Positions 1 to 32,744 of a stretch of 32,744 nt of DNA are shown here, one piece after another. The notes under the pieces were generated by a model, which had not been told where the DNA came from, did no database searches, and saw only the letters and a program-made list of their open reading frames with translations. Each line of letters begins with the position of its first letter. Positions within the stretch are counted from its first letter, which is position 1. Both the position numbers and the translations under genes were made by a program. The DNA is from a virus: positions 1-32,744 of IMG/VR virus record IMGVR_UViG_3300010354_006898. One strand, written 5' to 3'.

Positions 1-312
1 ACATCTGGTACAAGTGGAACACCAGGTTCATCTGGTACTTCTGCAACATCTGGTACTTCTGGTCTTGCAGGTGCTCCAGGTTCATCAGGAACATCTGGTA
101 CTGCAGGTACAAGTGGTTCACCAGGTTCATCAGGAACATCTGGTACAAGTGGAACTCCGGGTTCATCTGGTACTTCTGCAACATCTGGTACTTCTGGTAT
201 TGCAGGTGCACCCGGTTCATCAGGAACATCTGGTACTGCAGGTACAAGTGGAACACCGGGTTCATCAGGAACATCTGGTACAAGTGGAACTCCGGGTTCA
301 TCTGGAACATCT
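1..312 (+). repeat. 135-bp tandem repeat encoding collagen-like triplets
   Basis: Two full 135-bp units (1-135 and 136-270) and a partial third (271 to about 312) each begin with ACATCTGGTACAAGTGGAAC. Each unit codes 45 residues, that is 15 Gly-X-Y triplets. Units differ mainly at third codon positions. More units probably lie upstream of the window. Confidence 0.85.
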
Positions 313-840
313 GGTGTTGCAACTATATTAAATAATGTAAATAATAGAGTATTAACTGCAACCGGAACAAACGGAGAAGCAAACGCAGAAGCAAATTTTA
401 CATTCGATGGAACTGAAGTAGGTGTTAATGGAAGTATTTTAATATCTAATTATGGTGAATTTAAAAATGCGTTGATGGTTGGATATAGAGAAAAAATTAT
501 TTCAAAATCCGTTTCAGTAGATTTCGTTTCAGGTGCAGTAACATTAGATGCATCATTAGCACCTGTCTATAAATTAAATTTAACTGCAAATGTTACATCA
601 TTCACATTTTCAGGTGACCCTTCAACAAATCAATTAAGTGCAGTGCTTGTTGCATTTATAGGTGATGGAACTGCGAGAACAGTTACATTTAGTTCAGATA
701 TACAATGGTCATCTGGAACAGCACCATCTTTACCATCAACAAATGGAAGTATAAAATATGTAACATTTTTATCTATAAATTCTGGAACAAAATGGCTCGG
801 TATACCAAATACAGATACTGATCAAGCTAATCTCACATAA
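1..840 (+). CDS. Collagen-like tail fibre / virion surface protein, 5' truncated
   Basis: The reading frame is open from base 1, so the gene begins before the window; the TAA stop is at 838-840. Residues 1 to about 103 are uninterrupted Gly-X-Y triplets rich in Thr, Ser and Pro (GTSGTPGSSG-like), the collagen-like repeat known from phage fibres. Next comes a short linker with the signature NRVLTATG followed by a FTFDG motif, which I associate with marine phage structural proteins. The C-terminal 120 or so residues are Ser/Thr/Val-rich with alternating hydrophobics, like a beta-structured tip domain. At the DNA level the collagen part is a 135-bp tandem repeat. The neighbours (RCC1 protein, glycosyltransferase, tail chaperone) fit a host-adhesion region. 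A role as trimeric fibre or spike is inferred; the exact position on the virion cannot be told. Confidence 0.75.
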   Translation, partial: TSGTSGTPGSSGTSATSGTSGLAGAPGSSGTSGTAGTSGSPGSSGTSGTSGTPGSSGTSATSGTSGIAGAPGSSGTSGTAGTSGTPGSSGTSGTSGTPGSSGTSGVATILNNVNNRVLTATGTNGEANAEANFTFDGTEVGVNGSILISNYGEFKNALMVGYREKIISKSVSVDFVSGAVTLDASLAPVYKLNLTANVTSFTFSGDPSTNQLSAVLVAFIGDGTARTVTFSSDIQWSSGTAPSLPSTNGSIKYVTFLSINSGTKWLGIPNTDTDQANLT

Positions 841-855
841 TCTATTGGTAAAAAT

Positions 856-1998
856 ATGATAAAACAATTTTTAATAAGTAGAAAATATAAAACCGAAGAA
901 GTTTTAACACCATATAAATTATTTTCATGGGGATATAATGGTAATGGTCAGCTTGGAATAAATAATACAACAGATCAATCATCTCCCAATCAAGTTGGTT
1001 CATTAACAGTATGGGCAAAAATAGATGTGGGTGATTATTACATGGCATCTGTTAGAGATAATAATACGTTATGGACATGGGGAGATAATACATACGGTGA
1101 ATTAGGACAAAACGATACAACGGCTAGATCATCACCAACACAAATGGGTTCACTAACAACATGGAAATCTGTTGCATGTGGTAATAATCATACTCTTGCA
1201 CTTAAAACAGATGGAACACTTTGGGCTTGGGGATATAACGGTAATGGGGAATTAGGACAAAATAATAATACAAATTATTCTTCTGCAGTTCAAATAGGTT
1301 CTGCAACAAATTGGTCAAAAATATCTGCAGGTGCTAATCATTGTCTTGCAATAAAAGAAGATGGAACACTATGGGCTTGGGGAGCAAACACTGCTGGTGA
1401 AACCGGTCATTTAACTGGATATGGTATAGGTGTAAACGGAATATTAACACCAACACAAGTTGGTTCATTAACTACTTGGGCAGAAGTATCTGCTGGTGCA
1501 TACTATTCCTTAGCAATTAAAACAGATGGAACACTTTGGGCTTGGGGTGATAATCAAGATGGAAATTTAGGAACAAATAATACAACCGATTATAGTAGTC
1601 CTGTTCAATCTGGAGCAGCAAGTAATTGGAAAAAAGTAAGCACTTCCTTAAATGGTTACGGAGTGTATCATGTTTTAGGTATAAAAACAGATGGAACACT
1701 TTGGGCATGGGGTAACGGCGATTACGGTCAAATTGGTGATGGAGACTTCATATACTATTCATCTGCCGTTCAAATAGGAACTGACACGGATTGGGATGAT
1801 ATTGCAGCCGGAAGTGGTTATAGTTTGGCAGTAAAAACAAATGGAACACTTTGGTCTTGGGGATACAATGAATATGGTATGTTAGGAGACGGTTCATCAG
1901 GATTTTCCTATACAACGTTTCCTACACAAGTTGGTGCTTTAACATCTTGGAAAAAAGTTGCAGCTGGTTATTACAGTTCACACGCTTTAAGAACATAA
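856..1998 (+). CDS. RCC1-repeat (seven-bladed beta-propeller) protein, putative tail/adhesion protein
   Basis: The 380-residue product is almost entirely seven RCC1/alpha-tubulin-suppressor-like repeats. Each has the pattern TDGTLWAWGxNxxGxLG followed by a Q(V/I)G core and a Trp. The seven WG blades start near residues 25, 73, 123, 173, 229, 283 and 333, enough to close a seven-bladed propeller. No signal peptide or membrane segment is seen. In phages such repeats occur in tail-fibre-associated proteins, and the gene follows the collagen-like fibre after only 15 bases, so a receptor-binding or virion surface role is inferred. A eukaryotic-style Ran GEF activity is not implied. The ATG at 856 has no clear Shine-Dalgarno site. 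Confidence 0.8.
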   Translation: MIKQFLISRKYKTEEVLTPYKLFSWGYNGNGQLGINNTTDQSSPNQVGSLTVWAKIDVGDYYMASVRDNNTLWTWGDNTYGELGQNDTTARSSPTQMGSLTTWKSVACGNNHTLALKTDGTLWAWGYNGNGELGQNNNTNYSSAVQIGSATNWSKISAGANHCLAIKEDGTLWAWGANTAGETGHLTGYGIGVNGILTPTQVGSLTTWAEVSAGAYYSLAIKTDGTLWAWGDNQDGNLGTNNTTDYSSPVQSGAASNWKKVSTSLNGYGVYHVLGIKTDGTLWAWGNGDYGQIGDGDFIYYSSAVQIGTDTDWDDIAAGSGYSLAVKTNGTLWSWGYNEYGMLGDGSSGFSYTTFPTQVGALTSWKKVAAGYYSSHALRT

Positions 1999-2008
1999 TA
2001 AAGGTTAT

Positions 2009-3025
2009 ATGGTTATGATAGAAGAAGAAATACATCCGCTCGATGTTGCTTTATCACATTCTATTCATGGAAATCCTGAAGAAAGTGAAAAAATTTTAAG
2101 AAACCAACCACAAGATGATTTTCGTGTTCTTTTTAATTTAGGATGGCACGAAATGAGACATGGTAATCTTAAAAAAGGTTTTGAATATATGAATTATGGT
2201 AGATTCATAGATGTATATGGAAATAAACCCATTCCTGGTAAAATATGGAAAGACGAATCATTAGAAAATAAAACTTTACTTTTTCGATGTGAAGGTGGAT
2301 ATGGAGATGAAATATTAAATTTTCGTTTTGCTAAAAATTTCAAAGACATGGGTGCAAGAGTTTTAATTTCTTGTTCAAATGGATTAAAAGAATTATTCTC
2401 ACGTCACGGTTTTATATGTGTAGATAATAATTTCACCGATAGTTGCTATTACGATTATTGGATTCCATCTATGTCTGCTCCCTATGTTTTAAATTTAGAA
2501 TATTCTGATATAAAAGGAACTCCTTATATTTTTCCAAAAAAACCGTTACAATTATTTTCAAAAGATAAATCATTAAAAGTTGGAATACGTTGGAGTGGAA
2601 ATCCTAAATTTGAACACGAACAACACAGAAAATTTCCAAAAGAACTTTTAATAAATTTACATTCAACTAAAAACACTACATTTTATTCACTTCAAAGAGA
2701 TAATGATTGTATTGACGGTCTTCCATTTGCTGATATGAGAGATAAAATGAATACTTGGGATGATACCGCTAACATAATAGCGGATTTAGATTTGGTAATA
2801 ACATCATGTACTTCAATAGCACATTTGTCAGCAGCAATGGGAAAACCAACTTGGATTATTACACCAGTTTTACCATATTATACTTGGGCTATTCCTGGTA
2901 AAAAAACAGTTTGGTATGATTCAGTTACACTTTTTAAACAAGATAAATACGATGATTGGGATAGTGTATTCCAAAAAGTACAAAAAGAATTAAATAAACT
3001 TGCTAATGATAAATATTTTTTGTAA
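2009..3025 (+). CDS. TPR / GT9-like glycosyltransferase
   Basis: The 338-residue protein resembles bacterial TPR-glycosyltransferases whose C-terminal half is related to ADP-heptose:LPS heptosyltransferases (GT9 superfamily). The N-terminal 60 or so residues form a TPR-like helical hairpin (VLFNLGWHEMRHGNLKKG). The Rossmann start is TLLFRCEGGYGDEILNFRF near residues 90-108. The second half has KVGIRWSGNPKF, a FYSLQ motif and the donor-side pattern DLDLVITSCTSIAHLSAAMG near 251-270, followed by a typical WxIxPVxPYYxW tail. Such enzymes transfer sugars onto glycans or proteins; substrate unknown. Context next to fibre genes suggests modification of virion proteins or of host surface glycan. AAGG at 2001-2004 is 4 bases from ATG 2009 and 10 from the in-frame ATG 2015, so either start is possible. 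Confidence 0.78.
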   Translation: MVMIEEEIHPLDVALSHSIHGNPEESEKILRNQPQDDFRVLFNLGWHEMRHGNLKKGFEYMNYGRFIDVYGNKPIPGKIWKDESLENKTLLFRCEGGYGDEILNFRFAKNFKDMGARVLISCSNGLKELFSRHGFICVDNNFTDSCYYDYWIPSMSAPYVLNLEYSDIKGTPYIFPKKPLQLFSKDKSLKVGIRWSGNPKFEHEQHRKFPKELLINLHSTKNTTFYSLQRDNDCIDGLPFADMRDKMNTWDDTANIIADLDLVITSCTSIAHLSAAMGKPTWIITPVLPYYTWAIPGKKTVWYDSVTLFKQDKYDDWDSVFQKVQKELNKLANDKYFL

Positions 3026-3033
3026 TTTAGTAT

Positions 3034-3043
3034 CATATTTATA
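3034..3043 (+). promoter_or_regulatory. ATATTTAT motif copy 1 (putative phage promoter)
   Basis: CATATTTATA lies in a 51-base gap, 43 bases (start to start) upstream of the ATG at 3077. It is one of 13 similarly oriented intergenic copies in the window. Function is inferred. Confidence 0.55.
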
Positions 3044-3076
3044 TTATAGTAATAATTAAACATATTTGGGAATACA

Positions 3077-3529
3077 ATGCTATACATTTATATTGAAAAT
3101 AATCAAGTACAAGGAAGTCCAAAAGAACTTCCTACAAATTGGAAAAATATTTCAAATTTTTATTTATTGGATAATCAACAATTAAAACAAAATGGATGGT
3201 ATCCTTATCGTCTTGTAGAAATACAATTAAATGAAAATGAAATAATAAATGGTTCTAATATTGTAATTGAAGAAAATGAAGTAGTCGAATATCAAACAAA
3301 AAGAACAAAAACACAACAAGAACTTGAAAATGAAGTAGAAGGCCAATGGTTAAGAATAAGAAGAAAAAGAAATAAATATTTAACAGAAACAGATTGGACA
3401 CAGGTGCCAGATTCACCATTGACAAACCAAAAACAAACAGAATGGCAAGTATATCGTCAATCATTACGCGATATAACATCACAGGTGGATCCATTTAATA
3501 TATCCTGGCCAACTCCACCGGAGAATTGA
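3077..3529 (+). CDS. Phage tail assembly chaperone-like protein (tail fibre region)
   Basis: The 150-residue protein ends with a domain matching what I know as the phage tail assembly chaperone family Phage_tail_APC: RNKYLTETDWTQVPDSPL (about residues 97-114), then WQVYRQSLRDI and a terminal WPTPPE. This R..L..TDWTQ.PD...W..YRQ.LRDI.WP.P pattern is very characteristic and usually found beside tail-fibre genes. The N-terminal half is a small beta-rich domain with no recognised motif. The gene stands alone downstream of an ATATTTAT motif and is the last of the adhesion block. A chaperone function is inferred from the family name rather than shown for this member. Confidence 0.75.
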   Translation: MLYIYIENNQVQGSPKELPTNWKNISNFYLLDNQQLKQNGWYPYRLVEIQLNENEIINGSNIVIEENEVVEYQTKRTKTQQELENEVEGQWLRIRRKRNKYLTETDWTQVPDSPLTNQKQTEWQVYRQSLRDITSQVDPFNISWPTPPEN

Positions 3530-3530
3530 G

Positions 3531-4253
3531 GTGGATAAATCTATTTTACAATTGATAAAAGAATTAAATCTTTCTATATTCACCGAACAAGAATTGGTGG
3601 ATAAAGAAATTGTTGTCCTTTTTCCTGGTAATTTTCAACCAATGGGACAACATCAACGAGAAGAATATCAGAGACTTTGCCGTAAATTTGGTGTAGATAA
3701 TGTTTTCGTTGTGACCGATGATATGGTTGATACACAAAAACATCCATTTACATTTGATGAAAAGGTACAAATAATGAAAAGACACGGTATTAAAAATATA
3801 AAGCGTGTGACAAATCCTTTTATGCCAAATGAAATATTCAAAGATTTCGATGAAACAAATACAGTTCTTATATTCGCTGTTAGTCAAAAAAATGTTAAAG
3901 AATTAAAATCATATAAGAGAATAACGAAATACAACGGTTCAGCCAAACTACCAATGAAAGATCTTCAAAATCCATATCTATATTATATTATTACAAATGA
4001 AGTAAAATATGAAATACCAAGTTTTGGATTGATGAATTTTGATACAATAAAAAAAGCATTAGGTGATAGAGAAGCAAAATTATCAGAGTTGAAAAGTCGT
4101 TTTATATCCGTATTTGGTTGGTTTGATGCAAAAATATTTAATATGGTAATTAGTAAGATGAATACCGGCAGAGGAAAAATAGTAGAAAAATCTAATCCAT
4201 TAGGATTGGTTACAAGAACATTTTGGAAAAAAGTTTACAATGAAATAAAATAA
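3531..4253 (+). CDS. Cytidylyltransferase-like nucleotidyltransferase
   Basis: The 240-residue product starts with a GTG at 3531, supported by GGAG at 3520-3523 with a 7-base spacer; the previous stop is one base upstream. Residues 28-39, VVLFPGNFQPMG, followed by QH, match the nucleotide-binding first loop of the HIGH superfamily (NMN/pantetheine-phosphate adenylyltransferase or CTP-type). The sequence then alternates strands and helices (VDNVFVVTDD, TVLIFAVSQKN) like a Rossmann-type nucleotidyltransferase. The usual HxGH appears as MGQH, so the first His is replaced, and no ISSTxxR-type motif is seen. Similar proteins are frequent in T4-like marine phages; the substrate is unknown. The C-terminal 90 residues are basic and unassigned. 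Confidence 0.65.
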   Translation: MDKSILQLIKELNLSIFTEQELVDKEIVVLFPGNFQPMGQHQREEYQRLCRKFGVDNVFVVTDDMVDTQKHPFTFDEKVQIMKRHGIKNIKRVTNPFMPNEIFKDFDETNTVLIFAVSQKNVKELKSYKRITKYNGSAKLPMKDLQNPYLYYIITNEVKYEIPSFGLMNFDTIKKALGDREAKLSELKSRFISVFGWFDAKIFNMVISKMNTGRGKIVEKSNPLGLVTRTFWKKVYNEIK

Positions 4254-4263
4254 AGGTTATGTT

Positions 4264-4887
4264 ATGGAAATTAAAATTGATAGTGTAGAAGATGTACAAA
4301 GACTTTTACACGGAGAACATGAAAGTCAAAACAAAGTTCAAGTAGGATTTGTTGCAGACAAAAAAGAAGATGATCAAACTAGAGAAGTTGGTGAAAGGTG
4401 GTTTGATGCCGATGGAAATGAGTGGGAACAGAAGAACGGATATAAAATGAAATTAGGAAAAGTCTGGCAACAAGAGTTACATCAATACTTAACAGAATTT
4501 CCTAACTGTCAAAAAGAAACTTGTACTTGTGGAATACCAAAAAAACTTGATGAAAAAATGAGAAAGATACACGGTATGTGTTTTGATTGTGTAATTTCTA
4601 TGGAACATAAAATTCGTCTCGAAGGAAAATGGGAAGAATATGAAAAAACAAAATTAAAAGAAAATGCGGTAGCTTGGTTGAAAGAAGCTGAACACGATAA
4701 AAATTCTATTATAGATGAATTATCAAGATTAGAATTTACAAATGATTTTGGTGACATTGAAAAATGGGACACCAAAGTTAATAAAGAAGAACTCTTGAAA
4801 AAAATTGAAGATGAATTTGAGACATTCAAAACAAATTTTATTGAAAAAATAGAAAAGGATTTGGAGAACATGGGTGGAAAAAATTAG
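4264..4887 (+). CDS. Conserved phage protein of unknown function with a Cys cluster
   Basis: This 207-residue protein is not assigned to a named family. Residues 38-62 contain GERWFDADGNEWEQ, a phrase I recognise from other tailed-phage hypothetical proteins. Residues about 80-120 hold a cysteine cluster (CQKETCTCG followed by CFDC, with HG and H residues nearby) that could bind zinc. The C-terminal 80 residues are strongly charged and helical, probably coiled coil. An AAAGGTTAT element precedes the ATG. It overlaps the next gene by 14 bases, so the two are probably translationally coupled. Function unknown. Confidence 0.6.
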   Translation: MEIKIDSVEDVQRLLHGEHESQNKVQVGFVADKKEDDQTREVGERWFDADGNEWEQKNGYKMKLGKVWQQELHQYLTEFPNCQKETCTCGIPKKLDEKMRKIHGMCFDCVISMEHKIRLEGKWEEYEKTKLKENAVAWLKEAEHDKNSIIDELSRLEFTNDFGDIEKWDTKVNKEELLKKIEDEFETFKTNFIEKIEKDLENMGGKN

Positions 4888-5137
4888 TATTATGCGTGAA
4901 ATATTCATTGGCGTTGGTGGTGAAATATCATCAAAACGTGTAATGATGTTTTTATCTTTTTGTATGATGATAATACTATCTTTATTTTCTACTATTTATT
5001 CTATGAAAGTTGAACAATTTATATTTGACGGATTTTTATACATAGTTGTTGGTGGACTATTTTCTGTTGCATCAGAAAGTTTTACTAATAAATTCAAAAA
5101 AATGAACGGAGAAAAAAGTGAATCAAGTGATAATTGA
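4874..5137 (+). CDS. Small two-helix membrane protein, candidate holin
   Basis: The product is 87 residues from GTG 4874 (GGAG at 4863-4866, 7-base spacer) or 81 from ATG 4892 (MREIFIGVGGE...), which lacks a good Shine-Dalgarno site; the GTG fits other GTG starts here. Two hydrophobic segments, roughly residues 23-44 and 48-67 from the GTG, are separated by a short loop. The tail is charged and Lys/Ser-rich. Size, two-helix topology and closeness to the M15 peptidase at 5698 and the spanin-like genes fit a holin. No sequence signature proves this; it could also be another inner-membrane protein. It overlaps the upstream gene by 14 bases and the downstream gene by 20. Confidence 0.55.
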   Translation: MEKISIMREIFIGVGGEISSKRVMMFLSFCMMIILSLFSTIYSMKVEQFIFDGFLYIVVGGLFSVASESFTNKFKKMNGEKSESSDN

Positions 5138-5693
5138 AAGAGCAGTTCCAACAAATAAAAAACTTTACAATAGTGTAAAGTCAAGAATAAAAAGTAAATA
5201 CAAAGTGTGGCCAAGTGCTTATGCTTCTGCTGCTGTTGTTAAAGCATATAAAGCTGCTGGTGGTGGATATAGAAATGTAAAAGAAACGCTAAACAATCCA
5301 AAATATCAATTAGAAGGTTATTCTACAAATCCATGTGGCGATATAACAGAGTTACATTTTATTTTAGGTGAAGGTGAAAAACATAAAATAGAAGAAGCAG
5401 AATATCGTGGAAGGAAAGTTAGTTTGGGTAAACCGTTCCGTACACCAAGTGGTCCAAAAAAGTTTTCGGTATATGTTAAAAAACCAAACGGTAATATCGT
5501 AAAAGTAAACTTTGGTCACAAGGGCGAAGGTGGTAAAAAAACAATGAAAATAAAAAAGAGTAATGCGGCTCGTAGAAAATCGTTTCGTGCACGTCATAGA
5601 TGTTCAACACCTGGACCCAGACACAAGGCAAGATATTGGTCATGCCGTTTTGGATGGCCGTCAAGTGGCAAAGGTGCAATAGATAAAACTTGA
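5118..5693 (+). CDS. Small basic viral protein of unknown function (PSAYAS-type)
   Basis: The 191-residue product has GTG start 5118 with GGAG at 5108-5111 and a 6-base A spacer, overlapping the preceding gene. The N-terminus carries KSRIKSKYKVWPSAYASAAV, a motif I associate with small uncharacterised proteins of tailed phages and some giant viruses. The C-terminal region SNAARRKSFRARHRC, followed by PGPRHKARYWSCRFGW, is a second Arg/Lys/Cys/Trp-rich module recurrent in aquatic T4-like phages. Between them is a KFSVYVKKPNGNIVKVNFG beta-hairpin region that may be part of the same domain. The high charge suggests nucleic-acid or virion-core binding, but no function is established. Confidence 0.6.
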   Translation: MNQVIIERAVPTNKKLYNSVKSRIKSKYKVWPSAYASAAVVKAYKAAGGGYRNVKETLNNPKYQLEGYSTNPCGDITELHFILGEGEKHKIEEAEYRGRKVSLGKPFRTPSGPKKFSVYVKKPNGNIVKVNFGHKGEGGKKTMKIKKSNAARRKSFRARHRCSTPGPRHKARYWSCRFGWPSSGKGAIDKT

Positions 5694-5697
5694 TTAT

Positions 5698-7695
5698 ATG
5701 GATAAAGAATTATTTAAAAAAATAGTAACACCACAATTAGAGTCTTTTTCTGCTAAAAGTCCAGAAGATGCTGCTGATATAATATGTAGTGCTTATGACA
5801 AAGCACTAAAATCAAAAGCTTTTTCTGGAAGTGGACAAAATTTTTTAACAGCAAATTTAAAATCTTTAAAAGATGCATTTACTAATGGATTTAAATTAAA
5901 TAAACAAGCTGCTCAATTACAAAATAATTCTAATGTGAGTTCCGAAAATGCAATAAAAACTAGGTATCAAGAAGGAAAACACGGTATAATAAAATTTTCT
6001 GATACATACAAGGATGGTCCTATTGTATTTGTTATTGGTGGTACTCAAATAAAAGATGAAAAAGGACAAGACTGGTACCCTGGTATTAGAAATTCAAACC
6101 ACAATGAAGGTTATATGTGGGAACAAGGATTTAATAACCTAAATAATTTCCATGTCTATAATTGTAAAACATCATACGATGCCACAAGGGGATGGAAAGA
6201 GTGTTTGCAAATTTTAAATTCAAAATCAATAAAAATAACAAAAAAAATAATAGTTGGTTTTTCTCTTGGTGCACGAACAATGCATGGAGTTTTTAAACTA
6301 GAACCTGCTTCAAATTGGAGTACAATACATATCATTGGACCATCTATGCCAAGGTCAGGAGATGCAACAGAACACGTTGATATGATTAACAGTCTAAAAG
6401 ATAAAAGTAAAGTTTTTTATTTTCAAAGAGATGGATTGGATAAAGCAACAGAAGGAGCAACCGTTGCAAATAAAAAAGCAATTGGTAATTTATTCCTCGC
6501 GTTACCTAATAATGTAATAAATACGACTTCACACAATCCAGATGGTCCGTTTAAATCATCTTCATGGATTAGAAAAAATGTAATCTTAACAAAATCAAAA
6601 TCAGAAAACCCTTTATCAAAACCAAAAACCCATTCTAGTGATGACGCAGGATGGAACGTAATGACAGTTGGACTAACTAAATATTGGTTATCAGCAACCT
6701 TTAATTTAATACCACCATCACCACCAGCAGCTTCAACTACAAATATATTAGTTTCATTTCCTGGTAATATTGAAAAATTGCCAAAAAAATTAAAATTAGC
6801 ATTTAACGAAGCATTTTCAGAAAAAACCCCAAAGGCAGTTGAAGCTATTGCAAATACTTTAATAGAATATCAAAGCACAATATCTGGAATGTATACTGGA
6901 CTTACCCCAAATGGTTCACCAGTAATTAAAAAATGGAGAGGTGTTTTCGGTGACAATCCAAATAAAAAAGAATCAAGAAAAAATAATAATATAATTCCGT
7001 TGGTAAAAACAACTTCATTTAAACAACTAAATGATGGTGCAGGTTTTCAACTAAAAACAAAACGAGGAAGATTTGGGGAGTATGTAGCAAGAATTGATAC
7101 AAATGGAAATGAAGTAATACCTGCAGCTGCAAATGATTTACAAAGTACACAAAAGAATGGTAGATTAAATTTAAATCTTTTAGTAATGGTAGATGATGGT
7201 AATGCAATATTAGAAAAAAATTGTGCAAATGCCTATATTAAAATGCAACAAGATGCTAAATTACAAGGAGTTGAATTGAAATTAAAATCTACAAAAGCAT
7301 CTTCTGGTTATAGGTCATTGGGAAGACCAGGAGATTTAAAGTTTAGAGAAAATAAAAGTGTTAAACACAGAACACAATATGCAGCAAGAGAAGATTATGA
7401 TTTATGTGTAAGACAAAAAGGAGTTGGTGGGTGTGGAAGAAGAAGAGCTGCTCCGGTTTGGCCGGATCGTGGTGGTTCAAATCATGGATGGGGTAGAGCA
7501 ATCGATATTGGTCCAAGAGATGTACAAGATTGGATTAGATTGAACGGTTGGAAGTATGGATGGTATTGGGGAGAAGCACCATCAGAAGAATGGCATTTTA
7601 CATGGGTATTATCTGCAGGCATAGATCAAACATTAGGACCTGGAAAATTTTATCTATATGATGAAAAGGGTAATATAAATCCAAGTGATTATTAA
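5698..7695 (+). CDS. Multidomain lytic protein: alpha/beta-hydrolase-like domain plus C-terminal M15 (VanY-like) peptidase
   Basis: The product is 665 residues. Residues 1-70 are a helical module (QLESFSAKSPEDAADIICSA); a loosely similar helical stretch recurs near residues 360-395. Residues about 105-290 look like an alpha/beta hydrolase, with a VFVIGG strand and a GFSLGA nucleophile elbow at 187-192 (Ser189). The C-terminal 130 residues carry the M15 D,D-carboxypeptidase/L-alanyl-D-Glu endopeptidase signature: SNHGWGRAIDI (H596, D603) and EEWHF (H633), the expected zinc and catalytic residues. The peptidase would cut peptidoglycan stem peptides. Together with the preceding two-helix protein and the following spanin-like genes it is the likely endolysin; a virion-associated lysin is the alternative. 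No signal peptide or Shine-Dalgarno site is evident. Confidence 0.75.
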   Translation: MDKELFKKIVTPQLESFSAKSPEDAADIICSAYDKALKSKAFSGSGQNFLTANLKSLKDAFTNGFKLNKQAAQLQNNSNVSSENAIKTRYQEGKHGIIKFSDTYKDGPIVFVIGGTQIKDEKGQDWYPGIRNSNHNEGYMWEQGFNNLNNFHVYNCKTSYDATRGWKECLQILNSKSIKITKKIIVGFSLGARTMHGVFKLEPASNWSTIHIIGPSMPRSGDATEHVDMINSLKDKSKVFYFQRDGLDKATEGATVANKKAIGNLFLALPNNVINTTSHNPDGPFKSSSWIRKNVILTKSKSENPLSKPKTHSSDDAGWNVMTVGLTKYWLSATFNLIPPSPPAASTTNILVSFPGNIEKLPKKLKLAFNEAFSEKTPKAVEAIANTLIEYQSTISGMYTGLTPNGSPVIKKWRGVFGDNPNKKESRKNNNIIPLVKTTSFKQLNDGAGFQLKTKRGRFGEYVARIDTNGNEVIPAAANDLQSTQKNGRLNLNLLVMVDDGNAILEKNCANAYIKMQQDAKLQGVELKLKSTKASSGYRSLGRPGDLKFRENKSVKHRTQYAAREDYDLCVRQKGVGGCGRRRAAPVWPDRGGSNHGWGRAIDIGPRDVQDWIRLNGWKYGWYWGEAPSEEWHFTWVLSAGIDQTLGPGKFYLYDEKGNINPSDY

Positions 7696-7713
7696 AATGT
7701 TTTGTATAAAATT

Positions 7714-7723
7714 ACATATTTAT
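7714..7723 (+). promoter_or_regulatory. ATATTTAT motif copy 2 (putative phage promoter)
   Basis: ACATATTTAT directly abuts the start region of the following gene (ATG 7722 or 7728). If it acts as a promoter here, transcription would have to start almost at, or inside, the coding region, giving a leaderless message. This makes the copy less certain than the others. Confidence 0.4.
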
Positions 7724-7727
7724 GTAT

Positions 7728-8072
7728 ATGACAAATGAACAAAAAAATATATTAAAAAGCATAGTAAGAGAATATGTAATTCAATATGCCAAAGAAGGAA
7801 AAAAGCCGACCGGTGGTTTAAGAGGTTGGTTTAGAGATCGTTGGGTTGATATTTCTCGTAAGAAAAAAGGTGGTGGTCATCCAGAATGTGGTGCATCCGC
7901 TGGTAGTAAAGCTAGAAAAGGTGGTAAGAGAGCATATCCTAAATGTGTTCCTGCAGCAAAAGCTGCTTCAATGTCAAAAAAACAAAAACGTAGTGCGGTT
8001 ACAAGAAAAAGAAAACACGGTGCAACTGCTCGTGGTAAAGCAAAAATGGTTTCAACAGATACAAAAGGTTAA
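7728..8072 (+). CDS. Small Lys/Arg/Gly-rich basic viral protein
   Basis: The protein is 114 residues from ATG 7728 (MTNEQKN) or 116 from ATG 7722. After a short N-terminal helix it contains GGLRGWFRDRWVDISRKKKG, then GGHPECGASAG, a YPKCVPA segment and a very basic tail ending KRKHGATARGKAK. This arrangement is familiar to me from small uncharacterised proteins of aquatic phages and large eukaryotic DNA viruses (a DUF-type family whose number I cannot state with certainty). Two conserved Cys and several His could bind metal. Nucleic-acid binding is plausible but unproven. It lies between the M15 peptidase and the spanin-like genes. Confidence 0.65.
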   Translation: MTNEQKNILKSIVREYVIQYAKEGKKPTGGLRGWFRDRWVDISRKKKGGGHPECGASAGSKARKGGKRAYPKCVPAAKAASMSKKQKRSAVTRKRKHGATARGKAKMVSTDTKG

Positions 8073-8074
8073 TT

Positions 8075-8413
8075 ATGGAAGATGTTTTGACACAAAAAAT
8101 TGGTAATTACATAAAAATATTTGCTATAGGAGTTCTTTCTATTCTTTTATTTTACAATGTTTATGAAAATAATCGTTCAAAAGAACAATTAAAACAATCA
8201 ACAAAAACTGCAGATAGTTTAGAAGCACTCATAAACAAATATGAATTTGACTATACTAATTTAAAAAAAATAGCAAATGAATTAGACTCAATTATTAAAG
8301 TTCGTAAGGATAGTATTATTATCATAAAACAAAAATTTTATGTTTATCGTGATAAAGAAATAAAAAATCCAGATGAAGCCACAAAATATATTATCAATTT
8401 TTTGAAAGACTAA
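8075..8413 (+). CDS. Membrane-anchored coiled-coil protein, candidate i-spanin (Rz-like)
   Basis: The 112-residue protein has one N-terminal transmembrane segment (about residues 13-30, IKIFAIGVLSILLFYNVY) followed by a long charged helical region with heptad-like spacing. That N-in topology and size is the layout of inner-membrane spanin subunits. It starts 2 bases after the preceding stop and uses an AAAAGGTT Shine-Dalgarno-like site. The next gene, 3 bases downstream, also codes a secreted coiled-coil protein, so the pair may act together in envelope disruption. The assignment rests on topology and context only. Confidence 0.5.
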   Translation: MEDVLTQKIGNYIKIFAIGVLSILLFYNVYENNRSKEQLKQSTKTADSLEALINKYEFDYTNLKKIANELDSIIKVRKDSIIIIKQKFYVYRDKEIKNPDEATKYIINFLKD

Positions 8414-8416
8414 TTT

Positions 8417-8788
8417 ATGAAGTATCTAATAATTTTATTTTTATCAGCAACAAGTATGTTTGCTTCTGTAAAAGATTCTACTATATGTTTTAAAAAATCC
8501 GAAATAGTATTATTGGCAAACAAAATACAACTAATTAGAGATTCCGTTGAATACTTAACTGCCGTTGTAAATGCACAAGATACTTTGATTGAATTTCATC
8601 AAACAAGATTTGACTTGTATCATCAACAATTAAAAAATCGTGACCAAGTTATTGATGCTTGTAAAAAAAGAAGCACGGAACTTGAAAAAATAAATGAAGA
8701 ACTACAACCTCGTTGGTATGATAATAAATTACTTTGGTTTTTTAGTGGGGTAGGAACAGTTCTCGGAATAATGTTTGCAGTACAATGA
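8417..8788 (+). CDS. Secreted coiled-coil protein with C-terminal membrane helix, spanin-like partner
   Basis: The 123-residue product begins with a signal-like sequence (MKYLIILFLSATSMFAS, no lipobox Cys), continues as a coiled coil from about residue 25 to 95, and ends with a second hydrophobic helix at about 103-121 (FFSGVGTVLGIMF). Both ends could therefore be membrane-linked, unlike a classical lipoprotein o-spanin. It lies 3 bases after the Rz-like gene, and its TGA overlaps the terminase ATG (ATGA at 8785-8788). A lysis role is inferred from the neighbours; a small virion or membrane protein is an alternative. Confidence 0.45.
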   Translation: MKYLIILFLSATSMFASVKDSTICFKKSEIVLLANKIQLIRDSVEYLTAVVNAQDTLIEFHQTRFDLYHQQLKNRDQVIDACKKRSTELEKINEELQPRWYDNKLLWFFSGVGTVLGIMFAVQ

Positions 8789-10371
8789 GTCAAGTTACTA
8801 AAAATTTAAAAGACATAATTAAAGAGGAGTTTGCTAAATGTGCAGCAAATCCTGTTTATTTTATGAAACGTTATGCAAAAATTCAACATCCAACTCGTGG
8901 CAAAATTCTTTTTGAACTATACCCATTTCAGGAAGACGTACTTAAAGAATTTAATGCAAATAGATGGAATATAGTTTTAAAATCTCGTCAGTTAGGAATA
9001 TCTACACTTATTGCAGGTTACTCACTTTGGTTGATGTTATTTAATCAAGATAAGAATATTCTTGTTATTGCTACAAAACAAGAAACTGCAAAAAATTTGG
9101 TAACAAAAGTTCGTGTTATGTATGACAATATGCCAAGTTGGTTAAAGACTGGCGTTCAAGAAGATAATAAACTTTCACTTCGATTTAAGAACGGTTCACA
9201 AATAAAAGCCGTTTCTGCCGCCGCTGATTCTGCTCGTTCTGAGGCACTTTCACTTCTTATCATAGACGAGGCCGCCTTTATTGACGATATAGATAGAATA
9301 TGGGCATCTGCACAACAAACACTTGCTACCGGTGGAACTGCAATTATTAACTCTACGCCAAACGGTGTTGGTAACTTTTATCACAAACAATGGGTAAAGG
9401 CAAAGTTAGGTGAAAGTTCTTTCAATCCAATAGAACTATTATGGCAAGTTCATCCAGACCGTGACCAAAAATGGCGTGATGAACAAGACATACTGTTAGG
9501 TCCTGATATGGCTAAACAAGAATGTGATGGAAACTTTCTTGCGTCTGGCCGTGCAGTTATTGATGGGGAATTAGTTAAATGGTACGAAGATACATATGTA
9601 TGTGAACCAAAAGAAAAACGAGGAGTTGAAGATGCATATTGGATATGGGATTATCCAGATTCTAATAAATCATACATAGTAGTTGCTGACGTTGCACGTG
9701 GTGACGGAAACGATAACTCAGCGTTTCATGTAATAGATGTTGATAATTTGGAACAGGTTGCAGAATACAAAGGAAAACTTGATACAAAAACTTATGGTAA
9801 TATGTTGGTATCAGTTGCTACTGAATATAATGATGCTTTGCTTGTAGTTGAAAACGCAAATATTGGTTGGGCAGTCATTCAACAAATTATTGATAGAGGT
9901 TATCCAAATCTTTATTACACATATCGTGAAGACGGTTACATAGATCCTTCTGTTCATATTCCAAAAGGATATGATATAAAAGATAAATCACAAATGGTTC
10001 CAGGATTTACTACAAGTGCAAAAACAAGACCACTACTCATTTCAAAGTTAGAAACTTATTTTAGAGAAAGAACTCCAATAATAAAATCTTCAAGATTAGT
10101 TGAAGAACTTTATGTTTTTGTTTGGAACGGATCAAAGGCAGAAGCACAACAAGGGTATAATGATGACTTAACATTATCATTTTCTATTGGACTTTGGGTT
10201 AGAGATACTGCAATAAAACTTCGTCAAGAAGGACTAATGCGTACTCGTATGAGTTTAGATTATATTGGAAAAGGCAGTCCAATTCAATCATCAGCACCAA
10301 GTAATATTGATGATGGTTGGTCTATGCAAATTAGAGGACAAGATGAAGATTTAACTTGGTTGATAAAGTAA
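8785..10371 (+). CDS. terL: Terminase large subunit (T4 gp17-like)
   Basis: The 528-residue protein is the DNA-packaging motor ATPase and nuclease, acting at the portal vertex of the prohead. The ATPase domain has a Q-motif-like YPFQEDVL (46-53), the T4-type Walker A SRQLGIST (67-74), Walker B LLIIDEAAF (157-165; D161, E162) and a coupling STPNGVGNFYHK motif (190-201). The C-terminal RNase-H-like nuclease has its acidic residues in VVADVARGDG (D302), VVENAN (E356) and NDDLTLS (D460/D461). Length is close to other T4-type terminases. It overlaps the upstream gene by 4 bases. No small terminase gene is visible nearby. Confidence 0.95.
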   Translation: MSQVTKNLKDIIKEEFAKCAANPVYFMKRYAKIQHPTRGKILFELYPFQEDVLKEFNANRWNIVLKSRQLGISTLIAGYSLWLMLFNQDKNILVIATKQETAKNLVTKVRVMYDNMPSWLKTGVQEDNKLSLRFKNGSQIKAVSAAADSARSEALSLLIIDEAAFIDDIDRIWASAQQTLATGGTAIINSTPNGVGNFYHKQWVKAKLGESSFNPIELLWQVHPDRDQKWRDEQDILLGPDMAKQECDGNFLASGRAVIDGELVKWYEDTYVCEPKEKRGVEDAYWIWDYPDSNKSYIVVADVARGDGNDNSAFHVIDVDNLEQVAEYKGKLDTKTYGNMLVSVATEYNDALLVVENANIGWAVIQQIIDRGYPNLYYTYREDGYIDPSVHIPKGYDIKDKSQMVPGFTTSAKTRPLLISKLETYFRERTPIIKSSRLVEELYVFVWNGSKAEAQQGYNDDLTLSFSIGLWVRDTAIKLRQEGLMRTRMSLDYIGKGSPIQSSAPSNIDDGWSMQIRGQDEDLTWLIK

Positions 10372-10388
10372 TTTTCATTTTTTTCAAA

Positions 10389-10398
10389 CATATTTATA
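10389..10398 (+). promoter_or_regulatory. ATATTTAT motif copy 3 (putative phage promoter)
   Basis: CATATTTATA lies in the 58-base gap between terminase and portal, 41 bases before the portal ATG, and is followed by TATAATAATTAAC. A very similar ATAATTAA stretch follows copies 1 and 4. Confidence 0.6.
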
Positions 10399-10429
10399 TT
10401 CATGTATAATAATTAACAATAGGTGAAAA

Positions 10430-12310
10430 ATGGCAGAAAGAAAATCGTTGTTTGATAGATTAAAAACACTTTTTTCTACTAATGTTGTTGTTAGAAACGT
10501 TGGTGGTAAAAGATTAAAAGTTGTAGATACTGCACGTTATCAAGCAGACGGAAATCCACATACATCAAAAGTTGTTGACAGATACGGAAGACTTCATGGA
10601 TCTAGAGGAACACCAATATCGGTATACAATCAATACAATTCTTTTTCTGCTACAAAAATAGATCTTTATACAGATTATGAAGCAATGGACACCGATGCAA
10701 TTGTTTCTTCTGCACTTGACATATATTCAGATGAAAGCACACTAAAAAATGATTCCGGTGATGTATTAACAATAAGAACGGACAATGATAATATAAGAAA
10801 AATACTTCGTAATTTATTTTATGATATTTTGAATATAGAATATAATCTTTGGCCTTGGACACGTAATCTTTGTAAGTATGGTGACTTTTATCTATATCTT
10901 GATGTAAAAGAGGGGTTAGGTGTTACAAATGTAGTTCCTTTTTCACCATATGAAGTTCAAAGAGAAGAAGGAACGGATCCAGAACATATCTATATGACTA
11001 AATTTATTTATGAAGGTCCTCTCGGTAAGGGAGAATTTCAAAATTATGAAATGGCACATTTTCGTTTATTAGGTGATACAAATTTTTTACCTTATGGTAA
11101 ATCAATGTTGGAAGGCGCTCGTAAATTGTATAAACAATTAGTTCTTATGGAAGATGCAATGTTAATACATCGTATTATGAGGGCACCTGAAAAAAGAGTA
11201 TTTAAGGTTGATATTGGTAATATACCACCTGGTGAAGTTGATGGGTATATCCAATCTATGATGAATAAAATGAAAAAAATTCCAATAGTAGATGAAAAAA
11301 CCGGAAACTATAACCTACGTTTTAACATGCAAAATCTTTTGGAAGACTATTATCTTCCTGTTCGTGGAACACAATCTGCAACAAATATAGAAACACTTCC
11401 TGGTTTACAATATCAGGCAATAGAAGATGTTGAATATTTAAAAAGTAAAATATTTGCTGCACTAAAAATACCAAAAGCATTTTTGGGATATGATGAAACA
11501 ACCGAAGGTAAAGCAACTCTTGCAGCCCTTGATATTCGTTTTGCCAGAACAATAGAAAGAATACAGAGAATAGTTGTTTCTGAATTGACAAAAATTGCAA
11601 TAGTTCATCTTTATTCACAAGGATATGAGAACGCAGATTTAGTTAATTTTGAATTAGACTTAACAAGTCCATCTATCGTTTATGAACAAGAAAAAGTTGC
11701 TCTTATGAAAGAAAGAGTGGATCTTGCTTCACAGTTAATTGAAAATAAACTATTATCAATGAAATACATTTATTCAAATATATTCAATTTGACAGATGAT
11801 CAAGCAGAGTTTGAAAAAAATGAAATACTTGAAGATATTAAACATAAATTCCGTCAAACTCAAATTGAAAGTGAAGGAAATGATCCTGCTATAACAAAAG
11901 AATCATTTGGAACTCCACATGATATTGCCAGTATGCATGTTAAAGGTGGTGGTAAAATGATAAGTGATAATGAAGTTCCAGATGGAGGGTGGCCAGGTGC
12001 AGGAAGACCTGCAAAGAATTTATCGTATTCGACTGATGATAGTCCATTTGGAAGAGATCCTATTGGTAAAAAAGATGTAGGAAACACATTAAAAATAAAT
12101 CAAAGTACAAAGCATGAGTATAAAAAAGGAAGTCCATTATCAACGGAAGGAAAAAAAATAACAAAAGATATGGAAAGACTAATAAACGATATGGCTGGTA
12201 TAAAGGTTAAAACTAAACAAATTATATCGGAAAGTCTAAAATCAACAAAAATTTCCGAAGAAAATGAACCAAATTTACTAAATGAAGACAATTTATTGGA
12301 TGAATTATGA
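10430..12310 (+). CDS. Portal protein (T4 gp20-like)
   Basis: The 626-residue protein forms the dodecameric portal through which DNA enters and to which the tail joins. Recognisable gp20 phrases are MDTDAIVSSALDIYSDEST (about 83-101), PWTRNLCKYGDFYLYL, the stem/crown segment MMNKMKKIPIVDEKTG and the conserved AALKIPKAFLGYDETTEGKA. The last 110 residues or so are charged, Gly/Lys/Ser-rich and probably disordered, longer than in T4. An AGGTGAAAA site precedes the ATG. It follows terminase directly, as in other T4-type phages, and has its own upstream ATATTTAT motif. Confidence 0.93.
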   Translation: MAERKSLFDRLKTLFSTNVVVRNVGGKRLKVVDTARYQADGNPHTSKVVDRYGRLHGSRGTPISVYNQYNSFSATKIDLYTDYEAMDTDAIVSSALDIYSDESTLKNDSGDVLTIRTDNDNIRKILRNLFYDILNIEYNLWPWTRNLCKYGDFYLYLDVKEGLGVTNVVPFSPYEVQREEGTDPEHIYMTKFIYEGPLGKGEFQNYEMAHFRLLGDTNFLPYGKSMLEGARKLYKQLVLMEDAMLIHRIMRAPEKRVFKVDIGNIPPGEVDGYIQSMMNKMKKIPIVDEKTGNYNLRFNMQNLLEDYYLPVRGTQSATNIETLPGLQYQAIEDVEYLKSKIFAALKIPKAFLGYDETTEGKATLAALDIRFARTIERIQRIVVSELTKIAIVHLYSQGYENADLVNFELDLTSPSIVYEQEKVALMKERVDLASQLIENKLLSMKYIYSNIFNLTDDQAEFEKNEILEDIKHKFRQTQIESEGNDPAITKESFGTPHDIASMHVKGGGKMISDNEVPDGGWPGAGRPAKNLSYSTDDSPFGRDPIGKKDVGNTLKINQSTKHEYKKGSPLSTEGKKITKDMERLINDMAGIKVKTKQIISESLKSTKISEENEPNLLNEDNLLDEL

Positions 12311-12316
12311 GATTGT

Positions 12317-12326
12317 CTATATTTAT
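12317..12326 (+). promoter_or_regulatory. ATATTTAT motif copy 4 (putative phage promoter)
   Basis: CTATATTTAT lies in the 51-base gap after the portal gene, 45 bases before ATG 12362. A GGTATAATTAACA stretch then leads directly into that start codon. Confidence 0.55.
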
Positions 12327-12361
12327 TGTATGAAAGTGTGCACTAACAGGTATAATTAACA

Positions 12362-13204
12362 ATGAGAAAAATAAAGCATTCAAAGTTTAAAAATACTGGA
12401 ATGTTATTTGAACTATTAACACGTCAAATAACATCGGATATTATTTCTTCAAATGAATCCGTAGCAATCCAAATACTCAAAAAACATTTTGGTAAGAATA
12501 CAGAACTTATCAAAGAGTATACATTGTATAAAACTCTTTCTGATGAAAAACTAAAATCAGAATCTAAAGCAAATATGCTTATAGGTGCGGTAATAACTGC
12601 AAGACGTGGATTAAATAAATCAAGATTGAACGAAGAAAAGTATCAATTGATAAAAGCAATTAAGGATAATTTTGATATTGACTTATTTTTTCAAACAAAA
12701 GTTCAAAACTACAAACTATTGGCATCAATATACAAAATTTTTGAATATAAAGATTTGGATAATCCAGTAGAATTAACAAAATCAAAAATAACAATAATAG
12801 AAAATATAACAGAAAAACCAAATACAACTATAATAAACGAAACAAATACACTTTCAAATGAATCAAAAGAAGTTCGTTTATTATCACAAAAACTGTTAGT
12901 TGAAAAATTTAATAAAAAATATAATGATTTCAATGAATCACAGAAGATGTTGCTTAGAGAATATATTGGAAATGTAAGCAATACAAATAATCTTAAATCT
13001 TTAATACAAACGGAAGCGGTAAATATAAAAAATATTTTTAGTAAAAATATGTATAAAGTAAAAGACAAATCTTTAAAAATAAAATTAACAGAAATAGTTA
13101 ATTTATTAGATTCATATGAACAAATAAAGAATGTTGATGAAAACCATATATCAGCATTATTGAGATATTATAGTTTGATAGAAGATTTATCTTGGAGTAA
13201 ATAA
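12362..13204 (+). CDS. Conserved T4-like head-module protein of unknown function
   Basis: The 280-residue product is rich in Lys, Asn and Ile and mostly helical. Its N-terminus, MRKIKHSKFKNTGMLFELL then RQIT, and the later ANMLIGAVITARRGLN and FEYKDLDNP resemble a protein I know only as a conserved hypothetical between portal and prohead protease in far-T4 phages. No catalytic or membrane motif is visible. The stop overlaps the next start by one base (TAATG), so it is co-translated with the next gene. Position suggests a role in prohead assembly or the portal vertex, but this is inference. Confidence 0.6.
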   Translation: MRKIKHSKFKNTGMLFELLTRQITSDIISSNESVAIQILKKHFGKNTELIKEYTLYKTLSDEKLKSESKANMLIGAVITARRGLNKSRLNEEKYQLIKAIKDNFDIDLFFQTKVQNYKLLASIYKIFEYKDLDNPVELTKSKITIIENITEKPNTTIINETNTLSNESKEVRLLSQKLLVEKFNKKYNDFNESQKMLLREYIGNVSNTNNLKSLIQTEAVNIKNIFSKNMYKVKDKSLKIKLTEIVNLLDSYEQIKNVDENHISALLRYYSLIEDLSWSK

Positions 13205-13521
13205 TGTCAATAAATCCAATACACCCCTATGATTACCCAGCATCACAAGCAAATGATTTTCAAAGAAAAGGTCATCCTGGTAAATTTTTAAAATCAATAA
13301 CATGCACATCAGGAACAACATATTTTACTGGCTCCAATTATGGTGTAGGTGGTATTATTGTTGCAGATACAACAACTGGTACAGTTACTCTTTCTGCTGG
13401 AGGAAGTATATCTTTAGCAGATATTGCCGGATCAAAACGTATACTTGAAATATCAGCAGAATCGGTTACAGTAAATTCTGGAACCGTATATGTGTTGATA
13501 AAAAATCAAATTTCAAAATAA
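13204..13521 (+). CDS. Small beta-rich structural-type protein, function unknown
   Basis: The 105-residue product starts inside the preceding stop codon (TAATG). After a polar N-terminus (HPYDYPASQANDFQRKGHPG) the sequence is a run of short beta strands with Gly/Thr/Ser turns (GVGGIIVADTTTGTVTLSAG, then VYVLIKNQI). That profile is usual for small phage head decoration or virion proteins, and the position between portal and protease fits a head protein. No family is recognised with confidence. Confidence 0.55.
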   Translation: MSINPIHPYDYPASQANDFQRKGHPGKFLKSITCTSGTTYFTGSNYGVGGIIVADTTTGTVTLSAGGSISLADIAGSKRILEISAESVTVNSGTVYVLIKNQISK

Positions 13522-13529
13522 GGCATAAT

Positions 13530-14033
13530 ATGAATATACAATCATTCATAAAACAAATACAAGAGTCGGAAGATTACCGAAAATTTAAAGAAGAAATTGA
13601 ACTTGATGAAATGAGTACAACTGCTTCTGTTCCAGGATATCAAACTCCAAATGCGTTCTCTCCAAATGAAACAGATGTTGATACCCACAATAAAGAAACT
13701 GCAGAAGTATATGGGTATAAAATTGTTCCAAAACAAAAAAAGAAAAATTTTGAGTCTGCTTACAAACAAGCAATGAATGTAATGCATGAGGGAACATATA
13801 AAGAATTTCGTAAAGATGAAACCCGTTCAACTAATAGAAAAATAAATGATTCTATTAAAAATATAAACAAAACAATCTATGAAGTAGAAAGAGTAGTTGA
13901 ACATGCATTAAAACTAAAAACAGAAATGAATGTTGATCAAAGAACTCTTTGGGGAGAGTCTATGGCTAGATTGAGAAAAATATCTGAAAGGATAAACAGA
14001 ATTACAAAAAAGATTAACGAATTAGGTGCATAA
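13530..14033 (+). CDS. Helical head-module protein, possible prohead core component
   Basis: The 167-residue protein has an N-terminal helix (SFIKQIQESEDYRKFKEEI), then the phrase EMSTTASVPGYQTPNAFS, which I recall as conserved in this position in far-T4 phages, a basic linker (PKQKKKNF) and a C-terminal coiled coil ending ARLRKISERINRITKKI. The last part resembles the C-terminus of the DUF3008-type protein encoded at 14706 (RISERIVKLQRKL). It lies just before the prohead protease, where scaffold-core proteins are usual, so a core role is plausible but not shown. The AAGG before the ATG is well placed. Confidence 0.55.
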   Translation: MNIQSFIKQIQESEDYRKFKEEIELDEMSTTASVPGYQTPNAFSPNETDVDTHNKETAEVYGYKIVPKQKKKNFESAYKQAMNVMHEGTYKEFRKDETRSTNRKINDSIKNINKTIYEVERVVEHALKLKTEMNVDQRTLWGESMARLRKISERINRITKKINELGA

Positions 14034-14034
14034 C

Positions 14035-14703
14035 ATGAAAGAACTACTCGTAGATACTATTTTGTTCAATCCAACTACCACAAACTTAAATGAAAGTATT
14101 GATGGTGGCGGTAAAATAATTGTAAATGGAGTTTTACAAAGAGCAGAAGCAAAAAATCAAAATGGTAGGGTATATCCAAAAGAAATTTTGATGCGAGAAG
14201 TGAAAAAATATGCAGAAACTTGTATAAAAGAAAGAAGAGCATTAGGAGAATTAGACCATCCAGAATCATCAGTAATAAATTTAAAGAATGTTTCTCATAA
14301 TGTATTGGAAGTTAAATGGAAAGGCAACGATGTTGTCGGTGTTGTTGAAATTTTACCAACTCCTGCTGGAAACATATTGAAAGAATTATTGAAATGCGGG
14401 ATAAGATTAGGTATTAGTTCAAGAGGAATGGGTAGTGTTGAAGAAATGAGTGAGGGCGTAGTTCAAGTTCAAGATGATTTTGAGTTAATAGGATGGGATT
14501 TTGTATCAAATCCATCAACACATGGTGCATTTATGTACCCAAAGGGGACAAATGAAGGATTATATGAGGGTTTAATAACAGAAGGAGTTGGTATTTCAAC
14601 AATTTCAAAGATTGATCCTAAAATTAAACGTATTAACAACAACATAACAAACATAATTTGTGAAATTGGTAATGTTTGTGAATGTATATTTGACGGGAGA
14701 TAA
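14035..14703 (+). CDS. Prohead core protease (T4 gp21-like)
   Basis: The 222-residue serine protease of the gp21/herpesvirus-assemblin type matures the prohead by cutting scaffold and capsid proteins. Key motifs: NGRVYPKEIL (43-52), RALGELDHPESS with likely catalytic His75, a second conserved His88, and GIRLGISSRGMGSV with likely nucleophile Ser128 or Ser129. The ATG at 14035 (AGG at 14024-14026, 8-base spacer) is preferred over the in-frame GTG at 14026. Residues 166-174, LYEGLITEG, contain two sites fitting the T4 protease consensus (I/L)-x-E before Gly, so C-terminal self-cleavage is likely. The ATG lies 1 base after the preceding stop. Confidence 0.9.
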   Translation: MKELLVDTILFNPTTTNLNESIDGGGKIIVNGVLQRAEAKNQNGRVYPKEILMREVKKYAETCIKERRALGELDHPESSVINLKNVSHNVLEVKWKGNDVVGVVEILPTPAGNILKELLKCGIRLGISSRGMGSVEEMSEGVVQVQDDFELIGWDFVSNPSTHGAFMYPKGTNEGLYEGLITEGVGISTISKIDPKIKRINNNITNIICEIGNVCECIFDGR

Positions 14704-14705
14704 AA

Positions 14706-15305
14706 ATGCCTGCATTATCACAACAACAGCAAAAAATTATGGGATTGGCACTTGCATATAAGAGAGGAGATGTATCGGCATCCGATGTTAGCCCTAATAT
14801 AAAAAAGATTGCAAGCGGTATGTCTGAAAAAGAATTAGAAAAATTTGCAAGTACAAGTCATAAAGGTCTTCCAAAGAAGGTCGGTGAAACAAAAATTAAA
14901 GTTGAAGATTTAAAAAGAATGGTTCAAGATGCTGTTGAAGAAGTTATGCAAGAAAAATTTAACGCAAAACACTTAACACCAGAACAAAAACAACAATTTA
15001 AAGAAGCGGTATCAAATTACAACGAATATAGAGAAGTAATACACAGATCTAAATCATTACCAGAAGCAGTTAGTAAAATTACTGCAATAGTTGAGTTTGC
15101 TAATAAAAATATAGTTGAAGAATCAGGTGATTGGTTTGAAGGTGTATCATATAACAGAAAATCGAATCAAATTCGTGAATCTTTGAAAGAATTTCATAGA
15201 ATATCCGAAAGAATTGTAAAATTACAGAGAAAATTAGAGTCAATATACGATGGCATCGGAAATCATCTTGGTAAATTTTACGAAATTAAACAAAATAATA
15301 AATAA
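14706..15305 (+). CDS. DUF3008-like protein with helical C-terminal domain, probable head/core protein
   Basis: The first 60 or so residues match the small bacterial/phage DUF3008 family: MPALSQQQQKIMGLALAYKRG, then IKKIASGMSEKELEKFASTS and HKGLPKKV. The remaining 140 residues are a helical, charged domain that ends GDWFEGVSYNR, then coiled coil, then GNHLGKFYEI. I recognise that WF...F.KIS.R...LE.IY...G..L..FYEI pattern from T4-like aquatic phage head-region proteins. GGGAG at 14695-14699, inside the end of the protease gene, gives a 6-base spacer to ATG 14706. Core or scaffold function is inferred from position between protease and scaffold. Confidence 0.6.
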   Translation: MPALSQQQQKIMGLALAYKRGDVSASDVSPNIKKIASGMSEKELEKFASTSHKGLPKKVGETKIKVEDLKRMVQDAVEEVMQEKFNAKHLTPEQKQQFKEAVSNYNEYREVIHRSKSLPEAVSKITAIVEFANKNIVEESGDWFEGVSYNRKSNQIRESLKEFHRISERIVKLQRKLESIYDGIGNHLGKFYEIKQNNK

Positions 15306-15319
15306 AAAGGAAATAGGTT

Positions 15320-15547
15320 ATGTCAGACAGAGTTTATACATCGTCAAAGCCGGCACACGTCAAAGTAAAAGGAAATGGAATGAATATTGACGTTATGATT
15401 AAAATTTTTAAGCGTAAAGTCAAAGAATCCGGTATATTAGAAGAATATAAAAATAAGATGGAATATATTAAACCATCAAAAAGAAAAGTTGAGCGTAAAA
15501 ACGCTGCAATAAGAAGACAAAAAAAAATAAATGAAGAAAACATATAA
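15320..15547 (+). CDS. Phage-encoded small ribosomal subunit protein bS21 homologue
   Basis: The 75-residue basic product fits bS21 along most of its length: VKGNGMNIDVMIKIFKRKVK (15-34) then ESGILEEYKNKMEYIKPSKRK and a terminal AAIRRQKK. In bacterial S21 the same layout (R-G-E-x-I-D-x-x-L-R-R-F-K-R, then GIL-E-x-RRREYYEKPSxKRKRK) is standard. bS21 sits at the mRNA exit/anti-Shine-Dalgarno region of the 30S subunit and helps initiation. Phage homologues of S21 are known from aquatic phages. Here it could replace host S21 to favour phage messages; this is inference. AAGGAAATAGGTT precedes the ATG. It is the last gene before the scaffold promoter motif. Confidence 0.8.
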   Translation: MSDRVYTSSKPAHVKVKGNGMNIDVMIKIFKRKVKESGILEEYKNKMEYIKPSKRKVERKNAAIRRQKKINEENI

Positions 15548-15558
15548 TTTAATAAAGA

Positions 15559-15569
15559 CTATATTTATA
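15559..15569 (+). promoter_or_regulatory. ATATTTAT motif copy 5 (putative promoter of scaffold and capsid genes)
   Basis: CTATATTTATA is followed at once by CTATAATACCC. The scaffold ATG is 123 bases downstream, the longest leader of any copy here. Confidence 0.6.
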
Positions 15570-15576
15570 CTATAAT

Positions 15577-15621
15577 ACCCTATTTCGATTAAGAATAAAA
15601 TAATATCTTAATATATGGGGT
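15577..15621 (+). other. Hairpin-forming leader upstream of the scaffold gene
   Basis: A perfect 7-bp inverted repeat, ATTAAGA (15588-15594) and TCTTAAT (15606-15612) around an 11-base loop, is extended imperfectly by ACCC (15577-15580) pairing with GGGT (15618-15621). It lies in the 134-base region between the bS21-like gene and the scaffold. It has no T-run directly after it, so it is not an ordinary terminator; it may affect stability or translation of the message. Confidence 0.4.
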
Positions 15622-15670
15622 TTGTAATTTTTTTTATGTTGATTGGGGTTCATAATAACGCCAAAAAGTT

Positions 15671-15674
15671 GGAG
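15671..15674 (+). promoter_or_regulatory. Ribosome binding site deciding the scaffold start
   Basis: GGAG is 7 bases from ATG 15682. It selects this start over the longer open frame reaching back to 15643, and matches the strong sites in front of the tube and sheath genes. Confidence 0.75.
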
Positions 15675-15681
15675 ATTTCTA

Positions 15682-16785
15682 ATGAATGATTTACTAAAAG
15701 AGGCAATAGCCGATGCTAAAGCAGTTCGTGAGATTGCACTTGCAAATGCGAAACTTGCTTTGGAAGAAGCTATGACACCTAGACTCCAATCTATGTTGTC
15801 TCAAAAACTTGCTGAAGAAGCAGAAGGTGATGAAGAAGAAAAATCTGTTGAAGAAGATTATGGAAACGATTGGTTTGAAGAAGAACCCGGTTCTGTATCT
15901 GAAACAGAAGATGAAGAACCTGCTGTTGAAGAAGGTGAGGGAGAAGAAGACCACACAGATGAAAAGTCAGTAGACACGGCTGAAGATGACATTGACATTG
16001 AAGAATTGTTTGGTGAAGCTGATGATGAAGAAGAAGCACCTGCAAAAGAAATGGATGAAGCCGATGACGAAGAAATTGACGAAGATTTAATGGAAATTAT
16101 ACGTCAATTAGAAGAAGACATTGATTCATCCGGTATTGGAACAGGTGACAATAAGAAACCATCACCAGTTGCTTCCGATGATAGTACCGAAGACAAAGCG
16201 GAAAAACTTGTTCAACTTGTAAACGAAGAAGATGAAGATGAAGACATCAAAGAAATGATGCGTTCTATTCGTGAAGAAGATGAAGAAGAATCTAAAAAAG
16301 AAAAGGTAGAGGAAGCAGAAGATGAAGATGAAGATACCGTAGATATTAAAGAAATTTTACGTGCTCTTCGTGAAGAAGATGAAGAAGAAAAAGTTGACGA
16401 AGCTGAAGAAGAAAAAGAAAAAGAAATGGCAGAAGCTAAACTACGTGAAGCATATGCTGTTATTACTTTCTTACGTTCAAAAATCAACGAAGTCAATCTT
16501 TTGAACTCTAAATTGCTTTTCTCAAACAAATTGTTCAAAAAACATTCATTGACAGAGAAACAAAAAATTACGGTCATTGAAAACTTTGACCGTGCGTCCA
16601 GCTTGCGTGAAGTAAAATTGGTTTATGCAACCCTTTCAGAGGCATTAAAATCTGCTAAAATAAATGCTAAGCCGTTGAAAGAGTCATTTGCAAGCAAACC
16701 TATTGCAAGCACTCGCCCAAAAACAATCATCAATGAAGGTGATGACATGGCGAATCGTTTACGTAAATTAGCAGGTTTAAAATAA
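15682..16785 (+). CDS. Acidic prohead scaffolding protein (T4 gp22-like position)
   Basis: The 367-residue protein has a helical N-terminus (MNDLLKEAIADAKAVREIAL), a long Glu/Asp-rich centre (about residues 50-255), and a conserved helical C-terminal domain (SKINEVNLLNSKLLFSNKL and ASSLREVKLVYATLSEAL). It ends with MANRLRKLAGLK. The centre contains repeats of the type DIKEMMRSIREEDEEE at residue 188 and DIKEILRALREEDEEE at 221, with weaker copies earlier. Extreme acidity, coiled-coil character and position just before the capsid gene identify it as the prohead core scaffold, expected to be degraded by the gp21-like protease. It shares the upstream motif at 15559 with the capsid gene. Confidence 0.82.
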   Translation: MNDLLKEAIADAKAVREIALANAKLALEEAMTPRLQSMLSQKLAEEAEGDEEEKSVEEDYGNDWFEEEPGSVSETEDEEPAVEEGEGEEDHTDEKSVDTAEDDIDIEELFGEADDEEEAPAKEMDEADDEEIDEDLMEIIRQLEEDIDSSGIGTGDNKKPSPVASDDSTEDKAEKLVQLVNEEDEDEDIKEMMRSIREEDEEESKKEKVEEAEDEDEDTVDIKEILRALREEDEEEKVDEAEEEKEKEMAEAKLREAYAVITFLRSKINEVNLLNSKLLFSNKLFKKHSLTEKQKITVIENFDRASSLREVKLVYATLSEALKSAKINAKPLKESFASKPIASTRPKTIINEGDDMANRLRKLAGLK

Positions 16786-16803
16786 CAAATTAAGGATATT
16801 AAA

Positions 16804-18438
16804 ATGAGTATACAATCACTTTTAGGCGCTACCAACAATCCCCATAAGCGTCTTATCGAAGAAAATAAAGGTGTTGTTAAGAAGTGGGAAAAATCAGGTC
16901 TTCTTGACAATGTAAAAAATGATTACGAAAAGAACTCTATTGCAATTCTTCTCGAAAATCAAGCAAAACAACTTATCGAAGAATCAAATCGTACAGGTAC
17001 AGCAGCTGGTGCAGAAGAATGGGCTGGCGTTGCACTTCCATTGGTTCGCCGTATTTTCTCTGAAATTGCTGCGAAAGATTTTGTTTCTGTTCAACCAATG
17101 AACTTGCCTTCCGGTCTTGTTTTCTATTTGGATTTCAAGTATGGTACAGGTCAACCTGGCTTTACAACGGGTGCAGGTAGAACATCACAAGCTGATTCCG
17201 TATTCGGTGTAACTGGCAAAGATGCAAAAGATGCTGATCCTGAGGGCGGTCTTTATGGTGCAGGTCGTTTTGGTTATTCAATTAACGAAGCATCCGTAAC
17301 TGGTTTGGCACTCGGTGCTACAGCAAATGCAACAGATTTTGCTACTGGTTCAGTATCAACATCATCACCTTCATTATATCAACATGATACAGAATTTGAA
17401 AATGCTTATGCTACTGCTCTTGCAGCTGGTAATATCATTACAATCACAGTATCATCTGCTGCCATTACTGATGCAGATTATGAAGGAGTACGTGCATTTA
17501 CAGTAACAGGTACAAACATTGCAGAATATTTCCCTCAATACACAACAAGTGCAAATGATAACTCAACAGTTACATTTGTTGCTAGAAAAACTGGTACACC
17601 AGCTGCTGTTGCTGTAAAATATTCTAAGCAACCTCTTGCTTATGACCGTGGTGATTTTGAAGATAAAGGTTCATCTCTTGACATTCCAGAAATCAATTTA
17701 GAATTGCGTTCAGAGTCTATCGTTGCTAAAACACGTAAGTTGAAGGCAGTATGGACACCTGAATTTGCACAAGACTTGAATGCTTACCATTCAATTGATG
17801 CTGAGGCAGAATTGACATCAATGTTGTCAGAGTATATTTCACAAGAAATTGACCTCGAAATTCTTGATATGTTGATTAAGAATGCACAAACAACAGAAAG
17901 ATGGTCAGCTCGTATTGGTCGTACATATGATGCTTCAACTGGTGCATTTGGTGATTATGCTACAAACCAAGCCGCTGCTTCTGCATTTAACCAACAAACA
18001 TGGTTCCAAACACTTGGCACAAAAATTCAAAAAGTATCAAACGTAATTCATCAGAAAACACTTCGTGGTGGTGCAAACTTCCTCGTATGTTCTCCACAAG
18101 TTGCTACACTTCTTGAATCAATGCCTGGCTATGCAGTTGATGGTGAAGGTATGAAATTCGCAATGGGTGTTCAGAAAGTTGGTCAATTGAATGGCCGTAT
18201 CACAGTCTATAAGAATCCTTATATGCTCGAGAATCAAATTCTCGTAGGTTTCCGTGGTGCTCAATTCCTCGAAACCGGTGCTGTGTATGCCCCATACATT
18301 CCACTTGTAATGACACCATTGGTATACGATCCAACGAACTTCACACCAAGAAAAGGCGTGATGACTCGTTATGCGAAGAAGATTGTTCGTCCAGAGTTCT
18401 ATGGTCTTATCCAAATTGATTCTCTCGGTGACATCTAA
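16804..18438 (+). CDS. Major capsid protein (T4 gp23-like)
   Basis: The 544-residue HK97-fold capsid protein has hallmarks GVALPLVRRIFSEIAAKDFV and VQPMNLPSGLVFYLDFKYG (75-114) and a Pro-rich C-terminal stretch ending FYGLIQIDSLGDI. The N-terminal 60 residues are helical and charged; LIEES at 57-61 fits the T4-type protease consensus, so residues 1 to about 60 are probably removed. A Thr/Ser-rich insertion (about residues 165-280) interrupts the core and may be surface exposed. It follows the scaffold after 18 bases with AAGGA before the ATG. The gene looks less AT-rich than its neighbours, with frequent CGT, CTC and GGT codons, as expected for very high expression. A strong terminator follows. 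Confidence 0.95.
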   Translation: MSIQSLLGATNNPHKRLIEENKGVVKKWEKSGLLDNVKNDYEKNSIAILLENQAKQLIEESNRTGTAAGAEEWAGVALPLVRRIFSEIAAKDFVSVQPMNLPSGLVFYLDFKYGTGQPGFTTGAGRTSQADSVFGVTGKDAKDADPEGGLYGAGRFGYSINEASVTGLALGATANATDFATGSVSTSSPSLYQHDTEFENAYATALAAGNIITITVSSAAITDADYEGVRAFTVTGTNIAEYFPQYTTSANDNSTVTFVARKTGTPAAVAVKYSKQPLAYDRGDFEDKGSSLDIPEINLELRSESIVAKTRKLKAVWTPEFAQDLNAYHSIDAEAELTSMLSEYISQEIDLEILDMLIKNAQTTERWSARIGRTYDASTGAFGDYATNQAAASAFNQQTWFQTLGTKIQKVSNVIHQKTLRGGANFLVCSPQVATLLESMPGYAVDGEGMKFAMGVQKVGQLNGRITVYKNPYMLENQILVGFRGAQFLETGAVYAPYIPLVMTPLVYDPTNFTPRKGVMTRYAKKIVRPEFYGLIQIDSLGDI

Positions 18439-18460
18439 ACCGTATTGGGTTAGTGAAAAT

Positions 18461-18497
18461 AAAGGAGTGAGATTTTCTCACTCCTTTTTTGTTTTTT
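18461..18497 (+). terminator. Rho-independent terminator after the capsid gene
   Basis: A perfect 12-bp stem, AAAGGAGTGAGA (18461-18472) and TCTCACTCCTTT (18476-18487), has a TTT loop and is followed by a T-rich tract to about 18497. It is the strongest hairpin in the window. Confidence 0.9.
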
Positions 18498-18511
18498 GTA
18501 AAAATATAATA

Positions 18512-18522
18512 ATTATTTATAC
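18512..18522 (+). promoter_or_regulatory. ATATTTAT-like motif copy 6 (putative phage promoter)
   Basis: ATTATTTATAC lies 15 bases after the capsid terminator and 39 bases before ATG 18551. It deviates from the core by one base (TTATTTAT). Confidence 0.5.
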
Positions 18523-18550
18523 TATGTATGAATACTAATTCGGAGTTACC

Positions 18551-19249
18551 ATGAAAAAACAAACTAAAAATCAAATGATGAATAAAAAATTAGAGAGTTT
18601 GATTGTAGAAGAAATAAAAAAACAAATGTTAAAAGAAGAAGGTGAATTGGATAAAATGGAAAATGAGTTTCAATCCATATTAAAATCTATTGTACCTGAT
18701 TTAAAATCACAAGAATCAGAACTTCAAAAAAAACAAGGTGACGAAGAACAAATCAAAAATGCATTAAGAAAAGCACCCGAATTGGCAAAAGTTATTGATG
18801 GAAAATTTAAAAGACAAGAAGCAAAAAAAGGAAAAGTAAACGAAATTGATGCAATTTTCTTTGTTGGTCTTGCATTAGCATTACCAAAAATTGCAGAAAT
18901 ATCCGCAAACATAATAGAAAAATTGATAAAGAGATTAGGTGGTGGTGATAAATCTAAAATTGCAGAATTTTTAAGAACAAGTGCAGATAAATTACATCAT
19001 ACTTATTTAAAAATAGTTAAGATTGCATTATTAGCAATACCGGAGTTTAGAAAAGCGGATAAAGACGTACAAGATAAAGTTGCAGAAGTTGTTTTTACTT
19101 TAATAATAGCTGGTCTTGCTGTTTATTCCGGATATAGTGCAGTTAAAGCCGGTGTATCAACATTGGGTGCATTAGAGGGAGCAATGGCCGCCATAAAAAG
19201 TAATGAGGTAATGCAATTTCTCTCAAAACAATTTGCATCACTTGCTTAA
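18551..19249 (+). CDS. Hydrophobic phage protein of unknown function, possibly virion-internal
   Basis: The 232-residue product has a charged, Lys/Glu-rich helical N-terminal half (1-95) and a C-terminal half with two hydrophobic stretches: about residues 100-121 (AIFFVGLALALPKIAEIS) and about 178-215 (VVFTLIIAGLAVYSGYSAVK then an Ala/Gly-rich helix). GGAG at 18542-18545 gives a 5-base spacer. It is a single-gene unit, with a motif in front and terminators on both sides. I do not recognise the family. Location next to the capsid gene suggests an internal or head-associated protein, but a membrane protein is equally possible. Confidence 0.6.
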   Translation: MKKQTKNQMMNKKLESLIVEEIKKQMLKEEGELDKMENEFQSILKSIVPDLKSQESELQKKQGDEEQIKNALRKAPELAKVIDGKFKRQEAKKGKVNEIDAIFFVGLALALPKIAEISANIIEKLIKRLGGGDKSKIAEFLRTSADKLHHTYLKIVKIALLAIPEFRKADKDVQDKVAEVVFTLIIAGLAVYSGYSAVKAGVSTLGALEGAMAAIKSNEVMQFLSKQFASLA

Positions 19250-19273
19250 AAATAACAAAATAAATTTTAATAT

Positions 19274-19298
19274 AGGGTGATATTTGTCACCCTTTTTT
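19274..19298 (+). terminator. Rho-independent terminator after the hydrophobic protein gene
   Basis: A 7-bp stem, AGGGTGA (19274-19280) and TCACCCT (19287-19293), has a 6-base loop and is followed directly by TTTTT. Confidence 0.85.
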
Positions 19299-19308
19299 AT
19301 TTCATAAA

Positions 19309-19319
19309 TGCTATTTATT
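19309..19319 (+). promoter_or_regulatory. ATATTTAT-like motif copy 7 (putative phage promoter)
   Basis: TGCTATTTATT lies 11 bases after a terminator and only about 13 bases before ATG 19324. The core deviates at one base (CTATTTAT). The following gene has no Shine-Dalgarno site, so its message may be nearly leaderless. Confidence 0.4.
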
Positions 19320-19323
19320 ACAA

Positions 19324-19923
19324 ATGGAAGAATTGATAAATTATACAGACATCATTAAACTTGGAGTGTCTAGTTTGGCGACTCTTTTGGGAGTATTTTT
19401 GTCCTGGTATTTGAAATACAAATATGGTGAATATAAACAAAGAAAAATTGAAAGAGAAATATCAAATTCCAAACTCATACAAACAATCCTCGATCAACTG
19501 CTAGAAGAATACTCTTGTCAGAGAGTTTTTATATTACAAAGACACAACGGCGGTAAATATCAAACTGGTAAATCTATGAATAAACTTTCTACTTCCTTTG
19601 AATCATTAGAAGAAGGAGTAAGTACGGAGTTTATACAATATCAAAATTTACCTATGTCTTTATATTCAAATTTTGTTGAAGATGTTAGCAAACATAAAGC
19701 AATTTATTCAACAGTAGAAGACATATCAGATTTAATAACAAAGGCATTTTTTACACAAAGAGGAACAAAATCGGCAACAGTATATCCAATAAAAAAATCA
19801 CAAGAATTGATTGGTTTGATTGGATTTGAATGGACTCATACTTCTGAAAACTTTGGTGAAGTAATAGTACAAGTTCAAGAAGATGTTAAAACAATAAGTG
19901 AAACACTCTCAAAACTATTGTAG
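19324..19923 (+). CDS. Membrane-anchored GAF-like domain protein
   Basis: The 199-residue product has one N-terminal membrane helix (about 10-31, IIKLGVSSLATLLGVFLSWYL) followed by basic residues, so the rest would face the cytoplasm. Residues 60-199 read like a GAF/PAS-type sensor fold: RVFILQRHNGG, a central helical part, then SATVYPIKKSQELIGLIGFEW as the final strands, and a terminal helix. Ligand and partner are unknown. Its end overlaps the GGAG Shine-Dalgarno site of phoH, so the two are probably co-expressed. The fold assignment is from sequence pattern only. Confidence 0.5.
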   Translation: MEELINYTDIIKLGVSSLATLLGVFLSWYLKYKYGEYKQRKIEREISNSKLIQTILDQLLEEYSCQRVFILQRHNGGKYQTGKSMNKLSTSFESLEEGVSTEFIQYQNLPMSLYSNFVEDVSKHKAIYSTVEDISDLITKAFFTQRGTKSATVYPIKKSQELIGLIGFEWTHTSENFGEVIVQVQEDVKTISETLSKLL

Positions 19924-19931
19924 GAGTTTAT

Positions 19932-20663
19932 ATGACACTCGATAATAATTCAAATGAAATAAATGAAAATGATGTTAATGGGTTTGAAACAAATGGAATA
20001 AAAAAAGGAAGAAAAACTATAAAAAATAAAATACAATTTCAATTATCCTTAAATGAAGAACAAAAAGAAGTAAAATCTAAGGCATTACAAGATACTGTTT
20101 CTGTTTTTTTGGGTAAAGCTGGTTCTGGTAAAACTCTTTTGGCCACACAAATAGCATTAGAATATCTTTTTTACCGTGAGGTAGATAGAATAATAATTAC
20201 AAGACCAACTGTATCGAATGAAGATTTGGGATTTCTTCCAGGAAACATAAAAGAAAAAATGGATCCTTGGTTATCACCCATACAAGCAAATATGCATATG
20301 TTGTATAGTAAAGAAAAGATTGAAAAACTAACACAAGAAGAAAAAATAGAGATTGCACCTATCTCCTTTCTTCGTGGCAGAACGTTTGTTAATGCATGTG
20401 TAATAGTTGATGAATCACAGAATGTAACAAAGACACAAATGGAAATGGTATTGTCTCGTTTGGGTGTAAATTCAAAAATGATTTTAACCGGCGATGCTGG
20501 TCAAATAGATTTGAAACAGAAAAAAGATTCTGGATTACCATATTTATTTGATATGAAGGATAAGATTAACGGATTAGGTGTATATGAGTTAAAAACAAAC
20601 CATAGACATCCAATAGTTGATAGTATATTAAAATATTTTGACGATAACAAAACAGAGAAGTAA
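19932..20663 (+). CDS. phoH: PhoH-like ATPase
   Basis: The 243-residue protein has Walker A GKAGSGKT (61-68), the PhoH phrase IIITRPTVSNEDLGFLPGNI (87-106), Walker B VIVDESQN (157-164), a sensor-type LTGDAGQIDL segment and a terminal TNHRHPIV (arginine-finger region). PhoH proteins are frequent in marine phages and are predicted P-loop ATPases or RNA helicases of unclear role. GGAG at 19923-19926 overlaps the preceding stop. The gene ends directly against the ATG of the neck protein, showing it belongs to the structural transcription unit. Confidence 0.93.
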   Translation: MTLDNNSNEINENDVNGFETNGIKKGRKTIKNKIQFQLSLNEEQKEVKSKALQDTVSVFLGKAGSGKTLLATQIALEYLFYREVDRIIITRPTVSNEDLGFLPGNIKEKMDPWLSPIQANMHMLYSKEKIEKLTQEEKIEIAPISFLRGRTFVNACVIVDESQNVTKTQMEMVLSRLGVNSKMILTGDAGQIDLKQKKDSGLPYLFDMKDKINGLGVYELKTNHRHPIVDSILKYFDDNKTEK

Positions 20664-21794
20664 ATGACAGATATTCCAATTTGGCCAGGATCATCAAGTT
20701 TTTCACCAGGCGAAACACCGTTTGGATTCTATGATGCCGATCCAACATTTCAAGTAGATGCAGACCATGTTGCAAATTGGTGTGCTAAAAGATTGGGTTA
20801 TCCACTCGTTGATATTGAATTACAAGATGTAAATTTTTATGCTTGTTTTGAAGAAGCAGTATCGGAATATTCAAATCAAGTAAATCAATTTAATATACAA
20901 CAAAATCTTTTAAGTTTAATTGGTACACCAACGAGTAATAATTTAACGCACAGAAATATATCGCCAAATCTTGGTGGTGTAATTCAAATTGCAACAGAAT
21001 ACGGTGTAGATACTTTTACAAATGGTAATGTTAATTTTTATAGTGCATCAATAGATATTGTTCCTGGTGATCAAAATTATGACTTAAATCTTTTGATTAG
21101 AGATGTACATGCACCAACCGGTTCAATAGAAATAAAAAGAGTACATCATTATTCACCACCGGCTGCAATGCGTTTTTACGATCCTTATTTGGGAAATCAA
21201 GCGATGCTTGACACATTTGGATTTGGTGCGTATTCAACTGGTGTATCATTTATGTTAATGCCAATGTATGCAGATTTACTTCGTGTTCAAGCAATTGAAT
21301 TTAATGATTTAATGCGTAAATCATCATTTTCTTTTGAGATATTAAATAACAAATTGCGTATATTTCCAATTCCTGTAAAATCTTTTAAACTTTGGATAGA
21401 GTATGTTATTAAAGAAGAAAGAAACAATCCTTTAAAATATCCAAGTGGACAAGTTTCTGATATGTCAAATGCACCTTATGATTTTATGAATTATGATAAT
21501 ATAAATTCTGTTGGTAAGACATGGATATACAGTTTTGCACTAGCATTAGCAAAAGAAACATTAGGATATATTCGTGGAAAATATAGTGCAATTCCAATTC
21601 CAAATGGAGAAACAACATTAAATGCAGCAGATTTATTAGCTGCAGCTACTGCAGAAAAAACTGCTTTGATAGCTGAATTGCGTGAGATACTTGATACAAC
21701 AACCCGTGCAAAATTATTGGAAGCAAAAAAAGCTGAAGTAGATAATTTGAATGGTACGTTGGTTGGTAGTCCTTTACTAATTTATGTTGGATAA
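20664..21794 (+). CDS. Neck protein (T4 gp13-like)
   Basis: The 376-residue product starts on the base after the phoH stop. Its N-terminus, FGFYDADPTFQVDADHVANW then CAKRLGYPLVDIELQD, followed by FYACFEEAVSEYSNQVNQF, is the conserved opening of gp13-type neck proteins in T4-like phages. The middle is beta-rich (DQNYDLNLLIRDV; KRVHHYSPPAAMRF). A second conserved part contains NSVGKTWIYSFALALAKETLG then IRGKYSAIPIPNGE. gp13 joins the head to the tail with gp14 after packaging. Position before the gp14/gp15-like genes supports this. Confidence 0.87.
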   Translation: MTDIPIWPGSSSFSPGETPFGFYDADPTFQVDADHVANWCAKRLGYPLVDIELQDVNFYACFEEAVSEYSNQVNQFNIQQNLLSLIGTPTSNNLTHRNISPNLGGVIQIATEYGVDTFTNGNVNFYSASIDIVPGDQNYDLNLLIRDVHAPTGSIEIKRVHHYSPPAAMRFYDPYLGNQAMLDTFGFGAYSTGVSFMLMPMYADLLRVQAIEFNDLMRKSSFSFEILNNKLRIFPIPVKSFKLWIEYVIKEERNNPLKYPSGQVSDMSNAPYDFMNYDNINSVGKTWIYSFALALAKETLGYIRGKYSAIPIPNGETTLNAADLLAAATAEKTALIAELREILDTTTRAKLLEAKKAEVDNLNGTLVGSPLLIYVG

Positions 21795-21798
21795 TTAA

Positions 21799-22323
21799 AT
21801 GCCATTATTTCACGGAAGCAGAGATGCAGGATTGATTCATAAGTTTAACATGGAACTTGTAAATGATATTATAGATACAGAAGTTGCAATCTATAAACTA
21901 TCATTGGAGGACACAAAAACAAACATATACAATGAATCGGATAAAAAAGTGTATTACACACCTATAAAAATATCGGCATTGATAGATTACCAAGCACAGG
22001 CATATGAAGGAACAGAATTTGGTCAAGATTATCAACAAGTTTGTAACTTTGGATTTGTTAGAGAATATCTAAAAGAAGCAGATATTTTAGTAGAAGTTGG
22101 TGATGTGATTGAATATAATGGAGAATGGTGGGAAGTAGATGGTATTCAAGAAACACAATACTTTGGTGGTAAGAATCCAGATTACTCTTTTGCAGGAGAA
22201 AAATGGGGTCATAATGTTTCTATAATAGCAAGTACACACTTGACAAGACGTTCAAGAATACACGTTGAAGAATTTAGACCTCCAGTAATAAATAATACAA
22301 ATGATTTACCGAGCAACATATAA
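21799..22323 (+). CDS. Neck/tail-connector protein (T4 gp14-like position)
   Basis: The 174-residue product begins MPLFHGSRDAGLIHKFNMEL and has the patterns YYTPIKISALIDYQAQAYEG and EVGDVIEYNGEWWEVDGIQE, typical of the small neck protein following gp13 in far-T4 genomes. The beta-barrel-like VGDVIEYNGEWWEV segment is also usual in head-tail connectors of other phages. The assignment to gp14 rests on gene order and general pattern more than on a unique motif. It starts 4 bases after the gp13 stop, and its stop overlaps the next ATG by one base. Confidence 0.7.
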   Translation: MPLFHGSRDAGLIHKFNMELVNDIIDTEVAIYKLSLEDTKTNIYNESDKKVYYTPIKISALIDYQAQAYEGTEFGQDYQQVCNFGFVREYLKEADILVEVGDVIEYNGEWWEVDGIQETQYFGGKNPDYSFAGEKWGHNVSIIASTHLTRRSRIHVEEFRPPVINNTNDLPSNI

Positions 22324-23201
22324 TGAAAAATTCTATAAAATATAGAGTTCCACCCATACGAAGAACACGTGATTCCTTTATAGATGATGCAAATTCACAA
22401 GCAAATCCTAGAATAGATTTAGGAAAGGCACGGGACAGTCAAATTCGTAGAGATAAAGACAAGGTAAGAAGTCTTGGCATAACTCTTTATGATATTGATT
22501 TTGCTGTTAAATCATTTATTGATCAAAAAATGCAATTAAAAGTTGAAGATGGCAGTGATTATATTACTGTACCAACGATATATGCTAATGCAGAAAAATG
22601 GGCATCAATACAAAAAGATGGTTTCCTAAAAGATAAAAAAGGAAAAACACTTGCTCCCTTAATAACATTCCGTAGGTCAGGAATAAATATTGTTCCTGAA
22701 ATGCGCAGAAATAAAGTCGCTAATACTGATCAGATAAATTACATAATGAAACAACAGTATAGTGCAGTAACACCGTATAATAGATTTAGTATTCAATATG
22801 AAAAACAAAAACCTTATGAATATTATTCTACACCTGTACCAGATTATGTTGATGTTACATACGATTTTATTATTTGGTGTGAATACCAAACACAATTGAA
22901 TTATGTAGTAGAAAGTTTTATATTCTACGGTGGTCAATCATTTGGAGAAAGAAACTTTTTTAAATTTGCAACAAATATAGAATCATTAACAATGGAAGAT
23001 AGTAACACAACTGGTCAAGACAGATTAGTTCGTGCTAATTTTCAATTAACAGTACATGGTTATCTTGTACCAAAAGAAATTGCTAATAAAGCATCAACAA
23101 ACCGAATAGTTACTCCTAATAAAATTCAATTTGTAGCTGAAACATTTACTGATATAAATGATGTTTTAGAAGAAGAAAATCGTAGAAATAGACTACCATA
23201 A
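22323..23201 (+). CDS. Tail sheath stabiliser / tail completion protein (T4 gp15-like)
   Basis: The 292-residue product resembles T4 gp15. It has an early IDQKMQLKVEDGSDYITVPT then IYANAEKW segment (gp15: IRVPITYAS), PLITFRRSGINIVPEM, a central VTYDFIIWCEYQTQLNYVVE (gp15: YELSIFTRYEDDM), and a late FQLTVHGYLVPKEIANK (gp15: FEVNGWMYP). gp15 caps the tail tube and last sheath ring and binds the neck. It overlaps the preceding gene by one base and precedes the sheath and tube genes, as in T4. The N-terminal 60 residues are basic and not matched. Confidence 0.72.
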   Translation: MKNSIKYRVPPIRRTRDSFIDDANSQANPRIDLGKARDSQIRRDKDKVRSLGITLYDIDFAVKSFIDQKMQLKVEDGSDYITVPTIYANAEKWASIQKDGFLKDKKGKTLAPLITFRRSGINIVPEMRRNKVANTDQINYIMKQQYSAVTPYNRFSIQYEKQKPYEYYSTPVPDYVDVTYDFIIWCEYQTQLNYVVESFIFYGGQSFGERNFFKFATNIESLTMEDSNTTGQDRLVRANFQLTVHGYLVPKEIANKASTNRIVTPNKIQFVAETFTDINDVLEEENRRNRLP

Positions 23202-23251
23202 TATAATAATTTGATTTTATTTTGTAAAAACGTCATTCTGCAAAAAATGGC

Positions 23252-23262
23252 ACATATTTATA
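23252..23262 (+). promoter_or_regulatory. ATATTTAT motif copy 8 (putative phage promoter)
   Basis: ACATATTTATA lies in the 102-base gap after the gp15-like gene, 52 bases before ATG 23304. Confidence 0.6.
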
Positions 23263-23303
23263 TTTGTTAATCAATTTTAATTACTAAATTATGAGGTTTT
23301 ATT

Positions 23304-23621
23304 ATGTCTGAAACAGTAGAAACTCCGGTAGATATTGAAGAAAAAACGTCACAAACGGTTTCGGAAGAAGATATTGAAAGAGTTAAAGAGTTACGAACTA
23401 AATATGCAACAACAACTGCCCAAATTGGTCAACTTGAAATTGAATTGCATATATCAAAAAAGAGAGTAACTGATCTCGAAAAATTAAGAGAAAGTTTGTT
23501 AGATAACTATGTTAAATTACAAACAGAAGAACAAAATTTAGTTAAAGAATTGAATGAAAAATACGGTGATGGTTTACTTGATCTAGAAGCAAATAGATTT
23601 GTACCCGCACCTACTGTTTAA
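23304..23621 (+). CDS. Small coiled-coil protein of unknown function
   Basis: The 105-residue product has an acidic N-terminus, then a coiled coil from about residue 20 to 90 with regular hydrophobic spacing (QIGQLEIELHISKKRVTDLE), and a short tail ending FVPAPTV. Small coiled-coil genes just before the sheath gene occur in other distant T4 relatives, but I know no function. It may be a tail assembly or scaffold-type helper. ATGAGG precedes the ATG at suitable spacing. Confidence 0.6.
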   Translation: MSETVETPVDIEEKTSQTVSEEDIERVKELRTKYATTTAQIGQLEIELHISKKRVTDLEKLRESLLDNYVKLQTEEQNLVKELNEKYGDGLLDLEANRFVPAPTV

Positions 23622-23671
23622 AAATTAACGTTTTTACTTTGTCTTGATTATATCATTTTCTGGAGAAAATA

Positions 23672-26107
23672 GTGGCTAACGAAAGAATTGTGAGTCCTGG
23701 AGTATTTACCTTTGAAAAAGACCTGTCATTCCTTCCACAAGGAATAGGTGCTATTGGTGCAGCTCTAATTGGACCAACGCTTAAAGGACCGGCTTTTGTA
23801 CCAACATTAGTCAATGGATATTCTGACTTTTTGAGAATATTCGGTGGTGCATACGAACAATCATATTTACCTTATACTGCTAAGAGTTATTTAACAAGTG
23901 CAGGAACTGCAACCGTAGTTAGAGTTCTTGGATCAGGTGGGTATAAATTAAACAGTCCAATTGCAATTGTTGCCAGTGGATCTTTTGGTAGACAGTTAAT
24001 ATCAGTATTACATCCAACGTTTGTAGTACCAACAGATGGCAGTACAGATCTTTTTGAAGAATCAACTGTTGAAAACTTTATTCCTGCTGGAAATTTTGTA
24101 TTGACATTATCTGGATCTTTTGCAACAGAAACAACTGCATTTACAAATATGGCTGTAAATCAAAATGGAACATATTTTAGTGCTTCTATAAATCCAGAAA
24201 GTGATGATTTTGTTGGTGATTTATTTGGTCATAGTGCATACGGAACAAACGCAATTTACAACTATGTTTGTTTTGGTGAAAGTGCGGCAGCTTTACTTGA
24301 TGATGTTGGTGCAGTTGAAATTGAATTTGGTGAAACAGATGCTTGGGATTTTGAAAAAAGTTATTCAGAGGCATCAACTCCTTGGATTACTTCACAAAAA
24401 ATTGGTGGTAATGCACAGGATCTTTTCAAGTTTCACACACTCTCTCATGGTGTTCATGCTAACTATGAAATAAAAGTTGGTATTGCAAATATTCGTCCTG
24501 CTGGTACAATAGCCGGTTCAGAATATGGAGAATTTGATGTAGTAATTCGTGCGGTTGACCAAACTAAATTACCACAAACACCATTTACAACAGAAGATGA
24601 TGATTTTAGACCTAACATAATAGAATCATTTAGATGTAATCTTGATCCAAACTCTCCAAAATTTATATCAAGAGTTATTGGTGATAGATATATTACAAGT
24701 ACAGATGAAGGTAAATTGTTAGTAAACGGTGATTATGCAAATCGTTCAAAATATGTTAGAGTTGAAGTAACTGATTCCGTATTAAATTCTGGTATAACAC
24801 CGAATTATGTACCATTTGGATTCCGTGCTTTAAAATCACCAATTCCTGCTGATTTTACACAACCACCTGCAGTTTCATTTGTAACTGATCAAGTTGTTGC
24901 TGGTGAATATAATCGTAGAGTTTATCATGGATTTGATTATGATTTTGGTACAACAGATAATTTTAATTATTTGCGTCCACTTCCTGTAACCGGTAAAACA
25001 ACAGTAGGGAATAATGTTGATTTTTATTTAGGAGATTATGACCAATCAGTATTGGCAAATTTCCCAAGTTCAACAAGTCCTTATGACGGACCAATAGACT
25101 TATCATCAAATACATCTGCTGATACTCGTAAATTTATGGTGCCTTTCCAAGGTGGATTTGATGGACACAAACCAAATCTTCAAAAGAAAACAGGTATTCA
25201 TATAGCTAATACAAATACACAAGGATTTGATATTTCAAATACAAGTGCAGATGGATATAAGTCATATAAAAAGGCACTTGATACTATTTCAAATGCAGAT
25301 GAATTTGATATTAACATGGTCGTTACTCCAGGTGTTATACATTCAATACACCCTGCAATAACAACTTATGCTAAGAGTGTCTGTGAAGAACGTGGTGATG
25401 CTTTCTATGTGATGGATGCATCTGAAATAAATGATAATATATCAACAGTAGTTGGTGCGGTTGAAACACTTGATACAAATTATGCCGCTACATATTATCC
25501 TTGGGTTAAAATACTCGATACAGACAGAAATAAACCAGTATGGGTTCCACCGTCTGTTGTTCTTCCAGGAGTTATTGCTTTCAATGACCGTGTTTCTGCC
25601 GAATGGTTTGCTCCTGCAGGTTTGAATCGTGGTGGTTTGACAGAAGTAATTGAAGTCAAGTCTCGTTTGACACAAACCGAAAGAGATACACTTTATGAAG
25701 GTCGTGTTAATCCTATTGCAACATTTCCTGCAACAGGCGTGTGTGTATGGGGACAAAAGACATTACAAGGTCGCCCATCCGCACTTGACCGTATCAATGT
25801 TCGCCGTTTGTTGATTGCTGCTAAGAAGTTTATTGCTTCTTCTACAAGATACCTTGTGTTTGAACAAAACACTACACAAACACGTTCAAGATTCTTGAAC
25901 ATTGTTAATCCGTATCTAGAATCAATACAACAACGTCAAGGTTTGTTTGCATTCCGTGTTATCATGGATGAATCAAACAATACACCTGATATTATTGACC
26001 GTAACATTCTTTATGGACAGTTGTTCTTACAACCCACAAAGACCGCTGAATTTATAGTATTAGACTTTAATATTCAGTCAACTGGTGCGGCATTTCCTGG
26101 TGCTTAA
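23672..26107 (+). CDS. Tail sheath protein (T4 gp18-like)
   Basis: The 811-residue contractile sheath subunit starts with GTG 23672, supported by GGAG at 23662-23665. N-terminal RIVSPGVFTFEKDLSFLPQG and GAIGAALIGPTLKGPAFVPT are standard sheath phrases. The C-terminal domain has LPGVIAFNDRVSAEWFAPAG, RDTLYEGRVNPIATFP, and the polymerisation tail RRLLIAAKKFIASSTRYLVF. T4 gp18 has 659 residues; the extra length is mainly in the middle (about residues 120-450), a beta-rich region likely exposed on the sheath surface. A terminator follows. Confidence 0.95.
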   Translation: MANERIVSPGVFTFEKDLSFLPQGIGAIGAALIGPTLKGPAFVPTLVNGYSDFLRIFGGAYEQSYLPYTAKSYLTSAGTATVVRVLGSGGYKLNSPIAIVASGSFGRQLISVLHPTFVVPTDGSTDLFEESTVENFIPAGNFVLTLSGSFATETTAFTNMAVNQNGTYFSASINPESDDFVGDLFGHSAYGTNAIYNYVCFGESAAALLDDVGAVEIEFGETDAWDFEKSYSEASTPWITSQKIGGNAQDLFKFHTLSHGVHANYEIKVGIANIRPAGTIAGSEYGEFDVVIRAVDQTKLPQTPFTTEDDDFRPNIIESFRCNLDPNSPKFISRVIGDRYITSTDEGKLLVNGDYANRSKYVRVEVTDSVLNSGITPNYVPFGFRALKSPIPADFTQPPAVSFVTDQVVAGEYNRRVYHGFDYDFGTTDNFNYLRPLPVTGKTTVGNNVDFYLGDYDQSVLANFPSSTSPYDGPIDLSSNTSADTRKFMVPFQGGFDGHKPNLQKKTGIHIANTNTQGFDISNTSADGYKSYKKALDTISNADEFDINMVVTPGVIHSIHPAITTYAKSVCEERGDAFYVMDASEINDNISTVVGAVETLDTNYAATYYPWVKILDTDRNKPVWVPPSVVLPGVIAFNDRVSAEWFAPAGLNRGGLTEVIEVKSRLTQTERDTLYEGRVNPIATFPATGVCVWGQKTLQGRPSALDRINVRRLLIAAKKFIASSTRYLVFEQNTTQTRSRFLNIVNPYLESIQQRQGLFAFRVIMDESNNTPDIIDRNILYGQLFLQPTKTAEFIVLDFNIQSTGAAFPGA

Positions 26108-26116
26108 TTGATGTAA

Positions 26117-26147
26117 TGGGGAGATGAAATACTCTCCCCACTTTTTT
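26117..26147 (+). terminator. Rho-independent terminator after the sheath gene
   Basis: An 8-bp stem, TGGGGAGA (26117-26124) and TCTCCCCA (26133-26140), has an 8-base loop and is followed by CTTTTTT. Confidence 0.88.
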
Positions 26148-26155
26148 AATAATCA

Positions 26156-26165
26156 ACATATTTAT
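26156..26165 (+). promoter_or_regulatory. ATATTTAT motif copy 9 (putative tube gene promoter)
   Basis: ACATATTTAT lies 9 bases after the sheath terminator and 38 bases before the tube ATG at 26194. Confidence 0.62.
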
Positions 26166-26193
26166 TTGAGAAGATAATTTTTTGGAGACATAA

Positions 26194-26682
26194 ATGGCTG
26201 AACTGATTAACTCGAATGAGATATTTTTTACCCCCTTCGAGCCAAAACTACAAAATCGCTTTATCATGTACATTGAAGGTGTACCTGCTTGGTTGGTTAA
26301 AGGTGCGGGAAGACCAAACATTAACTTTAATCCAATTAAGTTAGACCATATCAACGTATATCGTAAAGTGAAAGGCAAAGGGGAATGGCAGGATGTTACA
26401 ATTAAACTATATGACCCAGTGGTTCCATCGGGTGCACAGGCAGTCATGGAGTGGGTACGTTTATCACACGAATCTGTAACTGGTCGTGATGGATATTCCG
26501 ATTTTTACAAAAAGGATATTACATTACATACGCTCGGTCCTGTTGGTGATAAGGTAGAAGAATGGACATTAAAAGGTGCATTTATTACCGCAACAACATT
26601 TGGTGAAATGGATTGGGCTAATGATGCATTTGTTGAGATTTCACTCACACTTGCATATGATTATGCTATTCTACAATACTAA
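26194..26682 (+). CDS. Tail tube protein (T4 gp19-like)
   Basis: The 162-residue tube subunit matches gp19 in length (T4: 163). Conserved phrases are EPKLQNRFIMYIEGVPAWLV (about 16-35), KLDHINVYRKVKGKGEW (50-66), WVRLSHESVTGRDGY and a final FGEMDWANDAFVEISLTLAY (137-156). It has a strong GGAG site (26184-26187, 6-base spacer) and forms its own transcription unit between two terminators, fitting a product needed in many copies. Confidence 0.94.
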   Translation: MAELINSNEIFFTPFEPKLQNRFIMYIEGVPAWLVKGAGRPNINFNPIKLDHINVYRKVKGKGEWQDVTIKLYDPVVPSGAQAVMEWVRLSHESVTGRDGYSDFYKKDITLHTLGPVGDKVEEWTLKGAFITATTFGEMDWANDAFVEISLTLAYDYAILQY

Positions 26683-26724
26683 TTTTACAAAAATAGTAAT
26701 TTTTATATCGTAAAATTAGTTTTT
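26678..26724 (+). terminator. AT-rich terminator overlapping the tube gene stop codon
   Basis: A perfect 11-bp inverted repeat, ACTAATTTTAC (26678-26688) and GTAAAATTAGT (26710-26720), contains a nested AAAAAT/ATTTTT hairpin (26689-26694 and 26699-26704) and is followed by TTTT. It begins inside the last codons of the tube gene. It is GC-poor, hence less certain than the other terminators. Confidence 0.6.
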
Positions 26725-26734
26725 GAAAAAATAT

Positions 26735-26772
26735 CCCTATATTTATTAGCAATAATGTTAATGAATATAGGG
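26735..26772 (+). other. Inverted repeat containing the promoter motif, upstream of the dehydratase gene
   Basis: CCCTATATT (26735-26743) and AATATAGGG (26764-26772) are perfect 9-bp arms around a 20-base loop, followed by TTTTATTTTT and then the ATG at 26783. The first arm contains motif copy 10 and the second arm holds the only GG-rich stretch that could act as ribosome binding site. An RNA hairpin here could act as a weak terminator or limit translation. Confidence 0.5.
26737..26746 (+). promoter_or_regulatory. ATATTTAT motif copy 10 (putative phage promoter)
   Basis: CTATATTTAT lies 13 bases after the tube terminator and 46 bases before ATG 26783. It overlaps the first arm of an inverted repeat. 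Confidence 0.58.
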
Positions 26773-26782
26773 TTTTATTTTT

Positions 26783-27748
26783 ATGTCAAAACAAAAAAGA
26801 ACTATTCTGGTTACAGGTGGTTCCGGTTTTATTGGTAGTAATTTTATTCACATGATTCTTGATAAGCCCAATTCAAATATAAGAATTGTGAATGTTGATG
26901 CACTAACTTACGCCGGAAATCCAAAAAATGTTGAAAAATTTGAAGGTAATGAAAATTACATCTTCTACCATGCAGAAATACAGAACACAAGACTAATAAA
27001 TGACATCTGTAAAATGCATGATGTTGAAGGTATAATAAATTTTGCTGCTGAATCCCATGTGGATAGGTCAATTCTCGATGGAAAACCTTTCATAGACACA
27101 AATATAGTCGGAACCGTGTCACTCTTAACTGTTGCTAAGGATTTAGAACTAAAAAAGTTCGTTCAAGTATCAACAGATGAAGTTTATGGTAGTTTAAAAC
27201 TAGATTCAGTAGAAAGATTTACCGAAGATTCACAAATATTACCTAATTCCCCATATTCAGCTGCTAAAGCGGGTGCAGATGGGTTTGTTAGGTCATATTA
27301 TCATACTTACGGTGTCCCTGCAGTGATTACACGTTGTTCAAACAACTATGGTCCGAGACAACATACTGAAAAATTGATACCTATGATGATAAAAAAGGCG
27401 GTCAAAGGGGAAAGTTTGCCAATATACGGTGACGGATTGAATGTTCGTGACTGGATTCATGTTGATGACCATTGTAGAGCGGTTTGGCTTGCATATGAGA
27501 AGGGAAAAAATGGTGAAGTTTACAATATTGGATCGGATAATGAGTGGGCAAACATTGAATTGGCAAAAAAAATATTATCAATAATGGATAATTGGTCTTC
27601 TAAAATAGAATATGTTGCTGATAGATTAGGACATGATAGAAGATATGCAATAGATTCAAAGAAGGCACACGATGAACTTGGTTGGAAACCACTAATAAAT
27701 TTTGAAGATGGTTTAATATCAACTGTATATTGGTATATTTCCAATTAA
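26783..27748 (+). CDS. dTDP-glucose 4,6-dehydratase-like enzyme (RmlB family)
   Basis: The 321-residue extended short-chain dehydrogenase has the NAD-binding TGGSGFIGSN (11-20), the RmlB signature NFAAESHVDRSI (86-97), the catalytic triad part STDEVYG (T131, D132, E133) and active-site Tyr158/Lys162 in SPYSAAKAG. It also has the substrate-binding NNYGPRQHTEKLIP and a GDGLNVRDWIHVDDH motif. Family members convert dTDP-glucose to dTDP-4-keto-6-deoxyglucose, the first committed step to rhamnose and other deoxysugars. It lies in the tail module between tube and baseplate/chaperone-type genes as a single-gene unit. Other nucleotide-sugar substrates are possible. Companion rmlA, rmlC and rmlD genes are not in the window. 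Confidence 0.88.
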   Translation: MSKQKRTILVTGGSGFIGSNFIHMILDKPNSNIRIVNVDALTYAGNPKNVEKFEGNENYIFYHAEIQNTRLINDICKMHDVEGIINFAAESHVDRSILDGKPFIDTNIVGTVSLLTVAKDLELKKFVQVSTDEVYGSLKLDSVERFTEDSQILPNSPYSAAKAGADGFVRSYYHTYGVPAVITRCSNNYGPRQHTEKLIPMMIKKAVKGESLPIYGDGLNVRDWIHVDDHCRAVWLAYEKGKNGEVYNIGSDNEWANIELAKKILSIMDNWSSKIEYVADRLGHDRRYAIDSKKAHDELGWKPLINFEDGLISTVYWYISN

Positions 27749-27749
27749 A

Positions 27750-27760
27750 TGATATTTATA
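27750..27760 (+). promoter_or_regulatory. ATATTTAT motif copy 11 (putative phage promoter)
   Basis: TGATATTTATA lies 53 bases before ATG 27803, in the 54-base gap after the dehydratase gene. Confidence 0.57.
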
Positions 27761-27802
27761 GTAACACAATATATTGTTTTTAAAATGTTATAGGATTATG
27801 TT

Positions 27803-28675
27803 ATGGCACAATTAGCAAACGGATATAATATTGCAGAGGAACTAAACTCTGAAATGTCAGATGCCGAAATCAAAGAGAGACTGTTATCTCAACACAAACA
27901 AGAAGACGTTAAAAAAAGTAATTTTCCAACAGAAGTTATACCTTTGCCTTCAAAAGGTTTACTTTATCCGGTAGACCATCCACTTGCAGATGGATTTATT
28001 GAAATGAAGTATATGACGGCAAGAGAAGAAGATATTTTGACATCACAAAATCTTATTAAACAAGGTGTAGTTCTAGACAAATTGTTTGAGTCTTTGATTG
28101 TTACTCCAGTCAATTATGGTGATATTTATGCCGGTGACAAAAATGCAATTATGGTCGCCGCTAGAATATTAGGTTATGGTAATGATTATTCAGTTGAAAT
28201 AGAAGATCCTTTTTCGGATGGTGAAAAACAAACAGTAACAATAGATTTATCTCAAATCGAGCACAAGGAGGTCGATTTTAGCTTATTTGAGAACAGAAAA
28301 AATGAATTTGATTTTATTTTACCAAATTCAAAAAGAACGGTAACTTTCCGATTGATGACACACCAAATAGAAAAGGATGTTCAGGCAGAGTTAAAAGCAT
28401 CTAATAAAACATTTATTAAGACCGGTGTTGATAAAGAATTAACAACAAGACTCAAACATATTATTCTTGCAGTAGATGGTGAAAGAGGCCGTGCTGCTAT
28501 AAATCATTTTGTTGATAATGAATTATTTGCTCTTGATTCAAGGGCATTAAGAAAGTATATGCGTGAAATATCTCCAGATTTGGATATGAAATTTACATTT
28601 ATATCCAATGCTACTGGTGAAGTTAAGGAGTTGGACATCCCGATGGATGTCTCCTTTTTTTGGCCTTCCAATTGA
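27803..28675 (+). CDS. T4-type baseplate / tail-assembly protein (PF12322-like, gp26-related)
   Basis: The 290-residue product matches what I recall of the T4 baseplate protein family (PF12322): FPTEVIPLPSKGLLYPVDHP (41-60), IEMKYMTAREEDILTSQNLI (67-86), then an AARILGYGNDYSVEIEDPF region and a C-terminal helical part ending DVSFFWPSN. It sits directly before the tape measure, where tail assembly chaperones are found in other tailed phages. Its last codons include seven T's (28655-28661), and a second gene overlaps in the +1 frame, so a frameshifted longer product is possible. The start has AGGAT upstream. Confidence 0.78.
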   Translation: MAQLANGYNIAEELNSEMSDAEIKERLLSQHKQEDVKKSNFPTEVIPLPSKGLLYPVDHPLADGFIEMKYMTAREEDILTSQNLIKQGVVLDKLFESLIVTPVNYGDIYAGDKNAIMVAARILGYGNDYSVEIEDPFSDGEKQTVTIDLSQIEHKEVDFSLFENRKNEFDFILPNSKRTVTFRLMTHQIEKDVQAELKASNKTFIKTGVDKELTTRLKHIILAVDGERGRAAINHFVDNELFALDSRALRKYMREISPDLDMKFTFISNATGEVKELDIPMDVSFFWPSN

Positions 28676-28877
28676 GTATAGGTTAGGTTTACATCAAGAA
28701 ATATTTTCTATGTGTTATGCCGGTAAAGGAGGATTTCAATTCAATGACATTTACAATATGCCAATTTATTTAAGAAGATATTACTTAAAAATGATGGCAG
28801 ATGCAATTGAAGAAGAACAAAAACAATATGAAAAGGGTTCGGATAAACAGATAAGTAAACCTAACATCAATATTTGA
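28647..28877 (+). CDS. Small overlapping gene, possible tail-assembly partner or frameshift extension
   Basis: An open frame overlaps the end of the preceding gene in the +1 frame. ATG 28647 gives 76 residues (MSPFFGLPIEYRLGLHQEIF...); ATG 28608 would give 89. The only Shine-Dalgarno-like site, AAGGAG at 28625-28630, is 16 bases from ATG 28647, which is poor. The sequence is plainly protein-like: a helical YRLGLHQEIFSMCYAG, then GKGGFQFNDIYNMPIYLRRY, and a charged tail (ADAIEEEQKQYEKG). Similar short proteins occur at this place in T4-like genomes (gp51-like or chaperone-like). It may be translated alone or as a fusion after frameshifting at 28655-28661, giving about 357 residues. Confidence 0.68.
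   Translation: MSPFFGLPIEYRLGLHQEIFSMCYAGKGGFQFNDIYNMPIYLRRYYLKMMADAIEEEQKQYEKGSDKQISKPNINI
28655..28661 (+). other. Seven-T slippery run, candidate +1/-2 frameshift site
   Basis: Zero-frame codons are TCC TTT TTT TGG. A peptidyl tRNA-Phe on the second TTT can re-pair perfectly one base forward (or two back), entering the frame of the overlapping downstream ORF at GGC CTT CCA. The zero frame ends 12 bases later at TGA (28673-28675). Confidence 0.4.
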
Positions 28878-28888
28878 AGATAATTTAT

Positions 28889-28921
28889 AGTCTACATATT
28901 TATACGTATGTAGACTTTTTT
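28889..28921 (+). terminator. Terminator whose stem and loop contain the promoter motif
   Basis: A perfect 10-bp stem, AGTCTACATA (28889-28898) and TATGTAGACT (28907-28916), with loop TTTATACG, is followed by TTTTT. Motif copy 12 (ACATATTTATA, 28894-28904) spans the end of the first arm and the loop. Confidence 0.8.
28894..28904 (+). promoter_or_regulatory. ATATTTAT motif copy 12 (putative tape-measure promoter)
   Basis: ACATATTTATA lies 50 bases before ATG 28944 and inside a terminator hairpin, so the same DNA could end the upstream message and start the next. Confidence 0.58.
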
Positions 28922-28943
28922 ATTATATTTTTGGTGTTATTTG

Positions 28944-31900
28944 ATGGCAAAAAAGCGTTCCGAAGGTTCATCAACCAACATAATACAATTAAAAAAACTT
29001 TTAGCTGATTTAGAAAAAAGCATCCTTGCAACTAAAAAACAAATAGTTGCTGAGGATAAAAAATCTGCAGACTATCTGGAAAAGATGGCCAAGTTAGATG
29101 CAATTCGTTCAAAAAATCGTAATGAATATTATCGTATTAGACGCCAAATAGATCAAATAGAAAAGGAAAGTCAAAAGAGGGCAGAAAAGGAATTAAAAGT
29201 ACGAGAAGATTTAGCTAAACAAATAAAAGACGAAAATAAAGAACTTGATAAAATTGCAAAAAAAGAAGAAGCTAAATTAAAAAGGGCAGCGGAGAGACAA
29301 AAACTTCGTGAAAAAGAACTTTCATTTGAAAGAGAAATAGGTGAATTACAAGAAAAATCTGCAATTTTGATGCGAAGTGTCAATAGTGATATTCAAAAAA
29401 AGGCAGATAAACTTAAAATTTCAGGACAATTTGTTACACAAATAGCAGATAAAACAGATGAAATAAAAAAATTGTTTAAGGGAACGGCGGAAGAAACAAA
29501 GGCATTTGAAAAAACATTAAAATATACAAACGATAATGCATCAAAAATAGATAGATTATCTGGAAAAATTCTCGAAAATATGGAGAATATGAAGAAAAAG
29601 GGGTATCAGTTGATAGATACATATGAAATCGAAAGAGATTTGAAAGAACAATCCGCAAGATTAGATTTAAATGCAAGTAAAATGGGTGCAGAGAGATATA
29701 TGTTTCAAAAGAAAATGATTGATGCTCAATCAAAAGAATTTGAAAAATTGAAGCAAGTAAATCAAAAAATGGCGGAAAAATCAAAACAAGCAAAAGAAAC
29801 AAGAGAAAATATAGTTGGATGGATTGCAGCCGTTCCTCTCGGTGCATTTTTAATGAATAAAATGGGATTGGGAAAAATAATAACTGGAACAAAAACTGTA
29901 AAAGAAACAATAAAGGATTGGGGAACTGCTCTAAAAGGGTTTGCAATGGCTCTACCTTTTATGGCACTGGGTGGTATTTTTTCCTTATTGGTAACGGTAA
30001 TGAAAAAATTAGTTGGTATAGTTATTGAATTGGATCAAGACATTTCGGATTTGAGTAAACAGTTTGCAATAAGCAGAGATAGATCAGAAAAACTGTTTAG
30101 TTCTTTGGGAAAAATGGCATTAAGAATGAGAGTTGTTGGTGTTAATACGAAAGAATTGGCAAAAACTCTTGAAGACTTAACAGAAGAATATGGGACAAAT
30201 TTAGATAGATTAGAGAGAGCATCTATCCGTAATGGTATGTTGCAAAATATATCTTTATTGCGTGAAAAATGGCAACTAACAAATGAACAAGCATTAAACT
30301 TTTACCAAAACTCAAAAATAATGGGTGTTGGTATGGATAAACTTGCACAAGCAAGTATGTTAGTAAATAAAAACGTATTAAATTCAAGAGAAGCATTAAA
30401 GGCGGTAGCAAATGTACCAAAAACAATTGCGATGGGATTCAAGGGAGCAATAAAAGAATTAGCTGCATTTGCAGGTGCGGCAAAAGTAATGGGTATAGAT
30501 TTAAAGACTTTTCACGATGCTATAAAGGCACAGTTAGATATTGAAAGTGGACTCGAAAATCAATTTACAACGGAAGTATTAACTGGCGTTCATATGCAAG
30601 AAATGGATGCATATAGATATGCAATTGATATGAGACAAACCGATAAAGCGTTTGGATTACAGATGCAAATGTATCAAAGAATTATTGATAAATATGGTTC
30701 AAAATTAGAAAAAAATAATTTAACACAGACTGGATTGGATGCTTTTGTAAAACTATTTAATGTTAGCGAAGATGAATTTGTGAGTCAAATAGCAAGATTT
30801 GGCGAATTACAGGATCAATTTGGTAAAGGAAGTTTAAAAGCAATTCAAAAAATGCAGGAATCAAACAAAAAATTAGTAGGGAAGGGTGGCGCAGCCGGAT
30901 TTATACTTGGAGAAACTAAAGCAAAAGAGGGTGCAAGTATAACTGAAAGATTTTCTGATGACATGGAAAAAATGAAAATAGAATTAAAAGATAAACTATT
31001 TCCAGTTATTGATAAATTACATAGTATGTATGATGAACTTATGCCAAAAGTTAGAACTATTGTATCTACTATGGCAGAATCTCTTCCTGGAATAGTAGAA
31101 ACCGTTGTTAAACTACTTGGTATTGCAGAAAAAATAGCTAACGTTGTTTTGGCTTTATTCCAACCAGTATTACAACTAATGGAATGGATGGGTATAATAG
31201 TTGAGAAGGATGAAAAGCAAGCAGACGGTACAACAAAAAAAGTTAAAACTTTAAATGCAGAATGGTTTAATATGTGGAATATTCTTGGCACAATAGGTTT
31301 ATATTTTGGTGCAAAAGGATTATTAACATGGGGTATAAAGAAAACCGGAGAAGCACTTGGTGAAATGTTAAAGAAAGGTTGGACTGGATTCAAAGATTGG
31401 GTGAAGGGATCCAAACAAGCAACAGAAGCGGTTGATGATGTAAAACAATCAATTAGTGGAGACAATACTAAAAAAACTGGAAAGAAAAATTTATCGCGTA
31501 AAGAAAGAAGACAATTAAGAAGAAGTGGAAAAACGGGAAACAATATTGCAAAAGAGGTATTAGAAGAAGTTGACGTTACTAAAACCAAAAAACCTGGAAT
31601 GTTTAGTAGAATGAAAACAAAACTTACGCCAAAACCTGGTGGTGGTATGATGAAAAATTTTGGAAAAAAATTATTGAATCCAAAAAATTTGTTGAAAAAT
31701 GTTTCAAAGGGGGGAATTGTAGGTCTTGTTGGTGGATTGGTTGCCGATGCAACATTAGGTATTGCTAAAGATCAAGCCGAACAAGCGGGTAACTATAAAA
31801 CTGCGGCTGGATTGGATGTTGGATCAAGTGCATTATCTGGTGCTATGTTGGGTGGAACAATAGGAAGTATAGTTCCTGGAGTTGGAACTGCAATTGGAGC

Positions 31901-32708
31901 TGGTATTGGAGGTCTTCTTGGAGCAGGTTATGGGTTATATCAAAATGCAGGAACATTATTTGGTGGAGATAAACAGCAACAACAAAAGCCACAACAGGCA
32001 ATGGCACAACAGGCAGCCAGTATGTCAAGACAATCTGCGGAAGAATTGAAAAAATTAAATGAACAAATGCAACTTCTCGGTGGTGATAGAACATGGCAGG
32101 CATCAAAAGCCGTGAATCAAGTTGCAAAATCAACAACAGCTTTAAGTGATGCATTTAGTTATTTCTATAAATCAGGTGCCCATTTAACATTCAGTTATGT
32201 TGTTAAAACATTTGATTCAGTAAACAATTCAAAGATATATTCTTTTGCTAGTGGTATAACAAGCGTATCAAACAGCATTGGTGATTTAAGTAAAAAACTA
32301 TCAAAGTTAGATGTTGCTAAGTTAGAAAGGGTTTCACAAATAACAAATCCTGGAATAATGTCTACAATTACTGGCGCTGCTGGATCTTTATTTGGTAGTG
32401 TAAAATCATTCTTTGGATTTGGTGGAAGCAGTGCACAGCAAACATCAACCGTTCCATCATCAACAACAACGGTAGGTGCGAACAAAAATGCAGGATCAAA
32501 CGTTTCACAAACATCATCGGGTGTATCAGTTAATGTAAACACGGTTGCATTAGAACAAAAAATAGATAAGTTAATAGGAATTATTGGACAAATGGCATCA
32601 CAACCTACATACATAAAGATAGGAGATAGAACCGTTGAAGCAATAAGTAGCGAAATAGATTTTAAGAAAAATAAAGAAGTAGGACTTCAAAGATATGGTA
32701 GTATCTAA
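28944..32708 (+). CDS. Tape-measure protein
   Basis: The 1254-residue product is the largest gene in the window and follows the tube, sheath and assembly genes. The first 280 or so residues are a charged coiled coil. Hydrophobic segments follow at about 290-312 (IVGWIAAVPLGAFLMNKMG) and 332-362 (GFAMALPFMALGGIFSLLV). A long helical middle runs to about 760. A Gly/Ala-rich hydrophobic stretch at about 925-1010 (SSALSGAMLGGTIGSIVPGV) is typical of tape-measure C-terminal regions. The end contains a helical LEQKIDKLIGIIGQMAS and the phrase IKIGDRTVEAISSEID. Such proteins set tail length and are delivered into the envelope. ATG 28944 (GGTG at 28933-28936, 7-base spacer) is preferred over the in-frame TTG at 28941. 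No peptidoglycan hydrolase motif is seen. Confidence 0.85.
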   Translation: MAKKRSEGSSTNIIQLKKLLADLEKSILATKKQIVAEDKKSADYLEKMAKLDAIRSKNRNEYYRIRRQIDQIEKESQKRAEKELKVREDLAKQIKDENKELDKIAKKEEAKLKRAAERQKLREKELSFEREIGELQEKSAILMRSVNSDIQKKADKLKISGQFVTQIADKTDEIKKLFKGTAEETKAFEKTLKYTNDNASKIDRLSGKILENMENMKKKGYQLIDTYEIERDLKEQSARLDLNASKMGAERYMFQKKMIDAQSKEFEKLKQVNQKMAEKSKQAKETRENIVGWIAAVPLGAFLMNKMGLGKIITGTKTVKETIKDWGTALKGFAMALPFMALGGIFSLLVTVMKKLVGIVIELDQDISDLSKQFAISRDRSEKLFSSLGKMALRMRVVGVNTKELAKTLEDLTEEYGTNLDRLERASIRNGMLQNISLLREKWQLTNEQALNFYQNSKIMGVGMDKLAQASMLVNKNVLNSREALKAVANVPKTIAMGFKGAIKELAAFAGAAKVMGIDLKTFHDAIKAQLDIESGLENQFTTEVLTGVHMQEMDAYRYAIDMRQTDKAFGLQMQMYQRIIDKYGSKLEKNNLTQTGLDAFVKLFNVSEDEFVSQIARFGELQDQFGKGSLKAIQKMQESNKKLVGKGGAAGFILGETKAKEGASITERFSDDMEKMKIELKDKLFPVIDKLHSMYDELMPKVRTIVSTMAESLPGIVETVVKLLGIAEKIANVVLALFQPVLQLMEWMGIIVEKDEKQADGTTKKVKTLNAEWFNMWNILGTIGLYFGAKGLLTWGIKKTGEALGEMLKKGWTGFKDWVKGSKQATEAVDDVKQSISGDNTKKTGKKNLSRKERRQLRRSGKTGNNIAKEVLEEVDVTKTKKPGMFSRMKTKLTPKPGGGMMKNFGKKLLNPKNLLKNVSKGGIVGLVGGLVADATLGIAKDQAEQAGNYKTAAGLDVGSSALSGAMLGGTIGSIVPGVGTAIGAGIGGLLGAGYGLYQNAGTLFGGDKQQQQKPQQAMAQQAASMSRQSAEELKKLNEQMQLLGGDRTWQASKAVNQVAKSTTALSDAFSYFYKSGAHLTFSYVVKTFDSVNNSKIYSFASGITSVSNSIGDLSKKLSKLDVAKLERVSQITNPGIMSTITGAAGSLFGSVKSFFGFGGSSAQQTSTVPSSTTTVGANKNAGSNVSQTSSGVSVNVNTVALEQKIDKLIGIIGQMASQPTYIKIGDRTVEAISSEIDFKKNKEVGLQRYGSI

Positions 32709-32715
32709 ACATATC

Positions 32716-32725
32716 CATATTTATA
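32716..32725 (+). promoter_or_regulatory. ATATTTAT motif copy 13 (putative phage promoter of the next gene)
   Basis: CATATTTATA follows the tape-measure stop by 7 bases; AGGAAATAATAGGAAAAAAT, with Shine-Dalgarno-like AGGA, runs to the window end. The gene it serves starts beyond the window. Confidence 0.58.
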
Positions 32726-32744
32726 GGAAATAATAGGAAAAAAT

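Follow-up and report, generated by a model that had tools for sequence, protein, structure and literature searches.

Which way does a short, AT-only element repeated between the genes of this phage read, and what does it do? The window, a 32,744-nt stretch of viral DNA (IMG/VR record IMGVR_UViG_3300010354_006898), contains thirteen copies of the element, all on the + strand. T4 late promoters are recognised by gp55, with gp33/gp45. In the initial annotation, the copies were proposed to mirror the T4 late promoter. Forward promoters with an altered consensus, leftward promoters and RNA-processing sites were all considered. We conclude that the copies are very probably late promoters that fire rightward, in the direction of the genes, and infer that a phage gp55-like sigma factor uses the box. 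Judging by capsid and portal similarity, the phage appears to be Far-T4-like. Its host probably belongs to the Bacteroidota. Our case is computational. It draws on the motif, on how it is oriented, conserved and spaced, on its distinctness from host-type promoters and, in relatives, on a protein related to gp55 in sigma region 2.

All thirteen copies carry the core TATTTAT. The first T is at 3036, 7717, 10391, 12320, 15562, 18514, 19312, 23255, 26159, 26740, 27753, 28897 and 32718; the coordinates given initially fell 1-2 bases ahead of the octamer. As first described, eleven copies are the exact octamer ATATTTAT and two are off by one base (18514, TTATTTAT; 19312, CTATTTAT). Since these two deviate from the octamer, we take TATTTAT as the core. 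Elements and overlapping hairpins are listed in Table 1.

Table 1. Predicted late promoter elements and overlapping hairpins in the window.
Feature	Position	Strand	Predicted +1	Context
late promoter -10-like element ATATTTAT	3035..3042	+	3047-3048	next gene 3077, tail fibre assembly-like (PHROG match)
late promoter element ATATTTAT	7716..7723	+	7728	+1 probably A of ATG 7728 (leaderless mRNA); ATG at offset 11
late promoter element	10390..10397	+	10402	precedes portal gene 10430
late promoter element	12319..12326	+	12331-12332	precedes gene 12362
late promoter element	15561..15568	+	15573-15574	precedes gene ~15682 (scaffold-like by position) and major capsid gene 16804
late promoter element TTATTTAT	18513..18520	+	18525-18526	downstream of terminator-like hairpin 18461-18487
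late promoter element CTATTTAT	19311..19318	+		downstream of terminator-like hairpin 19274-19293; ATG 19324 at offset 12 (leaderless)
late promoter element	23254..23261	+	23266	precedes 23304 and tail sheath gene 23672
late promoter element	26158..26165	+	26170	between hairpin 26117-26140 and tail tube gene 26194
late promoter element	26739..26746	+	26751	precedes epimerase gene 26783; +1 is last base of hairpin 5' arm
17-pair hairpin then T-run	26735..26772	+		promoter element within 5' arm
late promoter element	27752..27759	+	27764	precedes baseplate hub-like gene 27803
late promoter element	28896..28903	+	28908	precedes large gene 28944
9-pair hairpin with T-tail	28889..28916	+		promoter element starts at 5' arm end, occupies loop; +1 is first base of 3' arm
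late promoter element	32717..32724	+	32729	record end

The 14 intergenic regions that reach 20 nt total 991 nt; TATTTAT occurs in them 12 times forward and never in reverse, and 12 of the 14 contain it. The copy at 7717 overlaps the first ATG of its own ORF and lies outside this count. Dinucleotide shuffles of the intergenic DNA gave a mean of 2.1 and a maximum of 10 (5,000 shuffles). For the octamer, 10 intergenic copies compare with a shuffle mean of 0.76 and maximum of 5. Automatically called genes contain 5 sense and 9 antisense cores in 31,038 nt, a sense density ~75 times below the intergenic one. The octamer was initially noted once inside a gene, at 20540. We found a second genic copy on the + strand, at 28122, and four on the - strand (+ coordinates 3009, 3372, 22683 and 30688), all genic. 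The distance from the first T to the start codon is 35-50 nt at nine copies and 12 nt at 19312. If 7728 and ATG 15682 are the true gene starts, it is 11 nt at 7717 and ~120 nt at 15562, respectively. The latter element predicts a leader of ~109 nt; its counterparts lie 87 nt (Mel-JY01) and 105 nt (immuto) ahead of the gene. Copy 32718 has no downstream gene within the record.

Five copies lie in or past a terminator-like hairpin, the same number as originally noted. The spacing was revised: copies 18514, 19312 and 26159 start 17-26 bases, rather than 9-15, past the stem, or closer to it when the T-run is included. Copies 26740 and 28897 overlap the hairpin. As the former element is within the 5' arm, transcripts from this promoter would be without that arm. 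Promoters inside a hairpin 5' arm are described at T4 genes e and I-TevI (PMC3014915), and an arrangement similar to that at 28889..28916 occurs near 36232 in Mel-JY01. Across 229 sites, 43 have a terminator-like hairpin no more than 35 nt upstream, compared with a shuffle mean of 3.65 and maximum of 7 (20 shuffles).

The motif follows gene direction in relatives. In 1,105 upstream regions from the window and relatives, which were not dereplicated, TATTTAT was sense 487 times and antisense 67 times. Contig G001 lies the opposite way and here too the motif runs with the genes (37 vs 9). In RM378, where both strands carry genes, the variant form TATTTAA occurs 16 times sense and 6 times antisense in codirectional gaps, and 7 vs 6 in divergent gaps. 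Equal density in coding DNA or on both strands had been named as a sign against promoters. Within the window the sense core is depleted in genes; whole-genome octamer counts in Mel-JY01 are near-equal by strand (51 vs 39). De novo expectation maximisation (EM) recovered ATATTTAT as the top sense motif in Mel-JY01 and immuto, with related motifs in G001 (ATATTT[AG]T) and RM378 (TTATTTAA). As a positive control, TTATAAA/TATAAATA was recovered from the T4 late region. Antisense runs returned the reverse complement only and were uninformative. Ahead of the portal gene the motif shows syntenic conservation: among the relatives examined, sense TATTTAT is found in 69 of 78 portal-upstream regions, and four of the nine misses have TACTTAT. 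The antisense-strand core is also present in 11 of the 78.

Homologues of window genes are preferentially preceded by the motif. The fractions, compared with other genes, are 8/13 vs 15/87 in Mel-JY01 (p=0.0015), 8/11 vs 27/82 in immuto (p=0.018) and 8/14 vs 24/89 in G001 (p=0.03), all p values being uncorrected. Many genes with no window homologue also follow the motif. Calls used for counting, and those in unannotated relatives, are simple ORF calls.

At offset 11 from the first T, A occurs in 63% of 193 sites and C in 1%; A is present in 42 of 42 distinct portal-upstream sequences. Start codons fall at offset 11 in 13 of 229 sites and at offset 12 in five, with none at offsets 10 or 13-15. 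This group includes orthologues (window genes 7728 and 19324), so represents fewer than 18 independent events. The arrangement at 7716..7723 recurs in two relatives (L008 and G001), where we assigned orthology from position and first residues alone. In 4 of 13 window sites offset 11 is T, and a purine then follows at 12. At 10391 and 28897, offset 11 also holds an ATG, but the gene starts elsewhere. With coding copies included, ATG is found 45 times at offset 11 of TATTTAT and 8-28 times at other offsets; a control pattern in the same count gave 40 at offset 7 and 37 at 23. We predict that +1 falls on the offset-11 A or, in some sites, on offset 12. No -35-like conservation is apparent: between -40 and -17, counted from the motif, the information content stays below 0.1 bit (229 sites).

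Like T4 late promoters, the sites comprise a single AT-only octamer at -10, in the sense orientation, ahead of late (virion) structural genes and with no -35 box. The T4 consensus, TATAAATA, occupies -13 to -6. Here, the consensus is YATATTTAT, at -13 to -5 if +1 is offset 11. In this predicted register the two have A -12, T -11, A -10, T -7 and A -6 in common, and differ only at -9/-8, where AA becomes TT. Because these two central bases differ, we class the element as a variant of the T4 late promoter, not the same promoter. The phage box also has an extra T at -5 and, unlike in T4, some sites of the clade leave the start codon without a leader. A late consensus shift is also reported for the T4-like phage Aeh1, there at -13/-12 (PMC1524935, PMC2988020). 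Conversely, in the predicted register, the clade described here retains A at -12 and alters -9/-8.

As suggested initially, we searched for a gp55 homologue. A divergent gp55-like protein was found in immuto, Mel-JY01, G001 and LR756508, and weakly in RM378. It is encoded by gene 153 of immuto, a phage of Flavobacterium sp. LMO8, and at 158764-159534 in Mel-JY01. No sigma gene was seen in the window record, and the link to the gp55-like protein is drawn from relatives. The candidate was first picked up by a weak match of immuto to phrog_234, the PHROG late sigma family (E 0.008 and 0.5); Mel-JY01 and G001 gave no phrog_234 match. Searching Mel-JY01 and immuto with T4 gp55, by phmmer and tblastn, found nothing significant. 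Aligning the candidate profile with T4-type gp55 using hhalign gave a probability of 92.9 and E of 3.7e-7, in a single comparison, over 99 columns of sigma region 2. Sigma region 2 is also matched by an AlphaFold model (Z 10.5 and 2.3 A over 90 against sigmaB), though for helical proteins Z below ~13 may be a chance arrangement. The full model has a low pTM (0.43). None of the 83 Foldseek matches to this model reached E <0.001; of the ten listed first, nine carry sigma factor or RNA polymerase complex titles. T4 gp55 (7d7c, 7d7d) was not among the 50 matches listed by Foldseek or the 50 listed by the structure-alignment program, and a PDB sequence search with the gp55-like profile gave no relevant match. 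The family phrog_12791 matched T4 and none of five other records. As a query, the Mel-JY01 protein found no IMG/VR relative and, among ten IMG/VR records (mostly fragments), was present in G001 only. The G001 protein found 96 IMG/VR relatives, of which the best 80 were kept. At 232-264 amino acids the protein is longer than T4 gp55 (185). Profile and model comparisons point to remote homology with gp55, across sigma region 2.

T4 gp55 flips bases -12, -9 and -8 (PMC7892883). In the candidate, the Tyr97 position, contacting -12 in T4, is Tyr in 11 of 11 A2 sequences, and the R57 position is Arg in 8 of 11. Residues of the other pockets are mostly altered: nine of the 11 have T in place of N13, and ten have S in place of T99. 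Cyanophage gp55s share the F found at the H95 position, yet a T4-like late consensus is reported for cyanophage S-PM2 (PMC2988020). Hence, the H95-position residue does not explain the switch. T4-type gp45 and gp33 (PF02916, PF16805) were detected in T4 and in none of four relatives (immuto, Mel-JY01, G001 and RM378), although divergent versions could escape. Seven proteins, neighbouring or other, were scanned against PHROG, and none was gp33- or clamp-like. Since gp45 and gp33 were not detected, the T4 activation scheme may not apply. In the IMG/VR group, the C-terminal tail of the gp55-like protein is conserved, hydrophobic and unlike the T4 clamp-binding tail. Modelled in isolation, the C-terminal domain has a pLDDT of 89. 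Its fold matches are weak and mixed; alignment to residues 348-417 of chain F in a Thermus initiation complex (Z 4.6, 2.8 A over 68) was level with unrelated helical folds.

A forward promoter with an altered late-sigma consensus best fits the strand bias, the offset-11 A, start codons 11-12 nt downstream and the gp55-like protein of relatives. Each site would be a single -10-like box, YATATTTAT(A/T), with no -33/-35 box, and the first T of TATTTAT would lie ~11 nt before the RNA start. Host RNA polymerase carrying the gp55-like sigma would melt the box and flip bases, like T4 gp55. The candidate sigma may thus read YATATTTAT using -9 and -8 pockets that have adapted to T in place of A. Where they follow intrinsic terminators or, in a few cases, overlap them, the sites would let a late operon be insulated from its upstream neighbour and transcribed anew. 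A further, rather doubtful possibility is that Far-T4 phages have an unsplit late sigma. This would join gp55-like region 2 to a region-4-like domain (the separate gp33 in T4), read a box changed at -9/-8 via co-evolved pockets (N13 to T, T99 to S) and lack T4-type clamp coupling. If so, the split, clamp-dependent T4 system is a derived state.

Far-T4 phages are detected in marine and freshwater viromes (PMC4360716). The same genome-fragment paper did not detect T4 core transcription-regulation genes and raised the possibility that transcription differs from T4; promoter, gp55 and sigma are words absent from its main text. Our literature search, with little coverage of subscription journals, found no report evidently on a TATTTAT motif in Far-T4-like phages. 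A late promoter and candidate late sigma provide a testable late-gene switch for this group, and the simple pattern could mark late operons in uncultured contigs. The two-base change is also a natural shift in specificity that can be compared with the T4 gp55 cryo-EM structure.

Could unmodified host polymerase use the octamer sites as variants of the sigma-A -7 box? Flavobacterium sigma-A promoters have TAnnTTTG at -12 to -5 (PMC9723704), also a T-rich box near -7, and the probable hosts are the same. The resemblance of TATATTTG to TATATTTAT would then explain the motif; ATATTT is common to both, and EM in G001 merges them. However, positions -12/-11 of the Flavobacterium box are TA and position -5 is G. 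Host-type promoters of the form TTG-N19/20-TAnnTTTG, such as TTG-N20-TATATTTAGG, precede other genes in two relatives. The TTG is present 20 nt upstream in 19 of 27 TAnnTTTG sites in Mel-JY01, and 19-20 nt upstream in 17 of 25 in G001, but at none of the 22 and 32 octamer sites, respectively. Hence, octamer sites do not have the Bacteroidota sigma-A arrangement (TTG at ~-33 plus TAnnTTTG). With zones of Mel-JY01 assigned by position, TATTTAT precedes 11 of 20 structural genes and TAnnTTTG 1 of 20; elsewhere, the figures are 12 and 24 of 80. Depletion of TAnnTTTG before window-gene homologues was not significant (p 0.18 in Mel-JY01, 1.0 in G001). We consider the host sigma-A reading improbable.

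Less probable still is that the sites direct RNA processing or stability, with an endonuclease cutting a few bases past the motif. Strand bias and a fixed start distance would fit cleavage too, as would the overlap of some sites with hairpins. Cleavage does not account for the sigma homologue in the same phages or for the terminator-like hairpins just upstream of 43 sites, which would leave little through-transcript to cut. T4 late promoters share the design.

It is scarcely credible that the copies are genuinely inverted T4 late promoters, TATAAATA(T), that direct antisense RNA leftward. The reverse complement of many copies is indeed the exact T4 consensus. However, 34 of the 35 automatically called window genes are rightward, and the sense bias extends to G001 and to the codirectional gaps of RM378. 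Read in reverse, as ATAAATA, the core shows no surplus of ATG at offset 11 (16 vs 45 for TATTTAT), and T4's own promoter reads forward in the EM control. The mirror image is best read as a coincidence of the palindromic frame TAT--ATA, within which AA changes to TT, rather than an inversion. Finally, the window is AT-rich (GC 32%) and the core consists of A and T alone, but a compositional or coding artefact has negligible likelihood, being contradicted by the shuffles, strand asymmetry and syntenic conservation.

The repeated octamer is real, directional and conserved. All 13 copies listed in the initial annotation are genuine and share the core TATTTAT; the sites stand but their positions were off by 1–2 bases. 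Only one exact octamer had been noted inside a gene, but a second occurs at 28122. The reverse strand has four octamers, each within a gene. Between genes (14 regions, 991 nt), TATTTAT occurs 12 times forward and never in reverse; in 5,000 shuffles the count averaged 2.1 and never exceeded 10. Coding DNA is not equally dense in the motif, with five sense and nine antisense copies in 31,038 nt of called genes.

The window (32,744 bases, 32% GC, the entire IMG/VR virus record) carries 34 of its 35 automatically called genes on the + strand. Products include tail fibre, terminase, T4-type portal, protease, major capsid, PhoH-like, tail sheath, tail tube and baseplate hub proteins. Among named relatives the nearest are Microcystis phage Mel-JY01 (capsid 70% and portal 75%), Flavobacterium phage immuto (capsid 54%, portal 52%), the uncultured LR756508 and Rhodothermus phage RM378. 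RM378 is described as the cultured, and unusual, phage of the Far-T4 group (PMC4360716). Judged by this gene set and these relatives, the window appears to come from a Far-T4-like phage and to be its late structural module. The host is probably a member of the Bacteroidota. Also encoded are a ribosomal protein S21-like protein (15320–15547; PHROG match E 9e-8) and an RCC1-like repeat protein (856–1998), which adjoins the collagen-like tail fibre gene (1–840).

In relatives, motif orientation tracks gene direction. A first count with rough gene calls, at the 79 of 80 portal loci with >90% forward genes, found 259 forward and 7 reverse octamers between genes. Called ORFs of the same 79 loci held 99 and 10. 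Numbers on the two strands were again unequal in 1,105 upstream regions, where TATTTAT was sense 487 times and antisense 67 times. These regions, not dereplicated, derive from 160 loci (80 via portal, 80 via sigma) plus the window, contig G001, Mel-JY01 and immuto; L047 and L116 lie within G001. Sense and antisense counts in codirectional gaps were 37 and 9 for G001, which has the opposite contig orientation, 39 and 12 for immuto, and 31 and 15 for Mel-JY01. In RM378, whose genes lie on both strands, the motif takes the variant form TATTTAA (16 sense, 6 antisense in codirectional gaps; 7 and 6 in divergent gaps). This variant lies 13 nt before the start codon at 7 of the 32 sites listed.

The motif search that the initial annotation called for also recovered the motif in relatives. 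Briefly, for both Mel-JY01 and immuto, EM discovery without a preset consensus returned ATATTTAT as the best motif; G001 gave ATATTT[AG]T and RM378 gave TTATTTAA. The T4 late region, used as a control, gave TTATAAA/TATAAATA. For the window alone the best 8-mer was ACATATTT, a shifted frame on the identical site. Directly upstream of the portal gene, a sense core was present at 69 of the 78 loci examined (of 80). The other nine have TACTTAT (four) or a different sequence (five). An antisense core occurs at 11 of the 78, in addition to or instead of the sense core.

The most likely reading of the motif is a T4-type late promoter in a variant form used by Far-T4-like phages. The T4 element is described as TATAAATA, spanning −13 to −6 and lacking a −35 box (PMC1524935, PMC2988020). 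The initial annotation had asked whether the octamer is a mirrored T4 late promoter. It is the exact reverse complement, but inversion is not supported; TATTTATA has this property only because the TAT--ATA frame is palindromic. Read forward, the phage box differs from T4 only in the central two bases, AA to TT. Numbered from the predicted start, the box reads Y(−13)A(−12)T(−11)A(−10)T(−9)T(−8)T(−7)A(−6)T(−5). Hence, the differences from T4 would sit at −9 and −8. T4 gp55 is reported to flip bases −12 (Tyr97), −9 (N13, H95) and −8 (T99) (PMC7892883). A start one base later would move the register and weaken this match. As far as the literature searched shows, the consensus appears new, as do its two-base correspondence with the bases flipped in T4 and the candidate sigma. 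The system is not of a new kind.

Among 229 dereplicated sites there was no conservation upstream of about −17. At offset 11, counted from the first T of TATTTAT, A occupies 63% and C 1% of the 193 sites ≥25 nt from a start codon; distinct portal-upstream sequences have A in 42 of 42. Start codons mainly lie 35–49 nt from the motif (111 of 229 sites). A second, separate group falls at offset 11 (13 sites) or 12 (five), with none at 10 or 13–15. For 926 distinct sites, including coding copies, ATG occurs 45 times at offset 11 and 8–28 times at other offsets from 7 to 24. Three control patterns gave 16, 21 and 20 at offset 11 and peak elsewhere, at up to 40. The data fit transcription beginning at offset 11 or 12, with some messages leaderless; window genes 7728 and 19324 fit among the latter. 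Nine of the 13 window sites have a purine at offset 11 and the remaining four have T at 11 and a purine at 12; start positions at these sites are predictions from sequence. At 15562–15682, a long leader of ~109 nt would follow the predicted start, before the gene preceding the major capsid gene. In Mel-JY01 and immuto, too, the counterpart site lies a long way from the start codon (87 and 105 nt, respectively).

Terminator-like hairpins lie ≤35 nt upstream of 43 of the 229 sites, compared with a mean of 3.65 and a maximum of 7 in 20 shuffles. Five of 229 sites straddle such a hairpin (shuffle mean 0.1, maximum 1). Across window positions 1–20000 there are 11 terminator-like sites versus 7.6 in shuffles. 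Because the box occupies the 5′ arm or loop of the two tabulated hairpins, read-through RNA would contain the hairpin and promoter-initiated RNA would not. Mel-JY01 has a similar hairpin containing a promoter box. T4 genes e and I-TevI are reported to carry an inhibitory hairpin whose 5′ portion holds a late promoter (PMC3014915). In these genes the hairpin blocks translation.

Window hairpins that contain a promoter box
Feature	Coordinates	Box
Terminator-like hairpin	26735–26772	26740, in 5′ arm
Terminator-like hairpin	28889–28916	28897, at end of 5′ arm and loop

Other genes of Mel-JY01 and G001 have a second promoter class. TTG lies 20 nt upstream at 19 of 27 TAnnTTTG sites in Mel-JY01 and 19–20 nt upstream at 17 of 25 in G001. 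This is the Flavobacterium sigma-A type of promoter, described as TAnnTTTG at −12 to −5 (PMC9723704). Octamer sites had TTG at host-type spacing in 0 of 22 cases (Mel-JY01) and 0 of 32 (G001). TATTTAT is commoner before homologues of window genes (uncorrected p 0.0015, 0.018 and 0.03 in Mel-JY01, immuto and G001). TAnnTTTG depletion there was not significant (p 0.18 in Mel-JY01, 1.0 in G001). With zones set by position, TAnnTTTG precedes 1 of 20 structural genes in Mel-JY01 versus 24 of 80 others. TATTTAT thus extends beyond structural genes. Upstream of called immuto genes TAnnTTTG is absent and a TATATTTAGGTA motif is present instead. By eye, TTG lies ~20 nt upstream in at least 13 of the 17 TTTAGGTA sites listed, and is absent in one. 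Host-type promoters of immuto (MW353175; loci L088, L089) thus seem to be TTG-N20-TATATTTAGGTA. The recorded host of Mel-JY01 (PP395634; loci L092–L095) is cyanobacterial, yet its TTG-N20-TAnnTTTG promoters are of the Bacteroidota type. The true host may be a member of the Bacteroidota that accompanied the culture.

The suggested search for a gp55 homologue found a gp55-like protein in relatives. Immuto gene 153 matches late sigma weakly (E 0.008 in one search, 0.5 in another). Orthologues occur in Mel-JY01 (E 1e-38), G001 (58% identity), LR756508 (42%) and, weakly, RM378 (E 2e-3); a search with the G001 protein gave 96 relatives in IMG/VR. ATATTTAT lies directly 3′ of the gene in immuto, Mel-JY01 and G001. 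Compared with six T4-type gp55 sequences, the family profile scored a probability of 92.9 over 99 columns (E 3.7e-7 for a single comparison). In an AlphaFold model (mean pLDDT 76, pTM 0.43), residues 13–109 align to sigma region 2 (sigmaB, Z 10.5, 2.3 Å over 90), where Z below about 13 may be chance for helical proteins. By title, nearly every structure match listed was a sigma factor or an RNA polymerase complex. Modelled in isolation, the C-terminal domain (pLDDT 89) resembles a helix-turn-helix domain; Thermus initiation complex region 4 is among its best matches, not above unrelated folds.

In the profile alignment all 11 family members have Tyr at the Tyr97 position. The N13 position is T in 9 of 11 and the T99 position S in 10 of 11. 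All 11 have F at the H95 position, but so do four of the six T4-type sequences. Stenotrophomonas phage Moby, a T4-type sequence compared by protein residues alone, has K13 and S99. Hence, the apparent link between pocket residues and box is only a correlation.

T4-type gp45 and gp33 were detected in T4 but not in any of the four relatives searched. The IMG/VR gp55-like proteins (for example L116 6001–6723) share a conserved hydrophobic C-terminal tail, about W-Y-x-I-Q-D-I-I-N, which might bind a clamp. RM378 (NC_004735) has an annotated sigma factor, p144 (128329–128928), besides the gp55-like p020 (17032–17826).

Follow-up and report, generated by a model that had tools for sequence, protein, structure and literature searches.

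A strongly conserved candidate +1 frameshift site in the tail assembly chaperone gene of a T4-like phage branch

This study examined a 32,744 nucleotide stretch of viral DNA (the window; IMG/VR record IMGVR_UViG_3300010354_006898), and within it a pair of overlapping reading frames lying between a gp19-like tail tube protein gene (26194-26682; phrog_4542, E 1.4e-27) and the gene for a tape measure protein of 1254 aa (28944-32708), the latter recognized by its position and from annotated relatives. These two genes, the overlapping frames and the features of the slip site are on the + strand. The first frame, 27803-28675, specifies a protein of 290 aa (TAC-N) and ends in GAT GTC TCC TTT TTT TGG CCT TCC AAT TGA, with seven T's at 28655-28661; the zero-frame stop codon (TGA, 28673-28675) follows the second TTT after four sense codons. 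A second frame, offset by +1, overlaps this gene, spans the T run and terminates at 28877; it is open from 28590, and the listed ORF begins at 28608. This layout had been reported in a first-pass annotation, and its coordinates (stop at 28675, T's at 28655-28661, +1 ORF to 28877) were confirmed. Joining the two frames at the run, with one base skipped, gives a single protein of 357 aa, as that annotation had also predicted (about 357 residues). The part of the second frame that would be used (TAC-C, 28656-28877) reads FFGLPIEYR... and supplies 71 residues past SFF.

The tail tube gene and TAC-N were found on the same short locus in 176 of the 187 relatives with a hit. Between them, the window carries a gene of the GDP-mannose/dTDP-glucose 4,6-dehydratase type (26783-27748; PF16363, E 1.7e-80), which occurs at the same spot in thirteen relatives with 70-100% identity. 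Four other loci (L149, L168, L036 and L037) have about 1.8-1.95 kb between tube and TAC-N, which suggests that other genes have been inserted where the dehydratase gene sits. Elsewhere among the phage structural genes of the window is one for a protein with seven RCC1 repeats (856-1998; PF00415, E 2.5e-64).

TAC-N is a gp26-type protein. Its match to PF12322 was below the curated cut-off (E 1.6e-4), that to phrog_150 ('baseplate hub') was stronger (E 1.2e-8), and the small +1 ORF on its own gave a weak match to phrog_634 ('baseplate hub assembly catalyst', E 0.025). When profiles built from the relatives of the window were compared by hhalign, TAC-N matched T4 gp51 together with cyanophage gp26 (E 4.5e-7) and TAC-C matched the gp51 C-terminus together with cyanophage TAC-C (E 2.2e-6, probability 89%), both E-values being those of pairwise profile-profile comparisons rather than of database searches. 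On the 282 positions of the phrog_150 profile, T4 gp51 aligned over its full length (3-281) and gp26 only as far as 236, a coverage that fits gp26 as the counterpart of TAC-N and gp51 as that of the joined protein, TAC-NC. A search of PDB sequences with the TAC-N profile gave no meaningful match. TAC-N and TAC-C were modelled separately with AlphaFold2, giving confident models of both, that of TAC-N with a pLDDT of 88.5 and that of TAC-C, with three helices, with a pLDDT of 84. The best solved fold match to the TAC-N model was the HK97 tail assembly chaperone (gp13, 2ob9), which ranked first by VIA-align (Z 4.7, 72 residues, rmsd 3.2) and second by Foldseek (E 0.9, prob 0.44); both scores are low, so that the resemblance between model and structure is suggestive but weak. 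Against predicted viral structures, TAC-N matched proteins named as T4-like baseplate hub assembly proteins with E-values down to about 1e-13, and TAC-C had no structural neighbours of note. Taken together, the homology to gp26 and gp51, seen both with phrog_150 and in the profile-profile matches, supports the view that 27803-28877 encodes a TAC-N/TAC-NC tail assembly chaperone pair, with the chaperone function assigned by analogy, and upholds the earlier suggestion that the PF12322-type protein and its extension are the T4-like counterpart of such chaperones.

The arrangement was compared across 95 non-redundant loci, 90 of which have TAC-C in the +1 frame and an alignable slip site. TAC-C lay in the +1 frame in 91 of the 95 and in the -1 frame in three; in the remaining one, RM378, it was missed by the profile, yet a +1 ORF is present. 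The sites of the +1 loci were TTT TTT TGG (66 loci), TTT TTT TAC (17) and TTT TTT TAT (1), with rarer forms TTC TTT TGG (4), TTC TTT TTT (1) and TTT CTT TGG (1), and L003 is an outlier among them with TTT CTA. The run is exactly T7 in 84 of the 90 and is never longer, and four sense codons separate the slip codon from the zero-frame stop in 81. The T run, the overlap and the frame relation are thus all conserved. Recurrence in more than 90 distinct sequences led us to reject sequencing error as the cause of the overlap, and on sequence comparison the overlapping +1 arrangement is confirmed as real, far beyond chance.

Constraint at the site is uneven in an informative way. All 90 loci have T at the third position of the slip codon, five have TTC as the Phe codon before it, and the codon after it is TGG, TAC, TAT or TTT. 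An invariant slip-codon T beside a variable preceding Phe codon is the asymmetry predicted by a +1 slip of one tRNA. A set of 36 close, non-redundant relatives has TTT at both Phe positions without exception. Elsewhere in the genes compared, TTC makes up 77 of the 400 Phe codons. Over 630 pairwise comparisons, synonymous identity is 1.0 at both TTT codons, the mean over 229 columns being 0.53, and the codon immediately before the pair varies freely (0.38). Overlap of two coding frames can explain the conserved bases past the run. It cannot account for the third position of the slip codon, since translation in the +1 frame begins only with the slip.

The first-pass annotation had proposed a '+1 (or -2)' frameshift, two slips that enter the same frame. 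A -2 ribosomal slip at the T7 run, of the kind known in phage Mu (PMC5009743), would add one extra Phe (358 aa, junction SFFFGLP), and TTT TTT T does permit re-pairing two bases back. The variant sites separate the two directions. In the four loci with TTC TTT TGG, a -2 slip would need the Phe tRNA to pair with UCU, and in Flavobacterium phage immuto (TTT CTT TGG) the Leu tRNA to pair with UUC, so that no -2 re-pairing is possible in either; both sites allow a +1 slip, from UUU or CUU onto UUU. Re-pairing at +1 is feasible in nearly all variants, including those of the Gram-positive phages SP-15 (TTT TTT CAC) and GXN1 (TTC TTT CGT), where UUU would slip to UUC (UUU_C); LIS04 has TTT TTT AGT. 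Because the TTC TTT TGG and CTT TGG relatives cannot re-pair at -2, that half of the proposal is excluded and we give it scarcely any credence for the window, while the +1 half stands. The overlap, its frame, the slip site, its conservation and the +1 geometry are established by these comparisons.

A homopolymer might also be slippery for RNA polymerase. If transcription of the T7 run dropped one U or added two, the edited mRNA would be translated normally, and loss of a single U would yield the +1 output. The arrangement is kept, however, in relatives whose runs are merely 3, 4 or 6 T's long, and the run never exceeds seven, though slippage would increase with length. Nor does the direction vary, whereas families that use polymerase slippage tend to include both directions (PMC3711429). 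Transcriptional slippage is therefore considered highly unlikely.

TAC-C might, thirdly, be expressed as an independent small gene that has a start of its own, or by ribosomes that re-initiate past the zero-frame stop, and the +1 frame of the window does have in-frame ATGs at -47 and -8 relative to the run. Upstream of the slip, however, 60 of the 90 relatives have no ATG in the +1 frame and 36 have no ATG, GTG or TTG at all, a +1-frame start behind an SD-like motif occurs in only four, and in some the +1 frame is closed by a stop directly before the run. Independent initiation fails in those 36 relatives for lack of any +1 start codon, and on this ground was rejected; we regard the chance that it applies to the window as very slight indeed. 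Poor ribosome sites at the ATGs, which had earlier been brought against a separate start, proved a weak argument, but the disfavour itself is borne out by the relatives that lack a start.

In two relatives the two genes are separated and the run is not conserved. L204 (2729-3050) and L209 (2717-3000), both immuto-like, carry TAC-C in the -1 frame as a separate ORF, begun by an ATG immediately past the TAC-N stop, and their slip sites have decayed to TTC TTG TAT and TTC CTT TGG. On the TAC-N tree they are placed next to immuto, inside the +1 group, so the split looks like a secondary loss of the fusion and serves as a natural control: a separate start coincides with a lost T run. L005, a distant jumbo phage, also carries a separate, ATG-started TAC-C ORF at the stop. 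With L204 and L209 as exceptions, fusion of TAC-N and TAC-C is not universal among the relatives, although in these two the run has degenerated as well.

The best reading of the site, to which we give a probability of about 0.91 from the comparative evidence, is a programmed +1 slip of peptidyl-tRNA-Phe on U7 that makes both TAC-N and a 357-residue TAC-NC. The earlier proposal of a programmed +1 frameshift with tRNA-Phe re-pairing is supported by the conservation of the site, the frame in 91 of 95 loci and the +1 geometry. Most ribosomes would translate 27803-28675 to give TAC-N, and we infer that a minority, at a rate which is likewise inferred, would pause at U7 while UUU in the P site is paired with tRNA-Phe. 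The tRNA would then move one base forward onto the overlapping UUU, and reading would resume at GGC (28662) and continue to 28877, giving a product of 286 TAC-N and 71 TAC-C residues. The junction peptide expected in the window is ...DVSFFGLPIEYR, whereas the zero-frame product would end in ...DVSFFWPSN. By analogy with lambda gpG/gpGT, TAC-N may form a coat around the tape measure, and recruitment of tail tube subunits may fall to the TAC-C domain.

What would make the ribosome pause is not obvious, since the codon after the slip codon, TGG, is not rare in the window (14.9 per 1000 codons). SD-like stimulators showed no positional enrichment at slip sites, and a downstream pseudoknot or hairpin gave no consistent signal (mean z -0.56 over relatives; z 0.02 in the window). 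Upstream of the run is a candidate +1 stimulator, a stem-loop at 28633-28652 with 8 bp (7 Watson-Crick and one G-U) and a 4-nt loop, which ends 2 nt before the T's. Its MFE is -10.8 kcal/mol, with a p of about 0.003 against a synonymous null in which the peptide was fixed and codons were drawn from the gene's own usage. Folds were significant (p<0.05) in 73% of the 15-locus subclade of the window and, across all 90 loci, which are not mutually independent, in 33% compared with 3.3% of 720 control windows; the stem signal was 32-36% at the slip and 2-7% in windows at least 30 nt upstream. In the subclade, the Ile at the stem is encoded by ATC in 14 of 15 loci, compared with 30 of 281 elsewhere. 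Of ten -1 sites examined, one had a significant upstream stem. The stems vary in sequence and register, 31 of the 32 significant ones ending 0-4 nt before the run, and covariation of pairs in the fixed register of the window's stem was not above independence over all relatives. What withstands the synonymous null is a stem tied to its position but free in register.

These patterns make the upstream stem-loop a strong lead as a +1 stimulator. In many members it would refold at the exit side of the ribosome, directly behind the E site, a placement that recalls engineered hairpins beside the E site, which, in RF2-free tests at CUUUGA on 70S ribosomes, stimulated +1 and depressed -1 frameshifting (PMC6321510). 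It is possible, but we advance it tentatively and would not call it probable, that this deep T4-like branch shifts +1 with neither stop codon, rare codon nor Shine-Dalgarno element, by a P-site slip at UUU_Y aided in many members by an exit-side stem-loop.

In a tree of 31 TAC-N proteins, a -1 and a +1 side were separated with support of 100/98. The -1 side comprises the cyanophages, HTVC008M, phiM12, YB07, Aeromonas 65, VAP7/D494, RHph_I1_9 and T4 gp26/gp51, and the +1 side the clade of the window, Mel-JY01, immuto, jumbo phages, RM378 and SP-15/LIS04/GXN1. TAC-C is in the -1 frame on the cyanophage side, in the split loci L204 and L209, and in L193, a long-branched basal member of the +1 side; it is +1 in the window and its branch. 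A single change of direction would suffice on this tree, although the exact placement of the long branches (RM378, T4 gp51 and L193) is unsure. An ATG overlaps or adjoins the TAC-N stop in several of the -1 phages, which may therefore use re-initiation. In four T4-like phages of this kind (L217, L218, L219 and L220) the ATG overlaps the stop as TGATG or TAATG, and there frameshifting and re-initiation may coexist or substitute for each other.

Frameshifted chaperones of T4-like phages are, in general, already known. According to papers that cite their work, Vladimirov, Gautam and Davidson (Virology 2022) identified T4-like TACs, some groups relying on a frameshift and others having split genes (PMC10885494, PMC12846349); some of these phages have separate short and long TAC genes (PMC10885494), and T4-like TAC-N genes carry poly-T -1 signals (PMC12846349). 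The statement in the first-pass annotation that T4-type phages are not classically described as frameshifting here is outdated. A 2016 review considered low-level tail-gene frameshifting to be conserved in long-tailed phages 'except T4', and noted that -1, -2 and +1 shifts are each employed by different phages, with +1 rated as very likely for HSTV-2, a haloarchaeal myovirus (PMC5009743).

The T4-like TACs of cyanophages S-PM2 and P-SSM2, phiM12 and others resemble the window in having homologous TAC-N and TAC-C ahead of the tape measure and, on the cyanophage side, a Phe-Phe poly-U slip site closing TAC-N. They differ in direction, the T4-like groups examined shifting -1 at U_UUU_UUC-type sites and the branch of the window +1 at UUU_U or UUU_C. 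T4 genes 26 and 51 share the phrog_150 match, gp26 as the N part and gp51 at full length, but T4, unlike the window, encodes the short and the long form in two genes of opposite orientation and uses no frameshift. The abstract of Vladimirov et al. 2022 reportedly assigned these two genes. In lambda (gpG/gpGT), P2 (E/E+E') and Mu, too, a single gene ahead of the tape measure yields both chaperone forms, short and long, but lambda and P2 shift -1 and Mu -2, and their likeness to the window is one of arrangement. Influenza A PA-X (UCC_UUU_CGU, +1) involves a one-base forward slip of tRNA-Phe from UUU, as proposed here, and a like argument has been made there for re-pairing of the tRNA from UUU onto UUC; the UUU_CGU of GXN1 (UUC_UUU_CGU) equals that experimentally studied site (PMC3498833). 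PA-X differs in its eukaryotic ribosome, unrelated protein and rare A-site codon trigger, the window having UUU_UGG. At the RF2 gene (prfB), a P-site slip to UUU occurs at CUU_UGA, for which immuto has the counterpart CUU_UGG.

Searches of the accessible literature, which did not extend to Vladimirov et al. 2022, returned no mention of the +1 branch, of a single change of direction or of the upstream stem-loop, and a deep branch that shifts +1 beside a cyanophage/T4 branch that shifts -1 looks new. From sequence comparison, the site appears to be a real and strongly conserved +1 variant of a known system, and it offers a lead towards a stimulator of a new kind. One practical outcome concerns annotation, since in the records of Mel-JY01, immuto, SP-15 and LIS04 the C-terminal part is either missing or entered as a hypothetical protein, truncated or separate. 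If the upstream stem-loop works as proposed, it would be a simple stimulator of +1 shifts on bacterial ribosomes and, at the exit side, would provide a natural example, in phages, of the effect that upstream hairpins have until now shown in engineered reporters. Homologous chaperones that use nearly the same Phe-Phe poly-U site in opposite directions would represent a natural experiment on what sets the direction of a ribosomal slip.
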